Assembly (NCBI RefSeq): GCF_023921125.1
Contig: NZ_CP099466.1
Coordinates: forward strand, 1,550,001 to 1,614,000
Length of the DNA: 64,000 nucleotides
Direction: 5' to 3'
Source of the DNA: Arthrobacter caoxuetaonis
Lineage (GTDB): Bacteria > Actinomycetota > Actinomycetes > Actinomycetales > Micrococcaceae
Numbering within the stretch: the stretch's first letter is position 1; each line of letters starts with the position of its first letter. A program made the position numbers and the translations under genes. A model generated the notes under the pieces. The model saw nothing but the letters and a program-made list of their open reading frames with translations, had not been told where the DNA came from and did no database searches. Below, piece by piece: positions 1 through 64,000 of this stretch.

Positions 1-579
1 CTCTCCAACGCCGAGTGCGCTGCGCTGATCCAGGTGGTCGGAGCAGGGTCCGGACGCAGCTTCCAGCTGGAGGCCGCCCGCTACGGCAAGGTCATTTTCA
101 TGACTGATGCCGACGTCGACGGCGCCCACATCCGAACCCTGCTGCTCACCTTGTTTTTCCGCTACATGCGTCCCCTGGTGGAAGCCGGGCGCGTTTATGC
201 GGCTGTTCCCCCGCTGCATCGTGTTGAGGTCATTAACCATGGCTCCAAAGCCAACGAGATGGTCTACACATACAGCGAGAAGGAGCTGCACCAGCTGCTG
301 GCCCGGCTGGAGAAGGAAGGCAAGCGCTACAAGGAGCCCATCCAGCGCTACAAGGGCTTGGGCGAGATGGATGCCGACCAGCTGGCGGAGACCACCATGG
401 ATCCCCGGCACCGCACGCTGCGCCGGATCCGGCTCAGTGAGGCTGCGGAAGCAGACCGCACCATGGACCACGTCGACGAAGCCACGTTCGAGCTGCTGAT
501 GGGCAGTGACGTAGCGCCCCGGAAGGACTTCATCATTGCCGGTGCCGCGATGCTGGACCGGGACCGGATCGACGCCTAG
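1..579 (+). CDS. parE: Type IIA DNA topoisomerase subunit B, 3' end (topoisomerase IV / gyrase B)
   Basis: This is the C-terminal part of the ATP-hydrolysing subunit of a type IIA topoisomerase; the gene begins before the window and the frame is open to base 1. The visible part starts inside the TOPRIM domain, with the metal-binding DADVDGAHIRTL motif and the conserved QRYKGLGEMDADQL block near the end. A GyrA/ParC-type A subunit lies at 12979-15465 on the other strand. Known biology: many actinobacteria carry gyrBA near oriC plus a second, ParE/ParC-like pair. Calling this copy topoisomerase IV rather than gyrase is inference from its separation from its partner, because the distinguishing N-terminal parts are not visible. 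The stop at 577-579 faces the convergent protease gene. Confidence 0.85.
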   Translation, partial: LSNAECAALIQVVGAGSGRSFQLEAARYGKVIFMTDADVDGAHIRTLLLTLFFRYMRPLVEAGRVYAAVPPLHRVEVINHGSKANEMVYTYSEKELHQLLARLEKEGKRYKEPIQRYKGLGEMDADQLAETTMDPRHRTLRRIRLSEAAEADRTMDHVDEATFELLMGSDVAPRKDFIIAGAAMLDRDRIDA

Positions 580-606
580 CCCCGGGGCCTGCCCCGCAGC
601 TGCTGC

Positions 607-1575
607 CTAGCGGATCAGGCCGGGCGCGAAGAGGAGCACTGTGGGCACTGCCAGCAGCAGCACTGCGCTGGCCTGGATCACTGCCCGGATCCAGCGGGGG
701 AGCGGCGGCTGCGGAGTCAGCAGCCGGGAAAGCCGTCCGGCAATGACGTCCTCCTGGCCGTCCACCCCGCCGGTCACTGCCGCGGTACCGGTGGGGCCGG
801 GCAGGCTGGCAGCAGTTTCCGCCCCTGCCCCCGAGCCGACGATCGCGACGGCGCGGACCAGGGTCTGGCGGTCCACCTTCTTCAGCGCCTCGTCGTCGGC
901 CAGCATTTCGATTAGTTCGTTCACCGACTGCTGGGCGAGCTGTGACGTGGGAAGCCAGGGGAGAGCCGCACGCCAGGCAGCGAAGGCCCACAGGAGCAGA
1001 TGGTGGTGCTGGCTGAGGTGGGCCTTCTCATGCGTCATCACTGCGGTGAGTTCAGCTTCGGACAGGATGTCCATCAGGCCGTCAGAAAGCACGGTAACGG
1101 ACTGGCCTCCGCCCGGGAGGCAGTAGGCGACCGGTGAAGGATAGGGGATGACGAGGGTGGCCGGAGCGTCGAGCGACGGCGAACTGAGCAGGTTCAGCAT
1201 GTCCCGGTGCCGGCGGCGGCCGCTGAGGATCCGGTAATAGGTCAGCAGCAGGGTGAAGACCAGGTGGACGGTGAGCAGGATGGCCGCGCTGATCGCGAAG
1301 ACGTGGACCAGGCCGAGGGTTTCTGCAGGGCGTCTCTGGATGAGGATGTCCCAGAGCGACCGAAGCCCCTGGGCCAGGTTTTCCCCGATGGGCTCAAGGC
1401 CCCAGGCCAGCATCGCGCCGATCATGGAAAGCCCGCCGGCGAGTGCGATGGCCTGCCACAGCACCATCGCTGAAAACGGCGACCGTGAAGGCCATTTGGC
1501 ACGGGAAAGGATCACGGGCACGGGCCAGGCCAGGATGATGGCCAGCGCAGCCAGGAAATAGGACGCCCAGAACAT
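607..1575 (-). CDS. M56 (BlaR1-like) integral membrane zinc metalloprotease
   Basis: A 322-residue membrane protein with hydrophobic segments at the N-terminus, around residues 40-60 and 95-115, and again at the extreme C-terminus. An HEKAH zinc-protease motif (HExxH form) follows MTH in the cytosolic part. This is the architecture of the M56/BlaR1 family, but it lacks the extracellular penicillin-binding sensor domain of true BlaR1, so the signal it reads is unknown. In known systems the protease inactivates the BlaI/MecI repressor encoded beside it. Here it lies 20 bp after blaI on the same strand, so the two are almost certainly one operon. The nearby four-palindrome array in front of cydA suggests, by inference, that the pair controls cytochrome bd. 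Confidence 0.85.
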   Translation of the reverse strand: MFWASYFLAALAIILAWPVPVILSRAKWPSRSPFSAMVLWQAIALAGGLSMIGAMLAWGLEPIGENLAQGLRSLWDILIQRRPAETLGLVHVFAISAAILLTVHLVFTLLLTYYRILSGRRRHRDMLNLLSSPSLDAPATLVIPYPSPVAYCLPGGGQSVTVLSDGLMDILSEAELTAVMTHEKAHLSQHHHLLLWAFAAWRAALPWLPTSQLAQQSVNELIEMLADDEALKKVDRQTLVRAVAIVGSGAGAETAASLPGPTGTAAVTGGVDGQEDVIAGRLSRLLTPQPPLPRWIRAVIQASAVLLLAVPTVLLFAPGLIR

Positions 1576-1595
1576 GTGGAGCGCCGGTCCGCGGA

Positions 1596-1967
1596 CTAGG
1601 CGCCTTCCAGCAGCCTGCGCAGGGTCTGTGCCTCCGTCGCGGAGACGGAGCCGACGAATCGTGCCAGGACGGCTTCGCGGTCATTGGCTGAACCGAGGAC
1701 CTCGTGCATCAGTTCGGCCGTGTGTTCGGCGCGGGTAGTTACCGCCCGGTAGCGATGCGGGCGGATGTCACGCTCCCGGGCGACCAGCGCCTTCTTCTCC
1801 AGGCGCGAGAGGACGGTCAGCACGGTGGTTACCGCGAGCCCCTTCGCCTGGGCGCGTCCTGCGTCGTTCTGGGCCAACCGCTCGCGCAGTTCATTGGCGG
1901 TCAGGGCTTCGCTGGATTCCCAGAGGAGATCCATCATCGCCCGCTCAAGTTCTCCGAGAGTCGCCAT
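1596..1967 (-). CDS. blaI: BlaI/MecI/CopY-family transcriptional repressor
   Basis: A winged-helix repressor of 123 residues from the chosen start, typical of the family. It begins MATLGELERAMMDLLW, the usual N-terminus of BlaI proteins, and continues with the recognition-helix segment VTTVLTVLSRLEKKALVARE. The frame is open upstream to 2051, but the ATG at 1967 has a GAAAGAAGA ribosome site at a suitable distance and starts exactly where homologues start. BlaI proteins bind palindromes as dimers and are removed by a partner M56 protease, here the next gene. The four TCTAC-N5-GTAGA boxes at 2090-2185 lie between this gene and cydA and are the obvious operators, giving autoregulation and control of cydABDC. 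The ligand or stress is not evident. Confidence 0.88.
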   Translation of the reverse strand: MATLGELERAMMDLLWESSEALTANELRERLAQNDAGRAQAKGLAVTTVLTVLSRLEKKALVARERDIRPHRYRAVTTRAEHTAELMHEVLGSANDREAVLARFVGSVSATEAQTLRRLLEGA

Positions 1968-2089
1968 GTCAGTCTTCTTTCGTTCTTCGGTCCAGGGCCG
2001 GGGGATCACTCCGGGCAGGTCGTCCTGCGGGGCCAAACCAAGGATGGCCACGCGACGGAGCTTAACAGTACCGGTTTTTCGGCTCTGTC

Positions 2090-2185
2090 TCTACGACTTG
2101 TAGAAAAAAGATTCTACGAGCTGTAGAAAAGTCCTCCCGCGTTGTTCTACGATCAGTAGAAGAAGGGGGTTCTACGTTCTGTAGA
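2090..2185. promoter_or_regulatory. Array of four TCTAC-N5-GTAGA palindromes, probable BlaI operators
   Basis: Four 15-bp perfect-arm inverted repeats lie at 2090-2104, 2113-2127, 2146-2160 and 2171-2185. Each is TCTAC, five bases beginning with G (GACTT, GAGCT, GATCA, GTTCT), then GTAGA. Start-to-start spacings are 23, 33 and 25 bp. The TAC...GTA core resembles known BlaI/CopY-family sites. The last box ends 27 bp before the cydA start; the first lies 123 bp upstream of blaI. The position between a BlaI-family gene and the divergent cyd operon supports shared control of both; this is inference from sequence. Confidence 0.8.
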
Positions 2186-2212
2186 ACATGTCGCAACTGA
2201 AGGATTGTTTTC

Positions 2213-3820
2213 GTGGAAGCATTGGACATTGCCCGCTGGCAATTCGGGATTACAACGGTTTACCACTTCCTGATGGTTCCACTCACGATCGGCCTGGGGC
2301 TCGTAGTTGCTGCCCTGCAGACCGCCTGGGTGCGTACCGGAAAGGAAGAGTATCTTCGGCTCACCAAGTTCTGGGGCAAGCTGTTCCTGATCAACTTCAT
2401 CATGGGTGTAGCCACAGGCTTGGTCCAGGAGTTCCAGTTCGGTATGGCGTGGAGCGAATACAGCCGCTTCGTCGGGGACGTGTTCGGTGCTCCGCTGGCG
2501 CTGGAGTCCCTGCTGGCCTTCTTCACCGAGTCCGTTTTCCTGGGACTCTGGATCTTCGGCTGGAAACGGCTTCCGCAGAAGCTGCACCTTGCCACCATCT
2601 GGCTGGCCACCGGTGCTTCTGCCCTGTCTGCCTACTTCATCCTGGCCGCTAATTCCTGGATGCAGCACCCCGTCGGCGTTGAGATGGTCGACGGACGTGC
2701 CGTCATGACGGATATCTGGGCCATCCTGACCAACAACACCCTGCTGGTTGCCTTCCCGCACACCATTACCGGTGCGTTCGCAGTCGCCGGCGGCTTCCTG
2801 CTGGGTATCTCCTGGTACCAGCTGTGGAAGCGGCGCCGCGACGGAATCGACACCGTGGATGCGGACGGCCGTGTGGTGGTGGGGGAGAATGCGGCCATTG
2901 GCCGTGACAGGACCGACCATGCGGTCTGGATCAAGGCACTGCGCATCGGCGCCGCCGTCGCCGTCGTCGCTTTTGCCGGCACAGCCATCACCGGCGACCT
3001 GCAGGGCAAGCTGATGTTCGAACAGCAGCCGATGAAGATGGCGGCTGCCGAGGCTGCCTGCCACAACGGCACCGCGTTCTCCGTGCTCTCCGTAGGTGAC
3101 GTGGGTGCCAAGGACTGCGAAGACGTCCAGACCCTGATCGAGGTCCCCGGCGTGCTGTCCTTCCTGGCCAACGGCGACTTCAACACTCCTGTCGAAGGCG
3201 TGAACACGCTGATCCCGGAATACCAGGAGAAGTACGGCACGCACCTGCCCGACGACCCGATGTACGGCGAACAGGCCGGACAGGAAATCGACTACCTCCC
3301 CGTGATGTCAGTGACCTACTGGGGCTTCCGGATCATGATCGGTTTCGGCGGCGTCGCTGCCATTGCGGCCGCAGTTGCACTGTGGGTCACCCGCAAGGGC
3401 ACCGTCCCGGAGTCCAAGTGGCTCATGCGGCTTGCGGTCTTCGGGATCCTCGCTCCGTTCGGCGCCAACAGCGCCGGCTGGATCTTCACGGAAATGGGCC
3501 GCCAGCCCTTCGTCGTCGTGCCTAACCCGAGCTTCACCGGCATAGACAACGTGTTCATGTTTACCGCGGCGGCCGTGTCGCCGGGGGTCAGCATGGCGGA
3601 ACTGCTGTTCTCCGTCATCTCGTTCACGGTGATCTACCTGGCCCTGCTCGTGGTTGAAGTGCGGCTGCTGTTCAAGTACGTACGCGGCGGCGTTCCGTCT
3701 GCGATGCCCGAACTGCTCCACGCGTCGGATTCAGACGACGGTGACGGCGACGGCACTCCGGGCACACCCGGCACGCCCGGTGGACGGAAGTCCGACGACG
3801 TCCTCGATTTCGCCTACTAG
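2213..3820 (+). CDS. cydA: Cytochrome bd ubiquinol/menaquinol oxidase subunit I
   Basis: Subunit I of the high-affinity terminal oxidase cytochrome bd, a membrane protein that oxidises quinol and binds hemes b558, b595 and d. It starts at GTG (2213) with AAGGA eight bases upstream and gives 535 residues. The N-terminal TTVYHFLMVPLTIG segment carries the axial heme histidine at residue 18; PHTITGA holds the conserved histidine of the b558 site region. The usual GRQPW motif reads GRQPF here. The C-terminus ends in a low-complexity stretch rich in Asp, Gly, Thr and Pro, beyond the last helix, not expected to be functional core. It is first in the cydA-cydB-cydDC operon, preceded by the four-palindrome array, so it is probably BlaI-controlled. 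Confidence 0.95.
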   Translation: MEALDIARWQFGITTVYHFLMVPLTIGLGLVVAALQTAWVRTGKEEYLRLTKFWGKLFLINFIMGVATGLVQEFQFGMAWSEYSRFVGDVFGAPLALESLLAFFTESVFLGLWIFGWKRLPQKLHLATIWLATGASALSAYFILAANSWMQHPVGVEMVDGRAVMTDIWAILTNNTLLVAFPHTITGAFAVAGGFLLGISWYQLWKRRRDGIDTVDADGRVVVGENAAIGRDRTDHAVWIKALRIGAAVAVVAFAGTAITGDLQGKLMFEQQPMKMAAAEAACHNGTAFSVLSVGDVGAKDCEDVQTLIEVPGVLSFLANGDFNTPVEGVNTLIPEYQEKYGTHLPDDPMYGEQAGQEIDYLPVMSVTYWGFRIMIGFGGVAAIAAAVALWVTRKGTVPESKWLMRLAVFGILAPFGANSAGWIFTEMGRQPFVVVPNPSFTGIDNVFMFTAAAVSPGVSMAELLFSVISFTVIYLALLVVEVRLLFKYVRGGVPSAMPELLHASDSDDGDGDGTPGTPGTPGGRKSDDVLDFAY

Positions 3821-3835
3821 CGCCGGAGACCCAAA

Positions 3836-4852
3836 ATGACGCTTGCAACTTTCTGGTTCATCGTTATCGCCTTCCTGTGGGTCGGATACCTCTTCCTGGA
3901 GGGATTCGACCTCGGCGTGGGCATGCTCATGAAGCTCTTTGCCCGCAGTGAACGCGACCGCCGCGTGCTGCTCAATACCATCGGACCGGTGTGGGACGGC
4001 AATGAGGTCTGGCTGATCACTGCCGGCGCCATGACCTTCGCAGCATTCCCCATGTGGTACGCCTCGCTGTTCTCGGCGCTCTATATCCCGCTGACGCTGG
4101 TCCTCCTGGGTCTGATCTTCCGGGCAGTGTCCATCGAGTACAGGGGCAAGCACGACTCCGATTCCTGGCGGAACCGCTGGGACTGGGCCATGGCCCTGGG
4201 CTCCTTCGTGAGCGCCTTCGGTGTGGGGGCCGCCCTGGCCCTGACTTCCACCGGCCTGCCGCTGAATGAGAACGGCGACCGTGTGGGCGGTGCCTTTGCC
4301 TGGTTGACGCCATGGGCAGTGCTGGGCGGCCTCGCTGTGGTCGGCTTCGCCCTGGTGCATGCATGCGCCTTCCTGACGCTGAAGACCGACGGCGAGATCC
4401 GGGCCCGTGCCCGTCGTGCCCTGGTCCGCTGGCTGCCCGTGGGGATCCTGCCGCTGGCAGCCTGGGCTGTCGGCGTACAGTTCCTCAGCGGGGACCTGAT
4501 GTCCCTGATCCCGCTCGCCGTGGCGGTAGTCGCCGTTGCCGTTGCCTGGCTGATGGCGTCCCGCGGCAAGGAAGCCCTGGCCTTCGGCTCCCTGGCAGTG
4601 TTCCTGCTTTTCGGCGCGGTATCCATATTCGCAGCCATGTACCCCGTGGTGCTCCCGTCCACGCTGGACGCAGCTTGGAACCTGACGGTGGAGAACGCCT
4701 CCTCCGGGCCGTACACCCTGAAGGTGATCACCTGGGTTTCCGTCTTTGGCCTTCCCATCGTCCTCCTCTACCAGGGCTGGACCTACTGGGTGTTCCGCAA
4801 GCGCATTAGCGCAGACTCCATCCCTCCGGTTCATAGGATCACGGCCCAGTGA
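3836..4852 (+). CDS. cydB: Cytochrome bd oxidase subunit II
   Basis: Subunit II of cytochrome bd, 338 residues, with the usual multi-helix membrane organisation. The N-terminus (FWFIVIAFLWVGYLFLEGFD followed by LGVGML) and the downstream GPVWDGNEVWL motif are the family hallmarks. It begins at ATG 15 bp after the cydA stop. Its last codons overlap the cydDC start by four bases (GTGA at 4849-4852), so translation of the assembly transporter is probably coupled to it. Function and operon membership are clear. Confidence 0.95.
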   Translation: MTLATFWFIVIAFLWVGYLFLEGFDLGVGMLMKLFARSERDRRVLLNTIGPVWDGNEVWLITAGAMTFAAFPMWYASLFSALYIPLTLVLLGLIFRAVSIEYRGKHDSDSWRNRWDWAMALGSFVSAFGVGAALALTSTGLPLNENGDRVGGAFAWLTPWAVLGGLAVVGFALVHACAFLTLKTDGEIRARARRALVRWLPVGILPLAAWAVGVQFLSGDLMSLIPLAVAVVAVAVAWLMASRGKEALAFGSLAVFLLFGAVSIFAAMYPVVLPSTLDAAWNLTVENASSGPYTLKVITWVSVFGLPIVLLYQGWTYWVFRKRISADSIPPVHRITAQ

Positions 4853-7800
4853 AACCGGTTCTTCCTGTCAGCGCCACCAGCCGCCGGGCCCTGTACCTGC
4901 TCGGCCTGCTGGCGGCGCTGAAGGCCGTCGGTCTGGTGCTGCTGGCCACCGGCATCGCCGCGGGCATTGCCGGACTGGCCGCGGGCGGCCCGGACTGGGG
5001 TTACGTCGCGGCCACCGGTCTTGCCGGTGCGCTGCTGCGGTCCCTGGCGATGTGGGCGCAGGAAACCGTCGCCCAGCGGGCCGCCGCCGGGGTCAAGGAT
5101 GAGCTGCGCGCCCAGCTGGCCGACCGGGTGCTCGAGGAGGGCGGGAGTGTTCCCGGCATGGGATCGGGCGCGCTCAGCGTGCTTTTGACCCGCGGGCTGG
5201 ACGGACTGGACAACTACTATGCCAAGTACCTGCCGGCCCTGGTGACCTGTGCCGTGCTGCCCCTGCTCGTTGGCATCCGGATCCTCGCTGCTGACTGGGT
5301 CAGTGCAGTCGTCATCGTCCTGACGGTGCCGCTGGTTCCGGTGTTCATGATCCTGATCGGCCTGCATACCGGGGACAAGACAGCCAAGGCCATCGACGCG
5401 CTCAACCGGCTCTCGGACAACATGCTGGAGCTGGCCAAGGGCCTGCCCGTGCTCGTGGGTCTGGGCCGGGCCAGGGCCCAGACCCGCGCCCTGCGCGACG
5501 TTGCCGACCGCTACCGGACCACCACGCTGGAAACCCTGCGCGTGGCCTTCCTTTCCTCCCTGGCGCTGGAACTGATCGCGACGATCTCCGTGGCCGTAGT
5601 GGCCGTGTTCATCGGTGTCCGCCTGGTCCACGGCGACATGAGCCTGGAAATGGGACTGCTGGCCCTGCTCCTGGCGCCCGAGTGCTACCAGCCCCTGCGC
5701 GACCTTGGTACGGCCCACCACTCCAGCGAGGACGGACTCGAGGCGCTGAAGCGGACGAACGCGGTCCTTGACGCACCCGTTTCCACGCCGCTTGTCCCGG
5801 CCGACGGCGCCGCCGGCGCCGTGGCAGTCCACGGGCTCACCGTCCGCTACCCGGGACGTCCCGGTGCCGTCATCGATGGGCTCAGTTTCATTGTCCCCGT
5901 GGGCAGCATCGCCGCGCTCACCGGCCCCAGCGGATCCGGCAAGACCAGTGTCCTGGAAATCCTTGCCGGGCTGCGCCGCGACGGGGCCGGAGCAACCATC
6001 GCAGGGACGGTCCAGGGGGTGGACCGTGCTTCGGTGGCCTGGATTCCGCAGCACCCGGTTCTCATGGAAGAGACCGTGCGGGAGGAAATCGGGCTGTACT
6101 CCGGACTCAGCGACGGGAGCGGGCAGCGGCGTGCCGCAGCGCGGGCACTGGCAGAGGTCGATGCCGCCCATCTGCTGGAGAAAACGACGGCGGAACTGAG
6201 CCCGGGCGAACAGCGCCGCGTCGCGGTCGCCCGGGCGGTCGCCCGGGTCCAGAACGTACCCGGCGTCCGTGTCCTGCTGGCGGATGAGCCGACCGCGCAC
6301 CTCGATAACCACAGTGCCGCAGCCGTCCGTGCCGCCCTCTCCAGGCTCCGGCTTCAGTGCACCGTCCTGCTGGTGGCCCATGACCCCGAAACGGCAGCCA
6401 TTGCCGACGTCGTCATCCCGGTCTCCGGCGCGGCCCCGTCGGAAGGACTGCAGCCCCTTGGCTCCTGGGCAGACGCTGTGGACACCCCCTTGGACGAACC
6501 CCTGGAAAGTACAGCGAACGCCGAAGAACGGCACGGTCCGGCCGTCCGGCAGCCGCTGTGGAGAAACCTGCTGGTGCTGAGGCCGTGGAGCCCGCAGTTC
6601 CTGAAGGCCCTGGCCTACGGCACCGGAGCCACCATCTTCGCCGTGGCGCTCAGCGCGCTCTCGGGCTGGCTGATCGTCCGTGCCTCCGAGCAGCCGCCGA
6701 TCCTTTACCTGCTGATGGCAATCGTCGGTGTGCGGTTCTTCGGCATCGGACGTGCCGTCCTGCGCTACCGCGACCGGCTCCACCTTCATGACGCGGTTTT
6801 CCGCGCCACGAATTCCATCCGGATCCGTCTCTGGAACGGGCTGCTGAACCGGCCCGAAGGCTGGCGGAGGCTGGCACGCGGCGGCGGAGCGCTCGAACGG
6901 CTGGTGGGCGACGTCGACGAATTGCGGGACATCGCTCCCCGGGTCGTCTTCGCCCCGGTGACGGCTTTCATGACCGCCGTGGCAGCATGCGTTGCCACCT
7001 GGCTCCTGATTCCGGAAGCGATCCTGGTGCAGATCGGACTCTGCGTCGTCGGGCTCGTCGGCGCCCCGCTGCTCGCGCTGTGGGCTGATTCCACCGCCCG
7101 GGGACGGACTGTTGCCCTGCAGTCGCGGGCTATGGCCGCGATGGCCAAACTGCTGACGGCAGCCAGGGACCTGGAAGCGAACAGCAGCTCCGGCCCGGTC
7201 CTCTCCCGGCAGCGTGCACTGGATTCCGCCGCGGCCCAAGCTGCCCGGCGCAGCGCCTGGGCACAGGGACTGGCCAACGCCGTGACGGCACTGGCCTGCG
7301 CCGGGTCCGCGCTGTGGATCCTGAGCCTGGCACAGGGCGTCCCGGTAACGGCGGCGTCGTTGATCGTGCTCATGCAGCTCGCCCTGCTGGAGTGCTTCGC
7401 AGCCGTGAACGGCTCGATCCAGCAGTTCCAGGCCTGGCGCATCCTGGGCGACAAGGTGCTCCCCGACCTTGGTTCCAGCTCCGTTGCTCCGGCGGATGAT
7501 CACGGGTCCAGCGCCCTGCAGAGGCCGGCCGCCGCAGGAACTGTTCCTGTCCCCGGCCATGCGGGTCCAGGCGCGATCGACCTCATCGGGATCCGTTACC
7601 GCTATCCGGGAGCCTCTGCCGATGTGCTGGACGGTGTTGACCTGCACCTTGAGACGGGCCGCTGGCTGGCCGTCACCGGACCGTCCGGAAGCGGAAAGTC
7701 CACGCTGCTGGGTGTGCTCCTGGGCTTCCTCAGGCCTCAGGACGGCATCTTCCTGAAGGACGGGCAGCCCGCCGAAAACATGGACAGGGAAGAGCGGGGC

Positions 7801-8238
7801 ATGGCCTGGTGCCCGCAGGAAGCGCATCTCTTCAACTCCACCGTCCGGGGCAACCTGCTCCTGGCACGCGACCGCGAACATGCTCCGTCCACGGACGAAA
7901 TGCTCGACGTCCTCACGGCTGTCGGCCTTGAAGACCTGATTGCAGAACTTCAGGACGGCATTGACACCAGGATCGGCAATGGCGGCCATTTCCTCTCGGG
8001 CGGCCAGCGGCAGCGGCTCGCCGTGGCCCGCGCCCTGCTCACCGAGGCGGACATTGTGCTCCTGGACGAACCTACTGCCCACTTGGATCCGCCAGCAGGA
8101 CGCCGCCTCATGGCGGACCTCAGGAAGGGCCTGGCCGGTAAGTCGGTGGTGGTGGTGACCCATAATCCGGCGGACGCGGCCTGGTGCGACGATGAACTGG
8201 TGCTGGGTGCGGAGGATCGGAGTCTTGCCCTACGCTAG
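4849..8238 (+). CDS. cydDC: Fused CydD-CydC ABC transporter for cytochrome bd assembly
   Basis: One 1129-residue polypeptide holds two complete ABC half-transporters in series, where many bacteria use separate CydD and CydC proteins. The first half has membrane helices, a Walker A GPSGSGKT at about residue 359, an unusual signature LSPGEQRR and a Walker B ending ADEPTAHLD near 478. The second half has a second helix set, Walker A GPSGSGKST near 944, a standard LSGGQRQR signature and Walker B LLDEPTAHLD near 1069. CydDC exports reductant (thiols) and/or handles heme for cytochrome bd maturation; recent work on the E. coli complex favours heme handling. The linker at about 535-570 and that before the second nucleotide-binding domain are Pro/Ala-rich. 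Start GTG overlaps the cydB stop. Confidence 0.93.
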   Translation: MKPVLPVSATSRRALYLLGLLAALKAVGLVLLATGIAAGIAGLAAGGPDWGYVAATGLAGALLRSLAMWAQETVAQRAAAGVKDELRAQLADRVLEEGGSVPGMGSGALSVLLTRGLDGLDNYYAKYLPALVTCAVLPLLVGIRILAADWVSAVVIVLTVPLVPVFMILIGLHTGDKTAKAIDALNRLSDNMLELAKGLPVLVGLGRARAQTRALRDVADRYRTTTLETLRVAFLSSLALELIATISVAVVAVFIGVRLVHGDMSLEMGLLALLLAPECYQPLRDLGTAHHSSEDGLEALKRTNAVLDAPVSTPLVPADGAAGAVAVHGLTVRYPGRPGAVIDGLSFIVPVGSIAALTGPSGSGKTSVLEILAGLRRDGAGATIAGTVQGVDRASVAWIPQHPVLMEETVREEIGLYSGLSDGSGQRRAAARALAEVDAAHLLEKTTAELSPGEQRRVAVARAVARVQNVPGVRVLLADEPTAHLDNHSAAAVRAALSRLRLQCTVLLVAHDPETAAIADVVIPVSGAAPSEGLQPLGSWADAVDTPLDEPLESTANAEERHGPAVRQPLWRNLLVLRPWSPQFLKALAYGTGATIFAVALSALSGWLIVRASEQPPILYLLMAIVGVRFFGIGRAVLRYRDRLHLHDAVFRATNSIRIRLWNGLLNRPEGWRRLARGGGALERLVGDVDELRDIAPRVVFAPVTAFMTAVAACVATWLLIPEAILVQIGLCVVGLVGAPLLALWADSTARGRTVALQSRAMAAMAKLLTAARDLEANSSSGPVLSRQRALDSAAAQAARRSAWAQGLANAVTALACAGSALWILSLAQGVPVTAASLIVLMQLALLECFAAVNGSIQQFQAWRILGDKVLPDLGSSSVAPADDHGSSALQRPAAAGTVPVPGHAGPGAIDLIGIRYRYPGASADVLDGVDLHLETGRWLAVTGPSGSGKSTLLGVLLGFLRPQDGIFLKDGQPAENMDREERGMAWCPQEAHLFNSTVRGNLLLARDREHAPSTDEMLDVLTAVGLEDLIAELQDGIDTRIGNGGHFLSGGQRQRLAVARALLTEADIVLLDEPTAHLDPPAGRRLMADLRKGLAGKSVVVVTHNPADAAWCDDELVLGAEDRSLALR
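8231..8236 (+). promoter_or_regulatory. Candidate -10 box (TACGCT) for leaderless transcript of the GNAT gene
   Basis: TACGCT fits TANNNT and ends seven bases before the ATG at 8244, the geometry of actinobacterial leaderless promoters. No Shine-Dalgarno site is visible. The box lies inside the last codons of cydDC. Confidence 0.4.
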
Positions 8239-8243
8239 GGGCC

Positions 8244-9251
8244 ATGACTTTTCCCGACGGCCTGCAGCTGCCCGGAAACGAGACGGGGTTGTCCTGGCGG
8301 TCCATCACGCCGGCCGACCTTGATGACTGGTATGCACTGACCCGGCGGATCGTGGCAGAAGACAAACCGGGCTGGGCCGAAGAGCGTGCCGACCTGGAAC
8401 ATGTCCTGTCCCGGTCCAGTGACGATCCGGCGCGGGACACCATCGTGGGCCTGGACCCGGACGGCGTGCCCAGGGCCTTCGGCGGCGTAAGCGTCAACCC
8501 GGATTCCGTGCGGGTGTCGGGGTTCGGCGGCGTGGACCCGCAGTGGCGGCGGCGCGGAATCGGCACCGCCGTCTTCCGGTGGCAGGAGGCACGGGCGAAG
8601 CAGCGCGTCCAGGACCGCCGGGGCGGCCAGCCCGTGCTTCGAAGCTACGCAGAAGCAAACAACCCCTCCGCCGTCGCCCTTCTGGAATCAGCGGGAGCTC
8701 GGATCGTGCGGTATTTCACGGAGATGACCCGCCCGCTGGCCGGTGAGCTTCCCGAGGTGCCGCTGCCGGAAGGACTCTCCTTCGTGACCTTCTCCGAGGA
8801 GCTGTCAGAACGCTTCCGGCTGGCCCACAATGAAGCTTTCCAGGACCACTGGGGCAGCGAGCCGAGGGACCAGGAGAGCTGGACGTTCACGGTCAGCCAT
8901 CCGCAGTTCCGGGCCGACTGGAGCTTCGCCGTGGTGGAGGAGTCTTCCGGCGGCATAGCCGCCTACCAGCTCGCGAGCTTCGATCCCGAATCCAAGGAGA
9001 TCCTCGGCTACACCGAGGGGTACACGGAGCTGCTGGGCGTGCTGCGCGGCTGGCGCGGCATGCGGATCGCCCCGGCGATGCTGTCTGAGGCCATGCGCCG
9101 GTTCCGGGACTCAGGCATGGAGAACGCCGGACTTGGGGTGGATACGGAAAACCCCTCCGGAGCCCTGAAGATCTATGAACAGCTCGGCTACAGGCCGGTG
9201 AGCCGCCAGGTTGTGTTCGACAAGCCGCTGGCTGCCGGTTCCGCTGCCTAG
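8244..9251 (+). CDS. Tandem-domain GNAT N-acetyltransferase
   Basis: A 335-residue protein with two GNAT folds. The first (about 1-165) has the acetyl-CoA-binding stretch VDPQWRRRGIGTAVFRW. The second (about 175-330) has a weaker version, LGVLRGWRGMRIAPAMLSEA, and the typical C-terminal strand motif ENPSGALKIYEQLGYRPV. Tandem GNAT architecture is shared with mycothiol synthase MshD, but the sequence does not let me assign that substrate, so the acceptor is unknown. It starts five bases after the cydDC stop, apparently with its own leaderless promoter, and its stop overlaps that of the convergent DtxR-family gene by four bases. Confidence 0.8.
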   Translation: MTFPDGLQLPGNETGLSWRSITPADLDDWYALTRRIVAEDKPGWAEERADLEHVLSRSSDDPARDTIVGLDPDGVPRAFGGVSVNPDSVRVSGFGGVDPQWRRRGIGTAVFRWQEARAKQRVQDRRGGQPVLRSYAEANNPSAVALLESAGARIVRYFTEMTRPLAGELPEVPLPEGLSFVTFSEELSERFRLAHNEAFQDHWGSEPRDQESWTFTVSHPQFRADWSFAVVEESSGGIAAYQLASFDPESKEILGYTEGYTELLGVLRGWRGMRIAPAMLSEAMRRFRDSGMENAGLGVDTENPSGALKIYEQLGYRPVSRQVVFDKPLAAGSAA

Positions 9252-9916
9252 GCCGGAACCACCCAGATGGCTTCAGCAGCGGGCAGTCCGAGCTCCACCC
9301 GGCCGCCGCTGCGCTCAAGCGTCAGGGTGCCCGCATAGGTTTGCCGTTCGACGATGCTCAGTTCGGCGTCGAGGCCCAGCCCCATGCCGCTCAGGTAGCG
9401 CAGCAGGTCCGGGCTGGTGTCCGACACCCTGGCAATACGCAGGGGCCTGCCGGGCTCGCTCTGGCTGAGCCGCGCAGCGTCCAGCGGCGGCAGGCTGCCG
9501 TCACGGTCGGGAATCGGATCACCGTGGGGGTCGCGGACCGGGTGGCCGAGGCGGACCGCCAGCGCCTCCACCATCTTGTCCGAGACAGCGTGCTCCAGGT
9601 TCTCTGCTTCGTCGTGGACCTCATCCCAGCCGTAGCCGAGGTATTCGACAAGGAAGGTCTCGATCAGCCGGTGACGGCGGACCATGGTTACCGCAGCCTG
9701 CTCACCCTCCGGCGTCAAGGCCACTGAGCCGTAACGTGCGTGCGTCAGGAAACCCTGGGCAGCCAGCTTCTTCACTGCCTCTGACACTGAGGAAGGAGAG
9801 AACCCAAGATGGGCGGAGAGGGCAGAGACCGTTACCGGTTTGTCCGTCCATTCCTGGGCTGTCCAGATGACTTTCAGATAGTCCTCTGCAGCGCTGGTCA
9901 GTGCTTTGTTTTCCAC
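9248..9916 (-). CDS. DtxR/MntR-family metal-dependent transcriptional regulator
   Basis: A 222-residue regulator from the preferred GTG at 9916, which has AAGGTGG six bases upstream; the open frame reaches 10003 without better support. It has an N-terminal winged helix (SALSAHLGFSPSSVSEAVKKL as the helix-turn-helix), a dimerisation domain with metal-ligand candidates in HRLIETFLVEYLGY and HDEAENLEH, and a C-terminal FeoA/SH3-like domain. Length and domain order match DtxR/IdeR/MntR proteins, which repress iron- or manganese-uptake genes when metal is bound. The metal cannot be decided by eye. It is divergent from csoR, with 150 bp between, so metal-responsive regulators for two metals share this region. 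Confidence 0.87.
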   Translation of the reverse strand: MENKALTSAAEDYLKVIWTAQEWTDKPVTVSALSAHLGFSPSSVSEAVKKLAAQGFLTHARYGSVALTPEGEQAAVTMVRRHRLIETFLVEYLGYGWDEVHDEAENLEHAVSDKMVEALAVRLGHPVRDPHGDPIPDRDGSLPPLDAARLSQSEPGRPLRIARVSDTSPDLLRYLSGMGLGLDAELSIVERQTYAGTLTLERSGGRVELGLPAAEAIWVVPA

Positions 9917-10008
9917 GCGTACCACCTTACGCCAGGGGTGGCTTGAGCCATTCAGGCCGGAGCCCCGTCCTTGCCGCCTGGTCCAAGGAGTTTTCACGTG
10001 CACCGGGA

Positions 10009-10029
10009 ATATACCGGAGGGGGGTATAT
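10009..10029. promoter_or_regulatory. CsoR-type copper operator
   Basis: An inverted repeat, ATATACC (10009-10015) and GGTATAT (10023-10029), surrounds a G-rich spacer GGAGGGG. The reverse strand reads ATACCCCCCTCCGGTAT, the format known for CsoR operators. It lies 40 bp before csoR, so it probably gives copper-relieved autorepression of csoR-copZ-copA. Confidence 0.8.
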
Positions 10030-10068
10030 GTTGTGGACGTAGAAGGGGTCGAAAGGAAGGCGGAGGCC

Positions 10069-10392
10069 ATGGAGGCAGCAGTGGAGCACGCGGCTGAACC
10101 CCGCGGGTACGCGGGGGACAAGGAAGCCTATCTGCGGCGGCTGAAGCGGATCGAAGGCCAGGTGCGGGGGATTGCCCGCATGGTGGACGAGGACCAGTAC
10201 TGCATCGATGTCCTGACCCAGGTATCGGCGGTCACCAAGGCACTGCACGCCGTCAGCCTCGGCCTCGTTCAGGACCACATATCGCACTGCGTTGTCTCGG
10301 CTGCACGGGAAGCCGATGCAGCGGGGGATCCGCGCATTGTGGACGCAAAAGTGCAGGAAGCAACCGACGCCATTGGGCGCCTCATCCGCTAA
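10069..10392 (+). CDS. csoR: Copper-sensing repressor CsoR
   Basis: A 107-residue all-helical repressor of the CsoR/RcnR family from the ATG at 10069, which has GGAGG just upstream; the frame is open from 9901 but the operator lies in that part. LRRLKRIEGQVRGIARMVDEDQYC is read here as the classic family core in segments: RLKRIEGQVRGI then the Cu(I)-ligand Cys after DQY, followed by the His and Cys of HISHCVV. This C-H-C triad is the copper site of true CsoR rather than of nickel or sulfide homologues. Copper binding releases the operator at 10009-10029. The gene leads a copper export operon with copZ and copA. Confidence 0.92.
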   Translation: MEAAVEHAAEPRGYAGDKEAYLRRLKRIEGQVRGIARMVDEDQYCIDVLTQVSAVTKALHAVSLGLVQDHISHCVVSAAREADAAGDPRIVDAKVQEATDAIGRLIR

Positions 10393-10448
10393 AGGCTGCG
10401 GCGGACCTAACAGGCAACAGATATGGGCAACGTCCCGGAAGGACCACC

Positions 10449-10661
10449 ATGAACACGGAACTGAACATCTCGGGGATGACCTGCGGGCACTGCGTAGCAT
10501 CCGTTACTGAAGAACTCACCGCGATCGGCGGGGTGGAGGACGTCAAAGTCGACCTGCAGCCGGAAGGGATTTCCACCGCAGTCATCACCTCCACCGAACC
10601 CATCGCCCCCGAGATCCTGAGCGAAGCAGTGGCTGAAGCCGGCTACACAGTCGTCGGCTAG
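10449..10661 (+). CDS. copZ: Copper chaperone (HMA-domain protein)
   Basis: A 70-residue single heavy-metal-associated domain protein with the Cu(I)-binding motif GMTCGHC near the N-terminus, the normal size for CopZ. It binds Cu(I) in the cytosol and hands it to the P-type ATPase encoded next, and may also feed CsoR. A GGAAGGA ribosome site lies seven bases before the ATG. It lies 56 bp after csoR and 15 bp before copA, consistent with a single copper-induced transcript. Confidence 0.93.
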   Translation: MNTELNISGMTCGHCVASVTEELTAIGGVEDVKVDLQPEGISTAVITSTEPIAPEILSEAVAEAGYTVVG

Positions 10662-10676
10662 GCAGAGAGGACACCC

Positions 10677-12914
10677 ATGGCAACCCGAGAACGGCAGCAC
10701 GTCGGCGCAGAACGCGAGGTGTCGCTGGATATCCAGGGGATGACGTGCGCTTCCTGCGTCAACCGCGTGGAGCGCAAGCTGGGGAAGATCGACGGCGTCA
10801 CCGCCAGCGTTAACCTCCCGCTGCACTCGGCCCACGTGCGGGTGCCTGCCGGGGTGAGCGATAAGGACCTCCTGGACACCGTCGCGGCCGCCGGCTATTC
10901 CGCAACCGTGGCCGTGCCCGAAGGCGCGGACCATGAAGACCATATGGCGCACGGCGGAACTGCTGCGCAGCTGCGTCCGCGGCTCATAACTGCCGCTGCA
11001 CTCACCGTTCCGGTGCTCCTGGTCTCCATGGTCCCGGCGTTCCAGTTCCCCAACTGGGGCTGGGTCGTTGCCGCCCTGGCCTTGCCGGTCGTTCTGTGGT
11101 CGGCGTGGCCGTTCCACCGTGCGGCCGCCGTCAACGCGCGCCATCTGGCCTCCACGATGGATACGCTGGTTTCCCTTGGCGTCAGCGCTGCGTACCTGTT
11201 CTCGCTCGGCGAGCTCATCGCAGACCCTGCGCTGACGGCCGATCCGGGGATGGCGGAGGGCGGGAACCTCTACTTCGAAGTCGCCGCCGTCGTCACCACG
11301 TTCCTGCTGCTGGGCCGGTTCCTGGAAGCGCGCGCCAAGAGCAGTGCCGCTGACGCCCTGACCTCCCTGCTGAGCCTCGGAGCCAAGGATGCCGTGGTGC
11401 TGCGCGGCGGACGCGAGGAACGTATTGCCGCCGGCGAGCTCGTTCCGGGAGACGTTTTCGTGGTCCGGCCGGGTGAAAAAGTAGCCACGGACGGAATCAT
11501 CGTGGACGGTGAATCCGCGATCGATGCGGCCCTGATCACCGGCGAATCCCTCCCGGTGGAAGTGCATCCGGGAGACCCCGTCACCGGAGCGACCGTCAAC
11601 ACGTCGGGACGGCTCCTGGTTCGGGCCACCCGGGTCGGCAGCGAAACCACCCTGGCCCAGATGGGCCGGCTGGTCAGTGCCGCTCAATCCGGCAAGGCAC
11701 CCATTGCGCGGCTGGCCGACAGGATCAGCTCGGTCTTCGTGCCGGTGGTGCTTGGCATCGCCGTCGTAACGTTCCTGCTGTGGCTGGTGCTAACCGGGGA
11801 CCTCCAAAGCGCATTCGTCTCGGCCGTGGCCGTCCTGGTCATCGCCTGCCCGTGTGCCCTGGGACTGGCGACCCCTGTCGGGCTCCTGACGGGTACCGGC
11901 AGGGGAGCGCAGCTGGGCATCCTGATCAAGGGCCCGCAGGTCCTTGAAGACACTCGAACCGTGGATACGATCCTGCTGGACAAGACCGGAACGGTGACCA
12001 CCGGGAAACTCTCGGTGGCACGGACTGTGCCGCTGTCCGGCGCCGGTGCCCCCGGCAACTCCGACGCGCTGCTCCGCCTGGCCGGCTCGGTGGAAAACGC
12101 CGGAGAACATCCGATTGCCCGCGCTATTGCCGCGGCCGCGGAAGCGGGCCCCAGGCTTGCCCCGGTGACCGGCTTCGTCTCCTCGCCCGGAGGCGGCGTC
12201 CGCGGAACGGTCGACGGACACCTCGTGATCGCCGGACGCCCCGGCTGGCTGGAGGAGAACGGCGTGCCGGTTGAGGCCGCGGCGCTGGAACTGCTGGAGA
12301 CCGAACAGATTTCCGGGGCCACTGCGGTGCTGGTGGCGGTTGACGGCACTGCCGCCGGAGTGATCAGCCTGCAGGACACTATCAAGGAAGGTTCCGCTGC
12401 CGCCGTCGCGCGCCTGGCTGCACTGGGGCTGCGCCCCGTGCTGCTGACCGGGGATAACGCCGTCGTCGCGGCGACCGTGGCACGGGAGGTGGGAATCCGC
12501 CCCGAAGACGTGCTCGCGGACGTCCGTCCGGAGGGCAAGGTGGAAGCGGTCCGCCGCTTCCAGTCACAGGGCGCCACCGTAGCCATGGCCGGTGACGGCG
12601 TGAACGACGCCGCGGCGCTGGCCCAGGCCGACCTCGGCATCGCCATGGGATCGGGCACCGATGCAGCGATGGCTGCCGCCGACCTGACAGTGATGGGCAG
12701 TTCCCTCGGCCAGGTAGCCACCGCGATCGAACTCTCGCGCCGGACCCTGCGCACCATCAAGGTCAATCTGTTCTGGGCGTTCTTCTACAACGCCGTCGGG
12801 ATCCCGGTGGCGGCCTTCGGGCTGCTGAACCCCATGATTGCCGGTGCGGCCATGGCCGCCAGCTCGGTCCTGGTAGTCGCGAACTCCCTGCGGCTGCGCA
12901 GCTTCGCCGGATAG
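10677..12914 (+). CDS. copA: Cu(I)-exporting P1B-type ATPase
   Basis: A 745-residue copper efflux pump. In order: one N-terminal HMA domain with GMTCASC at about residues 20-26, membrane helices, the TGES actuator motif, the transport-site CPC within ACPCALGLATP near residue 390, the phosphorylation motif DKTGT near 434, and GDGVNDAAAL near 638, then the final helix pair. The CPC motif and MTCASC domain place it with Cu(I) pumps. It exports cytosolic copper to the outside at the cost of ATP. RBS GAGAGGA precedes the ATG. It is last in csoR-copZ-copA and is followed by a strong hairpin. Confidence 0.95.
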   Translation: MATRERQHVGAEREVSLDIQGMTCASCVNRVERKLGKIDGVTASVNLPLHSAHVRVPAGVSDKDLLDTVAAAGYSATVAVPEGADHEDHMAHGGTAAQLRPRLITAAALTVPVLLVSMVPAFQFPNWGWVVAALALPVVLWSAWPFHRAAAVNARHLASTMDTLVSLGVSAAYLFSLGELIADPALTADPGMAEGGNLYFEVAAVVTTFLLLGRFLEARAKSSAADALTSLLSLGAKDAVVLRGGREERIAAGELVPGDVFVVRPGEKVATDGIIVDGESAIDAALITGESLPVEVHPGDPVTGATVNTSGRLLVRATRVGSETTLAQMGRLVSAAQSGKAPIARLADRISSVFVPVVLGIAVVTFLLWLVLTGDLQSAFVSAVAVLVIACPCALGLATPVGLLTGTGRGAQLGILIKGPQVLEDTRTVDTILLDKTGTVTTGKLSVARTVPLSGAGAPGNSDALLRLAGSVENAGEHPIARAIAAAAEAGPRLAPVTGFVSSPGGGVRGTVDGHLVIAGRPGWLEENGVPVEAAALELLETEQISGATAVLVAVDGTAAGVISLQDTIKEGSAAAVARLAALGLRPVLLTGDNAVVAATVAREVGIRPEDVLADVRPEGKVEAVRRFQSQGATVAMAGDGVNDAAALAQADLGIAMGSGTDAAMAAADLTVMGSSLGQVATAIELSRRTLRTIKVNLFWAFFYNAVGIPVAAFGLLNPMIAGAAMAASSVLVVANSLRLRSFAG

Positions 12915-12927
12915 CAGCAGCCACAGA

Positions 12928-12966
12928 CGAACGGCCGGGCCTGGAGATTCCAGGTCCGGCCGTTCG
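12928..12966. terminator. Bidirectional terminator between copA and parC
   Basis: An 18-bp stem (12928-12945 with 12949-12966, one G-T wobble) closed by a three-base GAT loop. It lies between the convergent ends of copA and the topoisomerase A gene. The only U-rich flanks are weak, as is usual at this GC content. Confidence 0.75.
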
Positions 12967-12978
12967 CGTTGCGGCTGC

Positions 12979-15465
12979 TTAGCTGAAGCTGGGTCCGATA
13001 TGCTCCACCGGGCTGGCCAGCGGTACGCCGGAACCGTCGCGCCGTCCGTGTTCGGTGGGCAGGGCCCGGGCGGTGCCGTTGGCTGCTGCCGCCTTGGCAG
13101 GACCATGCCCGGCCCAGGCCACCACCAGGGCGTCTTCGCCCTTGAGGAAACGGTGCGCGCGGACGCCTGCAGTTGCACGGCCCTTCGCGGGATACTCGGC
13201 GAAATCGGTCACCTTCACGGAGCCGCCGGGGGTGCCCGGCAGGGTCTCGGTGCCGGAGGCCACGGTCACCACGACGGCGGCGGGATCCCCGGCGGAGACG
13301 ACGCCGAAGAAGATGGCTTCATCCCCGTCGCTGATCTTCATGCCGGCAACACCGCCGGCGGTCCGTCCCTGCGGACGCACGGCCGAAGCGCTGAAGCGCA
13401 GCAGCTGGGCGCCCTTGGTGGCAAAGACCAGTTCGTCGTCGTCGTTCGCTGCGACGGCGGCGCCGATAACCTCGTCTCCGGGCTTGAGCGTGATGGCTTC
13501 CCAGTCATCGCGGTTCAGCGGGTAGTCGGGGTTGAGGCGTTTGGCGGTTCCCTTCCGGGTACCGAGTGCCAGCACCGCGTTGAGGGGCACCAGCCCAATA
13601 AGCTTCTCGCCCTTGGCCAGAGTCATGAACTCCTTGGCCGGAACACCGCCGGCCATATTCGGCAGGCCGGCGGTAGGCGGCAGGGCCGGCATATCCATCA
13701 CCTGGACGCGGATCATCCGGCCGGAGGATGTCACCGCTCCGATTTCGCCGCGGGCCGTGGTGGCCACGACGGAACGGAAGACGTCGTGGCGGGATCGCTG
13801 CCCGCCTTCGGCCAGGGGTTCCTGGTTGGACGTGCGGGCCAGCTGGCCGGAGGCCGAAAGGATGACCCAGCAGGGTTCGTCCGCGATCTGCAGCGGCAGG
13901 ACGGCCTTGGCGCCCTTGCCGGACTTCGCCGCCAGGGCATCAGATGCCACGGGGCCAACGGCCTCGGACTCCAGCAGGACCGTCCGCCGGGGCGTAGCGT
14001 ACTTGGCGGCCACTTCGCCGAGCTCGTCCGAGACCAGTTCACGCAGGCGTTCCTCGGAATCCAGGATGGCCTGGAGTTCCTCGATCGCCGCGCGCAGCTC
14101 CTCCTGCTCCTTCTCCAGCTCCAGCCGGGAGTACTTGGTCAGCTGGCGCAGGCGCAGCTCGAGGATGTGGTTGGCCTGGATCTCGGTCAAATCGTAGATG
14201 GACATGAGGCGGGTGCGCGCCTCCGCCGTCTCCTCGGAGGACCGGATGACCTGGATGACCTCGTCAATGTCGACGATGGCGATCAGCAGGCCTTCGACCA
14301 GGTGCAGGCGGTCCTTCTTGCGGCCCAGCCGGTAAGCCGTGCGGCGGCGGACGACGCCGAGCCGGTGGGACACGTAGACCTGGAGCAGTTCCACCAGGCC
14401 AAGGGTGCGGGGCTGCCCGTCCACGAGCGAAACGTTGTTGATGCCGAAGGAATCCTCCATCGGCGTGTAGCGGTAGAGCTGGGCCAGCACGGCCTTGGGG
14501 TTGAAGCCGTTCTTCAGCTCGATGACCAGGCGCAGGCCGTGCATGCGGTCCGTGAGGTCCACAACGTCGGAGATGCCCTGGAGCTTCTTGGAGGTGACCG
14601 CGTCCTTGATTTTCTCGATGACCTTTTCGGCACCAACCATGTACGGCAGTTCCGTGACCACCAGCCCGGTACGGCGGGCAGTGAGCTGTTCGATTTCCAC
14701 CTTGGCGCGGGTCTTGAAGGAGCCGCGTCCGGTCGCGTATGCGTCGCGGATGCCGTCCAGGCCCACGATCCGTCCGCCGGACGGCAAATCCGGTCCCGGC
14801 ACGAAGCGCATGATGTCCTCGAGGGTTGCCTCGGGGTGCCGGATCAGGTGCTGGGCGGCTGCGATGACCTCGCCCAGGTTGTGCGGAGCCATGTTGGTGG
14901 CCATGCCCACGGCGATGCCGCTGGCGCCGTTGACCAGCAGGTTCGGGAACGCGGCGGGAAGGACCTCCGGCTGGGTGAGCTGGTTGTCATAGTTCGGGAC
15001 GAAGTCCACGACGTCTTCGTCGAGGTGGTCCGTCAGGGTCAGGGCAGCTGCCGCGAGGCGGGCCTCGGTGTAGCGCGAGGCGGCAGGACCGTCATCGAGG
15101 GAGCCGAAGTTTCCGTGTCCGTCGATCAGCGGCAGGCGCAGGGCCCAGTCCTGCGCCATGCGCACCATGGCGTCGTAGATCGCAGAGTCACCGTGCGGGT
15201 GCAGCTTGCCCATGACCTCGCCGACCACGCGGGCGCTCTTCACATGCCCCCGGTCCGGGCGCAGCCCCATCTCAGCCATCATGTAGAGAATCCGCCGCTG
15301 GACCGGCTTCAGCCCGTCGCGGGCGTCGGGCAGGGCACGGGAATAGATCACCGAGTACGCGTACTCGAGGAACGATCCCTCCATCTCGGTGGTGACATCA
15401 ATGTCGATGATGTTCTCGGCGATGGGTTCACCGGGACTGGGTACGGAGGCGGTGCGCCGGGCCAT
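12979..15465 (-). CDS. parC: Type IIA DNA topoisomerase subunit A (topoisomerase IV / gyrase A)
   Basis: An 828-residue DNA cleavage and rejoining subunit. The N-terminal part has the winged-helix region with [19 protein letters not shown] (the quinolone-resistance region) and the catalytic tyrosine in ASRYTEARL at residue 132. The C-terminal part is a beta-pinwheel DNA-wrapping domain. I do not see the gyrase-specific GyrA box (QRRGGKG form); a related position reads EGGQRSRHD. That, and the presence of a partner gene at the window start, favour topoisomerase IV, which decatenates chromosomes. The partner is on the opposite strand 12 kb away, so the two are not co-transcribed. Start is ATG with AAGGA upstream. 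Confidence 0.88.
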
Positions 15466-15589
15466 GGGGTTCTTGCGTCCTTGTGGTTGTCGGAGTCTGT
15501 CGGGCGTTTGTCAGGAGTAATCAGGAACCAGCCGGAAGCCAGGTTGTGATTCGAACCAGTGTCGGTGGCGGGTTTCCGGAGATTCCCAC

Positions 15590-15595
15590 TAGGGT
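15590..15595 (+). promoter_or_regulatory. Candidate -10 box (TAGGGT) for leaderless Pat transcript
   Basis: TAGGGT matches TANNNT and is followed by exactly six bases and then the ATG at 15602. No ribosome-binding site is present, so the mRNA probably starts at the A of the start codon. Confidence 0.5.
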
Positions 15596-15601
15596 GAGTC
15601 T

Positions 15602-18343
15602 ATGGCGGAGCAGGGACAATACCCCGAATATTGGGAAGCAGATGTCGTGTTGCGGGACGGCGGTACAGGACACCTCCGTCCGGTTTCGCCGGCCGATACC
15701 GAGGCGTTGCAGGCCTTCCACATGCGTCAGTCCCAAAGCTCCATCTATCTTCGCTTCTTCACCTACAAGGCTAAACTGAGCAGCCGCGAGCTTAAGCGCT
15801 TTACCAACGTCGATTACCGGGACCGGGTTGCGTTTGTGATCACACTCGGCTCCGAAATCGTGGGAATCGGCCGCTACGACAGGCTCGATGACCCCACCGA
15901 GGCCGAAGTAGCGTTCAACATTTCGGATGACCACCAGGGCCGCGGGATCGGATCGATCCTGCTCGAACACCTCGCCGCCGCAGCCCGCGAGAACGGCATC
16001 CGCCGCTTCAGCGCCGAGGTGCTGCCCGAAAACCGCAAGATGCTCAGTGTCTTCGCTGATGCCGGCTACGAGGTCCGCCGTGCCTTTGACGACGGCGTCA
16101 TCGCCCTGGATTTCGATATCGATCCCACGGACAAGTCACGCGCCGTGATGGAATCACGGGAGCACCGCGCCGAGGCGCGCAGCGTTGCCGACCTGCTGGC
16201 GCCGTCGTCGATTGCCGTCATTGGCGCGAGCCGCGAATGGGGTTCGATCGGCTACCAGCTGATGGAGCACATTGTGGAGGGCGGGTTCACGGGGTCCGTG
16301 TACGCGGTGAATCCCGAAGCATTCGAACTTGCCGGGATGGTCTCCTACGGCAGGATTTCCGAGGTTCCGAAGCCCGTTTCCCTGGCCGTGATCGCCGTGC
16401 CCTATGAACAGGTGCTCGAGGTAGCGGATGAATGTGCCGCTGCGGGAGTGAAGCACCTGCTGGTGGTCAGCGCAGGGTTTGCCGACGGCGAGGCGGGCCT
16501 GGCCCGCCAGCGCACCCTGGTGCGCCAAGCCCGCGCCAACGGCATGCGCGTGGTGGGCCCCGCGTCCCTGGGCCTGATCAACACGCGCCCGGATATTTCC
16601 CTGAATGCCTCCATGGCTCCGGTGATGCCGCGGCGCGGCGGCCTGGGCCTGTTCAGCCAGTCAGCCGCCATCGGGGTGCTGCTCTATGCGGCAGCCCAGC
16701 GCCGGCAGCTGGGGCTGTCCTCCACGATTTCGGCTGGAAACAGGGCGGATGTGTCCGGCAACGACGCCATGCAGTACTGGGAGGACGACGCCGACACCCG
16801 GGTTGTGGGCCTGTACCTGGAGTCCGTGGGCAATCCCCGTAAGTTCTCCCGGATTGCCCGGCGCCTCGCGAGCATCAAACCGGTGATCGTCGCCAAGTCC
16901 GATGTCACGGGACTCCAGTTGCCGCCGGGCCACTCCGTGCGGATCACCCAGGCTCCGCAGGGCGCCCTCGATGCCATGCTGCGCCAGTCCGGGGTTATCC
17001 GGGTGGACACCAACGAACAGCTCATGGACGTTGCGCAGATAGCCTGCAGCCAGCCCCTTCCCCGGGGCAAGGGCCTGGCCATCCTCAGCAATTCCGCGGC
17101 CCTGGGACGGGTCCTGGCTGATGCTGCGGGAACCCTGGACCTTGAAATCGTCCACCTGCGGACCGACCTCACCCTGGACAGCGGCATGAGCGTGGCCCTG
17201 CCGGTGCTGAGGGAAGCGGTCGCCAAGGCACTGGCTGATGAAGCAGTGCACTCCGCCGTCGTCACGCTGCTGCCCTCGCCGGGCCTGACCAATGACCACA
17301 TTGCCCAGACCCTGCTTGACTCTGCCGATGAGGCCGGCAAACCGGTCGTCGCGGTCTTCACCGGGATCATGGACCCGGCGCAGCAGGCCGAGGGGGTCCT
17401 GGCGGTCCGCACGCCGAATGCCTCGGAAGCGCAGCAGGCACAGGTGCCGGAGGCCGAGGGGGAGCCCGCAGCGGAGCGGCCGTCCGGACTGCCGTGCTTT
17501 TCGAGTCCGGGAGCTGCCGTGAGCGCGCTGGCCTCGGTGGTGCGCTACACCGAGTGGGCGGGCCGGGAGCACGGCCATTTCACGATGCCCGCCGGGGTGG
17601 ACACGGACGCCGCGCATGCCTTCGTCAGCGCCCAGATGGCCCGGGTGGCCAACACGGAACTGCTGCGCCTTGGGCCCGGCGAAACTGCTGAGCTGCTGGG
17701 CTATTACGGCATCAAGCTGCTCCCGTCCCTTCCCTTCCGGACCGAAGACGAGGCCGTTGAAGCCGCTGACCAGCTGGGCTGGCCGGTGGTGGTAAAGACC
17801 ATGGATGAGACCCTGCGCCACCGGCTTGACCTGGGCGGGGTGCGGTTGAACATCGCCTCGGAGCAGTCGCTGCGCAGCAATATTTCCGAGATGCGTTCGG
17901 CCCTTGAGCCCTACGGCCGGTTCGAGCTCGAGGTGCAGTCCATGGCTCCATCCGGTCAGGGTTGCGTCCTGCGGGCCATCGAAGACCCGCTGCTGGGCCC
18001 CGTCCTGTCCTTCGGCATCGCCGGAGACGCCGTGAACCTGCTCGATGACTGGGCGCACGGCATTCCGCCGCTCACCGACGTCGACATTGCCGACCTGGTC
18101 CGGGCGCCCCGCGCCTCCCGCCGGCTGTTTGGCTACCAGGGCCTGCCCCGGGTCGACGTCGCAGCCCTGGAGGACGTCGTCGCCAGGCTGGCCCTGCTCA
18201 AGGACGAACACCCCGAGATTGCGCTGGTGGACATTAACCCGGTGCTGGTCTCCGTGCAGGGCGTTACGGTCCTCAGCGCGGACATCCGGCTGGGCAACCC
18301 GCAGCAGCGCACGGACAGTGCCCGCCGGGCGCTCCGGGACTAA
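15602..18343 (+). CDS. GNAT / NDP-forming acyl-CoA synthetase fusion, protein lysine acetyltransferase type
   Basis: A 913-residue protein with an N-terminal GNAT domain (about 1-180; acetyl-CoA loop DDHQGRGIGSILLEHL) followed by CoA-binding and succinyl-CoA-ligase-like domains (from IAVIGASREWGSIGYQL near residue 200) and an ATP-grasp domain in the last 230 residues. Family knowledge: this order is that of actinobacterial Pat proteins such as Streptomyces PatA, while Salmonella Pat/PatZ has the GNAT at the other end. Such enzymes acetylate lysines, often in acyl-CoA synthetases, and the synthetase-like part acts as a regulatory module. Target proteins here are unknown. The gene is monocistronic by position and appears leaderless. 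Confidence 0.85.
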   Translation: MAEQGQYPEYWEADVVLRDGGTGHLRPVSPADTEALQAFHMRQSQSSIYLRFFTYKAKLSSRELKRFTNVDYRDRVAFVITLGSEIVGIGRYDRLDDPTEAEVAFNISDDHQGRGIGSILLEHLAAAARENGIRRFSAEVLPENRKMLSVFADAGYEVRRAFDDGVIALDFDIDPTDKSRAVMESREHRAEARSVADLLAPSSIAVIGASREWGSIGYQLMEHIVEGGFTGSVYAVNPEAFELAGMVSYGRISEVPKPVSLAVIAVPYEQVLEVADECAAAGVKHLLVVSAGFADGEAGLARQRTLVRQARANGMRVVGPASLGLINTRPDISLNASMAPVMPRRGGLGLFSQSAAIGVLLYAAAQRRQLGLSSTISAGNRADVSGNDAMQYWEDDADTRVVGLYLESVGNPRKFSRIARRLASIKPVIVAKSDVTGLQLPPGHSVRITQAPQGALDAMLRQSGVIRVDTNEQLMDVAQIACSQPLPRGKGLAILSNSAALGRVLADAAGTLDLEIVHLRTDLTLDSGMSVALPVLREAVAKALADEAVHSAVVTLLPSPGLTNDHIAQTLLDSADEAGKPVVAVFTGIMDPAQQAEGVLAVRTPNASEAQQAQVPEAEGEPAAERPSGLPCFSSPGAAVSALASVVRYTEWAGREHGHFTMPAGVDTDAAHAFVSAQMARVANTELLRLGPGETAELLGYYGIKLLPSLPFRTEDEAVEAADQLGWPVVVKTMDETLRHRLDLGGVRLNIASEQSLRSNISEMRSALEPYGRFELEVQSMAPSGQGCVLRAIEDPLLGPVLSFGIAGDAVNLLDDWAHGIPPLTDVDIADLVRAPRASRRLFGYQGLPRVDVAALEDVVARLALLKDEHPEIALVDINPVLVSVQGVTVLSADIRLGNPQQRTDSARRALRD

Positions 18344-18419
18344 CCGCCGCACCACTTGCCCGGGTTGGTTCCGCGCGCCTTTTTAGGTGCTCGGGGCCGG
18401 TCTGGGGGAAACTGGAACC

Positions 18420-19091
18420 ATGTCGCCGCTACTTTCAGCAGAACGCCGCAGCCTTGACGCCTCAATCGAACGTGCCGGCTTCTACCCCACACTCCTCGCC
18501 GATGTGGTGCACGATGCCCTCGACGGCCGCGAACCCCTGTCACACCTGATCCATCTTGAAACCCACTTCGACCGCACCGAGGTCCACCGGCACATCACCG
18601 TGCTGGTGCTCACCGACGACATGCTGGTGATCACCCATGTGGACGACCAGCAGCTGGACGAAGAGGGCGAGCAGATGATGGCCCAGGTCTCCACGGAGTC
18701 CGTACCCGTGACGCAGATCCGCTCTGTCGTGCTGGGGTACATGTACTCCCAGCCGCAGAACTACAAGCCGTCCGACCAGGCCCGGGAACTGACCCTGGCC
18801 ATCGCGTGGTCCGGCGGCCAGCGGCTGGACATGGGTCCGGCCGGCTGTGCGGATCCCCAGTGCGAGGCTGACCACGGTTACACCGGCACCATCGCCCAGG
18901 AAGACATCGTCCTGCGGGTCAGCGCCGAAGCCGACGGAATCCAGGCAGTACAGAATGCCAAGGCCTTTGCCCGCGCGCTGCGCAAGGTCAACACCGACAC
19001 CATCAACATGCGCACGCTGGACACGGCCGTCGACCGGCAGCGCATGCCCGGCATCGGCAGCCGGTTCAACCGCGGACATCACCAGCGGTAA
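18420..19091 (+). CDS. DUF5998 family protein
   Basis: A 223-residue soluble protein without recognisable catalytic motif, starting at the ATG at 18420 (the frame is open back to 18387). I recognise it as the DUF5998 family, which is widespread in actinobacteria and of unknown function. It contains a strand-rich core (HITVLVLTDDMLVITHVDD) and ends in a basic tail. It lies five bases before the phosphatase-superfamily gene, so the two are probably co-transcribed; that association is the only functional hint. Confidence 0.75.
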   Translation: MSPLLSAERRSLDASIERAGFYPTLLADVVHDALDGREPLSHLIHLETHFDRTEVHRHITVLVLTDDMLVITHVDDQQLDEEGEQMMAQVSTESVPVTQIRSVVLGYMYSQPQNYKPSDQARELTLAIAWSGGQRLDMGPAGCADPQCEADHGYTGTIAQEDIVLRVSAEADGIQAVQNAKAFARALRKVNTDTINMRTLDTAVDRQRMPGIGSRFNRGHHQR

Positions 19092-19096
19092 GGGGC

Positions 19097-20278
19097 ATGG
19101 AGTCCGCATCCGCTCCCGCTGAACCGCTGCCCAAAGCCCCCGGCTACGGGCAAAGTTCCGTTGCTGAGGTCCTCACCAGCGCCGCGGCCGCCCTGCAGGT
19201 TCCCGGGTTCGCCAATACGTTGGAGCTTCCCCCGGCCCGCCGCGTCTGCGTGGTCATGGTGGACGGTCTCGGCCGCAGCCTGCTCAAACAGCGGGCCGGC
19301 CATGCGCCGTATCTGCGCTCCCTGTTGGACTCCGGCCGGACCCTGACGGCGGCCTTTCCGACCACGACGGCGGCCTCCCTGGCATCCTTCGGTACCGGAC
19401 TGGCCCCGGGCCAGCACGGCATGGTGGGCTACGACGTCTTCGATCCGGGCCAGGACAAAGTAGTGAACATGCTCGGCAACTGGGATGCCGGCGTAGACCC
19501 AGTACAGTGGCAGCCCTTTCCCACAGTGCTGGAGCGAGCGGCCGAACACCTCCCGGTGACCACTGTCAGCCTGCCGCGCTTCGCTGATTCGGCCATGACG
19601 AAAGCGGCCCTGCGCGGCGGGTCCTACGTCTCCGGAACGGGGATCCACGCACGGGTCCAGGCAGCGGCAGAAAAGCTCGGCTCCGAGAAGCGCATGCTGA
19701 TGTACTTCTACTTCAATGAGCTGGACAAGACCGGCCACCGCTACGGGGCCCAGTCCTCCGAGTGGGGCGGCACGCTGGAAGAAATCGATTCTGCCCTCAA
19801 ACGCTTCACGTCCAAGCTGCCTGCGGACACGCTGGTGCTGCTGACCGCCGACCACGGCATGGTGGACGCCGCGCCGCAGGACCGGATCGACTTCGCAGCC
19901 GACCCCGCACTCGTGGACGGCGTGCGCCATACGGCGGGCGATCCCCGGATGGTGCAGCTGCACGTGGAGCCGGATGCCCCGGCCGGGACGGTGGACCGGC
20001 TCGCTGCCGCCTGGCAGAAGTCCTTTGGGAGCCGCGCCTGGATCCTGACCCGGGCCCAGGCCGTGGAAGCCGGACTGTTCGGTCCCGTGCGCCCAGAGGT
20101 CCTGCCGCGGATCGGCGACCTGCTGATAGCCGCACGCGAACCGATTGCCCTGTACGACACCCGGCGGGCCAGCCCGTCAGCCCTGCAAATGGTGGGCCAG
20201 CACGGCTCCCTGACACGTGCCGAGCGCGAAGTCCCGCTCCTGACGCTGGCCCGGCCGGCTAAGGGCGGGCGGAAATAG
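19097..20278 (+). CDS. Alkaline phosphatase superfamily protein (nucleotide pyrophosphatase/phosphodiesterase type)
   Basis: A 393-residue member of the type I phosphodiesterase/nucleotide pyrophosphatase branch. The metal ligand and nucleophile motifs are visible: VMVDGLGR near residue 50, the nucleophile threonine in FPTTTAASLASFGTG, and TADHGMVD near 255 with a further His in the C-terminal half. No signal peptide is evident, so it acts in the cytosol or is non-classically located. The substrate (nucleotide or other phosphodiester) is not determined. It sits between DUF5998 and thymidine kinase with gaps of five and three bases, forming a small operon. Confidence 0.8.
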   Translation: MESASAPAEPLPKAPGYGQSSVAEVLTSAAAALQVPGFANTLELPPARRVCVVMVDGLGRSLLKQRAGHAPYLRSLLDSGRTLTAAFPTTTAASLASFGTGLAPGQHGMVGYDVFDPGQDKVVNMLGNWDAGVDPVQWQPFPTVLERAAEHLPVTTVSLPRFADSAMTKAALRGGSYVSGTGIHARVQAAAEKLGSEKRMLMYFYFNELDKTGHRYGAQSSEWGGTLEEIDSALKRFTSKLPADTLVLLTADHGMVDAAPQDRIDFAADPALVDGVRHTAGDPRMVQLHVEPDAPAGTVDRLAAAWQKSFGSRAWILTRAQAVEAGLFGPVRPEVLPRIGDLLIAAREPIALYDTRRASPSALQMVGQHGSLTRAEREVPLLTLARPAKGGRK

Positions 20279-20281
20279 GTT

Positions 20282-20998
20282 ATGGCTGAGCTCGTCTTCT
20301 TTTCCGGAACCATGGACTGCGGCAAGTCCACGCTGGCCCTCCAGATGGACTACAACCACAGTGCCCGCGGCCGCGGAGGAATCCTTTTCAGCCGCAACGA
20401 CCGTGCCGGCAACTCCATGATCTCCAGCCGGCTGGGCCTGAAGACCCGCGCCGTCGAGGTGCGGGACAGCACCGACTTCTGGGACGAAGTCAGCGGCCGC
20501 CTCGGCACGGGGGAGCGGGTTGACTACCTGATCTGCGATGAAGCCCAGTTCTACAGCGAAGAGCAGGTAGAGCAGCTGGCCCGGATCGTCGACGAAATGG
20601 GGATTGACGTCTTCGCGTTCGGCATCGCCACCGATTTCCGTACGCGGCTCTTCCCCGGGTCGCGGCGGCTGATCGAACTTGCCGACCGGATTGAGGTGCT
20701 GCAGGTACGTGCGCTCTGCTGGTGCGGCAGGCGCGCCACGCACAATGCCCGGACGGTAGACGGTGTGATGGTCGTGACCGGGGACCAGGTCGTTGTGGGC
20801 GATGTGGACAAGCGCTCAGCGGAGCCGGGCCCCGAGGCCTTGTTCGCTCCGGAGGAAGCAGGAGCGCTGCCCGTTGTAGGGTACGAGACACTCTGCCGCC
20901 GCCACTACATGCGCAGGATGGGTGCCCAGCAGGCCGCACGCACCGCCGGTATGGGCGAGGATCCCGACATTTGCGCCGTGGACGTTCCCCGCAGGTAG
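20282..20998 (+). CDS. tdk: Thymidine kinase
   Basis: A 238-residue type II thymidine kinase. It has the P-loop GTMDCGKSTLALQM near the N-terminus, the lid/thymidine-binding region and the DEAQFY motif. Zinc-ribbon cysteines occur in CWCGRRATHNAR and ETLCRRHY. It phosphorylates thymidine to dTMP in the salvage pathway. It begins three bases after the previous stop. A dUTPase gene 2.5 kb away serves the same dTTP pool, though they are not in one operon. Confidence 0.93.
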   Translation: MAELVFFSGTMDCGKSTLALQMDYNHSARGRGGILFSRNDRAGNSMISSRLGLKTRAVEVRDSTDFWDEVSGRLGTGERVDYLICDEAQFYSEEQVEQLARIVDEMGIDVFAFGIATDFRTRLFPGSRRLIELADRIEVLQVRALCWCGRRATHNARTVDGVMVVTGDQVVVGDVDKRSAEPGPEALFAPEEAGALPVVGYETLCRRHYMRRMGAQQAARTAGMGEDPDICAVDVPRR

Positions 20999-21010
20999 CG
21001 TGCCCGGGTG

Positions 21011-22246
21011 CTAGTCGCCCTTGGTGCCGAAGACGATTTCGTCCCAGCTGGGCACCGAGGACCGCTTGGGCTTGATTCGGCGTTCGGTAATGGGTTCCTT
21101 GGCCTCGGGTGCTGCTTCCGGGTCTTTCTCCGAAGGGGCCTCGCGGGGCGGATCCGTCTTTTCCGGCGTGTCACGGCGTGAGCCGCGCAGCGGCCGGGCC
21201 AGGATGCTGATCTCACGGGTGGAAGAACTGATGCCCTCATCCAGGTGCAGGGGATCCGCGGCTCCCGCGGGCGTTTCGTCAGCGGAATCGTCGTCTTCCC
21301 CGGCATCTTCGACTGCTGCCGGAGCCAGGGTCAGGCGCCCGGTGCGCGGACGCGAGGGTGCCTCGTCTTCGAGTTCTGCCTGTCCGTCCCGCGGATGAGC
21401 AGCGGGAATGCTGCCCTTGGCCAGCAGTGCTGCCAGGGCGTCGTCTCCGTCTTCGTCCGTGCCGAGCCGCTGCCCGCGGCGTGAGCGCAGCACGTTCAAC
21501 AGCTCATCGGTTTCTTCCTCGGAGACGTTTTCCGGTTCCTCGGGCGCCGTGTCGATCTCGAAGTCGAAGACACGGTCCGCGACGGCGGAGAGCCGGCGTG
21601 CGGGGACAGGGGAGTCGACCGGAGCAAGTTCGCTGAGCAGCTGGGCCCACCGGTTGGCGTTCGTGACCTGGCGGCGCAGGGGGTTATAGGACCAGCGCGC
21701 GGGCGGTTCCTCCCCGACCGAGACGCGGGACTGCTCACCAAGGCTGAACCGGGCCACTACATCCCAGGAACCTTCGGGGCGGCGCCAGGAGTCCCACTCG
21801 ACGGTGTCAGGATCCACGCCGAAGGCACGGAGGCGGTGGATGACCATGTCTCCGAGGTTTACGGGGGAGTCGCCAAAAGCGGAGCGGTGGCTGTCCTGGG
21901 CTGCCGACATGGGGGCGGCAACTTCCACGGCCTGGGCCTGGCGGGCAATGTACTCGCGTTCGGCCAGCACCGGGCCTTCATAGCGGCGGATGTGCGCAAG
22001 GTCGTGTCCGGAGAGCTCTGCGACTTCTTCTGCGCTTGCTCCGGCACGGATGCGGGCCTGGATGTCGCGCGGAGTCATGGTCGGACCCGCTTCGGGTTCG
22101 CCGGGCTGTCCTGCCCGCCGTGCGGGCTTGGAAGCGGCAACACGCAGGGCTTCGTCAATGCGAAGACGGAAGGTTTCTCCGCCCCGTCCGCTCAGCAGCA
22201 GATGTTCGCCGCCCTCATGGATACCCACGAGCCGTAGATCCTGCAT
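21011..22246 (-). CDS. sepH: Septation protein SepH
   Basis: A 411-residue cell-division protein from the ATG at 22246, where homologues begin (MQDLRLVGIHEGGEHLLL); AGGA lies seven bases upstream. The N-terminal DUF3071 domain has a helix-turn-helix-like segment (SAEEVAELSGHDLAHIRRYEG). A long, acidic, probably disordered linker follows, and the C-terminus carries the conserved SSVPSWDEIVFGTK motif. SepH is known in Streptomyces and relatives as a stimulator of FtsZ ring assembly. The gene is convergent with tdk and divergent from the DUF4193 gene. Confidence 0.9.
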   Translation of the reverse strand: MQDLRLVGIHEGGEHLLLSGRGGETFRLRIDEALRVAASKPARRAGQPGEPEAGPTMTPRDIQARIRAGASAEEVAELSGHDLAHIRRYEGPVLAEREYIARQAQAVEVAAPMSAAQDSHRSAFGDSPVNLGDMVIHRLRAFGVDPDTVEWDSWRRPEGSWDVVARFSLGEQSRVSVGEEPPARWSYNPLRRQVTNANRWAQLLSELAPVDSPVPARRLSAVADRVFDFEIDTAPEEPENVSEEETDELLNVLRSRRGQRLGTDEDGDDALAALLAKGSIPAAHPRDGQAELEDEAPSRPRTGRLTLAPAAVEDAGEDDDSADETPAGAADPLHLDEGISSSTREISILARPLRGSRRDTPEKTDPPREAPSEKDPEAAPEAKEPITERRIKPKRSSVPSWDEIVFGTKGD

Positions 22247-22570
22247 GAAAAAATCCTCGCTATCGATAGCAACTCCTTGTTGAAACAATGCCATCCTGGC
22301 CCGTGAAATCCTACCGTTTGGCCCGGTGTGGCGCGGATCCGGGACCCGTGACGGCATGATTCTCGAACCTGCCGGGAGCGCTGCGGAACCGCGGCTGTGG
22401 CTAATTCACCGAAAGTGGATAAAATCTTTCTTCGGCGGGCACAAACCGGGCGTCCGCGGCGTTGATTACTCCGAGCCGCACTCCTGCTGCCCGGACCATG
22501 AATCCGCACAGCCCGGCGGCGGCCGGCATTGCCCGTGCAGTACCAACACCGATGGTGAGAGATAAAGATT
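22247..22570. other. Divergent intergenic region between sepH and the DUF4193 gene
   Basis: No convincing gene. A perfect 12-bp palindrome GCTATCGATAGC lies at 22259-22270, just upstream of the sepH ribosome site, so it falls in the sepH 5' region. An A/T-rich TAAAAT about 150 bp before the DUF4193 start may be a -10 box. The rest lacks coding character. Confidence 0.4.
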
Positions 22571-22870
22571 ATGGCGACAGATTACGACGCGCCGCGCAAG
22601 GCCGACGAGGAAGCCAGCGAAGAATCGATCGATGAGCTGAAGACCCGCCGGACCAACACCCAGTCCGCCGTCGTGGATGAGGATGAGGCGGAAGCGGCGG
22701 ACAGCTTCGAACTGCCCGGAGCGGACCTCTCCGGCGAAGAACTGATGGTGCGGGTGCTCCCCGCGCAGTCAGATGAATTCACCTGTGCGTCCTGCTTCCT
22801 GGTCCGCCACAGGTCGCAGATCGCCAAGGAAAAGGACGGCCTCTACTACTGCGTGGACTGCGAGGGCTGA
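22571..22870 (+). CDS. DUF4193 family zinc-ribbon protein
   Basis: A 99-residue protein with a very acidic N-terminal two thirds and a C-terminal zinc ribbon made of two CxxC pairs, CASC and CVDC, 22 residues apart. I recognise it as DUF4193, an actinobacterial family related by its cysteine pattern to dksA-type or RbpA-like small proteins; function is not established. It is transcribed divergently from sepH and converges on the DUF3093 gene eight bases later. Confidence 0.85.
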   Translation: MATDYDAPRKADEEASEESIDELKTRRTNTQSAVVDEDEAEAADSFELPGADLSGEELMVRVLPAQSDEFTCASCFLVRHRSQIAKEKDGLYYCVDCEG

Positions 22871-22878
22871 CCCCCGGG

Positions 22879-23352
22879 TCAGCGGGAGGTCTGCTGCAGT
22901 GCCTCGACCAGCTTCTCGGGGTGGCGTGTGGAGGTGAGCCAGTACGGCGTGCGGTCTGCCGGATCGGTGATCTCGATCTTCACGACCGGGCTGATCCAGC
23001 CGCGGATGCACAGGTACGCCGTCGCGTTCATCGCCGGTCCGCGCTGCTGTGTGGCGTCCTCCCCGCGGAAGCCGGCCACCTCGCCGATCCAGCGGCGTTC
23101 AATCTCCGCGCGCCCCACCTGCAGGGTCTCGGGCGTGACGCGGATGCGCGGCGTGGACATCAGCAGCAGGGCAGCCAGCACCAGTGCCGCCACAATGGCC
23201 ACCACAATCCCGACGGTCAGGCTGATGGGGATGAAGGCCAGGACAAACGTTCCGGAGATGCCTGCAACCACCAGCCAGATCCACAGTGCCGGAAGCAGCC
23301 GCTCCGAATACAGGACAGTTTGGGACGGGGTCTGGGAAACGGGGCTCGACAT
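22879..23352 (-). CDS. DUF3093 membrane protein
   Basis: A 157-residue protein with two adjacent transmembrane segments ([19 protein letters not shown] and [16 protein letters not shown]) and a soluble C-terminal part ending in the characteristic [12 protein letters not shown]. This is the DUF3093 pattern found next to dut in many actinobacteria; no activity is known. The ATG at 23352 is preferred over upstream frame extension because the family starts there and GGGAAG lies eight bases ahead. It is divergent from dut. Confidence 0.85.
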
Positions 23353-23521
23353 ACCTTCAGCTTCCCATCTTTGGGGTGCGTTTTCATCTTGGCATCCCGG
23401 CTGCCGGAGCCCGTGCGTGCCGGGACAACACACAACCGGCCACGCGCTAAAGTGGGGTTGGCACCGTATCAGGTGCTGTCTTTTTGCCATACCCACACCA
23501 AACGAAACCGCGGAGACCGTT

Positions 23522-23992
23522 GTGCAGGATGCAGTACCCAGCGTGAAAGTCCAGCTGAAAATGCTCGACGACGGGCTCGAAGCGCCGTCGTATGCACACC
23601 CCGGCGACGCCGGAGCGGACCTGCGTGCCCGGGAGGATGTCGAACTGGCGCCGGGAGAGAGGCGCCTGGTGCCCACGGGCGTTGCCATCGCCCTTCCGTT
23701 CGGCTTTGTTGCCCTGATCCATCCCCGGTCCGGACTGGCCACGAAGCACGGACTGACAATCGTCAACGCGCCGGGAACCGTGGACGCAGGCTACCGCGGT
23801 GAAATTTCCGTCACACTGTTAAATACCGATGTGTCGGAGCCGATCAAGCTCAAGCGCGGCGACCGGATTGCGCAGATGGTCATCCAGCGGGTGGAGACGG
23901 CTGAATTCAAGGCCGTGTCGGAGCTCTCCGATTCCGTCCGCGGAGCTGGCGGTTTCGGTTCCACCGGCGGATTCGGCACGGCACCGGCCTAG
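23522..23992 (+). CDS. dut: dUTP diphosphatase
   Basis: A 156-residue trimeric dUTPase from a GTG at 23522 with GGAGA five bases upstream. The five family motifs are visible: AGADLRA (motif 1), PRSGLA (2), [11 protein letters not shown] (3), [10 protein letters not shown] (4), and the P-loop-like [13 protein letters not shown] (5) at the C-terminus. It hydrolyses dUTP to dUMP and keeps uracil out of DNA while feeding dTMP synthesis. It is followed 55 bp later by the DUF3710 gene on the same strand. Confidence 0.95.
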
Positions 23993-24047
23993 GCCGCACT
24001 ATCCCGGGCTCACCGTCCGGCACCAGATCAGGAAAGAGGACCAGGCG

Positions 24048-24755
24048 ATGGCATTTGGACGCCGCAGGAAAGACAGGGCGGAATCCGAATTCGTGCCCGA
24101 AGCAGAGAGCACGGACAACGGCGCCGAAGAGACAGCCGGCGGCCCGGAACACGGGCCCTTCGACGTGGCCGACCGTCCCTCGGAAGAGGGCTACGTTGAC
24201 CTGGGTGCGCTCCGGATCGCTGCCACCCAGGGCCTTGCCCTCCGCCTGGAAGTCGAAGAGAAAACCAAGCGCGTGGTCGCCGTGACCCTTGACCTCGACG
24301 GTTCCAGCCTTCAGCTCCAGGCCTTTGCCGCTCCGAAGTCTGAAGGTCTCTGGGATGAAATCCGCAGCCAGATTGTGCAGTCTGTGTCCTCCCAGGGCGG
24401 CACCGCGGATGAGCTGACCGGACGGCTGGGAAGCGAACTGCTCGCCCGGGTCCCCGCACAGGCCAAGGACGGTTCCAAGGGCTACCGGGTTGCACGCTTT
24501 GTGGGTGTGGACGGGCCGCGGTGGTTCCTGCGCGGAGTCTTCGGCGGTCCGGCTGCCATGAACCCCGACGCCGCCGCGCCGCTGGAAGAGGTCTTCCGCA
24601 ACGTCGTCGTGGTCCGCGGAGATGCTCCGCTGCCGCCGCGCGACCTGCTGCAGCTGACCCTGCCGCGCGACGCTTCTCCGCTGCCCCCACGCGGTGAGGA
24701 CGCATCCAAGCCCGAGCCGCCGGAGCGCGGCCCGGAAATCACGACCATTGGCTAA
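24048..24755 (+). CDS. DUF3710 family protein
   Basis: A 235-residue soluble protein with a charged N-terminus (GRRRKDRAESE) and a globular core, recognised as DUF3710, an actinobacterial family of unknown function that occurs beside dut. The ATG at 24048 has GAAAGAGGA upstream and is chosen over the open frame before it. No catalytic motif stands out. It heads a run of three closely spaced genes (DUF3710, OB-fold, DUF3159), which suggests co-transcription. Confidence 0.85.
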   Translation: MAFGRRRKDRAESEFVPEAESTDNGAEETAGGPEHGPFDVADRPSEEGYVDLGALRIAATQGLALRLEVEEKTKRVVAVTLDLDGSSLQLQAFAAPKSEGLWDEIRSQIVQSVSSQGGTADELTGRLGSELLARVPAQAKDGSKGYRVARFVGVDGPRWFLRGVFGGPAAMNPDAAAPLEEVFRNVVVVRGDAPLPPRDLLQLTLPRDASPLPPRGEDASKPEPPERGPEITTIG

Positions 24756-24759
24756 GCGC

Positions 24760-25101
24760 ATGCCTGCTGTTGCCGGTGCCTCTCCGAGACGGACGATCAG
24801 TGATCTTCCGGACCGCGGGCGGGTGCACAGCAGCGGCTACGTTGAGTCGGTGACCTTGGCTCCGGCCGACGATGCACCCCGGTTCACGGCTGTGCTGGAT
24901 GAACTCAAGGGTGCCTACCGGGACCCCTCGGCGTCCCTGGCGCGGCGGCGTGTCCGGCTCATTTGGGTGGGCCAGCGGCGGATCCCCGGCATTGTTGCCG
25001 GAACGCAGGTTGCCTTCGAAGGCATGGTGAGCCCGGTCAACGGCATCCCCACGGTCTTCAACCCCCGCTACGAAATCATCGGACGTCCGGAAGGTGCGTA
25101 A
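24760..25101 (+). CDS. Small OB-fold nucleic-acid-binding protein
   Basis: A 113-residue protein from the ATG at 24760; TTG at 24748 is an alternative, giving four more residues and overlapping the previous gene. The core pattern RRVRLIWVGQRRIPGIVAGTQVAFEGMV is here noted in pieces: RLIWVGQRRIPGI, then GTQVAFEGMV, the strand arrangement of an OB fold as in single-strand-binding or RecG wedge-like domains. Its stop TAA overlaps the DUF3159 start by one base (TAATG), implying coupled translation. Ligand is unknown. Confidence 0.75.
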   Translation: MPAVAGASPRRTISDLPDRGRVHSSGYVESVTLAPADDAPRFTAVLDELKGAYRDPSASLARRRVRLIWVGQRRIPGIVAGTQVAFEGMVSPVNGIPTVFNPRYEIIGRPEGA

Positions 25102-25817
25102 TGAACACGAGCCACGATTCATCAGGCGAAGGCCGCGGGGCGCCCGAGCCTTCGATGAGTGAGCTGGCCGGCGCGTATGCTGCCCGCTCCGGCGTCGAAC
25201 GCGGCGAAGACGGCCAGATCGATGTCTTGAAATCCGTCGGCGGTATCCGCGGACTGGCTGAGGCCATCCTTCCCGGGCTCCTCTTCACGCTGCTCTACAC
25301 CGTCACGCAGGGGCTTTATCTGTCCCTCGGCGCTGCGGTCGTGGCCGCCGGCGCGTTCGCCGTTGCCAACCTGATCCAGAAGCGTCCGCTGGTGCAGTCG
25401 CTGACGGGTGTCATCGGCGTCGCCATCTGTGCCGTCTTCGCTCTCCGGAGCGGCAGCGGCACCACCTACTTCCTTCCCGGCTTTTACCTGAACGGCGCCT
25501 ACATCCTGGCGTTCGTGGTCTCGGTGGCCGTGAAGTGGCCCGTAGCCGGGCTGCTGTTCGGGTTCATCCGGGGCGAGAACCTGTCCTGGCGCAGCGAGAA
25601 GAAGCGGCTGCGTGCCTATTCCCTGGCCACCTGGATCATCATCTCGGTATTTGCCCTGCGCCTGGCCGTGCAGCTGCCCCTTTACCTGGCTGACAACGTC
25701 GCGGCACTGGGCACGATGCGCCTGGCGATGGGCGTTCCGCTGTACGCGCTGGGCCTGTGGCTGGCATGGATGGTCTCCCGTCCGCTGCCTGCCAGGAGCG
25801 CGGAGCCCGCAGCCTAG
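25101..25817 (+). CDS. DUF3159 integral membrane protein
   Basis: A 238-residue membrane protein with a hydrophilic N-terminus of about 45 residues followed by about six hydrophobic segments, recognised as DUF3159. Known only as an actinobacterial family of unknown function, usually beside OB-fold and Trk genes as here. Its start overlaps the previous stop by one base. Its stop overlaps that of the convergent trk gene by four bases. Confidence 0.85.
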   Translation: MNTSHDSSGEGRGAPEPSMSELAGAYAARSGVERGEDGQIDVLKSVGGIRGLAEAILPGLLFTLLYTVTQGLYLSLGAAVVAAGAFAVANLIQKRPLVQSLTGVIGVAICAVFALRSGSGTTYFLPGFYLNGAYILAFVVSVAVKWPVAGLLFGFIRGENLSWRSEKKRLRAYSLATWIIISVFALRLAVQLPLYLADNVAALGTMRLAMGVPLYALGLWLAWMVSRPLPARSAEPAA

Positions 25818-26476
25818 GACGACGGCGCCAGCAGCTCCCGCAGCTCGTCTTCCGCTGCGATGGTGGTGACGAAGAAGAGCTCGTCTCCACCCTCGATCAC
25901 GTCGTCGCTGCTGGGGGTGATCGGTGCGTCGTCGCGCAGGATCGCGACCAGGGTCGAGTCCTGGGGCCAAGGGACCGATCCGACCCGGGCTCCCGCCATG
26001 GGAGACGCTGCAGGAACCGTGAACTCGACCATCGAGGAAACTCCGGTCTGCAGGGTCAGCAGCCGGACCAGGTCGCCGACCTCCACGGCTTCCTCCACCA
26101 GGGCAGTCATCAGGCGCGGCGTATTCACGGCGACATCCACGCCCCAGGAGTCGTCGAACATCCAGTCGTTCTTCGGGTTGTTGACCCGCCCCACCGTCCG
26201 CGCGACACCGAATTCGGTCTTGGCGAGCAGGGAGACCACCAGGTTCACCTTGTCATCGCCGGTAGCGGAGACCATCACATCGGCTTCGTCGAGCTTGGCG
26301 TCCTTCAGGGTGGTGAGTTCACAGGCGTCACCGATCAGCCACCGGGCACCGCCGAGCCCGCTGCGGCCCACAGTCTCGGGTTTCTCGTCGATGAGGAGCA
26401 CGTCATGCCCGTGCGAAAGCAGCTCCTTGGCGATCGAGGAGCCCACGGACCCTGCGCCGGCAATGACGACTTTCAC
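25814..26476 (-). CDS. TrkA-type potassium uptake regulatory protein (second of pair)
   Basis: A 220-residue RCK protein with an N-terminal Rossmann fold (MKVVIAGAGSVGSSIAKEL) that binds NAD(H) or a nucleotide, and a C-terminal RCK_C domain. Such proteins gate Trk/Ktr potassium channels from the cytosolic face. It begins at GTG overlapping the stop of the upstream trk gene by four bases. The paired TrkA arrangement is the CeoB/CeoC type known in mycobacteria. No channel subunit is present in the window. Confidence 0.88.
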   Translation of the reverse strand: MKVVIAGAGSVGSSIAKELLSHGHDVLLIDEKPETVGRSGLGGARWLIGDACELTTLKDAKLDEADVMVSATGDDKVNLVVSLLAKTEFGVARTVGRVNNPKNDWMFDDSWGVDVAVNTPRLMTALVEEAVEVGDLVRLLTLQTGVSSMVEFTVPAASPMAGARVGSVPWPQDSTLVAILRDDAPITPSSDDVIEGGDELFFVTTIAAEDELRELLAPSS

Positions 26477-27147
26477 TGGTTCTCCTTTACGGGCGGCTGG
26501 GACAGCACCCGGCTGATCTCAGCGGTGCGCTCGACGTTCATCATGGCGTGCAGGACGTCGCCCTGCTGGTAACTGGTGTCCGGCCGGGGAAGGATGCCTT
26601 CGCCGAAACGGGTCAAATACGCGATCCGGACACCGGCTGCAGTCTCCACGGCATGCAGGGGACGCCCCAGCCAGGAAGGGTCCAGCGCCAGTTCACCGAG
26701 AATGAGCCGGCCCGAGGATTCCCGGAAATCCCCGTTGATGCTCTGCTCGGGCAGGATCCGGCGCAGCACCTGGTCCGCGCTCCAGCGGACCGCCGCAACC
26801 GTGGGGATGCCCAGGCGCTGGTAGATTTCGGCACGCCCCGGGTCATAGATGCGTGCGACGACGTGGGGAACGTGGAAGGTCTCCCGCGCCACGCGGGTGG
26901 AGAGGATGTTGGAGTTGTCTCCGCTGGAAACCGCCGCAAAGGCGTAGGCCTCTTCGATGCCGGCCTGGGCCAGCGTGGTGCGGTCGAATCCGACTCCCGT
27001 GACCTGCCGCCCCGAGAACGTGGGCCGCAGCCGCCGGAACGCGCGCGGGTCCTGGTCAATGACGGCCACTGAGTGGCCTGCGTTATCCAGGGTGTGCGCC
27101 AGCATGGCACCGACCCTGCCGCATCCCATGATCACGTAATGGGCCAC
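26473..27147 (-). CDS. TrkA-type potassium uptake regulatory protein (first of pair)
   Basis: A 224-residue paralogue of the following gene, again with an N-terminal nucleotide-binding Rossmann fold (YVIMGCGRVGAMLAHTL) and an RCK_C domain near the end. It starts at GTG (27147) and overlaps its partner by four bases, so the two are coupled and probably form a hetero-oligomeric ring. The 139-bp gap to the divergent RNA methyltransferase must hold the promoter. Confidence 0.88.
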   Translation of the reverse strand: MAHYVIMGCGRVGAMLAHTLDNAGHSVAVIDQDPRAFRRLRPTFSGRQVTGVGFDRTTLAQAGIEEAYAFAAVSSGDNSNILSTRVARETFHVPHVVARIYDPGRAEIYQRLGIPTVAAVRWSADQVLRRILPEQSINGDFRESSGRLILGELALDPSWLGRPLHAVETAAGVRIAYLTRFGEGILPRPDTSYQQGDVLHAMMNVERTAEISRVLSQPPVKENQ

Positions 27148-27286
27148 CTTGTTCCTACCTCTGTTCCCGGCGGGATCCGCCCGTCGCTGCCGTCCCGTTT
27201 TGGGCCAAGGGACAGCTTAGTCCTGCCCCGTCGTTAAAACGTGGTGTGATGGTGTTTTAGCATCAACACGGAAGTCCGAACGCATC

Positions 27287-28642
27287 ATGCCCCAAAACAC
27301 CCTCCCCCCTGAAGACTCCCAGTCCCTGGACCTTGAACTGCGCATCGGTCCCGCCGCCCACGGCGGGCACTTTGTTGCCCGGCATGAGGGACGTGTTGTT
27401 TTCGTCCGGCATGCGCTGCCCGGGGAGCTGGTGCGGGCCCGCCTGACCGAGGCGGGGGACAAGGCGAAGTTCTGGCGGGCGGATACCGTCGAGGTCCTTG
27501 AGGCGTCCCCGCACCGGGTGGAGCACTTCTGGGCTCCTGCCGATGCGCTGCGGGCAGGGGCGCGCGGCCGGCTCCCCGTCGGCGGCGCGGAGTTCGGCCA
27601 CATAGCCCTTGAAGAGCAGCGCCGTATCAAGGCAGGGATCTTTGCCGAGCAGCTGCAGCGCCTGGGCGGGCTGCAGCGCGAGGTCACCGTCGAAGCCGCA
27701 CCGGGGGAGGACGACGGCGGACTGGGCTGGCGCACGCGTGCCAGCTTCTCGGTCGCTCCGGGCGGCAAGCTGGCGATGCACCCGCACCGCTCCGATGAAC
27801 TGATCCCCGTCCAGGAAATGCCGCTGGCCACCGGCGCCATCAATTCCCTGAAGCTGTGGGACGTCGACTTTACCGGCACCGATCGGGTCGAGGTCGCCGC
27901 GCCGGCCGTTGGCGGGGCACCGCTGGTACTCCTCGTTCCTTCACCGGGTACGCATCCAAGGACGCTGGCCCGCATTGCATCCGACATTGGAACGGCTGCC
28001 GATCCGGGCGCCGGGGAAACAGTTTCCGTGGCAGCCTGGGATCCCGAATCCCACGACCTCACGCGGCTGCGCGGCCGGACCTGGGTCCGGGAGAACGCCG
28101 CCGGGCACGACTTCCGCGTCACCGGCGCCGGCTTCTGGCAGATCCACCGCAGCGCGCCCCTTGCCCTGACGTCCGCAGTCCGGGACGGACTCCAGATCCA
28201 GCCCGGGGAACGGGTGGCGGACCTGTTTGCAGGTGCCGGACTCTTTACCGCACCCCTGGCCGACGCTGCCGGGGAAACCGGCCATGTGCTCTCCGTGGAA
28301 GGTTCTCCGGGCGCCAGCAGGGATGCCCGCAAGAACCTGTTCTCCTCTCCCCAGGTGGAGGTGGCCCAAGGCCGCGTGGACAAGGTGCTGCGTACCCGTG
28401 AAGGCGGCTTCGACGTCGTGCTCCTGGACCCGCCGCGCGCCGGAGCCGGCCGCACCGTCGTCGAGCAGATTGATGCGGCATCGCCGCGGGCCATCGGCTA
28501 CATCTCCTGCGACCCCGCGTCGTTCGCACGCGACCTGGCGTGGTTCCGCGAGGCCGGGTGGGAACTGGACGCACTGCGCGTTTTCGACCTCTATCCGCAC
28601 ACCCACCACATGGAGTCCTTCGCAGTGCTGCGCAAGCCGTAG
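27287..28642 (+). CDS. TRAM-domain class I SAM-dependent RNA methyltransferase (TrmA/RlmD-like)
   Basis: A 451-residue enzyme of the tRNA/rRNA uracil-C5-methyltransferase group. It has an N-terminal TRAM/OB segment, a central domain, a SAM-binding VADLFAGAGLFTAPL motif, the LDPPRAGAG motif and the catalytic cysteine in ISCDPASFARDL. The cluster of four cysteines that binds a 4Fe-4S centre in RlmC/RlmD is not present: the equivalent N-terminal region has no cysteine. The exact RNA target cannot be assigned. Upstream lies the divergent trk pair. Confidence 0.85.
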   Translation: MPQNTLPPEDSQSLDLELRIGPAAHGGHFVARHEGRVVFVRHALPGELVRARLTEAGDKAKFWRADTVEVLEASPHRVEHFWAPADALRAGARGRLPVGGAEFGHIALEEQRRIKAGIFAEQLQRLGGLQREVTVEAAPGEDDGGLGWRTRASFSVAPGGKLAMHPHRSDELIPVQEMPLATGAINSLKLWDVDFTGTDRVEVAAPAVGGAPLVLLVPSPGTHPRTLARIASDIGTAADPGAGETVSVAAWDPESHDLTRLRGRTWVRENAAGHDFRVTGAGFWQIHRSAPLALTSAVRDGLQIQPGERVADLFAGAGLFTAPLADAAGETGHVLSVEGSPGASRDARKNLFSSPQVEVAQGRVDKVLRTREGGFDVVLLDPPRAGAGRTVVEQIDAASPRAIGYISCDPASFARDLAWFREAGWELDALRVFDLYPHTHHMESFAVLRKP

Positions 28643-28845
28643 CCGCGTCCGGGCCGGGATGTGGCGAGCGTAATGTCATGTCCCGGCGCGGTGCAAAGGC
28701 CCACGGAACCGGCATCCGGCTAGGATGGGGAGTAGTTGTCCGGCTCCGGGCCGCAGGGATCCCGATGAGGAGTATTTCCGCGGCAAGGGACCGTCCGCCC
28801 GGGGAATCACCCACCATTCTCCGGCCGGCCCTCTTCAGCCCTGTC

Positions 28846-28863
28846 AGTTAGGAAAACCTAACT
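28846..28863. promoter_or_regulatory. 18-bp perfect inverted repeat upstream of acnA
   Basis: AGTTAGG (28846-28852) and CCTAACT (28857-28863) flank AAAA, 55 bp before the acnA start. The half-sites TTAGG/CCTAA recall DtxR/IdeR boxes but the spacing (4 instead of 9) does not fit the 19-bp consensus. It probably binds a regulator of aconitase; which one is unknown. Confidence 0.5.
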
Positions 28864-28917
28864 AGCGTGCGGCGGATCACTGGACAAAGATAAAACGGTG
28901 GCGAGAGGAGTCCTGTT

Positions 28918-31743
28918 ATGAGTAATGTGGACAGCTTCGGATCCAAAGGCGTCCTTGACGTCAACGGAAACGAATATGAAATTTTCCGGCTGAATTCCGT
29001 CGAAGGCGCCCAGAGCCTTCCGTTCAGCCTCAAGGTCCTGCTGGAGAACCTGCTGCGCACCGAAGACGGTGCCAACATCACTGCGGACCACGTCCGTGCC
29101 CTGGCCAAGTGGGATGCCAACGCAGAGCCCAGCACCGAAATCCAGTTCACGCCTGCCCGTGTGATCATGCAGGACTTCACCGGTGTTCCCTGCATCGTTG
29201 ACCTTGCTACCATGCGTGAGGCCGTTGCCGATCTCGGCGGCGATCCCAAGCGCGTCAACCCGCTGGCTCCGGCGGAAATGGTCATCGACCACTCCGTGCA
29301 GATCGATGCCTTCGGCAACGCCGGCGCCCTTGAGCGCAACATGGAGATCGAATACCAGCGCAACGGCGAGCGTTACCAGTTCCTGCGCTGGGGCCAGACC
29401 GCGTTCGACGACTTCAAGGTTGTCCCCCCGGGCATGGGCATCGTCCACCAGGTCAACATCGAATACCTGGCCCGCACCGTCATGACCCGCGAGGTTGACG
29501 GCGTGCTGCGTGCCTACCCGGACACCTGCGTCGGCACAGACTCCCACACCACCATGGTCAACGGCCTGGGCGTGCTCGGCTGGGGCGTTGGCGGCATCGA
29601 AGCCGAAGCAGCCATGCTCGGCCAGCCTGTCTCCATGCTCATCCCGCGCGTCGTCGGCTTCAAGCTCACGGGTGAAATCCCCGCCGGCGCCACCGCCACT
29701 GACGTGGTCCTCACGATCACCGAAATGCTGCGCAAGCACGGCGTCGTCGGCAAGTTCGTGGAGTTCTACGGCGAAGGCGTTGCCTCCGTGCCGCTGGCCA
29801 ACCGCGCCACGATCGGCAACATGAGCCCCGAGTTCGGTTCCACTGCCGCGATCTTCCCGATTGACGACGTGACCCTGGACTACCTGCGCCTGACCGGCCG
29901 CTCCGATGAGAACGTAGCCCTCGTCGAGGCCTACGCCAAGGAGCAGGGCCTCTGGCACGACCCGTCCAAGGAGATCAAGTACTCCGAGTACCTGGAACTG
30001 GACCTCTCCACCGTCGTTCCGTCGATCGCCGGCCCGAAGCGCCCGCAGGACCGCGTGGAGCTCACCAGCGCCAAGCAGCAGTTCCGTGCCGACCTGAAGA
30101 ACTACGTGCACGAGACCGTCGATGCCGAGGACGGCACCGTGGACGAGGCGCTGGAGGAGACCTTCCCGGCTTCTGACGCACCGTCCTTCGCCGCAGGCAG
30201 CACCAAGATCCAGGACAAGGAGCACGACCTCGTCAAGAAGTCCGATGCTCCGGCGGAACGCTCCGTCAACAAGGTCCCCGTGACCATGGCTGACGGCCGC
30301 AGCTTCGAACTGGACCACGGTGCCGTGACGATCGCCTCGATCACGTCCTGCACCAACACGTCCAACCCCTCGGTGATGATGGCGGCTGCCGTGCTGGCAC
30401 GCAACGCCGTCGAAAAGGGCCTCGTTGCCCAGCCGTGGGTCAAGACCTCCGTTGCCCCGGGCTCGAAGGTTGTCACGGACTACTACGAGAAGTCCGGCCT
30501 GATCCCGTACCTGGAGAAGCTTGGCTTCTTCGTGGTCGGCTACGGCTGCGCCACCTGCATCGGCAACTCCGGTCCGCTTGAAGAGGAAATCTCCGAAGCG
30601 ATCAACGAAGCCGACCTCGCCGTCACCGCAGTGCTTTCGGGCAACCGCAACTTCGAAGGCCGCATCAACCCGGACGTGAAGATGAACTACCTGGCCTCCC
30701 CGCCGCTGGTAGTTGCCTACGCACTGGCCGGCACCATGGACTTCGACTTCGAGAACGATGCCCTGGGCCAGGACGCCGACGGCAACGACATCTTCCTGAA
30801 GGACATCTGGCCGAACCCGGTCGAGGTGCAGGAAATCATCGATGCCTCCATCGACAAGGAAATGTTCACCGACAGCTACGGCACCATCTTCGAAGGTGAC
30901 GATCGGTGGAAGTCCCTCCCGACCCCCGAAGGTGCAACCTTCGAATGGGATACGGAGTCCACGTACGTCCGGAAGCCCCCGTACTTCGAAGGCATGAAGG
31001 CACAGCCCGAGCCCGTCGAGAACATCGAAGGCGCCCGCGTACTCCTGAAGCTGGGCGACTCGGTCACCACCGACCACATCTCCCCGGCAGGTTCCTTCAA
31101 GTCCGACACCCCGGCCGGCAAGTACCTGCTGGAGCACGGTGTTGCCCGCAAGGACTTCAACTCCTACGGTTCGCGCCGTGGAAACCACGAAGTCATGATC
31201 CGCGGCACCTTCGCCAACATCCGCATCAAGAACCAGCTGCTCGACGGCGTTGAAGGCGGCTTCACCCGCGACTTCAGCCAGGCCGACGCTCCGCAGGCTG
31301 CCGTTTACGATGCCGCGATGAATTACCAGGCTGCCGGCACCCCGCTGGTCGTCCTGGCCGGCAAGGAATACGGCTCCGGCTCCTCGCGTGACTGGGCCGC
31401 CAAGGGCACCGCACTGCTGGGCGTCAAGGCCGTCATCGCCGAGAGCTACGAGCGCATCCACCGCTCCAACCTCATTGGCATGGGCGTCCTTCCGCTGCAG
31501 TACCCGGCCGGCGTCAACGCCGAGTCTCTGGGCCTGACCGGCACCGAGACCTTCTCCGTCGAGGGCGTCACCGAGCTGAACAACGGCACCACCCCGAAGA
31601 CCGTCAAGGTCACCGCGGTGCCGGAGTCCGGCGAAGCCATCACCTTCGATGCGGTCCTGCGCATCGATACCCCGGGTGAGGCTGACTACTACCGCAACGG
31701 CGGCATCCTGCAGTACGTACTCCGCCAGATCTCGGCGAAGTAG
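28918..31743 (+). CDS. acnA: Aconitate hydratase A
   Basis: A 941-residue 4Fe-4S enzyme that isomerises citrate to isocitrate in the TCA cycle. Cluster ligands are in [13 protein letters not shown] and [11 protein letters not shown]; the C-terminal swivelling domain contains [12 protein letters not shown]. Length is slightly above the common 900 because of an acidic insertion in the middle (around residues 395-455) typical of actinobacterial AcnA. The start has GAGAGGAG upstream. An inverted repeat lies in the promoter region and a strong terminator follows the stop, so the gene appears monocistronic. Confidence 0.96.
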
Positions 31744-31765
31744 GCACAGCAGCCCGCTTGGGCTC

Positions 31766-31817
31766 AACGCCCCGTTTGTCCGTGTTCCGAGAAATCGGAC
31801 CGGGGAAACGGGGCGTT
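31766..31817 (+). terminator. Rho-independent terminator of acnA
   Basis: A 12-bp perfect outer stem (31766-31777 with 31806-31817) encloses an inner GTCCG/CGGAC stem and is followed by TTTTG. It begins 22 bp after the acnA stop. Confidence 0.85.
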
Positions 31818-31916
31818 TTGCGTTCCTGAGGAATCCTCCGGCCCTGCGCAGGCGTTAGAGTTAAACGTTGTGACGGTGCGTTTGCCCGTTGCCTATGACG
31901 CAAGGGAGGCGCCCTT

Positions 31917-33890
31917 TTGGGACTTCTGGAAACCATCCGTGATCCGCAGGACCTCAGCAAGCTGAGTGACGCGCAGCTCTCGGCACTGGCAGGGGAGATT
32001 CGTTCCTTCCTCATCACCAATGTTGCCCAGACCGGAGGGCATCTTGGCCCTAACCTCGGCGTCGTGGAACTGACCATGGGCATCCACCGGGTCTTCGACT
32101 CGCCCCGGGACAGCATCGTCTTTGACACGGGCCACCAGTCCTATGTCCACAAGATCCTCACCGGCCGGCAGGATTTCTCCACCCTGCGCCAGCAGGGCGG
32201 CCTGTCCGGTTATCCCTCACGGGCTGAATCCGTGCACGACATCGTGGAAAGCTCCCACGCTTCCTCCTCGCTGTCCTGGGCGGACGGCATCTCGCGTGCC
32301 CGGCAGCTCACCGGCGAAGGTGACCGGTACACCGTTGTCATGGTGGGCGACGGTGCCCTGACCGGGGGCATGGCGTGGGAAGCACTGAACAACATTGCCG
32401 CCGACCAGCGCAGGCGCGTAGTGATCGTCGTCAATGACAACGGCCGGTCCTACGCACCGACGATCGGCGGAGTTGCCGATTACCTCGCATCGCTGCGCCC
32501 GACCATCGACGCCGTACGCACGCACCAGATGTATGAGAACACCATGGACTGGTGGAAGGGGCGTCTGCAGAACGGGGGACCGGTCGGCCGCTTTGCCTAC
32601 CACAGCCTCCATGCAGCCAAGAAGGGCGTCAAGGACTGGTGGGCACCCCAGGGCCTCTTCGAAGACCTGGGCATGAAGTACGTCGGACCGATCGACGGCC
32701 ATGACCTGGCAGCGGTGGAGCAGGCGCTGGTCAAGGCCAAGAACTTCGGCGGACCGGTGATCGTGCACGCCATCACCGAAAAGGGCCACGGCTATGCCCC
32801 GGCCCGCGCCCATGTGGAGGACCAGTTCCACGCCGTCGGCGTCATTGACCCGGAGACGGGTGCGCCGGTTTCCGCCGGTGGAAAACAGTCCTGGACCTCT
32901 GTCTTCGCGACGGAAATCGCCGAGATTGCTGACGAGCGCAAGGACATTGTCGGCATTACCGGTGCCATGCTGATCCCGGTGGGACTGCACCGCATGGCCG
33001 AGAAGCATCCGGAACGGGTGTTCGACGTCGGCATCGCCGAGCAGCACGCCCTCACCTCTGCTGCCGGCATGGCCTATGGCGGCCTGCATCCCGTCGTCGC
33101 GCTTTACGCGACGTTCCTGAACCGTGCCTTTGACCAGTTGCTGATGGACATCGCGCTGCACAAAGCCGGCGTGACCATCGTGCTGGACCGTGCCGGTGTG
33201 ACTGGACCCGACGGTGCCAGCCACCACGGCATGTGGGACATGTCCATGCTGCAGATCGTCCCCGGCCTGCACCTAGCCGCTCCGCGCGACGCCACGAGGC
33301 TGAAGGAGGAGCTGCGCGAGGCAGTCGCCATTTCCGATGCTCCCAGCGTGGTGCGTTTCTCCAAGGGAACCGTTGGACCCGATGTCGACGCCGAGGACAG
33401 CACCGAAGACGGCGTGGACATCCTGGCGCGGCGGCCTTCCGGCGACAGCCGCAACGACGTCCTGATCGTCAGCGTTGGCGCCATGGCCGAGATGGCACTT
33501 GACGTGGCTGACCGGCTGGGCGCGCAGGGCATCAGCTCCACCGTGGTTGACCCGCGCTGGGTACTGCCCGTCCCGCGTTCGATCATTCGGCTGGCCGCAG
33601 AGCACCGGATCGTCATTGTGATCGAGGACGGTGTGCGTGCCGGCGGGGTGGGTTCGCGGATCCGCCAGGAAATGCGCGCTGCCGGAGTGGACACTGCCCT
33701 GAACGAGGTGGGTCTGCCGGCCGAATTCCTGGACCACGGCACGCGTGCAGAGGTCCTGGAGCGGGTGGGACTGACCGCCCGCCAGGTGGCAAGCGACGTC
33801 GTCGGACAGGTGCTGGGCACCAAGGTTCCGTTTGCCCGGCCGCTTCCAGGGCAGCCGGCACCAACAGGACAGATTCCAAAGATCAAGTAG
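31917..33890 (+). CDS. dxs: 1-deoxy-D-xylulose-5-phosphate synthase
   Basis: A 657-residue thiamine-diphosphate enzyme that condenses pyruvate and glyceraldehyde-3-phosphate, the first step of the MEP isoprenoid pathway. The ThDP-binding GDGALTGG...NDN pattern, the DGHD motif and the transketolase-type pyrimidine domain ([18 protein letters not shown]) are all present. Translation begins at TTG (31917), giving [13 protein letters not shown], the standard N-terminus, with GGGAGG ten bases upstream. The promoter must lie in the short gap after the acnA terminator. Confidence 0.95.
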
Positions 33891-33930
33891 GCTCCGCGGC
33901 CCGGCGGGGCAAGGAAAGAAGGTGGCGTTC

Positions 33931-34782
33931 ATGCCAAACGACCTCCCCGAACTCGCCGTCACCGGAGCCACCGGTGCGCTGGGCGGCATGGTGGCGCGCC
34001 TGCTGGCTGAAGCGGACGTTCCGCAGCGGCTCCTGGCGCGGCACACGGCCAGGATGCCGCATCTGCCCAACACTCCGGTTTTCGCCACGTCCTATGCGGA
34101 CAGGGAGCATGCCGAGCGCGCGCTCCAGGGCGTGAAGACACTTTTCATGGTCTCCGCCGCGGAAAACCCGTACCGCGCCCAGGACCAGCGGACCTTTATC
34201 GACGCGGCGAAGGAGGCGGGCGTCCAGCACGTGGTCTACACGTCCTTCATGGGCGCGGCGCCCCATGACGTGTTCACCCTGGGGCGTGACCATTGGGACA
34301 CCGAGGAGTACATCAAGGCGAACGGCCTGAAGTACACCTTCCTGAGGAACTGCTTCTACCAGGACATCCTGCCCTCCTTTGCAGGGCGCGACGGCGTCAT
34401 CCGCGGCCCGGCTGCCGACGGAAAGTTCGCGCCGGTGGCACGCAGCGACGTCGCCCGTTCCGCCGCCCGGATCCTCACCTTCCCCCGGGAGCATGAGGAC
34501 CGGATCTACACCCTCACCGGACCGCAGGCGATCACCATGGAACAGGTAGCCAAAATCCTGTCCCGCGTCACCGGGGAGGACATCACGTATCACGCCGAAT
34601 CGCTGGATGAAGCAGTTGAGTCCCGGCGCCGTGCCGGAGCCAGTGACTGGCAGGCGGTGGCTTGGGCAACCAGTTATGCGGCCATTGCCACGGGTGAACT
34701 TTCCCAGGTGAGTGATGACGTCGCGTTGCTCACCGGGGTGGCTCCGCTGAGCTTCGAGGACCATTTGCTGCGCGAAGAATAA
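33931..34782 (+). CDS. NmrA-like NAD(P)-dependent reductase (atypical SDR)
   Basis: A 283-residue Rossmann-fold protein with the nucleotide-binding VTGATGALGG at the N-terminus and no classic YxxxK catalytic pair in the usual place. This is the NmrA/QOR2 type of atypical short-chain dehydrogenase, members of which act as quinone reductases or NADP sensors. AAGGAAAGAAGG precedes the ATG at 33931; a GTG nine bases earlier is possible. It begins 40 bp after dxs but has no metabolic link with it, so co-transcription is only a possibility. Confidence 0.8.
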   Translation: MPNDLPELAVTGATGALGGMVARLLAEADVPQRLLARHTARMPHLPNTPVFATSYADREHAERALQGVKTLFMVSAAENPYRAQDQRTFIDAAKEAGVQHVVYTSFMGAAPHDVFTLGRDHWDTEEYIKANGLKYTFLRNCFYQDILPSFAGRDGVIRGPAADGKFAPVARSDVARSAARILTFPREHEDRIYTLTGPQAITMEQVAKILSRVTGEDITYHAESLDEAVESRRRAGASDWQAVAWATSYAAIATGELSQVSDDVALLTGVAPLSFEDHLLREE

Positions 34783-34822
34783 AGTTCAGCGGCGGCCTCT
34801 TCCCAATCGGCAGGTGCGTGCC

Positions 34823-34828
34823 TAGGGT
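34823..34828 (+). promoter_or_regulatory. Candidate -10 box (TAGGGT) for leaderless small gene
   Basis: TAGGGT followed by seven bases and the ATG at 34836, without a ribosome-binding site. Confidence 0.4.
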
Positions 34829-34835
34829 CGAAAAC

Positions 34836-35150
34836 ATGGCACATACACCCGGGGATCGCGTTGAGGATTTCCTGCGCGAATGCACCATTACCGGTTTGGA
34901 CGAGTCCGACGCGACGCCTGCCGCGGACCTGTACGGGATGTACATCATCTGGTGCGAACAGGCCGAGCTCGAACCGGTTTCGACGGCCCTGTTCTCCCGC
35001 CGGGTCAAGGCCAGCGGCATCCGGCCCACGCGCCGCCGCCGGGAGAACGTGTATGCAGGACTGCTGCCCACCGGGCCCGTCCCTGTCCAGTACATCCTGG
35101 AAACGGACAAACCGCCGAGCCCCAACGGGCTGAGTCTTTTCGGCGCCTAG
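34836..35150 (+). CDS. Small protein resembling the primase-type C-terminal DNA-binding domain
   Basis: A 104-residue protein I can only partly place. The segment LYGMYIIWCEQAELEPVSTALFSRRVKASGI followed by basic residues, taken in parts (LYGMYIIWCEQ; STALFSRRVKASGI; RPTRRRREN), resembles the winged-helix domain at the C-terminus of phage and plasmid D5-type primases, where L-Y-x-x-Y-x-x-W-C-x-x-x precedes an F-x-x-x-L helix. Here it stands alone without helicase or primase domains. A DNA-binding role is inference. There are no phage genes around it. An alternative GTG start at 34818 adds six residues. Confidence 0.65.
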   Translation: MAHTPGDRVEDFLRECTITGLDESDATPAADLYGMYIIWCEQAELEPVSTALFSRRVKASGIRPTRRRRENVYAGLLPTGPVPVQYILETDKPPSPNGLSLFGA

Positions 35151-35184
35151 CTTGTTGTTCCAGCGTCGGGACGCATGCTGTTGA

Positions 35185-35190
35185 TAGCGT
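35185..35190 (+). promoter_or_regulatory. Candidate -10 box (TAGCGT) for leaderless aldo/keto reductase transcript
   Basis: TAGCGT, six bases (GGCAGG), then the ATG at 35197. GGCAGG abuts the start codon and is too close to act as a ribosome site, so leaderless initiation is the simpler reading. Confidence 0.45.
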
Positions 35191-35196
35191 GGCAGG

Positions 35197-36174
35197 ATGA
35201 CCACCTACAACAGACTTGGCACTTCCGGCCTCACCGTTTCGACTGTCGGGCTCGGCTGCAACAACCTCGGCCGGGCAGGCACCGCCACCGAATCCCAGGA
35301 GGGGACCGACGCCGTCGTGCATACCGCGGTGGACGCGGGCATTACCCTGTTCGATACTGCGGACACCTACGGCGCTGAGCCGGGCCTCAGCGAAATCCGG
35401 TTGGGGAAAGCCCTCGGATCACGCCGGGGCGACGTCGTCGTTGCGACGAAGTTCGGCATGGACATGCAGGGGGCCAACGGACCGGACTTCGGTGCACGCG
35501 GCTCCCGCCGCTACATCGTGACGGCGGCGGAGGCATCTCTTCGCCGGCTGGGCACGGATTGGATCGACCTCTACCAGTTCCACACGCCGGACCCGCTGAC
35601 TCCGATTGATGAAACCCTCGCCGCACTGGATGACCTCGTGACCAGCGGCAAGGTCCGGTACATCGGGCACTCGAACCGCAGCGGCTGGCAGATTGCCGAG
35701 GCCGAATTCACGGCACGGATCAAGGGAACGACGCGTTTTATCTCGGCACAGAACCATTACAACCTGCTGGACCGCCGGGCTGAGCTCGAAGTCACTCCTG
35801 CCGCAGAGGCCTATGGCCTGGGCGTGCTGCCGTACTTCCCGCTGGCCAACGGCCTGCTGACCGGCAAGTACAGCTCTGGCCAGGCTCCCGAGGGCAGCCG
35901 CCTGACCCACTCCCGCACCAACCTGCTGCAGAACGCGGACTACGACCAGCTGCGCGAGTTCGGCGACTTTGCCAGGGACCGCGGGCTGACCGAGGTACAG
36001 GTCGCGTTCTCCTGGCTCGCATCCCGTCCTTCAGTTTCCTCGGTCATTGCCGGGGCGACCAGGCCCGAGCAGGTGCAGCAGAACGCTGAAGCGGCGTCAT
36101 GGGTGCCTTCGGAGAAGGACCTGGAGGAACTGGACCGGATTTTCCCGCAGACGCCGAAGGTTGCTCTGTTCTAG
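35197..36174 (+). CDS. Aldo/keto reductase
   Basis: A 325-residue (alpha/beta)8-barrel NADPH-dependent oxidoreductase. The catalytic tetrad is visible: Asp and Tyr in FDTADTYG, Lys in VATKFG, His in YIGHSN. The C-terminal NADPH-binding part has SVSSVIAGATRPEQVQQN. The sequence is of the YajO/Tas general type and the substrate cannot be stated. Its stop is followed 25 nt later by the first copy of the structured repeat element. Confidence 0.92.
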   Translation: MTTYNRLGTSGLTVSTVGLGCNNLGRAGTATESQEGTDAVVHTAVDAGITLFDTADTYGAEPGLSEIRLGKALGSRRGDVVVATKFGMDMQGANGPDFGARGSRRYIVTAAEASLRRLGTDWIDLYQFHTPDPLTPIDETLAALDDLVTSGKVRYIGHSNRSGWQIAEAEFTARIKGTTRFISAQNHYNLLDRRAELEVTPAAEAYGLGVLPYFPLANGLLTGKYSSGQAPEGSRLTHSRTNLLQNADYDQLREFGDFARDRGLTEVQVAFSWLASRPSVSSVIAGATRPEQVQQNAEAASWVPSEKDLEELDRIFPQTPKVALF

Positions 36175-36199
36175 TTCTTTGTCCCTGTTACCTTGGGAC

Positions 36200-36291
36200 G
36201 GCCGGTGGGTCCGGAACGGCGGCAACGAAACTCCTGTGCTCGCAGAGCTCGCAAGGAGTATTAAAGCCGCCTAACCCGGACCCTCGCGGCC
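36200..36291 (+). repeat. Structured 3'-end element, copy 1
   Basis: Stems, outside in: GGCC 36200-36203 with 36288-36291; GGGTCCGG 36207-36214 with CCGGACCC 36276-36283; GGCGGC 36218-36223 with GCCGCC 36266-36271; ACTCC 36230-36234 with GGAGT 36255-36259; apical hairpin GCTC-GCA-GAGC 36238-36248. Loop sequences AAC/TAAC and AACGAA/ATTAAA are identical in copy 2 while stems change in compensating fashion. It lies 25 nt after the aldo/keto reductase stop, in sense orientation. A small GTCCC/GGGAC hairpin precedes it. Confidence 0.75.
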
Positions 36292-36299
36292 TTCTTCGG

Positions 36300-36779
36300 T
36301 TAGAGTGTTTCGGGGATTCTGCGCCCGGGAAAAAGCGTCGAGTATTGCCGCCGGTACATTCTGCGTCCGACCAGGCGGTAGGCGAGACGGATCGGCGGCG
36401 GGATCTCCTTGAACAGTTCTTTTCGGTCCTGGGGAGGATTGGTGGCCAGCACCATGCCGAGGTAGCTCACCAGAAACTTCTTGTCGAGCTGTCCGATCCC
36501 GTGCTCGCCGACCGCCTTCATTTCCTTTTCGTTCAGGACCCTGTCCACAACAGGTATCACCTCGGTGACTTCGCGGCGCAGGTGGACTTTGAGGAGATTG
36601 GACAGGTCCTCATAGCGTTCAGTGAGTGCCTCACTGGCCGCCTTGTCTGCTGTCTCCGTCCAGGGCCGCCGGACCGGTTCGATGTCATCAAGCCGGACCC
36701 TGACTTGCCGGTGCTGCTCCAGCATCTGGGCCACATGCAGTGCGCACCCCGGCGCCCGGCCGGCCAGCTGGGGATACAT
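36300..36779 (-). CDS. Hemerythrin HHE domain protein, N-terminally truncated
   Basis: A 159-residue protein with hemerythrin-type helices: EQHRQVRVRLDDI and LLKVHLRREVTEVIPVVDR followed by GEHG. These hold His and Glu ligands for a di-iron site. Full-length relatives have one more N-terminal helix pair with HHxGED before LYPxL. That HHEGED stretch exists here immediately upstream of the ATG, in the same frame, but no start codon precedes it before a stop at 36912-36914. The gene therefore seems to have lost its 5' end and is probably a pseudogene or makes a shortened protein lacking two ligands. Confidence 0.6.
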   Translation of the reverse strand: MYPQLAGRAPGCALHVAQMLEQHRQVRVRLDDIEPVRRPWTETADKAASEALTERYEDLSNLLKVHLRREVTEVIPVVDRVLNEKEMKAVGEHGIGQLDKKFLVSYLGMVLATNPPQDRKELFKEIPPPIRLAYRLVGRRMYRRQYSTLFPGRRIPETL

Positions 36780-36797
36780 GAGCAGGTCCTCGCCCTC

Positions 36798-37037
36798 GTG
36801 GTGGCGTGCGCCGCCATCCTGCCCACCGCCGTGGTTGTGGGCGCCAGTCCGCTCGCACCATTGCCGCTGGCCATACTCTTTGGCCTCTGCGGCGCCGTTG
36901 CGCTGACGACGCTACCCATTACAGAGATCGCGGCGCGACGGGCGATGGGTGGACGGTTAAGCGGCACGGTCAGCACCACGTGCGCAGGCGTGAGGTCCGG
37001 GGCCCGCCGGCGAACACGTCACCCTCACCGCGAATAA
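36798..37037 (+). pseudogene. Possible membrane-protein remnant or small membrane ORF
   Basis: From GTG 36798 the plus strand encodes 79 residues with two hydrophobic stretches, beginning VVACAAILPTAVVVGA and continuing PLPLAILFGLCGAVALTTL, then a basic tail. Codon third positions are GC-rich as in real genes up to about 36950. There is no ribosome site. It abuts the broken 5' end of the hemerythrin gene, so it may be the end of another gene brought in by a rearrangement. Identity unknown. Confidence 0.3.
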
Positions 37038-37122
37038 GCGGGGGGAAAACATGCTTCTGGAGCAAGAGAGTGCATCGGAGTTTTCCTTACCCTGGACGAG
37101 AATCGTTGCGTTGATCACGAGT

Positions 37123-37173
37123 GTTCGCGCACGGTTCACCGGGACGCCGGTGCGTGTTCACCGCCGATTAACC
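37123..37173 (+). promoter_or_regulatory. PHO-box-like array of 11-nt direct repeats
   Basis: Units of exactly 11 nt start at 37123 (GTTCGCG), 37134 (GTTCACC), 37145 (degenerate), 37156 (GTTCACC) and 37167 (ATTAACC). This spacing and GTTCACC core match Streptomyces-type PhoP binding sites. It lies 53 bp upstream of the phosphatase/importer operon. The rest of the gap 37038-37225 shows no gene. Confidence 0.65.
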
Positions 37174-37225
37174 TTGGCCGGATGAACTCGGAGAGTCCCA
37201 ATTCGAGCACGACTCAGAGGTCTCA

Positions 37226-38005
37226 TTGAATACCGAACTGCCCTCCAGTCCGCAGGTTCCTGCAGACGTTCCGCCCTCAGTCGGCGGATTGTTCAATTTC
37301 CGTGACGCGGCATCAGGAACCGGAACTCCGGGACTGCGCAGGGGACTGCTCTTCCGATCTGGAGCCCTGAATGACCTTGACGCTGCCGGTCTTGCTGAAC
37401 TGGGTGCAGCACGGATCGCCACGGTGGTAGACCTGCGCGAGCCGGTGGAGGTTGCCTCGGCTCCGGATACTGTTCCGGCCGGAACGCGGGTGGTGAACAT
37501 TCCGCTCTACTGCGGAAGCGTCCCTGTCTCCGAGCCGATCGAAGCCGTCTACCGGCATCTGCTGCAGAACTGCGCCCGGGCACTGACCAGCGCCGTCGGC
37601 GAGGTGATCCGGAACCTTGACGGCGGTGTCCTGGTGCACTGTGCTGCAGGGAAAGACCGCACCGGGCTGGTGGTCGCGCTGGTGCTCGACGCCGCCGGGG
37701 CCTCCCGCAGTGCCATTGTGGAGGACTACTCCCGCACCGAAGCGGCCCTTCCCTGTTCCTTCCGCCGGGCTGTACTGGCCCGGCTGGGTGGCCGGATCAC
37801 CGATCCCGCGGAAATGGCCACCGCTGTCCGCCTGCATCTGGCCAGTCCGCAGGAGGTTCTGGACAGCGCACTGCAGGTCCTGGCTGAGGAGTCCTTCGAA
37901 GGTGAGACCGGTGCCGCTGCCTACCTGCTGCGGAACGGCTTGGATCGGGGAATGCTGGTCCGGGCCCGCGTCCTGCTGCACGGCATCGGAACTCCCGCGG
38001 CATGA
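37226..38005 (+). CDS. Tyrosine/phosphoinositide-type protein phosphatase (IphP / MptpB-like)
   Basis: A 259-residue cytosolic phosphatase. The P-loop HCAAGKDRTG (HCxxGKDRTG form) near residue 136 carries the nucleophilic cysteine and arginine. The N-terminal pattern NFRDAAS and RGLLFRSGAL is typical of the IphP/MptpB group, whose members dephosphorylate phosphotyrosine and phosphoinositides. Translation seems to start at TTG (37226), with AGAGG five bases upstream. It is first of six overlapping genes (to 43372) behind a PHO-box-like array. That context suggests a small phosphorylated metabolite rather than protein as its substrate; this is inference. Confidence 0.85.
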   Translation: MNTELPSSPQVPADVPPSVGGLFNFRDAASGTGTPGLRRGLLFRSGALNDLDAAGLAELGAARIATVVDLREPVEVASAPDTVPAGTRVVNIPLYCGSVPVSEPIEAVYRHLLQNCARALTSAVGEVIRNLDGGVLVHCAAGKDRTGLVVALVLDAAGASRSAIVEDYSRTEAALPCSFRRAVLARLGGRITDPAEMATAVRLHLASPQEVLDSALQVLAEESFEGETGAAAYLLRNGLDRGMLVRARVLLHGIGTPAA

Positions 38006-38958
38006 GCGGGGACGGGTACACCCTGATCCACCTCACGGACACTCATTTGCGTCAGCCGGGTGAGCTGCTGTTTGGTGCCTTGGACACGTGGGCGCGCACC
38101 GCAGAGGCCCTGCGTGCTGCGGCCCGCTACCGGCCCGATGCCGTCGTGGTTACCGGTGACATCGCCGATTCCGGCGCGGATATCTACGCCGTCGCTTCCG
38201 GGCTTTTCACCCGGGCCAGGCGGGAGCTGGGCTGCCCAGTCATCGTGCTGCCCGGTAACCATGACGTTCCCGGCACCCGGGCATGGGCGGCAGAATTATT
38301 TACCGGTTCGCAGACAGATACAGGCCCCGGTCCGGGTAACGACGTGCATTTCGTGGGAGGACTGCGCCTCATCACGCTGGATTCGGATGATCCAGGCCGG
38401 CCCGCAGGACGGCTTACGGGAGCGCAGCTGCAATGGCTGGATGATGTCCTGGCCGAGCCTGCCCCCGACGGCACCGTACTGGCCCTGCACCATCCACCCA
38501 TCGATTCATTGCTGCCGCAGCTGGCCGGCCGGGGCCTGGACAGGCCCGCAGAACTAGCCGGCGTGCTGGCCGGCACGGACGTCCGCGCCGTCCTGTGCGG
38601 GCACTACCACCATGCTCTGTCCGGTCGGCTGGGCGGTGTGCCGGTCTGGGTCGGCCCGGCGGTGTCCTACGGTCAGGATCTCTTCGCCCCACCGGAGACC
38701 GTGCAGGGCCTGGACAGCAGCTGGCTCTCGGTCATCCGGCTGGGCGAAAACAGCTTCAGCGCCGTCCCGGTGCCGCTTCTGCCCGCCGGAGCCTCGGTGT
38801 TCACCAACGCCGCCGTGCCCCCCGGGGCTGTCCCAGCCGCGGGTACCAGCCCTTCCACCCATCTCATCCCGGTGCCCGCAGGTGCACCTGGCCACCAATA
38901 CCGGCAGCAGCCGTTGCTGCCGGATTCCCGAGGAGAAACCATTGCTGCAACGCACTAA
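38002..38958 (+). CDS. Calcineurin-like metallophosphoesterase (CpdA/GpdQ type)
   Basis: A 318-residue binuclear-metal phosphoesterase. Metal-ligand motifs appear in order: DTHL near the N-terminus, GDIADSG, GNHD, HHPP and GHYHH. This set is that of class III cyclic-nucleotide phosphodiesterases and glycerophosphodiesterases. No signal peptide is present, so hydrolysis would be cytosolic. It overlaps the previous gene by four bases (ATGA) and the binding-protein gene by 17. A phosphodiester such as a glycerophosphodiester imported by the neighbouring transporter is a plausible substrate, but cAMP-like substrates are not excluded. Confidence 0.87.
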   Translation: MSGDGYTLIHLTDTHLRQPGELLFGALDTWARTAEALRAAARYRPDAVVVTGDIADSGADIYAVASGLFTRARRELGCPVIVLPGNHDVPGTRAWAAELFTGSQTDTGPGPGNDVHFVGGLRLITLDSDDPGRPAGRLTGAQLQWLDDVLAEPAPDGTVLALHHPPIDSLLPQLAGRGLDRPAELAGVLAGTDVRAVLCGHYHHALSGRLGGVPVWVGPAVSYGQDLFAPPETVQGLDSSWLSVIRLGENSFSAVPVPLLPAGASVFTNAAVPPGAVPAAGTSPSTHLIPVPAGAPGHQYRQQPLLPDSRGETIAATH

Positions 38959-40000
38959 GTACCCCGCCCTCGCCGTCGTCTCAGTTGCATCGCTGGCGTC
39001 GCTGGCTCTCCTGACCGCATGCAGCGGCAGCGCCGACGGCGCCGAAAACTCCCCGGCAGCCACAGCTTCCAGCACAGCGGCCGGCGCCACCGGCACCCTC
39101 ACGGTGTACACCTCTGAGCCGCAGGCCAAGATTGATGAATTGGTCGCCGCCTACAACGAGGTCAATCCGGAGGTCAGCGTTGAGGTCTTCCGCGCCGGCA
39201 CTGGGGAGCTGAAGACCCGGATCGCCACGGAGAAGGAGACTGGCGGCATCCAGGCCGACGTTATCCTCGCCGCCGACGTCCCCACGTTCGAGGCGTACGC
39301 CGCCGAGGGCGACCTGCAGGTCCTGGACATCGACAACGCCGGAGAATTGAACCAGGATATTGTCGACCCCGAGGGCTACTACGTGGGCACGCGCATTATT
39401 CCCACCGTCATCGCCTACAACACCACACTGGTGGACAGCGCCCCCGAGTCCTGGGCCGAACTGGCCGACGAGGAATACAAGGGCATGATCGCCATGCCGA
39501 ACCCGGACGTGTCCGGTGCCGCTGCCTTCAACACCACCGTCTGGCTCGAAACCCCGGCCCTGGGTGAGAACTGGCTGAAGAACCTGATCAAGAACGAACC
39601 GACCGTGCTGGAAAGCAACGGTCCAGTTGGGCAGGCCGTGGCCGCCGGTACGTCGGGCATCGGGATTGTGGTGGACTACGTGGCCCGCGAACTGGCAGCA
39701 AAGGGCTCGCCCCTCAGCCTGTCCTACCCGTCCGACGGCGTTCCGTACGTCTCCCAGCCTGCCGGCGTCTTCAATGATTCGAAGAACCCGGACGCCGCCA
39801 ACGAGTTCGTGGAGTTCCTGGTTTCGAAGGAAGGCCAGGAACTGGCCGTGGCGCAGTCCTACCTCCCGGTTCGCGAAGACGCCGGTGTCCCCTCAGGTGC
39901 GCCTTCCCTTGCCGACCTGGAGCTGCTGAATCCGGACCTCGCGGTGATCGCCGAGAAGCAGGCAAGCGCCGTCGCAAAGTTCAATGACCTCCTCAAGTAA
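38942..40000 (+). CDS. ABC importer substrate-binding lipoprotein (AfuA/FbpA-like)
   Basis: A 352-residue extracellular binding protein starting at TTG 38942 with GAGGAG ahead of it. The N-terminus is a lipoprotein signal ending LLTACSGS, then a linker, then the periplasmic-binding fold beginning TLTVYTSEPQAKIDEL. It belongs to the group that includes Fe(III)-, phosphonate- and sugar-phosphate-binding proteins (FbpA, AepX-like, AfuA). The Tyr-Tyr pair that holds iron in FbpA is not intact at the equivalent position (VVDYVARE), which argues against iron. It overlaps its neighbours by 17 bases on both sides. A phosphorylated organic solute is my inferred ligand. Confidence 0.83.
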   Translation: MLQRTKYPALAVVSVASLASLALLTACSGSADGAENSPAATASSTAAGATGTLTVYTSEPQAKIDELVAAYNEVNPEVSVEVFRAGTGELKTRIATEKETGGIQADVILAADVPTFEAYAAEGDLQVLDIDNAGELNQDIVDPEGYYVGTRIIPTVIAYNTTLVDSAPESWAELADEEYKGMIAMPNPDVSGAAAFNTTVWLETPALGENWLKNLIKNEPTVLESNGPVGQAVAAGTSGIGIVVDYVARELAAKGSPLSLSYPSDGVPYVSQPAGVFNDSKNPDAANEFVEFLVSKEGQELAVAQSYLPVREDAGVPSGAPSLADLELLNPDLAVIAEKQASAVAKFNDLLK

Positions 40001-41693
40001 TTCCGTTTCCCTGCCGGCACGGCAGCTCAGTACCGCCGGACAGAGGTCCCGGGGCGACGGACTGCACTGGCTCAGGTTGGCGGTCTGGGCTGCGCTGGCC
40101 CTGCTGGTGCTCTTCCCGCTCGGTGTCATTGCATTCCGCGGGGCCCAGCCGTCCAACGCCGATGTGCTCACGGACTCCGACGTCCTGGCCGCGGCGTGGA
40201 ACTCCGTTTCCTCCGCCGCCGGATCAGCCGCGCTGGCCACCGCGTTCGGTGCGCTGCTCGCCGTCGTCCTTGACCGGACCGATTTACCGGGCCGAACCGT
40301 GCTGCGCTGGATCTTCCTGCTGCCGTTCCTCATTCCGCCCTTCATTGGGGCGATGTCCTGGATGGCGCTGCTCTCCCCGGCTGGCACCGTGAACAAGGCG
40401 CTGATGGCGCTGACCGGATCCGCAGGCCCGGTGCTGGATATCTACGGCGGCGGCGGTGTGGTGTTCCTGCTCGCCGTGCACTCCTATCCGCTGGCCTACC
40501 TGGTGATCAGTGCAGCGCTGCGCCGGGTTCCCGGCAGCCTGGAGGAAGCCGCCCGGATCAGCGGTGCCGGCGGGCTGCGAACGTTCTGCCAGGTGACCCT
40601 GCCCCTGGTGCGCCCGGCCGTGGTAGCCGCGTTCGTGCTCACGTTGGTCGCTAACCTCTCCGACTTTGGCATTCCCGCGCTGATCGGCCTGCCCGAGCGG
40701 TACACCACGCTCACCACACTGGTGTACCGCTACCTCGCCTCCGGCACCGTGACCAATCCGCTGCCCGCCGTGGCCGCGATCGGCGTTGTGCTGCTGGTCC
40801 TGGGCCTGGCGGCCGTGCTGCTGCAGCGCCGGCTGCCCGGGGGCAGTGAACTTGGCGGGTCCGGAGCGTCTGCACTGCCTCTGCAGCTGGGGTCCTCCCG
40901 CTGGGCTGCGGCGGCGCTGCTGTGGTGCACCGCCGGCCTCGTCTGCGTCCTGCCGCTGCTGGCGCTGACAGAGCAGGCACTGCTGCCCGCTCCCGGTGTG
41001 CCGCTGACCTGGGACAACCTGACCCTGGCCAACATCGCCCGTGCCGTGACCAGCGCAGGAGCGCTCACCGGCATCGCCAACTCGGTGATGCTCGCACTCG
41101 GTGCGGCGGTGGCCTGCGGCGTCCTGGGACTCGGTGTTGGTGCGCTCCTGACCCGTACCCGACACCGCTCCAACACCGCACTGGACGTCACCGCCATGCT
41201 GCCGCAGGCACTGCCCGGCCTCGTCCTGGCTGTCGCCTGGCTGCTGATTGCCCCGGCGGTGGGTATTTTCAACACGCCGTGGGTGATCCTCGGCGCCTAC
41301 GTCATGGCATTCCTGGCCCTGGTGGTCCAATCCGTGCGTGCACCGCTGGAATCCGTGCCGGTGTCCCTGGACGAGGCTGCACGGATCTCCGGTGCCGGCC
41401 CGCTGCGGACACTGGCGGACGTGGCGCTGCGGCTGAGCGTGCCCGCGGCAGTGAGCGGCGCCGTCGTCGTCGCGCTGACCGCAGTGCGCGAACTGACCAT
41501 TTCCATCCTCCTGGTGGCGCCCGGCTCCCAGACACTGGGCGTGGTCATCTTCAACCTCCAGCAGGCCGGGGACTACAACTCGGCTTCCGCCCTGGCGCTG
41601 CTGGTCACGATCGTCGGCGTCGCGGGTCTCGCCGCGACTGCCGCCTGGGGTGCCCGCCGTACAGCGCGCACCCGCTTCCGGAAGGGAAAATAA
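39984..41693 (+). CDS. ABC importer permease, fused double-domain type
   Basis: A 569-residue membrane protein with about twelve helices made of two homologous permease halves. Each half carries an EAA-type loop contacting the ATPase: LEEAARISGAGGLRTF in the first and LDEAARISGAGPLRTL in the second. This fused arrangement is normal for the FbpB/AfuB branch. It begins inside the end of the binding-protein gene and abuts the ATPase gene with no gap. Confidence 0.9.
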   Translation: MTSSSNSVSLPARQLSTAGQRSRGDGLHWLRLAVWAALALLVLFPLGVIAFRGAQPSNADVLTDSDVLAAAWNSVSSAAGSAALATAFGALLAVVLDRTDLPGRTVLRWIFLLPFLIPPFIGAMSWMALLSPAGTVNKALMALTGSAGPVLDIYGGGGVVFLLAVHSYPLAYLVISAALRRVPGSLEEAARISGAGGLRTFCQVTLPLVRPAVVAAFVLTLVANLSDFGIPALIGLPERYTTLTTLVYRYLASGTVTNPLPAVAAIGVVLLVLGLAAVLLQRRLPGGSELGGSGASALPLQLGSSRWAAAALLWCTAGLVCVLPLLALTEQALLPAPGVPLTWDNLTLANIARAVTSAGALTGIANSVMLALGAAVACGVLGLGVGALLTRTRHRSNTALDVTAMLPQALPGLVLAVAWLLIAPAVGIFNTPWVILGAYVMAFLALVVQSVRAPLESVPVSLDEAARISGAGPLRTLADVALRLSVPAAVSGAVVVALTAVRELTISILLVAPGSQTLGVVIFNLQQAGDYNSASALALLVTIVGVAGLAATAAWGARRTARTRFRKGK

Positions 41694-42827
41694 ATGTCTT
41701 CGATCAGCCTTCAAGGCCTGCACCATGTCTACGCCAACGGCCATGTTGGCCTGTCCAATGTGGACCTGGACGTGCACGACGGCGAGTTCCTGGCATTGCT
41801 GGGCCCGTCGGGTTCCGGTAAAACCACGCTGCTGCGCAGCATCGCCGGGTTTGTTCAACCGGAGGGCGGCACTCTTTGCCTCGGAGGCAGGCCTGTGGCA
41901 GGGCCCGGCGTCTGGGTCCCGCCGGAGAAGCGGAACCTGGGTATGGTCTTCCAGGATCACGCGATCTGGCCACACTGGTCGGTGGCCCGGAACGTGGGGT
42001 ATCCGCTGCGCCTGGCGGGCCTGCCCCGCAAAGATGCCGAGGCCCGGGTGCGCAGCGTACTGGGACTGGTCGGGCTGGACGGGCTGGGGGAGCGGGCACC
42101 GGCTGCACTTTCCGGCGGCCAGCGCCAGCGAGTGGCCCTGGCGAGGGCGATCGCAGGCGCTCCACAGGCCCTCCTCCTGGACGAAGCGTTGTCTTCCCTT
42201 GATGAACCGCTGCGGGCCAGACTCCGTCTGGATCTCAAGGCGCTGACTAGCGAGCAGGGACTGACGTCGGTGCACGTCACGCACGACCGCGCAGAGGCCC
42301 TGGCCCTGGCAGACCGGGTGGCGGTCCTGCGGGCCGGGCGGATTGAACAGATTGGCACACCCCAGGATCTCGTGCGGAATCCGGCGTCGACGTTTGTGGC
42401 GTCTTTCGTCAGCGATGCCGTGCTGCTGGACGGTACCTGGGTGGAGGGACGGCTCGAGCTCGCGGGGGGCATCAGCATCCCCGGCGAACGGCTCGACGCC
42501 GGGCCGTGCGTGGGCGCGGACGGTCTGGGACACAGTGCCGTGGCGGTTACCGCCGCGGTGTCACCGATGGACCTGGTGCTGCACCCGAACAACGCCGGCG
42601 ACACCGGCTGGGCACCGACCGGTGTTGTGACCTCCGCGCTCTACGGACCGCACGGGTTTGACGTCTCTGCAGACTGGCAGGGCAGAACGTTGCGGGCGCA
42701 TGTCACAGGATGGGTACCCAAGCCGGGGGACCGGGTATCGCCGGAGGTTCTCCGGGCCCATGTGTTCGCGTCCGATGCGGTGGGGCCCGCGGCGGGAGCT
42801 GCTCGCCCCAGGCTGGTGCCGGCGTGA
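41694..42827 (+). CDS. ABC importer ATP-binding protein
   Basis: A 377-residue ATPase with Walker A GPSGSGKTT near residue 38, Q-loop, signature LSGGQRQRVALARA and Walker B LLLDEALSSLDEP, followed by a C-terminal TOBE domain that is typical of this importer class. It completes the transporter with the two genes before it. Its stop overlaps the next start (GTGA), so the histidine phosphatase is part of the same translational unit. Confidence 0.92.
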   Translation: MSSISLQGLHHVYANGHVGLSNVDLDVHDGEFLALLGPSGSGKTTLLRSIAGFVQPEGGTLCLGGRPVAGPGVWVPPEKRNLGMVFQDHAIWPHWSVARNVGYPLRLAGLPRKDAEARVRSVLGLVGLDGLGERAPAALSGGQRQRVALARAIAGAPQALLLDEALSSLDEPLRARLRLDLKALTSEQGLTSVHVTHDRAEALALADRVAVLRAGRIEQIGTPQDLVRNPASTFVASFVSDAVLLDGTWVEGRLELAGGISIPGERLDAGPCVGADGLGHSAVAVTAAVSPMDLVLHPNNAGDTGWAPTGVVTSALYGPHGFDVSADWQGRTLRAHVTGWVPKPGDRVSPEVLRAHVFASDAVGPAAGAARPRLVPA

Positions 42828-43372
42828 GTGGTGCTTCCCGGCCCCCGGAACGGCTGGTCCTGGTTCGGCACGGCGAAACGGACTGGAACCAAGAGCGCCG
42901 GTTGCAGGGGCGCACCGATAATCCGCTGAACGGTGTGGGCCGTGCCCAGGCGCGCACGGCCGGACTGCTGCTGGCTGCTGATCCGTGGAGTGTGGTGGTT
43001 TCATCGCCGCTGCTGCGTGCCGTGCAGACAGCCCACATTATTGCTGACGCGGCCGGTTTGCAGCCGGCCGGCACCATGGCGGAGCTGATCGAGAGGGACT
43101 ATGGGTCGGCAGAAGGGCTGCACCTGAACGGACTGACCGAACCGGAGTTTACAGCTGCACTTGGCACCGGCGAACCTGAGAGAGCAGTGGCGCGTCGAGG
43201 ACTCGCCGCTCTGCGCGGTTTGGCTTCACAGTTTCCAGGCCAGCGGATCATCGCCGTGGCGCACGGCACCCTTATCCGGCTCACCCTCTCTGAGCTCACT
43301 GGCCAGCGGTGTCCGCGTGTGCTGAACGGCGAGGTGGTGGAGGTTCCGCTGGCCGCACTGCTCGAACCCTAG
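42824..43372 (+). CDS. Histidine phosphatase family protein (PhoE/GpmB-like)
   Basis: A 182-residue phosphatase of the phosphoglycerate-mutase superfamily. The phospho-accepting histidine lies in LVRHGETDWNQERRLQGR, then the SSPLLRAVQTA motif and the second catalytic histidine in AVAHGTLIRL. It starts at GTG overlapping the ATPase stop. Substrates of such enzymes are small phosphate esters. It is the third unrelated phosphatase in this operon, which is the main reason to see the whole as a phosphoester-use system. Confidence 0.88.
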   Translation: MSGASRPPERLVLVRHGETDWNQERRLQGRTDNPLNGVGRAQARTAGLLLAADPWSVVVSSPLLRAVQTAHIIADAAGLQPAGTMAELIERDYGSAEGLHLNGLTEPEFTAALGTGEPERAVARRGLAALRGLASQFPGQRIIAVAHGTLIRLTLSELTGQRCPRVLNGEVVEVPLAALLEP

Positions 43373-43471
43373 ATTTACTGGAAGCCGACAGGAGCGGTGG
43401 AGGATCGGTTATTGGACGTCGGCGGTTCAGCCTCTCGGCTGCGTTCCCCGGCGCAATCAAGGGGGTTTCAA

Positions 43472-43762
43472 TCACGACGGCTTAGTCGCTGCCCCGTCCA
43501 GCCAGAGCATGTCCGATTCGTCCCGGTGCGTTCCCGTGGTGCCCACGTGCTTGGCATCGATCTTCGGGCCATTCCTGATCACGTGCACCAGGGCCATGCC
43601 ATGGCCGCGTCCAATCCCATAGTCCGTTTTCAGCCACGCCAGGATGTCGCCTGCTTTGGCACTCTCGCCGTCGAAACCCCTGGCTTTTGCCATCCCAAGG
43701 AGTTCGCGGGGAGTCAGCCCGGTCTTTTGTTCAATCGTGTCCAAATAGGCTTGAAATGACAT
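43472..43762 (-). CDS. DUF4287 domain protein
   Basis: A 96-residue protein from the ATG at 43762 (MSFQAYLDTIEQKTGLTPRE), recognised as DUF4287. Typical features are the N-terminal MSFQAYLD, the KTGLTPRELL helix and the GIGRGHGMALVHVI segment. Function is unknown; relatives are often small stand-alone proteins or fused to DUF5655. It is convergent with the histidine phosphatase. The frame extends upstream but only non-family sequence lies there. Confidence 0.85.
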   Translation of the reverse strand: MSFQAYLDTIEQKTGLTPRELLGMAKARGFDGESAKAGDILAWLKTDYGIGRGHGMALVHVIRNGPKIDAKHVGTTGTHRDESDMLWLDGAATKPS

Positions 43763-43918
43763 CGAGTACCTCCCTAACGCCCAGCCACGTGATGACCCTG
43801 ATTGTGGCGGAGAAACCGTCCGGCTGTACAGGGGCAGTCTGTGCTGCGGGGGCAGGGGCTGACAGCGACATGGCGGCCGCTGTTCAAGCGGTTCCTGGAC
43901 CGGCAAAGACTGAGGGGC

Positions 43919-44566
43919 TCAGGAAGTGGAACACCGTTTCAGCAGCGCGCCTGAACCACCGCCGTCGAGCTCATCGTCCCGAACCGGCCTGCCGGACACC
44001 GTCAGCAGGAGCGCCACCGATGAACCGCGAACCTCATCGCCTCTGCCGAGTTCAAAGGGGCCGTCCGTGGCCACCAAGCGGAGCCCGTCCACCAGCTCCT
44101 TGCCGCCGCCGATTTTCACGGACGTCTTCAGCTGATGCTGCAGCGCCGCGAGGACGGGCGCAACGGGGTACGTGCGGACAATGCCCAGAGGCCGCCGGAT
44201 GTCCTCCCCGTGGACCACGGCTTCCACCAGCCGGGTGGCGAGGGGCACCGGAGGGCCGGACTTCCGCGACTGGACGGAACGGAACGCCGCCAGGGTGATT
44301 TGAGGGTCCTGGGCACGTTCACGGAAGACTCCGGCAGTGTTATCCCGGTCAAAATCCATCCGGGCGGCAAGCAGGCGGCGGATAAAACCCAGCCTGGTCG
44401 TTTTGGCGGTATCGACAAGATGGGCCAGGACATCGTGCACATCCCAGCCCGGACAAAGCGAGGGCGTCTGCCACTGTGCGGCAGAGAGATTCTCCAGATC
44501 CTGAATCAGCGCACGGCGTTCTTCATGCACGGCAGACCAGATGGAAGAGGCCGGTTGGGGTGTCAT
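43919..44566 (-). CDS. Maleylpyruvate isomerase family (MDMPI_N) protein
   Basis: A 215-residue protein of the DinB-like four-helix fold. LCPGWDVHDVLAHLVD near residue 45 holds one metal-binding histidine, and VHGEDIRRPLG holds another. This is the TIGR03083-type mycothiol-dependent maleylpyruvate isomerase N-terminal family, members of which bind zinc and use mycothiol as thiol cofactor; most have no known substrate. The ATG at 44566 is preferred to a TTG at 44617, although neither has a good ribosome site. Confidence 0.82.
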   Translation of the reverse strand: MTPQPASSIWSAVHEERRALIQDLENLSAAQWQTPSLCPGWDVHDVLAHLVDTAKTTRLGFIRRLLAARMDFDRDNTAGVFRERAQDPQITLAAFRSVQSRKSGPPVPLATRLVEAVVHGEDIRRPLGIVRTYPVAPVLAALQHQLKTSVKIGGGKELVDGLRLVATDGPFELGRGDEVRGSSVALLLTVSGRPVRDDELDGGGSGALLKRCSTS

Positions 44567-44744
44567 GTCCGTACTCAACCAGCGTGGAACCGGGGTGTCC
44601 AGTGACGCTGTGCCCAAGATCCGTCGCTGCTGCCTTCGGTACGGCCAGCATCATTGCGGCTTTCGCGGCGCTCGATGAATCCACCGCTGGCCGAGGAGCG
44701 GCCTGGACTCGCCCAGATGTAAACACCGTGCTGTTTGTGTACAG

Positions 44745-45860
44745 CTAGAGCGTTGAAGCCACGAAGATCTGGGACGGCCCCGTGATCGTGGCTGTGACGG
44801 GCTCCCCGGCGTACAGGATCTTCGCCTCGGGCTCCAAATCCGCCGTGGCCCCATCCACGGTGATGTCAGCGGGTTCCGTCGCGGCCAGCACAACGCTAAA
44901 CGGCCCCACGCTGACGGGCTTTTGGCCACTTCCTACGACCACCCGCCGCAGGTCCAAATCGTTGCTCCAGAGCGGAATGCGCTGCTGGCCGTCGCCGACG
45001 TCGACCACGGGCAGGGGAGAAGGCTGCGGCTGTCCGCCGCTCGTCAGATGCTGCAGTTCGCAGAGGTCCACATACTCCTGGGTCAGGCCTGCCTGCAACG
45101 CGTTATCGGAGGTGCCCATAACCAACACTGCCTGGCCGGACAGATAGGAATGCATGCACCCGGGAGGTATCACGGCTGCATGCCCGGGATCCAGCTGGAT
45201 CAGCTTCATGCAGACGGCCAGCAGGATGCCCCGGTCATGTGGGAAATGCTGCTGCAGCCGGCGTACTGCCGCGAGCACCTCGGCGGCCGGTCCGTCGACG
45301 TGCCGGATCCGGTCCACGGCGTCGGCTGTTTCCCGCACAGCAGCTGCAGTTTCCTCCCGCGTCATGCGAAGTACGGAGTGGATGGCGGTCTCATGGTGGA
45401 AGGAAAGGTAGGAACGCAGCCAGGGCAGTTCCAGCCCGGAGGCGATGGCCTGAAGTTCTTCCATGGTCCGTTCTCCGGCAAGCACGCGCAGGGGCGTGAG
45501 GGCTACGGCGACCTCACACTTCGGGTTGCTGTCCTTGTAGTTACGGTTTCCGGCGCCCAGCGGCACGCCCCGGGCCTGTTCCCTAACGAAGCCCGCCAGC
45601 GCCTGCTCCCAGCGCGGGTGCAGCATGATCGGCGACGGAACATCGGCGTCCAAGACCGTGAGACGGAAGGGAAACGGAGAGCCGGTTTCGGCTTCGGAAT
45701 GGGGGAGTGTTAACGGCCGGTCAGCGGCAAACCGCTCCAGTGTTTGCCGGTAGGTCGCGGGATCCCAGTCAATGAGCAGGCCGCGGGAGGACTGTGGCGA
45801 AGGTCGGCGAGCGGGTGCTACCGACCTTAAGAGATCAGAATCAGTACGCACTAGGGTCAC
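44745..45860 (-). CDS. Divergent mannose-6-phosphate-isomerase-like protein
   Basis: A 371-residue class I phosphomannose-isomerase-like protein. Retained features are the RNYKDSNPKCE segment (normally NYKDxNHKPE), and the C-terminal PPGCMHSYLSG (normally PAGxxHAYLxG). The zinc-ligand motif QxHP reads MLHP, so one ligand (Gln) is lost. The first 60 residues of normal ManA, including its YAWGS region, are absent and replaced by unrelated sequence starting at a GTG (45860) with no ribosome site. It may have altered or no isomerase activity; a true start nearer LLIDWDP is possible. Confidence 0.65.
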   Translation of the reverse strand: MTLVRTDSDLLRSVAPARRPSPQSSRGLLIDWDPATYRQTLERFAADRPLTLPHSEAETGSPFPFRLTVLDADVPSPIMLHPRWEQALAGFVREQARGVPLGAGNRNYKDSNPKCEVAVALTPLRVLAGERTMEELQAIASGLELPWLRSYLSFHHETAIHSVLRMTREETAAAVRETADAVDRIRHVDGPAAEVLAAVRRLQQHFPHDRGILLAVCMKLIQLDPGHAAVIPPGCMHSYLSGQAVLVMGTSDNALQAGLTQEYVDLCELQHLTSGGQPQPSPLPVVDVGDGQQRIPLWSNDLDLRRVVVGSGQKPVSVGPFSVVLAATEPADITVDGATADLEPEAKILYAGEPVTATITGPSQIFVASTL

Positions 45861-46174
45861 TTACATCACTGAGGTGGGGCAAAGACGATGCTATGGGGGG
45901 GAGCGGAGGGTCCGGCACATAGACAAACGTTCTCCCATAATTATAGCCATTCCGGCCGCAGAGTGAGTGCGGATCCCGGTGCGGGACTCTCCCAAAGGAC
46001 GATCCCTGACCGCCGCCAGTCATCAGCTCTCACGCCGTGAATCCCTGCTGTATCGGGCGACGGGCAGGGAGCCCTGGCCGGTGCTCGGGGAGCCCTGGGG
46101 GCCGCTGATCACGCCCATGGTGAAACCGTGGGCAGCAGGACATATCGGTAGAGGTGCCCTGTTAGCGTCGGAGG
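45861..46174. other. Intergenic region between ManA-like and UvrA-like genes
   Basis: No gene is supported. An A/T-rich patch around 45930-45955 is likely promoter sequence for the divergent ManA-like gene. The last 15 bases hold the leaderless-type -10 box of the UvrA gene. Confidence 0.4.
46163..46168 (+). promoter_or_regulatory. Candidate -10 box (TAGCGT) for leaderless UvrA-like transcript
   Basis: TAGCGT then six bases then GTG at 46175. GGAGG directly touches the start codon, too close to serve translation, so a leaderless mRNA fits better. Confidence 0.45.
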
Positions 46175-48721
46175 GTGAGTACCGAACCTGTTGCAGCAGA
46201 CCAGTCCGCTCCCAACCTCATCAGCGCCGCCGGCAACGGCATGGTCCGCGTCCGCGGCGCCCGGGAAAACAACCTCCGCAGCGTCGACGTCGATATTCCA
46301 CGCGACGCCATTGTTGCGTTTACCGGTATCTCCGGCTCCGGCAAGTCCTCCCTGGCGTTCGGCACCATCTACGCAGAAGCCCAGAAGCGGTACTTCGAAT
46401 CGGTGGCGCCTTACGCCCGCCGGCTGATCTCCCAGGGCCACAATCCCAAGGTGGAGGCCATCACTGGCCTGCCTCCCGCCGTCGCGCTCCAGCAGCGCCG
46501 CGGCACGGCGAGCTCACGGTCCACGGTCGGTACGCTCACCACGCTGTCGAACTCGATGCGGATGCTGTTCTCCCGCGGCGGCACCTACCCTGCCGATGCC
46601 GTGCCGGGCAGCCTCGACTCCGACGCCTTCTCGCCCAATACAGCCGCGGGTGCCTGCCGCGAATGCTCCGGCCTGGGCATCGCGCACACCGTGACCGAGG
46701 AATCCCTGGTCCCGGACCCGAACCTGAGCATCCGGGACGGTGCCATTGCGGCCTGGCCGGGCGCCTGGCAGGGCAAGAATCTGCGGGACATCCTGATCCA
46801 CCTGGGGTACGACGTCGATGTGCCCTGGCGGAAGCTGCCGAAAAAGGACCGCGACTGGATCCTCTTCACTGAGGAACAGCCCGTTGTCACCATCACCCCG
46901 CAGCGCGACCGCGTGGCCAAGCCGTACAAGGGACGGTTCTGGAGCGCACGCAGCTACGTGCTGCACACCCTGGCGGATTCGGGCAGCGCGAAGATGCGCG
47001 AACGGGTCCTGGCGTACATGGTCTCCGGACCCTGTCCCGTCTGCGGGGGAGCGGGTCTCCGCCCGGAGGCACTGGCCGTTACCTTCGCCGGCCGGAACAT
47101 CGCCGAACTCAACGGGGCGACCCTGGGCGAACTCGCGGAGGTCATCCGGCCGACAGCGGAGCTCAAGGAAGCGGGCACGGCGTCCCGGTCCGCGGCGTCC
47201 AACGAAAACACCGAGGTGGCCGTCACCATTACCCGGGACCTGCTTTCCCGGCTCGAAATCCTGATCTCCCTGGGGCTGGGTTACCTCAGCCTGTCCCGGG
47301 CAACGCCGACGCTTTCACCGGGGGAGATGCAGCGGCTGCGGATCGCCACCCAGCTGAGGTCCGGATTGTTCGGCGTCGTCTATGTCCTGGACGAACCCTC
47401 CGCCGGCCTGCACCCGGCGGATGCCGAACCGCTGCTGGCCGTCCTGCAGGAACTCAAGGATGCGGGGAACTCGGTATTCGTCGTCGAGCACAACATGGAC
47501 GTGGTCCGCAGCGCCGAATGGATTGTCGACGTCGGTCCGCAGGCGGGCGACGGCGGCGGCACCGTGCTCTACAGCGGTCCGGTTGCAGGACTGGCCGAGG
47601 TTGCGGAGAGCGCCACCCGGCCCTTCCTCTTCGGCGAAGCCGAGGAAACCGCTCCTGCCCGCCGCCGCGCTGAGCGCTGGCTGTCCCTTAAGGGCATCAC
47701 CCGGCACAACCTCGTGGACCTCGACGCCGAGATCCCGCTCGGCGTGCTGACAGCTGTGACCGGTGTGTCCGGGTCCGGCAAGTCCACGCTGGTCAGCCAG
47801 GTGCTGGCAGAGGTCGTGGGAACCCAGGTCAACGGGGCTCCGCCCGAGCCGGAAGATGAAGGCGACGACGCGGCGCCGGAGCGCGCAGACCCCGGCGTGC
47901 AGGTCCGCAGCATTGACGGCCTGGAGCATCTGGACCGGCTGGTGAAGGTGGACCAGCGACCCATTGGCCGGACCCCGCGGTCCAACCTGGCCACCTACAC
48001 GGGACTGTTCGACGCCGTCCGGAAGCTCTATGCCTCCACGGATGAGGCCCGGGCCCGCGGATACACCGCCGGACGGTTCTCCTTCAACGTGGCCGCCGGA
48101 CGCTGCGAGACCTGCCAGGGCGAGGGCTTCCTCGCCGTCGAGCTGCTGTTCCTGCCCGGGACCTATGGTCCCTGCCCGCAGTGCCACGGCGCGCGCTACA
48201 ACGAGGAAACCCTGGAAATCACGTACCGGGGCAAGAGCATCGCGGATGTGCTGGGCATGCGGGTGGAGACTGCCGCGGAGTTCCTGTCCGACGTTCCTGC
48301 CGCGGCACGCAGCCTGAACACCCTGCTCGACGTCGGGCTCGGCTACCTTCGCCTGGGCCAGCCCGCCACCGAGCTCTCCGGCGGTGAGGCCCAGCGGATC
48401 AAACTGGCCACCGAGCTGCAGCGGGCACGCCGCGGACACACGCTCTACCTGCTGGACGAGCCGACCACCGGCCTGCACCCGCAGGACGTGCAGCTGCTGC
48501 TGGCCCAGCTCAACCGGCTGGTGGACGCAGGCAACACGGTTGTGGTGGTGGAGCACTCGATGAACGTGGTGGCGTCTGCGGACTGGGTGATCGACATGGG
48601 CCCGGCAGGCGGCGACGACGGCGGCCGGATCATCTGTGCCGGAACGGCCGATGAGGTTGCGGGCTGTAAAGCCAGCCGGACGGCGCCGTACCTTTCTGCT
48701 GCACTGGAACGGATTCGCTGA
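46175..48721 (+). CDS. UvrA-family ATPase, short UvrA2 type
   Basis: An 848-residue twin-ATPase of the UvrA family, about 100 residues shorter than housekeeping UvrA. Motifs in order: Walker A GISGSGKSS near residue 50, zinc pair CREC, second pair CPVC, signature LSPGEMQRLRIA, Walker A GVSGSGKST near 529, zinc pairs CETC and CPQC, signature LSGGEAQRIKLA and Walker B LLDEPTTGLHP. The shortening and separation from other uvr genes suggest UvrA2, a class lacking the UvrB-binding domain and linked to tolerance of DNA-binding drugs. No drug-biosynthesis genes are near. The second copy of the structured element follows the stop by 13 nt. Confidence 0.85.
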   Translation: MSTEPVAADQSAPNLISAAGNGMVRVRGARENNLRSVDVDIPRDAIVAFTGISGSGKSSLAFGTIYAEAQKRYFESVAPYARRLISQGHNPKVEAITGLPPAVALQQRRGTASSRSTVGTLTTLSNSMRMLFSRGGTYPADAVPGSLDSDAFSPNTAAGACRECSGLGIAHTVTEESLVPDPNLSIRDGAIAAWPGAWQGKNLRDILIHLGYDVDVPWRKLPKKDRDWILFTEEQPVVTITPQRDRVAKPYKGRFWSARSYVLHTLADSGSAKMRERVLAYMVSGPCPVCGGAGLRPEALAVTFAGRNIAELNGATLGELAEVIRPTAELKEAGTASRSAASNENTEVAVTITRDLLSRLEILISLGLGYLSLSRATPTLSPGEMQRLRIATQLRSGLFGVVYVLDEPSAGLHPADAEPLLAVLQELKDAGNSVFVVEHNMDVVRSAEWIVDVGPQAGDGGGTVLYSGPVAGLAEVAESATRPFLFGEAEETAPARRRAERWLSLKGITRHNLVDLDAEIPLGVLTAVTGVSGSGKSTLVSQVLAEVVGTQVNGAPPEPEDEGDDAAPERADPGVQVRSIDGLEHLDRLVKVDQRPIGRTPRSNLATYTGLFDAVRKLYASTDEARARGYTAGRFSFNVAAGRCETCQGEGFLAVELLFLPGTYGPCPQCHGARYNEETLEITYRGKSIADVLGMRVETAAEFLSDVPAAARSLNTLLDVGLGYLRLGQPATELSGGEAQRIKLATELQRARRGHTLYLLDEPTTGLHPQDVQLLLAQLNRLVDAGNTVVVVEHSMNVVASADWVIDMGPAGGDDGGRIICAGTADEVAGCKASRTAPYLSAALERIR

Positions 48722-48734
48722 ACGTCTAGCGCGC

Positions 48735-48824
48735 GGCAGGAAGGTTCGGAACGGCGGCAACGAAACTCCCTGCTCGCAGAGCTCGCCGGGAGTATTAAAG
48801 CCGCCTAACCCGAGCGCTCCTGCC
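48735..48824 (+). repeat. Structured 3'-end element, copy 2
   Basis: Stems: GGCAGGA 48735-48741 with TCCTGCC 48818-48824; TCGG 48746-48749 with CCGA 48810-48813; GGCGGC 48753-48758 with GCCGCC 48800-48805; ACTCCC 48765-48770 with GGGAGT 48788-48793; apical GCTC-GCA-GAGC 48772-48782. Relative to copy 1 the outer stem is wholly different but still pairs, the third stem gains one pair, and the loops AAC, AACGAA, ATTAAA and TAAC are unchanged. It starts 13 nt after the UvrA-like stop. Confidence 0.75.
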
Positions 48825-48916
48825 TCGGTGCCAGTGGACGGCTTCGATCCGCGAAGATGAAGAATTCTTCATCGCCGTTTCACGGTGGCCTCATAAAGCC
48901 CTGAAACTATGTAGGC

Positions 48917-49303
48917 ATGCAAACGATGCGACGTGTGCTCCTGCTGGGGGCGATGCTGCTGGTGCCGGTGCTCCTGGCTGTAGCCGGGACCTTGCTCCTG
49001 CCTCCGGCCGGACCTCCCAAGGTTGACGCGACCCCGGTCGAACTGGGCCCCGGTCCTGACGGGGCGCCTGCCCACGGACTGGAACCGCGGCCAAGCGATT
49101 CCCCCACGGCCCCGGCGGAGCCTGCGCCCCCGGCCCCTGCACCGTCAGATCCGGACACCGCCCCGGCGCCGCAGCCGCAGGCCACGCCTGCGGAAGGACC
49201 GGTGGTTCCTGCACCGGCCCCGGTCACTCCCGCGGAACCCGTGCCTGTCCTGCCGCCGGTCGTCATCGATGACGACGACGCCGGGGAAGAGGATGACGAC
49301 TAG
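48917..49303 (+). CDS. Small exported Pro/Ala-rich protein with acidic C-terminus
   Basis: A 128-residue protein of unknown function. Residues 4-28 form a signal peptide or membrane anchor (RRVLLLGAMLLVPVLLAVAG). The rest is low-complexity Pro/Ala/Glu sequence, and it ends in a block of Asp and Glu (DDDDAGEEDDD). It resembles cell-wall-spanning or cation-binding spacer proteins but no family is recognised. Its stop shares a base with the histidine kinase start, so it belongs to the sensor operon and may present an extracellular segment to it. An ATG three codons later (48926) is also possible. Confidence 0.7.
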   Translation: MQTMRRVLLLGAMLLVPVLLAVAGTLLLPPAGPPKVDATPVELGPGPDGAPAHGLEPRPSDSPTAPAEPAPPAPAPSDPDTAPAPQPQATPAEGPVVPAPAPVTPAEPVPVLPPVVIDDDDAGEEDDD

Positions 49304-50910
49304 TGGCACTGACCGTACCCGCACCGGACCGCACGGCACCTCCTGTGCCGGAACACCGTCCTCAGGCCGGTAATCCCTGTGCACGGCGGGGTTCGAAAGT
49401 ACCCGCCCGCTGGCGGATCGCCGGCTGGATCCTGCTTACCACCGCACTGACCCTCCTGGCCGTGCTGCTGACCATGAAGTCGCTTCTCCTTAATGAGGCG
49501 AGGACGCAGGCCCATCAGGACATCAACCAGGAACTGCAGGAATTCCGGGCCTTCGCGGCTGAAGGAGTCGATCCCACCACGGCTGAACCCTTTACCTCCA
49601 TCGAGAAGATGCTGGAGATCTTCCTCAGCCGGCAGTCGGCGGCCCCGAATGAAGTCATTGTGGGCAGTGTTGGCCAGCGGATCCTCTATACCGCCGCAGG
49701 CGCAAACGGTTCGCCCGCCAACGGCCACAACCTGCCCGAAGACGACGCGCTGATGGGCAGCATCCGCTCGGGGGACGCCGCTTCCGGCATTGCCCAGACC
49801 AGTGCGGGGGAGATGCACTGGGTTCGACTGCCGGTTGTCTCCGGGGACGAGACCGGCCACCTGATCGTCGGTGTCTATATGGCTCCTCGCCAGGAGGAGG
49901 TTGCCGACACCATCCTGACCATCTTCTTCGTCTCCTTCGGCGGGCTCGCAGTGACCGCCGGGATCGCCTGGCTCGTGGCTGGGCAGATCCTCTCACCCAT
50001 CCGCGAAGTGCGCCGGGTTGCCGAAGAAATCTCGGAGAGCGATCTCACCGCCCGGGTGCCGGTCCGCGGCAACGACGACATCTCCGCGCTGGCTGTGACC
50101 TTCAATATGATGCTTGACCGGCTGGAATCGGCCTACCGGACGCAGCGTGCATTCGTCGACGACGCCTCACATGAACTGCGCACGCCAATCACCGTGATCC
50201 GCGGGCACCTCGAGCTGATGGAGGACAATGCGGCGGACCGCAGCCGGACGCTGGCCCTGGTGGACGGGGAACTGGCACGGATGGGCCGGATCGTCTCGGA
50301 CCTGCTGCTGCTGGCCAAGGTAGACCGCCCCGGGTTCGCCGTCCCGCGGCCCACCGACGCGGCGGCACTGCTTCTCGACATCGAAGCCAAGGCGCAGGTC
50401 CTGGGTCCGCGGGGCTGGCCGATCCTGGAAATTGCCGAAGGCACCATCAGCGTGGATGCGCAGCGGATAACCCAGGCCGTGCTGCAGCTGGCGACGAATG
50501 CCTGCCAGTATTCCCCGGAACGCAGCACTGTGAGCCTTGGGTCCCGCTTCGAGGAGGAGGGGACCGCGCGCCGGTTCACCATCTGGGTTGCCGACCGCGG
50601 CAGCGGCGTGGACGCGCAGGAAGCTGCCCGCATTTTCGGCCGGTTCCACCGCGGGCAGGCAGCAGATCAAGGCGACGGCGCCCGCCCCGGTGCCGGCCTG
50701 GGACTGGCTATCGTGCGCGGCATCGCCGAAGCCCATCATGGGACGGTCTGGGTCCGCAGCACGCCCGGGCACGGCGCCACCTTCGGTATCACCATCCCGA
50801 CCCCGGAAGCGCCCGGTGAAGTATCCGCCCTCCCTCCGGACACAGGCACCTCCTGCAGCACAGAAAAGGCCGCCGACGGCCCGAAGCCAAAGAAAGATAT
50901 GAACCCATGA
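49303..50910 (+). CDS. Sensor histidine kinase (HAMP, HisKA, HATPase)
   Basis: A 535-residue membrane kinase starting at GTG. Two transmembrane helices (about 35-58 and 203-228) enclose an extracellular sensor domain of about 145 residues. A HAMP linker follows, then the phospho-accepting histidine in DDASHELRTP near residue 289, the N-box NACQYSPER, and the G-boxes VADRGSGVD and AGLGLAIVRG. The C-terminus has a Pro-rich tail. It overlaps the response regulator gene by four bases. Transporter and glycerate kinase genes downstream suggest that it senses the imported carboxylate; this is inference. Confidence 0.92.
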   Translation: MALTVPAPDRTAPPVPEHRPQAGNPCARRGSKVPARWRIAGWILLTTALTLLAVLLTMKSLLLNEARTQAHQDINQELQEFRAFAAEGVDPTTAEPFTSIEKMLEIFLSRQSAAPNEVIVGSVGQRILYTAAGANGSPANGHNLPEDDALMGSIRSGDAASGIAQTSAGEMHWVRLPVVSGDETGHLIVGVYMAPRQEEVADTILTIFFVSFGGLAVTAGIAWLVAGQILSPIREVRRVAEEISESDLTARVPVRGNDDISALAVTFNMMLDRLESAYRTQRAFVDDASHELRTPITVIRGHLELMEDNAADRSRTLALVDGELARMGRIVSDLLLLAKVDRPGFAVPRPTDAAALLLDIEAKAQVLGPRGWPILEIAEGTISVDAQRITQAVLQLATNACQYSPERSTVSLGSRFEEEGTARRFTIWVADRGSGVDAQEAARIFGRFHRGQAADQGDGARPGAGLGLAIVRGIAEAHHGTVWVRSTPGHGATFGITIPTPEAPGEVSALPPDTGTSCSTEKAADGPKPKKDMNP

Positions 50911-51566
50911 GCAGGATCCTGATCGCGGAGGATGACCGCCGGATAGCCGAGTTCATCGAGAAAGGCCTGCGGGCCGCGAACTACACCTGCATCTGCGTGG
51001 AGGACGGCGCCAGCGCCCTGCTCCTGGCACGCTCCGGGGGTTTCAGCATGATCATTTTGGACATTGGACTCCCTACCCTCAGCGGCTTCGACGTGCTCGA
51101 ACGCCTCCGAAGCGAGGGTTGCCGGACCCCGGTGATCGTGCTGACAGCCAGTGATTCGGTAGCAGACACCGTCCATGGACTGGAAAGCGGCGCCAATGAC
51201 TACATGACGAAACCGTTCCAGTTCGCCGAGCTCCTTGCCCGTGTCCGGCTGCGCCTGAACGACGACGCCGAGCCCGCCCCGGTATCCACCCTCACCCACG
51301 GGGACCTGGTCCTGGACATGCGCAGCAGGCGGGTGCGGACCGGAGAAGACACCGCCGACCTGACTGCCCGCGAGTTTTCCCTGCTGGAAGTCTTCCTGCG
51401 CCATCCGGGCCAGGTGCTCAGCCGGGAGCAGCTGATTTCCCATGCGTGGGACATGGACTTTGACCCCGCGTCGAACGTGGTGGACGTCTACGTCCGCGCC
51501 CTGCGCGCCAAGATCGGCGCTGGCCGCCTGGAAACTGTCCGCGGGGCGGGATACCGGCTGACATGA
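50907..51566 (+). CDS. OmpR-family response regulator
   Basis: A 219-residue two-component regulator. The receiver domain has acidic residues EDD near the N-terminus, the phosphorylated aspartate in ILDIGLP near residue 52, and the lysine in MTKPF. A C-terminal winged-helix domain follows with the typical ending VVDVYVRALRAKIG and VRGAGYRLT. It overlaps the kinase and transporter genes by four bases each, so the four genes are translated as a unit. Confidence 0.94.
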   Translation: MSRILIAEDDRRIAEFIEKGLRAANYTCICVEDGASALLLARSGGFSMIILDIGLPTLSGFDVLERLRSEGCRTPVIVLTASDSVADTVHGLESGANDYMTKPFQFAELLARVRLRLNDDAEPAPVSTLTHGDLVLDMRSRRVRTGEDTADLTAREFSLLEVFLRHPGQVLSREQLISHAWDMDFDPASNVVDVYVRALRAKIGAGRLETVRGAGYRLT

Positions 51567-53083
51567 GCGAAGTCTTCTACACCTCCACACCCAAAGGTGC
51601 CAGCCTGCCGGAGAACGCTGAAACCGGCAGAAGGTTCCTTGGCGTGCTGAAGCCCTCCGCCGCCGTCGCGCTGGGTGTGGCGCTTTGCCTGATGGCCGTC
51701 CTGGCGGTCAACGCGGTCGCCGGCTGGGGCCTCGGCGGGGCCGCCGCGGTCACGCTGTGCATCTTCATCGCAGCGGTCTGGTTCTGGATTTTCTCTCCGG
51801 TGGGGGATACGTACGTAGCCCTGGGGGCCGCCGTCGCACTGGTGATCAGTGGAATCCTCCCCTCTGAGGACCTCTTTGCGGCTCTGGGGGAGGACACCAT
51901 CTGGCTGCTCATGGCTGCCTTCGTGATAGCCGCTGCGGTGGCGTCCACCGGCCTGGCCGCACGGGGCGCCGCGTTCATCGTTTCGGGTGCCCGGTCGGTC
52001 CGGCAGCTGGCCCACCTGACTTGCCTCGGCCTGATTGTCACGGCCTTCGCCATCCCTGCCACGTCGGGGCGCGCCGCCCTGGTGCTGCCGGTCTTCCTGA
52101 CCCTGCGGCGGGTGCTCAAGGACCGTCCCGCGGTGGTGAAAATGCTGGCCGTGCTGTTCCCCACCGTGATCCTGCTCTCCGCTGTCAGTTCCTTTCTGGG
52201 CGCCGGCGCGCACCTGATCACCAGCCAGATCCTGCAGGCAGCGGGGTATCCCGGGTTCGACTTCGCGTCCTGGCTGCTGCTCGGACTGCCGCTGGCACTG
52301 GTGGCCTCTTTCCTTGCTGCCGAACTCGTGCTCAGGCTCTTCACCGGCAGGGAGGAACGCCGGGAGCCGCTGCGGATTCCCCTCGCCAGCCTGCAGCAGG
52401 ACAGCCCACAGCGGATCACCGGCCGGCTGGACCTCGATGAGCAGCGCTCCCTGCTGCTTCTCTGCGCCGTGGTGGCACTGTGGTGCACCGAGCCGATCCA
52501 TGGCCTGGACCCTGCGCTGGTGGCCCTCATCGGCGCCCTGGTGGTGTGCCTGCCGGCCTACGGATCCGTGGACCTGGGTGTAGCTCTGAAAAAGGTTCCG
52601 TGGTCCATGCTGATTTTCATGGCCGCCACCCTGGCACTGGGATCCAGCCTGGTGAGGACAGGCGCGGCGGATTGGCTGGCAGCGTCGATGCTGGGGCCGG
52701 TGGAGTTCTTCGGTGCCGCCAAGCCCTATGTCTTCGTCGTCGCCGTCGTGCTGGTCTCGACAGCCGCTCACCTGGCGATCCAGTCGCGGTCGGCCCGGTC
52801 TGCTGTTCTGATTCCCGTCATCGTGGCCTCCGCTGCCCCGATGGGCGTCGATCCGATGGCCGCCGCCTTCGCCTCCACGGCTGCCGCAGGCTTCTGCCAC
52901 ACCCTGACGAGTTCCGCCAAGCCAGTGGCCATCTTCGCCGAAACGGAGGGCCAGCCAAACTTCGAACCGGCCGATCTGCTCCGGCTCTCCGCCTGGCTGG
53001 CGCCGATGAGCGCCGTGGCCGTACTCCTGTTCAGCTTCACGGTATGGCCCCTGCTGGGCCTGCCGGTGATCGTTTCCCCCTGA
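51563..53083 (+). CDS. SLC13/DASS-type anion or carboxylate transporter
   Basis: A 506-residue protein with about eleven to twelve hydrophobic helices and a central cytosolic linker, of the ion-transporter superfamily that includes SLC13 (DASS) carboxylate carriers and ArsB. Near the end, STAAAGFCHTLTSSAKP is in the position of the second substrate-binding SNT-like motif. The gene is embedded between a two-component system and glycerate kinase, so glycerate or a related C3/C4 hydroxy-acid is the likely cargo. Sulfate or phosphate cannot be excluded from sequence alone. Confidence 0.8.
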   Translation: MSEVFYTSTPKGASLPENAETGRRFLGVLKPSAAVALGVALCLMAVLAVNAVAGWGLGGAAAVTLCIFIAAVWFWIFSPVGDTYVALGAAVALVISGILPSEDLFAALGEDTIWLLMAAFVIAAAVASTGLAARGAAFIVSGARSVRQLAHLTCLGLIVTAFAIPATSGRAALVLPVFLTLRRVLKDRPAVVKMLAVLFPTVILLSAVSSFLGAGAHLITSQILQAAGYPGFDFASWLLLGLPLALVASFLAAELVLRLFTGREERREPLRIPLASLQQDSPQRITGRLDLDEQRSLLLLCAVVALWCTEPIHGLDPALVALIGALVVCLPAYGSVDLGVALKKVPWSMLIFMAATLALGSSLVRTGAADWLAASMLGPVEFFGAAKPYVFVVAVVLVSTAAHLAIQSRSARSAVLIPVIVASAAPMGVDPMAAAFASTAAAGFCHTLTSSAKPVAIFAETEGQPNFEPADLLRLSAWLAPMSAVAVLLFSFTVWPLLGLPVIVSP

Positions 53084-53124
53084 CCCACAAAACCCCCAAA
53101 AACCCCCAAGAAAAGGTGTCCATC

Positions 53125-54333
53125 ATGGTCATGACCATTCCGCAGCGGATTCTGGTTGCACCCTCCGGTTTCAAGGAAAGCCTCGATGCCGTCGAGGTGG
53201 CTGCGGCCATCTCTGCCGGGATCAGGCGCGTCATCCCCGGCGTCAGCATCAACGCGGTGCCCATGGCCGACGGCGGGGAAGGGACGGCCGCTGCACTGGC
53301 CAGTGCGACAGGGGGAAAAATCGTCCGCACCAGGGTCACCGGTCCGGTGGGCCGGACAGTCGACTCGCACTTCGCCGTCCTTGGCCGGGCGGAGCGCCCC
53401 ACCGCCGTCGTCGAGATGGCCGCAGCGGCAGGGCTCCGGCTCGTTCCCGCCGATATGCGCGATCCCGGAGCTACCACCACGCGCGGAGTCGGCGAGCTCA
53501 TTTCTGCCGCGCTGGACCAGGGCGCGGAACGGATCGTAGTCGGCTGCGGTGATTCCGGGACCTCCGACGGCGGGGCGGGCGCCCTCCGAGCCCTCGGCGT
53601 GAAGATCTTCGACCGCAACGGCAATGACCTGCCCGACGGCGGTGCCGCGCTGGCGCAGGCCGGACACGTCGACTTTTCCGGGCTGGACCCCAGGCTTTCC
53701 GCGTGCCGGCTGGAGCTGGCGCTGAATCCGTACAACGTCCTGTGCGGCCCGCAGGGGGTGGCCAGGGTCTTTGGGCCGCAGAAGGGCGCGACCCCGGACC
53801 AGGTGGAGGAGCTCTCCCGGGGCCTGGACAATTGGGCGAGGCTGCTGGCGGAGGCCACCGGGACGTCGGAGGATTACCTGCGCAACGGTCCCGGCACGGG
53901 CGCGTCCGGCGGCCTCGGTGCGGGCCTCGCAGCGGTGGGTGGCTGGCTGGTTCCCAGGTTCGAGCTGCTCCTGGATTCCGGGCTTGCCGGCATCGATCTG
54001 GACACCGACATCGCGAATGCGGATCTGGTGGTCACGGCGGAAGGTGCCATTGATTTCCAGACTCCCCGCGGCAAGGTTCCGGCCGAAGTGGCCCGCCGTG
54101 CGCAGCGCGCGGGCGTTCCGGTGCTGGCATTTGCCGGTTCCATCGGCAAGGACGCTGCGGATGTTCACGCCGCCGGGATCGACGCCATCGCCGGCATCAT
54201 TCCCATCCCGATGGACCTCAAACGCGCTGTTGCGGAGGGTGCCATGCTGCTGGAGGAAGCCACGGAGCGGACCTTCCGGGTCCTGCTTCTGGGTTCGGCC
54301 ATATCCTCCAGGGTGGCCGCTGCTGCTGCCTGA
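53125..54333 (+). CDS. Glycerate kinase (GlxK/GarK family)
   Basis: A 402-residue enzyme that phosphorylates D-glycerate to 2-phosphoglycerate, feeding glycolysis. Family motifs are the N-terminal APSGFKESLDAVEVA, PMADGGEGT, and the internal GCGDSGTSDGGAGAL stretch. AAAAGG precedes the ATG at 53125 by eight bases; another ATG is two codons later. It lies 41 bp after the transporter stop and closes the operon that begins at 48917. The combination explains uptake and activation of glycerate. Confidence 0.92.
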   Translation: MVMTIPQRILVAPSGFKESLDAVEVAAAISAGIRRVIPGVSINAVPMADGGEGTAAALASATGGKIVRTRVTGPVGRTVDSHFAVLGRAERPTAVVEMAAAAGLRLVPADMRDPGATTTRGVGELISAALDQGAERIVVGCGDSGTSDGGAGALRALGVKIFDRNGNDLPDGGAALAQAGHVDFSGLDPRLSACRLELALNPYNVLCGPQGVARVFGPQKGATPDQVEELSRGLDNWARLLAEATGTSEDYLRNGPGTGASGGLGAGLAAVGGWLVPRFELLLDSGLAGIDLDTDIANADLVVTAEGAIDFQTPRGKVPAEVARRAQRAGVPVLAFAGSIGKDAADVHAAGIDAIAGIIPIPMDLKRAVAEGAMLLEEATERTFRVLLLGSAISSRVAAAAA

Positions 54334-54451
54334 GCCAGCCTAGCCGTTGCGCGGCCATGGACTCAGGCGAGGTCGGGAAGATTATCCTGTCTGGGAGCGG
54401 AACCCAGGACCGGAAAGCTCATCCGTTTGGCACTGACGTAAGGAGCACAGC

Positions 54452-55063
54452 ATGGGGAGCATCACCCTTGACCTGTTCATGACCCTGGACGGCATCTACC
54501 AAGGACCCGGCAGCGCAGATGAGGATCCCTCCGGAGGCTTCACCCTTGGCGGCTGGCAGGCCGCTTTTGCCGACGCCGAGTCCGGCAGCGCGATCATGGC
54601 CGGCATTAACCAGATGGATGCGCTCCTGCTTGGCCGCCGGACCTACGACATTTTTGCTGGCTATTGGCCGCAGCGCGGAGACACCAACCCGATTGCGGAG
54701 AAGTTCAATTCCATGGACAAGTACGTGGTGTCCCGGACACTGGACGAAGCGGATTGGGAGGGAACTGGCGTCCTGTCCACAGTGGAAGAGGCGGCAGTGC
54801 TCAAGGACCGGTATCAGGACATTCACGTTGTGGGCAGCGGTGCCCTCGCGGGCGCCCTGCTGGCCGCGGGGATCCTGGACCGGCTCAATCTCTTCCTGTA
54901 TCCCGTGACATTGGGCAGCGGCAAGCGGATCTTCGCTGACGGCGCCGGCGTTCCTGCAGCCTTCACCCTTGCCTCGAACCCGCAGTCGTTCCCCTCGGGG
55001 GTGCTCCGCCTGGTCTATGAACGTGACGGCGCACCGGTGACGGGTATGGACGCCGGTGAGTAG
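54452..55063 (+). CDS. Dihydrofolate-reductase-fold (RibD C-terminal type) protein
   Basis: A 203-residue protein of the RibD_C/YfjR-like DHFR-fold family. Visible pattern: LDLFMTLDGIYQGPG at the N-terminus, LLLGRRTYDIFAGYWP, and VVGSGALAGALL with the NADPH-binding glycines. These proteins are common in soil actinobacteria and their substrates are mostly unknown; it is not the housekeeping FolA. AAGGAG lies seven bases ahead of the ATG. It is convergent with arsR, three bases away. Confidence 0.87.
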   Translation: MGSITLDLFMTLDGIYQGPGSADEDPSGGFTLGGWQAAFADAESGSAIMAGINQMDALLLGRRTYDIFAGYWPQRGDTNPIAEKFNSMDKYVVSRTLDEADWEGTGVLSTVEEAAVLKDRYQDIHVVGSGALAGALLAAGILDRLNLFLYPVTLGSGKRIFADGAGVPAAFTLASNPQSFPSGVLRLVYERDGAPVTGMDAGE

Positions 55064-55066
55064 ACG

Positions 55067-55417
55067 CTACCGGGGTGAGAGTACTGCTGCAGCCCGTTCC
55101 AGAGCGCCGGGAACGATCGAATAGTACGCCCACACACCGCGCTTGTCCCGGTGCAGGATTCCCGCGTCCACCAGGATCTTCAGGTGATGAGACACCGTGG
55201 GCTGGCCCAGCCCTACTGGTTCGGTCAGGTCACAGACACAGGCTTCCTGGTTCTCCTGTGCCGCGATGATGGACACCAGGCGCAGCCGGGTTGGTTCGGC
55301 GACGGCCTTGAGCAGCTGGGCAAACCGCTGCGCGTCCTCAGCGCTAAGCACGTCCCGGGTCAGCGGCGTGCAGCATTCTGCTGCAGCGGTTTCGGGGACG
55401 GTCTGTGCAGCATTCAC
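55067..55417 (-). CDS. arsR: ArsR-family arsenic-responsive repressor
   Basis: A 116-residue winged-helix repressor from a GTG at 55417. The ACVCDLTEPVGLGQPTVSHHLK region, given in parts (CVCDL; GQPTVSHHLK), combines the metalloid-binding Cys-x-Cys of E. coli-type ArsR in the helix before the recognition helix with the family DNA-binding motif. An extra Cys pair AECC lies near the N-terminus. It is divergent from acr3-arsC-FAD oxidoreductase and should be released by As(III) or Sb(III). Confidence 0.9.
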   Translation of the reverse strand: MNAAQTVPETAAAECCTPLTRDVLSAEDAQRFAQLLKAVAEPTRLRLVSIIAAQENQEACVCDLTEPVGLGQPTVSHHLKILVDAGILHRDKRGVWAYYSIVPGALERAAAVLSPR

Positions 55418-55437
55418 CCGACCATTATGCCCTCAGA

Positions 55438-55497
55438 TTGACACTTGTCGATATCTGCGCGGATACTCGACATCGAAGGGTGTCGATGTCCTTCGAT
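55438..55497 (+). promoter_or_regulatory. Promoter and operator region of the ars operon
   Basis: TTGACA (55438-55443), 18 bases, then GATACT (55462-55467) form a good sigma-70-type promoter directed at acr3. A perfect inverted repeat, ATCGAAGG (55472-55479) and CCTTCGAT (55490-55497), follows, and a TGTCGA...TCGACA dyad overlaps the spacer and -10. Either dyad could be the ArsR operator. Confidence 0.6.
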
Positions 55498-55532
55498 CAA
55501 TGATCCCGCTATGGCCGTCCTCGAGGAGCTTC

Positions 55533-56648
55533 GTGAGCCACCCCGCCCAGCCGCCTGCAACCGGCCAGGCCCCCGCCCGGCTCTCCACCCTTGACCGCTT
55601 CCTCCCCGTCTGGATTGTCGCTGCCATGGCGGCGGGTCTGCTGCTGGGCCGTTTCGTCCCCGGCATTGCGCCCACCCTGGACTCAGTGAGCGTCGCTGGC
55701 GTCTCGCTCCCCATCGCCGTCGGGCTCCTGGTGATGATGTACCCGGTGCTGGCCAAGGTGCGTTACAGCGAGACCCGCAGGGTTGTGGCCGACCGCAAAC
55801 TGATGATCACGTCCCTGGTGCTGAACTGGGTGGCGGCGCCTGCGTTTATGTTCGCCCTGGCCTGGACCTTCCTTCCGGACCTGCCTGAATACCGCACCGG
55901 ATTGATCATTGTGGGGCTGGCCCGCTGCATCGCGATGGTGATGATCTGGAACGATCTCGCATGCGGGGACCGTGAAGCCGCAGCGGTGCTGGTGGCAATC
56001 AACTCAGTTTTCCAGGTCCTCGCCTTCGGTGCCCTCGGCTGGTTCTACCTCCAGGTTCTGCCCGGTTGGCTCGGTCTGGAAACCGCCAGCGCAGACTTCT
56101 CGTTCTGGGCCATCACGCTGAGCGTCCTCATTTTCCTGGGCATTCCGCTGCTGGCCGGATTCCTTACCCGCACATTCGGCGAACGTGCCAGGGGGCGTGA
56201 CTGGTACGAGAACAGATTCCTGCCCAAGATTGGCCCCTGGGCACTTTACGGGCTCCTGTTTACGATCGTCCTGCTGTTCGCGATGCAGGGGGATGAGATT
56301 ACCTCCAACCCGCTCGACGTCGCCCGCATCGCCCTGCCGCTGCTGGTCTACTTTGTGGTCGTGTTCGTGGCCGGGATGGTGCTGGGCAAGCTCCTTGGCC
56401 TCGGGTATCCACGCACAACCACCCTTGCCTTCACCGCTTCCGGCAATAACTTCGAACTGGCCATCGCTGTTGCCATCGCCACGTACGGAGTGACCTCCGG
56501 CCAGGCGCTGGCCGGCGTCGTCGGACCGCTGATCGAAGTCCCCGTCCTGGTCGCCCTCGTTTATGCCGCTCTCTGGGCGCAGAAGAAGTACTGGCCCACA
56601 GCCACCCCCACCGTTGCCGACACCCCGGCAGAGAAGGCCAACCGATGA
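55533..56648 (+). CDS. acr3: ACR3-family arsenite efflux transporter
   Basis: A 371-residue membrane protein with about ten helices. The family motif GLARCIAMVMIWNDLACGDRE contains the essential cysteine of ACR3 carriers; given in parts it reads GLARCIAMVMIWNDLACG. It exports As(OH)3/arsenite using the membrane potential. GTG 55533 with GAGGAG four bases ahead is the chosen start; the open frame extends back through the promoter. It overlaps arsC by four bases (ATGA). Confidence 0.92.
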   Translation: MSHPAQPPATGQAPARLSTLDRFLPVWIVAAMAAGLLLGRFVPGIAPTLDSVSVAGVSLPIAVGLLVMMYPVLAKVRYSETRRVVADRKLMITSLVLNWVAAPAFMFALAWTFLPDLPEYRTGLIIVGLARCIAMVMIWNDLACGDREAAAVLVAINSVFQVLAFGALGWFYLQVLPGWLGLETASADFSFWAITLSVLIFLGIPLLAGFLTRTFGERARGRDWYENRFLPKIGPWALYGLLFTIVLLFAMQGDEITSNPLDVARIALPLLVYFVVVFVAGMVLGKLLGLGYPRTTTLAFTASGNNFELAIAVAIATYGVTSGQALAGVVGPLIEVPVLVALVYAALWAQKKYWPTATPTVADTPAEKANR

Positions 56649-57061
56649 CCGAAGCAGCTGCCAAGCCGTCCGTCCTGTTTGTCTGCGTCCACAACGCCGG
56701 ACGGTCGCAGATGGCCGCCGCGTACCTTCGGACCCTGGCCGAGGACCGGATCGTAGTCCGGTCCGCCGGGTCTGCGCCGGCTGAGCAGGTCAACCCGGCC
56801 GCCGTCGAGGCCATGGCGGAGGAAGGCATAGACATGTCAGCCGAGCAGCCCAAGGTCCTGACTACCGACGCCGTGCGGGAGTCCGACGTCGTCATCACGA
56901 TGGGCTGCGGCGACACCTGTCCGATCTACCCCGGAAAGCGCTACGAGGACTGGGAGCTCGAGGACCCGGCCGGGCAGGGCGTGGACGCCGTCCGCCCCAT
57001 TCGGGACGAGATCAAGGCGCGCATCCAGTCCCTGATTGCCGATCTTCTTCCAAGCGCCTAG
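56645..57061 (+). CDS. arsC: Arsenate reductase, low-molecular-weight phosphatase type
   Basis: A 138-residue enzyme with the CX5R P-loop VCVHNAGRSQ (Cys14, Arg20) at the N-terminus. A further cysteine pair sits in the loop GCGDTCPIYPG, the thiol relay of this class. It reduces As(V) to As(III) for export by Acr3, with electrons from thioredoxin or, in actinobacteria, mycothiol/mycoredoxin; the donor cannot be told from sequence. It overlaps acr3 and is followed 32 bp later by the flavoprotein. Confidence 0.93.
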   Translation: MTEAAAKPSVLFVCVHNAGRSQMAAAYLRTLAEDRIVVRSAGSAPAEQVNPAAVEAMAEEGIDMSAEQPKVLTTDAVRESDVVITMGCGDTCPIYPGKRYEDWELEDPAGQGVDAVRPIRDEIKARIQSLIADLLPSA

Positions 57062-57093
57062 CACCCGAACCACATTCTCCGCGAAGGAAATTC

Positions 57094-58605
57094 ATGTCGA
57101 AGAACACCGACACCGCACTGTCCCAGCTCCCCGTCGCCGTCATCGGCTCCGGGCCCGTTGGGCTGGCCGCCGCCGCGCACCTCCTTGAGCGCGGACTGAC
57201 CCCCATCATCTTCGAAGCCGGCGACTCACCGGCCGCGGCCGTCAACGCCTGGGGGCACATCCGGCTGTTCTCACCCTGGCAGTACGACGTCGATGCCGCC
57301 GCACGCCGCCTGCTCGAGGGCACCGGCTGGCAGGAACCGGACGCCGACACGCTGCCGACCGGGGCCGAACTCCTCGAACTGTACCTTCGCCCGCTGGCGG
57401 CCGTGCCGTCGATGAGCGGTGCCCTGCATTTGAACAGCGAAGTCGTTGCCGTCACCCGGGAAGGACTGGACAAGACCCGAACCGGCGGACGGGAGAACAC
57501 CCCGTTCCTGCTCCGCATTCGGGATGAGTCTGGCAGCGTGAGTGAACACCGGGTACGCGCAATCATCGACGCCTCCGGCACCTGGAACAACCCGAACCCG
57601 CTTGGACAGGCGGGGCTTCCTGCCGCAGGCGAAGCGGAGGCCTACGCTGCAGGCTTCATCACTGTCCCGCTGCCTGACGTAGCCGGCCGTGAGCGCGCCC
57701 GGTTTGCCGGCCGGCATGTCCTGGTGGTCGGTGCCGGGCACTCTGCAGCCAATAGTCTGCTGGCGCTGGGGGAGCTGGCCGAGCAGGAGCCGGACACCCG
57801 GATCAGCTGGGCCATTCGCCGGTCCTCGGCGGCCAGTGTTTATGGCGGCGGAGACCTGGACGGCCTGCCCGCCCGCGGCGCCCTGGGCAGCCGGTTGCGT
57901 GCCCTCGTCGAAGAGGGCCGGATCGAACTGCACACCTCGTTCACGATCACCGGGTTCAAAGCGGCGGACAGCCTCACGGTCGTGGGAAGCACCCCGTCCG
58001 GCGAAACGCAGCTGGACGTGGACCTGCTGGTTCCTGCTACCGGCTTCCGTCCCAGCCTGGACATGCTGCGCGAAATCCGGCTGGACCTTGATCCGGCAGT
58101 GGAAGCACCGCGGCAGCTCGGCCCGCTCATCGATCCGGAGTTCCACAGCTGCGGCACCGTGGAACCTCACGGTGCGCGGCTCCTGGCCCATCCGGAAAAG
58201 GACTTCTACATTGTGGGCATGAAGTCCTACGGCCGGGCGCCAACGTTCCTGATGGCCACCGGCTACGAGCAGGTTCGTTCCATCGCGGCAGCCCTTGCGG
58301 GGGACCAGGAAGCCGCGGACAAGGTGGAACTTGTCCTGCCCGAAACCGGGGTCTGCTCAACCGATCTGGGCGGCAGCTGCGACACCGATGCCAGCTGCGG
58401 GACCGACTCCGCCGCGGAAGAGGCTTCCTGCTGTGGGACGCCTGAGCCGTACACCGCTGCTGAACCGGAAGCGGCTTCGTCCTGCTGTGGAACCGCGCCT
58501 GAACCGGAACCGGCGGCGTCCTCGTGCTGCAGTGCACCGGAGCCGGCGTTCCTCGGCATCCCCACGGGTCTGGCGCACGGGCGCTCAGCCCGTGAGGAGA
58601 GCTAA
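57094..58605 (+). CDS. FAD-dependent oxidoreductase with vicinal-cysteine tail (ars operon)
   Basis: A 503-residue flavoprotein with two dinucleotide-binding folds: AVIGSGPVGLAAAAHLLERG at the N-terminus for FAD and VLVVGAGHSAANSLLAL near residue 208 for NAD(P)H. It resembles the flavin-monooxygenase-like oxidoreductases found in actinobacterial arsenic operons (sometimes named ArsO); its reaction is not established. The last 83 residues form a low-complexity tail with nine cysteines: singles at 421, 429, 435 and pairs at 446/447, 464/465 and 478/479, each pair set in an A-S-C-C-G/S context followed by P-E-P. Such pairs bind As(III) in ArsD. Confidence 0.85.
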   Translation: MSKNTDTALSQLPVAVIGSGPVGLAAAAHLLERGLTPIIFEAGDSPAAAVNAWGHIRLFSPWQYDVDAAARRLLEGTGWQEPDADTLPTGAELLELYLRPLAAVPSMSGALHLNSEVVAVTREGLDKTRTGGRENTPFLLRIRDESGSVSEHRVRAIIDASGTWNNPNPLGQAGLPAAGEAEAYAAGFITVPLPDVAGRERARFAGRHVLVVGAGHSAANSLLALGELAEQEPDTRISWAIRRSSAASVYGGGDLDGLPARGALGSRLRALVEEGRIELHTSFTITGFKAADSLTVVGSTPSGETQLDVDLLVPATGFRPSLDMLREIRLDLDPAVEAPRQLGPLIDPEFHSCGTVEPHGARLLAHPEKDFYIVGMKSYGRAPTFLMATGYEQVRSIAAALAGDQEAADKVELVLPETGVCSTDLGGSCDTDASCGTDSAAEEASCCGTPEPYTAAEPEAASSCCGTAPEPEPAASSCCSAPEPAFLGIPTGLAHGRSAREES

Positions 58606-59069
58606 GGGCACAACGCTTGAAGCGTTGAGTGCAGCGGCCAGAACTGCGCCGCTGGCAGCGGAGTCCCGGAGACAGCTGCTTCAAGGAACGTGAGGTGGGT
58701 GAGCCAGCCCGGGAGATAGGCGCCGGTGAGGTTGCCGAGCTTGAGATGGCGGAGTTCAAGGGTGCTTCCCTGCTCCGTGGGATCGAGGCTGAACTCCAGC
58801 TGTGATTCCGGTTCGTCCGGAAAGTTCCAGGTCATGGCCAGGAGCTCCGGCTCATTGGCCGTGAGCACCAGGCTTTTGGGCCCGAAGCCGTCCCCGTGGT
58901 CGATCAGTACCCGTCCGCCCGGCCTGAGATCACATTCGGTCGCCCTGCCCAGCCACTGGGACAACAGGGTGGGCTGGCGGAACGCGTTCCAGACGTCTTG
59001 CTGAGGAACGGGAAATGCCCAGGACACCGTGAGGACGTCGTCGGCCATTGAGTACTGGGAGAGTGGCAT
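58602..59069 (-). CDS. SRPBCC (AHSA1-like) domain protein
   Basis: A 155-residue protein of the START/AHSA1-like helix-grip fold: VSWAFPVPQQDVWNAFRQPTLLSQWLG at the N-terminus, given in part as PQQDVWNAFRQP, and the glycine-rich GRVLIDHGDG strand. It binds hydrophobic ligands or acts as an Aha1-like co-chaperone; no ligand can be assigned. Its stop overlaps the flavoprotein stop by four bases in convergent arrangement, and it probably shares a transcript with the upstream gene at 59109-60176. Confidence 0.85.
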   Translation of the reverse strand: MPLSQYSMADDVLTVSWAFPVPQQDVWNAFRQPTLLSQWLGRATECDLRPGGRVLIDHGDGFGPKSLVLTANEPELLAMTWNFPDEPESQLEFSLDPTEQGSTLELRHLKLGNLTGAYLPGWLTHLTFLEAAVSGTPLPAAQFWPLHSTLQALCP

Positions 59070-59108
59070 GGCGATGATTCTGGCACACTGCCCTGTCCGC
59101 GTGCGGAG

Positions 59109-60176
59109 CTAGCCGGTCCGGGTCCAGACGTCGCCGTTGGGCTCCCGGGACCAGAGCTGCCGCGGCACCTCTGCTTCGCGGACGACGTCGGTCAGCCACA
59201 GTGTGCTGTCTGGATCCCATCCGGCGAGGACAGTGGCGGTGTCCGCGTGCACCTCAAGTGCCCGGCCGGCCGTGTTGAGGTAGCCCATGGTCGTCAGATG
59301 CACTGCGTCCCATTCCGAGGCAACCCTCTGCCAATCCGGGATCACCCACTGGCCGTTCCTGCCAGTCGTGTGAAACCAGTCGTGTCTGCGGGAAGCAGTG
59401 ACCTCCACTGGATAAGCACGGCAAAGCGAGATCCAGTCCTCCGCAGTGTGTATCTCCAAGGTCCGCCCAGCTCCGTATACCGGAATCACTGTGGCCTCTT
59501 GCTCCCCGAAAGAGTCCTCCACCAGATTCAATGCTGCGGGGATGGCCCCCACAGTCCGGATGATTCCAAGAGGGCAGGACCACCAGGTTCCCGTGATGTT
59601 GGCGTAGACGCTCTCGGGGCGATCCAGTGCAGCCTGTGCTTCCTCGGAGCGCACCCCCTCAGCCCAATTGTTCAGCACCTCCTGCGGATTCCGAGGCAGC
59701 GGCGCCGGGTCCTCCGCGGAACGCCAGTCCACGGCCCACTGCTCCGCCTGATGCTCCTGGGACCAGGCTTGCCCGGTATGGGTGGCAAGGATCTGCCCAG
59801 CGATCGGCTGGAGGGCTGCCGTTATGGCCGGCAGGCCGGCGAGCACATCTTCCCCGTCGGGTTCCTGCCAGTACCGTGCGGTACCCACGGCCCTCTGCAG
59901 GGCCGCAGCGAGTTGTTCCTCGGTGATGCTGGACGCATCGATTGATCGAAGCGCCGCCGCCAGGTCGCCCACGGACGGCTCTTCGCTTGGAGCGCTGGCC
60001 TCAGAACCGCCGCTGGAAAGGGCGAAGAGAACCGTGGAAGTTCCTTTTCCGGGGTCCAGTTCGTACCCAAGATGGAAGACGGCGCTTCGGACGTCGGAAT
60101 CAAGTTCCATCGCGAGCTCCAGGCACAGACGCCGCCCGCGAGGTCCCTCAAGAAGCAGGTTCGGCTGGGTTTCCAT
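59109..60176 (-). CDS. Hypothetical protein, 355 residues
   Basis: I do not recognise a family. The frame has good codon character and AAGGA seven bases before the ATG, so it is very likely a real gene. The N-terminal 60 residues look globular and strand-rich; a helical segment follows (DLAAALRSIDASSITEEQL). The last 200 residues contain several Trp-rich strand motifs (TGTWWSCPLG, NGQWVIPDWQRV, DSTLWLTDVV). No signal peptide, membrane helix or catalytic motif is seen. It is followed 39 bp later by the SRPBCC gene. Upstream lies the four-box dyad. Confidence 0.75.
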   Translation of the reverse strand: METQPNLLLEGPRGRRLCLELAMELDSDVRSAVFHLGYELDPGKGTSTVLFALSSGGSEASAPSEEPSVGDLAAALRSIDASSITEEQLAAALQRAVGTARYWQEPDGEDVLAGLPAITAALQPIAGQILATHTGQAWSQEHQAEQWAVDWRSAEDPAPLPRNPQEVLNNWAEGVRSEEAQAALDRPESVYANITGTWWSCPLGIIRTVGAIPAALNLVEDSFGEQEATVIPVYGAGRTLEIHTAEDWISLCRAYPVEVTASRRHDWFHTTGRNGQWVIPDWQRVASEWDAVHLTTMGYLNTAGRALEVHADTATVLAGWDPDSTLWLTDVVREAEVPRQLWSREPNGDVWTRTG

Positions 60177-60291
60177 CCGCCCATCCTTGCATGGCGCCTG
60201 CTTGTCCGGACGCCGGATGCCGTCGATCGGGCTGTCCGGTCCAAGTCGAGGCTACGCCTCAGGGGGCCCAGAGCGATCACCCCCTCATCCT

Positions 60292-60424
60292 CTGGGGAGA
60301 TAACGCTCTTTAGGGAAGGTTCAGCGAAACCATTGGGGAGGTAACGCTGCTTTGACCCGCTCAGAACAGCGATATCTCCCCAAACGTTGGGCGAGAAAGA
60401 CCCATAACAGTGTTATCTCCCCAA
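60292..60424. repeat. Symmetric array of four 17-bp boxes
   Basis: Boxes of consensus TTGGGGAGATAACGCTG occur at 60292-60308 and 60333-60349 in plus orientation and at 60367-60383 and 60408-60424 in minus orientation. Spacing is 41 bp inside each pair and 34 bp across the centre. The arrangement is a dyad centred at about 60358. The remaining parts of the gap 60177-60505 show no gene. Function unknown: operator, transposon relic or palindromic repeat unit. Confidence 0.7.
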
Positions 60425-60505
60425 AGGTTCGACGCCGGCCACAAAATCGTGAGAGCTGGTACGCAGAGAGTGTTGCTATGACACGGTGCATGCATAAGGG
60501 ACCGT

Positions 60506-60652
60506 ATGGCCAGGACCTCAGCAGGGAATGACAAGGAGCGTGGTGTTTCCGAGCGTCAGCTTGTTGCCGCGAGATTCAGATGGTGGGCAGCTGCGGCGTG
60601 CTTCGCAGTGCTGCTCGCCGCCGCCGTCCTGCTCCGCCGTGCACGCAACTGA
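60506..60652 (+). CDS. Small membrane protein, 48 residues
   Basis: An ATG at 60506 with AAGGGA four bases upstream opens a 48-codon frame ending at TGA 60650-60652. The product has a charged N-terminal half (SAGNDKERGVSERQL) and a single hydrophobic helix, WWAAAACFAVLLAAAVLL, followed by RRARN, so it would sit in the membrane with a basic C-terminal end inside. No family is recognised. It lies between the four-box dyad and the third structured element. Confidence 0.5.
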   Translation: MARTSAGNDKERGVSERQLVAARFRWWAAAACFAVLLAAAVLLRRARN

Positions 60653-60678
60653 GACACGCCGAGAACGGCGGACGCAAA

Positions 60679-60735
60679 GCGCCGGACGGACCGGGTTAGG
60701 CGGCAGGATTGCAGCCGTTCCGGTCCGCCCGGCGC
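60679..60735 (-). repeat. Structured 3'-end element, copy 3 (short form)
   Basis: On the minus strand a 16-bp outer stem (60735-60720 with 60694-60679) has 15 Watson-Crick pairs and one G-U pair; on the plus strand that position would be an A-C mismatch. Inside it, AAC-GGC and GCCGCC-TAAC match copies 1 and 2, but the AACGAA/ATTAAA loop and apical hairpin are missing. It begins 28 nt after the fadB stop, in sense with fadB. Confidence 0.65.
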
Positions 60736-60762
60736 GTGCCAAGCGGGCAAACGGGTAAAGAA

Positions 60763-62898
60763 CTAGACAGCAGCCGGCACAGCACCGGCGTTGAACAGCT
60801 TCCCGTTCACGCGGTCAGAAGCACCAACCCGGTCCAGGTACGGGGTGATCCCGCCCAGGTGCATCGGCCAGCCGGCGCCGAGGATGACGCAGAGGTCGAT
60901 GTCTTCCGGACCGGCTACAACGCCTTCGTCCAGCATCAGGCCGATTTCCTCGGCCAGGGCATCCTGCGTGCGGCGCAGGACTTCCTCGGACGTGGACGGC
61001 GAGTCGCCGAAGGTCAGCAGGTCCAGCGTTTCCTGCGGCACGTACGGCTTGCCGTCCTCGTCCTTCTGCCACAGCGACTTGATGCCGGCGTCGATCAGCT
61101 TCTGCGAGTTCTCCGAGACGTAGAACCGGTCGCCGAAGGCAGCGTGCAGGGATTCCTGGACGTGCTGACCAACCGGCAGGCCGACCAGGGCCAGCAGGCT
61201 GAACGGGGTCATCGGCAGGCCCATGGGGCGCAGCGCGTTATCTGCGGTGGCGGCGTCGGTGCCCTCGTCGAACACCTTGGTGATCTCGCCGAACATCCGG
61301 CCCAGGATCCGGTTGACCACGAACGCCGCCGCATCCTTGACCAGTACGGCAGTCTTCTTCAGCTGCTTGGCGAGGACAAACGCGGTGGCCAGCACGGCGT
61401 CGTCGGTCTTCGGGGCGCGCACAATCTCCAGCAGCGGCATCACGGCCACCGGGTTGAAGAAGTGGAACCCGACCACGCGCTCGGGGTGCTGCAGGTCGGC
61501 AGCCATCTCGGTGACCGACAAGGAGGACGTGTTGGTTGCCAGGATGCACTCGGGGGAGACCACGGCCTCCACCTCGGCGAAGACCTGCTTCTTGACGGAC
61601 ATTTCCTCGAACACAGCCTCGATCACGAAGTCGGCATCCGCAAAGACATCCTTGGAAACCGAGCCCGTGACCAATGCCTTGGTGCGGTTGGCGGCGTCGG
61701 GAGAGATGCGGCCCTTGCCCAGCAGCTTGTCCACTTCGGCGTGGACGTAGCCCACACCCTTGTCCACGCGTGCCTGGTCGATGTCCGTCATCACCACGGG
61801 AACCTTGAGGTTCTTGGCGAACAGCAGGGCCAGCTGGCTGGCCATCAGCCCTGCGCCGACGACGCCGACCTTGGTCACCGGGCGCGCCAGCTTCTTGTCA
61901 GGAGCCCCTGCGGGACGCTTGCCGCGCTTCTGCACCAGGTCCAGGAACGCGTACACGGTGGACTGGAACTGCGGGGTCTGCATTAGCTCAGCCAGTGCAT
62001 CGCACTCGGCCTCGCGGGACTGCTCCCGCGTCCACTCCTTGCCGGCTTCCAGCAGGTCCAGCACCTTGGCCGGGGCGGGGGCAGCGTTGGACGTACGCGC
62101 CTCGACGAAGGCACGGCCGGCAGCGACGGCGGCATCCCAGCGGTCGGCAACCTCGGAAGGCTCGACGGCGTTGGGCCGGGCGACGCTCGCCGCACCCGTG
62201 ATGACCCGGGAGGCCCAGGCGAGGGACTGCTCCAGGAAGTCGGCCGGTTCGAACAGGGCATCCGCCACGCCGAGCTTGTAGGCAGCAGGACCCGACAGGG
62301 TGCGGTTGTTGCTCAGCGGGTTCTCGATCATGACCTTGACGGCGTTCTCAGGTCCGATCAGGCGCGGCAGCAGGTAGACGCCGCCCCAGCCCGGAACCAG
62401 GCCGATGAACGCCTCAGGAAGGGCCAGGGCACCCGCCCCGGTAGAGACCGTGCGGTAGTCGGACTGCAGGGCGATCTCGAGCCCGCCGCCCAACGCCACA
62501 CCGTTGATGAAGGCAAAGCTGGGCACGCCCAGGTTGCCGAGCTTGGCGTAAACATCGTGCCCCAGGGCAGCCATGGCGACGCCGTCCTCGTACTCGCCGA
62601 GGGTCTTCACCGCGGAGAGGTCGGCGCCGGCCACGAGGTAATGCGGCTTGCCTGTCACGCCGACGCCCACGATCTCGCCCTTGTCCGCGCGCTCCTTCAG
62701 GGCATCCAGCACGCCGCCGAGTTCCAGCAGCGTGTTCGGGCCCAGCGTGGTGGGGCGGGAGTGGTCGACGTCGTTGTCCAGGGTGATGAGGGCGAAGGTG
62801 CCGGCCCCGCCGGGCAGCTCGACGTCGGAGACGTAGGAGTGAGTGACAACCTCGTTCGGGAAGAGCCCGGCGAGGCGCTGGAAATCAGTGGCAGTCAT
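60763..62898 (-). CDS. fadB: Fatty-acid oxidation multifunctional protein (enoyl-CoA hydratase / 3-hydroxyacyl-CoA dehydrogenase)
   Basis: A 711-residue beta-oxidation enzyme from the ATG at 62898. The N-terminal crotonase domain (about 1-290) has GGGLEIALQSDYRTV and the oxyanion-hole region; the NAD-binding domain begins with GVVGAGLMASQLALL near residue 350. The dehydrogenase signature contains ATNTSSLSVTEMA and the HFFNPVAVMPLLEIV stretch, and two C-terminal dehydrogenase domains follow. It hydrates enoyl-CoA and oxidises 3-hydroxyacyl-CoA, working with the thiolase whose stop it overlaps by one base (TAATG). Confidence 0.93.
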   Translation of the reverse strand: MTATDFQRLAGLFPNEVVTHSYVSDVELPGGAGTFALITLDNDVDHSRPTTLGPNTLLELGGVLDALKERADKGEIVGVGVTGKPHYLVAGADLSAVKTLGEYEDGVAMAALGHDVYAKLGNLGVPSFAFINGVALGGGLEIALQSDYRTVSTGAGALALPEAFIGLVPGWGGVYLLPRLIGPENAVKVMIENPLSNNRTLSGPAAYKLGVADALFEPADFLEQSLAWASRVITGAASVARPNAVEPSEVADRWDAAVAAGRAFVEARTSNAAPAPAKVLDLLEAGKEWTREQSREAECDALAELMQTPQFQSTVYAFLDLVQKRGKRPAGAPDKKLARPVTKVGVVGAGLMASQLALLFAKNLKVPVVMTDIDQARVDKGVGYVHAEVDKLLGKGRISPDAANRTKALVTGSVSKDVFADADFVIEAVFEEMSVKKQVFAEVEAVVSPECILATNTSSLSVTEMAADLQHPERVVGFHFFNPVAVMPLLEIVRAPKTDDAVLATAFVLAKQLKKTAVLVKDAAAFVVNRILGRMFGEITKVFDEGTDAATADNALRPMGLPMTPFSLLALVGLPVGQHVQESLHAAFGDRFYVSENSQKLIDAGIKSLWQKDEDGKPYVPQETLDLLTFGDSPSTSEEVLRRTQDALAEEIGLMLDEGVVAGPEDIDLCVILGAGWPMHLGGITPYLDRVGASDRVNGKLFNAGAVPAAV

Positions 62899-64000
62899 TA
62901 CTTCGAAGCCTCCGTGGACTCGGTGTTGTAATCGGGGTGGTTGGGGTTTTCCCAGATGACGGTGGCGCCCATGCCCAGGCCGATGCACATGGTCGTCATG
63001 CCGTAGCGCACCGACGGGTCCTCCTCGAACTGGCGGGCCAGCTGCGTCATCAGGCGCACGCCTGAGGAAGCCAGGGGGTGTCCGACGGCGATGGCCCCGC
63101 CATAGCGGTTCACGCGGGGGTCGTCGTCGGCAATGCCGAAGTGGTCCAGGAAAGAGAGGACCTGCACGGCGAAGGCCTCGTTGATTTCGAACAGGCCGAT
63201 GTCCTCGATGGACAGGCCGGTCTGCTTCAGTGCCTTTTCGGTGGCAGGCACCGGTCCGATGCCCATGACCTCGGGCTCGACGCCGGCGAAGGCGTAGCCC
63301 ACCATGCGCATCTTCACGGGCAGGCCGAGCTCCTCGGCGGCATCCGCGGACGCGAGCAGTGCGGTGGTGGCGCCGTCGTTCAGTCCCGACGCGTTGCCCG
63401 CGGTGACGCGGCCGTGCGGGCGGAACGGGGTGCGCAGGGTGGCCAGGTCTTCAACCGTGGTTCCCGGGCGGGGCCCTTCGTCAACCGAGCTGAGTGTCCA
63501 GCCGGCGCCGGCCTTCTTGGTGGCAACGGGAACCAGGTCCGGCTGGATCTGGTTGCCTGCGTAGGCCTTGGCCAGTTTCTCCTGGCTGGCAGCGGCGTAA
63601 GCGTCGGTGCGTTCCTTGGTGATGTCCGGGAAACGGTCATGCAGATTCTCGGCGGTGTTGCCCATGTTCAGGGCAGCCGGGTCCACGAGGCGCTCGGTGA
63701 CGAAGCGCGGGTTGGGATCCGCGCCGGCCCCCATCGGGTGGTGGCCCATGTGTTCCACGCCGCCGGCAATCACGACGTCGTACGCGCCGAAGCCGATGCC
63801 CGAAGCAGTGGTGGTCACGGCGGTCATGGCGCCCGCGCACATGCGGTCGATAGCGAAGCCGGGAACCGTACGGGGCAGACCGGCCAGGAGTGCCGCGGTG
63901 CGGCCGATGGTCAGGCCCTGGTCGCCGGACTGGGTGGTGGCGGCAATGGCTACCTCGTCAACGCGTTCCGGAGGCAGCGACGGGTTGCGGCGCAGCAGTT
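62898..64000 (-). CDS. fadA: Acetyl-CoA C-acyltransferase (thiolase), 5' end beyond window
   Basis: The frame is open to the window edge, giving 366 visible C-terminal residues. The acylated cysteine is in DRMCAGAM, the second catalytic His and loop in VGHPLASSGVRL, and the final catalytic Cys in TTMCIGLGMGATV. It cleaves 3-ketoacyl-CoA with CoA, the last step of beta-oxidation. Upstream sequence (ATTQSGDQGLTIGR) is standard thiolase, so only the extreme N-terminus is missing. It is co-transcribed with fadB. Confidence 0.94.
   Translation of the reverse strand, partial: LLRRNPSLPPERVDEVAIAATTQSGDQGLTIGRTAALLAGLPRTVPGFAIDRMCAGAMTAVTTTASGIGFGAYDVVIAGGVEHMGHHPMGAGADPNPRFVTERLVDPAALNMGNTAENLHDRFPDITKERTDAYAAASQEKLAKAYAGNQIQPDLVPVATKKAGAGWTLSSVDEGPRPGTTVEDLATLRTPFRPHGRVTAGNASGLNDGATTALLASADAAEELGLPVKMRMVGYAFAGVEPEVMGIGPVPATEKALKQTGLSIEDIGLFEINEAFAVQVLSFLDHFGIADDDPRVNRYGGAIAVGHPLASSGVRLMTQLARQFEEDPSVRYGMTTMCIGLGMGATVIWENPNHPDYNTESTEASK

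Follow-up and report, generated by a model that had tools for sequence, protein, structure and literature searches.

Long irregular hairpins with a constant core recur behind Arthrobacter genes and probably mark or protect message ends

In the window, the 64,000-nucleotide stretch of Arthrobacter caoxuetaonis DNA analysed here, three copies of an element of about 100 bases, predicted to fold into a hairpin with two recurring internal loops, directly follow the stops of three unrelated genes. Our best reading, made from the sequence, is that they represent a new family of cis-acting 3′-end and intercistronic mRNA hairpins whose constant core would be recognised for processing or 3′-end protection, and we put its probability at just under one half. 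We consider it likely that the element acts in the RNA of the gene preceding it, and about an even bet that it serves processing or stability rather than plain termination. To our knowledge, the making and protection of 3′ ends in high-GC actinobacterial messages is poorly understood, and the element probably marks or protects such ends. The features of the window are as follows, with gene positions being the output of a simple in-house gene caller.

35197..36174, +, aldo/keto reductase gene upstream of copy 1 (PF00248; ortholog in 29 of 29 genomes)
36194..36297, +, copy 1, full element behind the reductase gene (R1 match 103.5 bits; sequence and fold; span first given as 36200-36291)
36215..36217, +, copy 1 loop 1, 5′ side AAC (3′ side TAAC at 36272-36275)
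36224..36229, +, copy 1 loop 2, 5′ side AACGAA (3′ side ATTAAA at 36260-36265)
36230..36259, +, copy 1 inner hairpin, stem 3 and the apical GCTC-GCA-GAGC (sequence and fold)
46175..48721, +, UvrA-like ABC ATPase gene upstream of copy 2 (PF17755; in 29 of 29 genomes)
48729..48830, +, copy 2, full element behind the UvrA-like gene, a clade-restricted site (R1 match 104.1 bits; site in 5 of 29 genomes)
48750..48752, +, copy 2 loop 1, 5′ side AAC (3′ side TAAC at 48806-48809)
48759-48764 and 48794-48799, +, copy 2 loop 2, AACGAA and ATTAAA
60674..60740, −, copy 3, trimmed element behind the fadB-like gene (R1 match 58.9 bits)
60719-60717 and 60698-60695, −, AAC/TAAC loop of copy 3, which has the outer stem, this loop and stem 2 and has lost the inner part
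60763..62898, −, FadB-like fatty-acid oxidation protein gene upstream of copy 3 (PF02737, PF00725, PF00378; 29 of 29 genomes)

All three copies thus lie where, and on the strands on which, the original prediction had placed them, directly 3′ of the reductase, UvrA-like and FadB-like stops. The trimmed form of copy 3 is likewise confirmed and occurs at the fadB site of G004 and G012 too, the full form being found there in 21 of the 29 genus genomes. When compared with dinucleotide shuffles, the sense strands of the three copies fold with z-scores of −5.0, −3.9 and −5.6 and the opposite strands with −5.6, −3.5 and −4.9; with so little between the two, the sense strand cannot be recognised by its folding energy. 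The 13-mer GCCGCCTAACCCG occurs exactly three times in the window, once per copy, and with up to 2 mismatches it matches 6 times where 3.8 matches are expected, so that this 13-base stretch alone is insufficient.

How widespread is the element? A covariance model built from eight copies was searched in the source genome and in genus and family genomes. Further copies were found: ten in the A. caoxuetaonis genome and 2 to 21 in each of the 29 genus genomes (29/29). Within the family the distribution is patchy, with matches in 30 of 197 genomes and 7 of 32 genera. Certain positions are widely shared, the reductase site carrying a copy in 22 of 29 genomes and the fadB site in 25. The core is lost or trimmed at individual fadB and reductase sites, and several relatives without the element behind these genes have a plain strong hairpin there. 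In the rpoB-rpoC spacer, too, the majority of the other examined family genomes have a plain hairpin. Four of 80 pattern loci (L083, L099, L103, L108) lack a model match at E ≤ 0.001; L099 has one model match, at 15.1 bits, away from its pattern match. Against Rfam, no family matches the window, and in six further loci searched at E ≤ 1 the only hit over an element was mir-3158, on both strands, which we take as chance (best match 29.9 bits, E 0.18, where 97 bits are needed).

The architecture combines a variable outside with a constant inside. Outer arms vary between sites, with 131 distinct stems among 186 copies, and the innermost pairs are shared. The claim that the outer stem differs completely between copies 1 and 2 is therefore too strong, as the three pairs adjoining loop 1 (CGG/CCG) are identical in the eight copies first aligned. 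Identity of the internal loops holds mostly for loop 2: AACGAA/ATTAAA is intact in 169 of 186 parsed copies, and in 97 of 113 copies chosen without a pattern holding those letters. For loop 1 it does not hold, AAC/TAAC being merely the commonest reading (87 of 186); the loop parser tolerated one mismatch per side and left 9 of 195 copies unparsed, copy 3 among them. Pairing in the outer stem is kept, as the notion of compensating changes had it, but mostly through differences between different sites, the both-sided changes within orthologous sites coming to 5 positions only, in 4 of the 8 examinable site groups. An argument for the sense strand from G-U pairs fails: over the 131 distinct stems there is no significant sense-strand excess (65 G-U against 53 A-C cells, p 0.31), and in stem 3 A-C cells exceed G-U cells, 42 to 5. 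Quasi-palindrome correction as the sole cause of stem pairing we judge unlikely, because the internal loops stay unpaired. Concerted evolution within genomes, an idea prompted by the reductase and fadB sites, found little favour either: in a table of one stem-3 pair over 26 genomes, read by eye, variants seem to follow sites more than genomes, the one exception being the reductase-site copy of G019 versus G020.

Between these two sister genomes, leaving out the divergent reductase-site pair, the core has changed no more than the mostly coding DNA upstream and much less than the adjoining DNA. Over 12 orthologous pairs we counted 3 changes in 760 core sites and 10 in 360 arm sites, as compared to 144 in 680 and 96 in 709 in the 60-nt flanks; the mostly coding stretch upstream had 93 in 5655 (13 pairs). 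With the divergent pair left out, the core differs from the mostly coding stretch at p 0.004 and from the upstream flank at p 2e-46. Counting that pair brings the core to 7 changes in 823 sites, and its difference from the mostly coding stretch is then no longer significant (p 0.095); core plus arms, again without the pair, do not differ from it (p 0.29).

With respect to genes, 152 of 170 classified copies lie in sense, the model match starting a median of 33 nt after the stop of the gene they follow. The original statement that copies are always in sense applies to the window; elsewhere 17 of the 170 are antisense to both neighbours and 1 sits between divergent genes. The sense bias holds for distinct sites: 27 of 41 have a stop within 100 nt to which they are in sense and 2 are solely antisense to a stop that close, and at convergent sites the element is nearer its sense gene in 20 of 21 cases (p 2e-5). 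Upstream genes share no obvious pathway; 20 of the 41 site representatives were searched and 18 gave a protein family, including citrate synthase, isocitrate dehydrogenase, heme o synthase, glutaminase, NAD synthase, GrpE and ketoacyl synthase. Some sites lie within operons, namely between rpoB and rpoC, between a UMP-kinase-like gene and the ribosome recycling factor gene (frr), and between grpE and dnaJ. The original interpretation is thus partly supported. A conserved structured element with a sense 3′ bias is borne out by the added copies, shared positions, conservation and lack of an Rfam match, two of the arguments given for it, from compensating changes and from G-U pairs, are weaker than they were put, and the alternatives listed (decorated terminator, processing or binding site, mobile repeat) are not fully separated by sequence.

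How could such an element work? A few tens of bases past the stop, the transcript of the upstream gene would enter a hairpin that is long and irregular. Its site-specific outer stem may do the ordinary work of a 3′-end hairpin, blocking 3′-5′ decay and helping 3′-end formation, and would enclose the constant module, made up of stem 2 and the pair of internal loops (AAC/TAAC and AACGAA/ATTAAA in their most frequent forms). A trans-acting protein could read this module, our best guess being a processing enzyme of the RNase III type, which would cut or trim at the loops. This would leave the upstream message with a protected hairpin as its end and set free the message downstream of it (rpoC, dnaJ or frr). 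We infer transcription of the element, its processing and the enzyme alike, and RNase III in particular is a tentative choice. Sense bias, proximity to stops, core conservation, the unrelated upstream genes, the intra-operon sites, the plain hairpins in relatives and a likeness to the T7 R1.1 signal would all fit this reading. Against it, the element runs antisense to both flanking genes at 6 of the 41 sites and separates divergent genes at one, 12 of 41 have no stop within 100 nt, a significant G-U excess is absent, the core's advantage over the mostly coding stretch loses significance once the divergent pair is counted, and the core is dispensable at some sites. Moreover, the rpoB-rpoC core points against transcription in 3 of 17 loci and in G065 (four genomes), loop 2 being intact, and this would not be expected of a function exerted strictly in the sense RNA.

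The strongest competitor, though an unlikely one in our estimate, is a decorated intrinsic terminator, in which transcription would stop at the hairpin itself and the constant core would adjust or safeguard that stop. It would account for the position directly after stops, for the 76 of 170 classified copies between convergent genes, for the plain hairpins, resembling terminators, that several genomes lacking the element have at these sites, and for the T-rich tail at many fadB sites. However, at least 4 T in the 8 bases after the right arm were found in only 20 of 185 copies, with arm ends set by a simple ungapped rule, and at rpoB-rpoC, UMP-kinase-like-frr and grpE-dnaJ the next gene would be silenced by full termination if it had no promoter of its own. 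Both the location inside operons and the missing T-tracts argue against a plain terminator.

Somewhat less probable still is a mobile palindrome of the MITE or REP kind, for the most part parasitic or neutral, which would insert into hairpins or terminators. This idea is kept alive by the inverted rpoB-rpoC copies and by the lineage-specific copy number: within the 2-to-21 range, the nine genomes with at least 16 copies form one clade, and the UvrA-like site is confined to one clade as well. The patchiness in the family, the two orientations at rpoB-rpoC and the different outer stems around one core by site point the same way. Yet copies in sister genomes are conserved far beyond their flanks, the reductase and fadB sites are shared across the genus, and several genera have a copy at rpoB-rpoC. 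Variable ends around a constant inside (131 distinct stems in 186 copies) are the reverse of the conserved terminal inverted repeats of a MITE. A REP/RAYT system is rejected, as Y1 transposases (PF01797, the only family searched) were found in 0 of 29 genus genomes, with 5 of 14 control genomes positive. Comparing places of the left core 13-mer one by one in six genomes (G000, G002, G005, G015, G020, G026) uncovered no autonomous parent with its halves far apart: 63 of 65 lie inside model matches, and the other two, L415 and L416, have no element around them and one weak match (11.7 bits) elsewhere in them. The core of copy 1 had no match in plasmid or phage records, and a single viral-contig pattern match had no model match at E ≤ 0.001, which speaks against carriage by either. 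For the target-site duplication expected of a MITE, filled and empty sites were compared by eye at the three window sites, and no clean empty site could be aligned to a filled one. A repeat can therefore look mobile, being multi-copy, patchy and present in both orientations at one place, and yet have copies that stay well conserved. An element that works as DNA, either as a cruciform or as a duplex site bound by a nucleoid protein or topoisomerase, is improbable: equal folding of both strands, inverted copies that keep the core and the lack of a G-U excess suit it, but the sense bias relative to the nearer gene and the closeness to stops do not.

Returning to an mRNA hairpin recognised by its core, a bolder version, which we regard as speculative, is a portable RNA recognition module grafted, throughout a genus, into the 3′-end hairpins of housekeeping messages that are unrelated to one another, and also into the spacer of rpoB and rpoC. 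Spread by module copying and read by one dedicated RNA-binding protein or nuclease, it would form a hidden post-transcriptional network. Sister species with a full, trimmed or plain hairpin at the same gene, together with the rpoB-rpoC copy, represent a ready natural experiment.

We recognised no description of the element in the literature covered, which lies largely outside subscription journals. How, then, does it compare with known systems? Intrinsic transcription terminators are GC-rich hairpins directly after stops, as is the Arthrobacter element, which differs in its constant core, its intra-operon sites and the usual lack of a T-tract. REP sequences are palindromic, extragenic and located after genes and inside operons, and go with RAYT transposases; the Arthrobacter element shares these locations and its palindromic nature, but is longer, has two internal loops and a strand bias, and resides in a genus without a Y1 transposase. 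For one Arthrobacter species, a table in PMC12306157 gives palindrome counts, so that generic palindromes, at least, have already been counted there. According to PMC2229807, NEMIS/Correia, ERIC and CIR are intergenic repeats of about 100-155 bp whose RNA forms stem-loops; NEMIS have been proposed as RNase III substrates, and ERIC affects upstream mRNA stability in an orientation-dependent manner. The Arthrobacter element resembles them in length, intergenic location and predicted stem-loop RNA, and differs from them in its constant inner core with variable ends, its sense bias, the at most 21 copies found per genome and some sites shared across the genus. Another close system is the R1.1 signal of phage T7 (PMC6121014, PMC8708148), an irregular hairpin that lies between two genes and serves as a model for RNase III processing; the RNA is 60 nt long, and its internal loop, of 4/5 nt, is asymmetric (PMC6121014). 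A predicted irregular hairpin with an internal loop, between or after genes, is what we find in Arthrobacter as well, here as a longer, putative signal with two internal loops, in a multi-copy chromosomal family located mostly at 3′ ends.

Re-reading the sequence placed three elements in the window at the positions and on the strands originally described, behind an aldo/keto reductase gene (copy 1), a UvrA-like gene (copy 2) and, trimmed, fadB (copy 3). On the sense strand all three are more stably folded than shuffled sequences (z of -5.0, -3.9 and -5.6), as they are on the opposite strand, and no Rfam family matched at its curated score across the window. An exact shared-core pattern occurs at seven places in the 3.93-Mb genome, with no match when read backwards; a shorter-spacing version also picks up copy 3, and a covariance model built from eight copies (R1) finds ten places, each at E 2.1e-10 or better. 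Across 29 genus genomes R1 returned at least 2-21 elements per genome, counts that are lower bounds with 139 candidates scored in each, and a family-wide scan under stricter filters gave matches (E up to 0.001) in 30 of the 197 genomes, spread over 7 of 32 genera. The core pattern hit at least 80 loci in named genomes; of the 80 listed, 76 match R1 and all but one (Paenarthrobacter) are from Arthrobacter. Known RNA families, msiK RNA and the fluoride riboswitch, lie near other copies (L048:7407-7466, minus strand, and L113:314-392, plus strand). The complete 3.42-Mb chromosome of genome G020 has none of its 20 elements between 1.76 and 2.67 Mb, and in G015 the stretch from 1.60 to 2.78 Mb is free of all 10; the elements may tend to avoid the terminus.

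How are the copies placed relative to genes? The 392 aligned rows condensed to 231 non-overlapping places, 195 unique copies and 170 with enough flank and two neighbours. With neighbours called by our own gene caller, which may miss small genes, and one very weak match (L179) included, 152 of the 170 are in sense, split evenly between co-directional and convergent neighbours (76 each); of the rest, 17 are antisense to both flanking genes and one has divergent neighbours. Because this tally is weighted towards the reductase and fadB loci, which were fetched by gene, copies were grouped by upstream protein into 41 sites. Counting stop codons within 100 nt, 20 sites follow a gene in sense only, seven in both directions (convergent genes), two in antisense only (L090, in the Paenarthrobacter record, and rpoB-rpoC in its inverted form) and 12 in neither. 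Where genes converge, the element sits closer to its sense gene at 20 of 21 sites. Pairs of elements in opposite orientations share one intergenic region at loci L236, L267, L276 and L274.

The rpoB-rpoC comparison leaves aside few-copy genomes of the genus: 14 of 17 element-bearing loci are sense and three inverted (L069, L088, L120). A separately fetched, overlapping set of 30 family genomes gave six clear matches (five sense, G065 inverted) and a borderline one (G056, 16.6 bits). Five of these 30 spacers are short, with no hairpin in the folded part, which excludes the last 50 bases (G032, G053, G057, G062, G080). Most others hold a plain GC-rich hairpin, so the element elaborates or stands in for an ordinary intercistronic hairpin. 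By eye, about 40 bases just 5′ of rpoC are closely alike across many family genera (L324-L353), and in most of the 30 spacers a GC-rich hairpin lies 5′ of this stretch. Loop 2 (AACGAA/ATTAAA) is intact in the inverted cores, which of all the observations argues most strongly against a role confined to sense RNA.

A structure written by hand from eight aligned copies pairs in 93.7% of cells, against 83.6% for shuffles and at most 48.1% for slid versions, a control biased in its favour by derivation from the very copies scored; both-sided changes affect 11 of 31 pairs, 10 of these in the outer stem. The 186 of 195 copies parsable into stems and loops carry 131 distinct outer stems, several positions showing all four Watson-Crick pairs. 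Over ten positions in 97 copies with an AAC/TAAC loop, arms pair at 93% with their own partner, 79% with that of different sites and 92% with that of orthologs, and within-site both-sided changes occur at five positions, in four of the eight groups (among the twelve largest) with at least three such copies. Most of the compensating changes originally described are thus comparisons between different hairpins with a common core. The loops stay unpaired while the stems vary, which we infer is better explained by selection than by palindrome-correcting mutation alone.

The reductase site matches R1 at an E of at most 4e-10 in 22 of 29 genus genomes, and G003 has a weak remnant there (E 0.6); the fadB site matches in 25 of 29 (E 4e-4 or better; by eye 21 full, three trimmed in G000, G004 and G012, one degenerate in G013). 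The UvrA-like site matches in five of 29, all inside one fully supported eight-genome clade of a three-gene tree, whose member G003 retains a 20.9-bit remnant there. This distribution makes copies 1 and 3 old sites, with copy 2 either gained in its clade or lost elsewhere. The genus has at least two UvrA-type ATPases (window 46175-48721 and a 49% identical relative, G000:C1:1813188). A plain hairpin is found in place of the element at the reductase site of G010, G013 and G022 and the fadB site of G007, G022, G023 and G024; the reductase site of G004, G005 and G012 has neither an element nor such an obvious hairpin. Just outside the element, reductase and fadB flanks show tandem duplications of arms or adjoining bases (e.g. 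L187, L193, L208), whose numbers vary from one sister genome to another, with few changes in the element itself.

Between sister genomes G019 and G020, 13 orthologous pairs were compared. With the divergent reductase-site pair omitted, 3 of 760 core sites and 10 of 360 arm sites differ. The mostly coding upstream stretch (13 pairs) differs at 93 of 5655 (p against this stretch 0.004 for the core, 0.29 for core plus arms), and the 60-nt flanks at 144 of 680 and 96 of 709, numbers inflated by misaligned tandem duplications. Counting the omitted pair gives 7 changes in 823 core sites (p 0.095 against the coding stretch). The core is thus at least as conserved as coding DNA and far more so than its surroundings; conservation beyond that level was not borne out in these genomes.

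Position, strand and structure fit a processing or stability hairpin, a reading to which we give a probability of about 0.48. Twenty upstream proteins of the 41 site representatives were searched, and the 18 that gave a family form no obvious regulon. A plain terminator is our second choice, because elements occupy intra-operon sites (rpoB-rpoC, a UMP-kinase-like gene/ribosome recycling factor, grpE-dnaJ) and T-tracts rarely follow them. Dispersal by copying is likely, all nine genomes with 16-21 copies falling into a single clade, but no transposase partner appeared among the types tested, and copies this well conserved speak for a function today. That the element is simply a mobile repeat is improbable, though the further conservation tests (p 0.095 and 0.29) shift the odds slightly towards it and away from the hairpin reading. 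Among tested systems, T7 R1.1 comes closest to such a hairpin (PMC6121014, PMC8708148). For the NEMIS and ERIC repeats, action by RNase III or an orientation-dependent destabilising effect on the upstream mRNA has been proposed or reported (PMC2229807).
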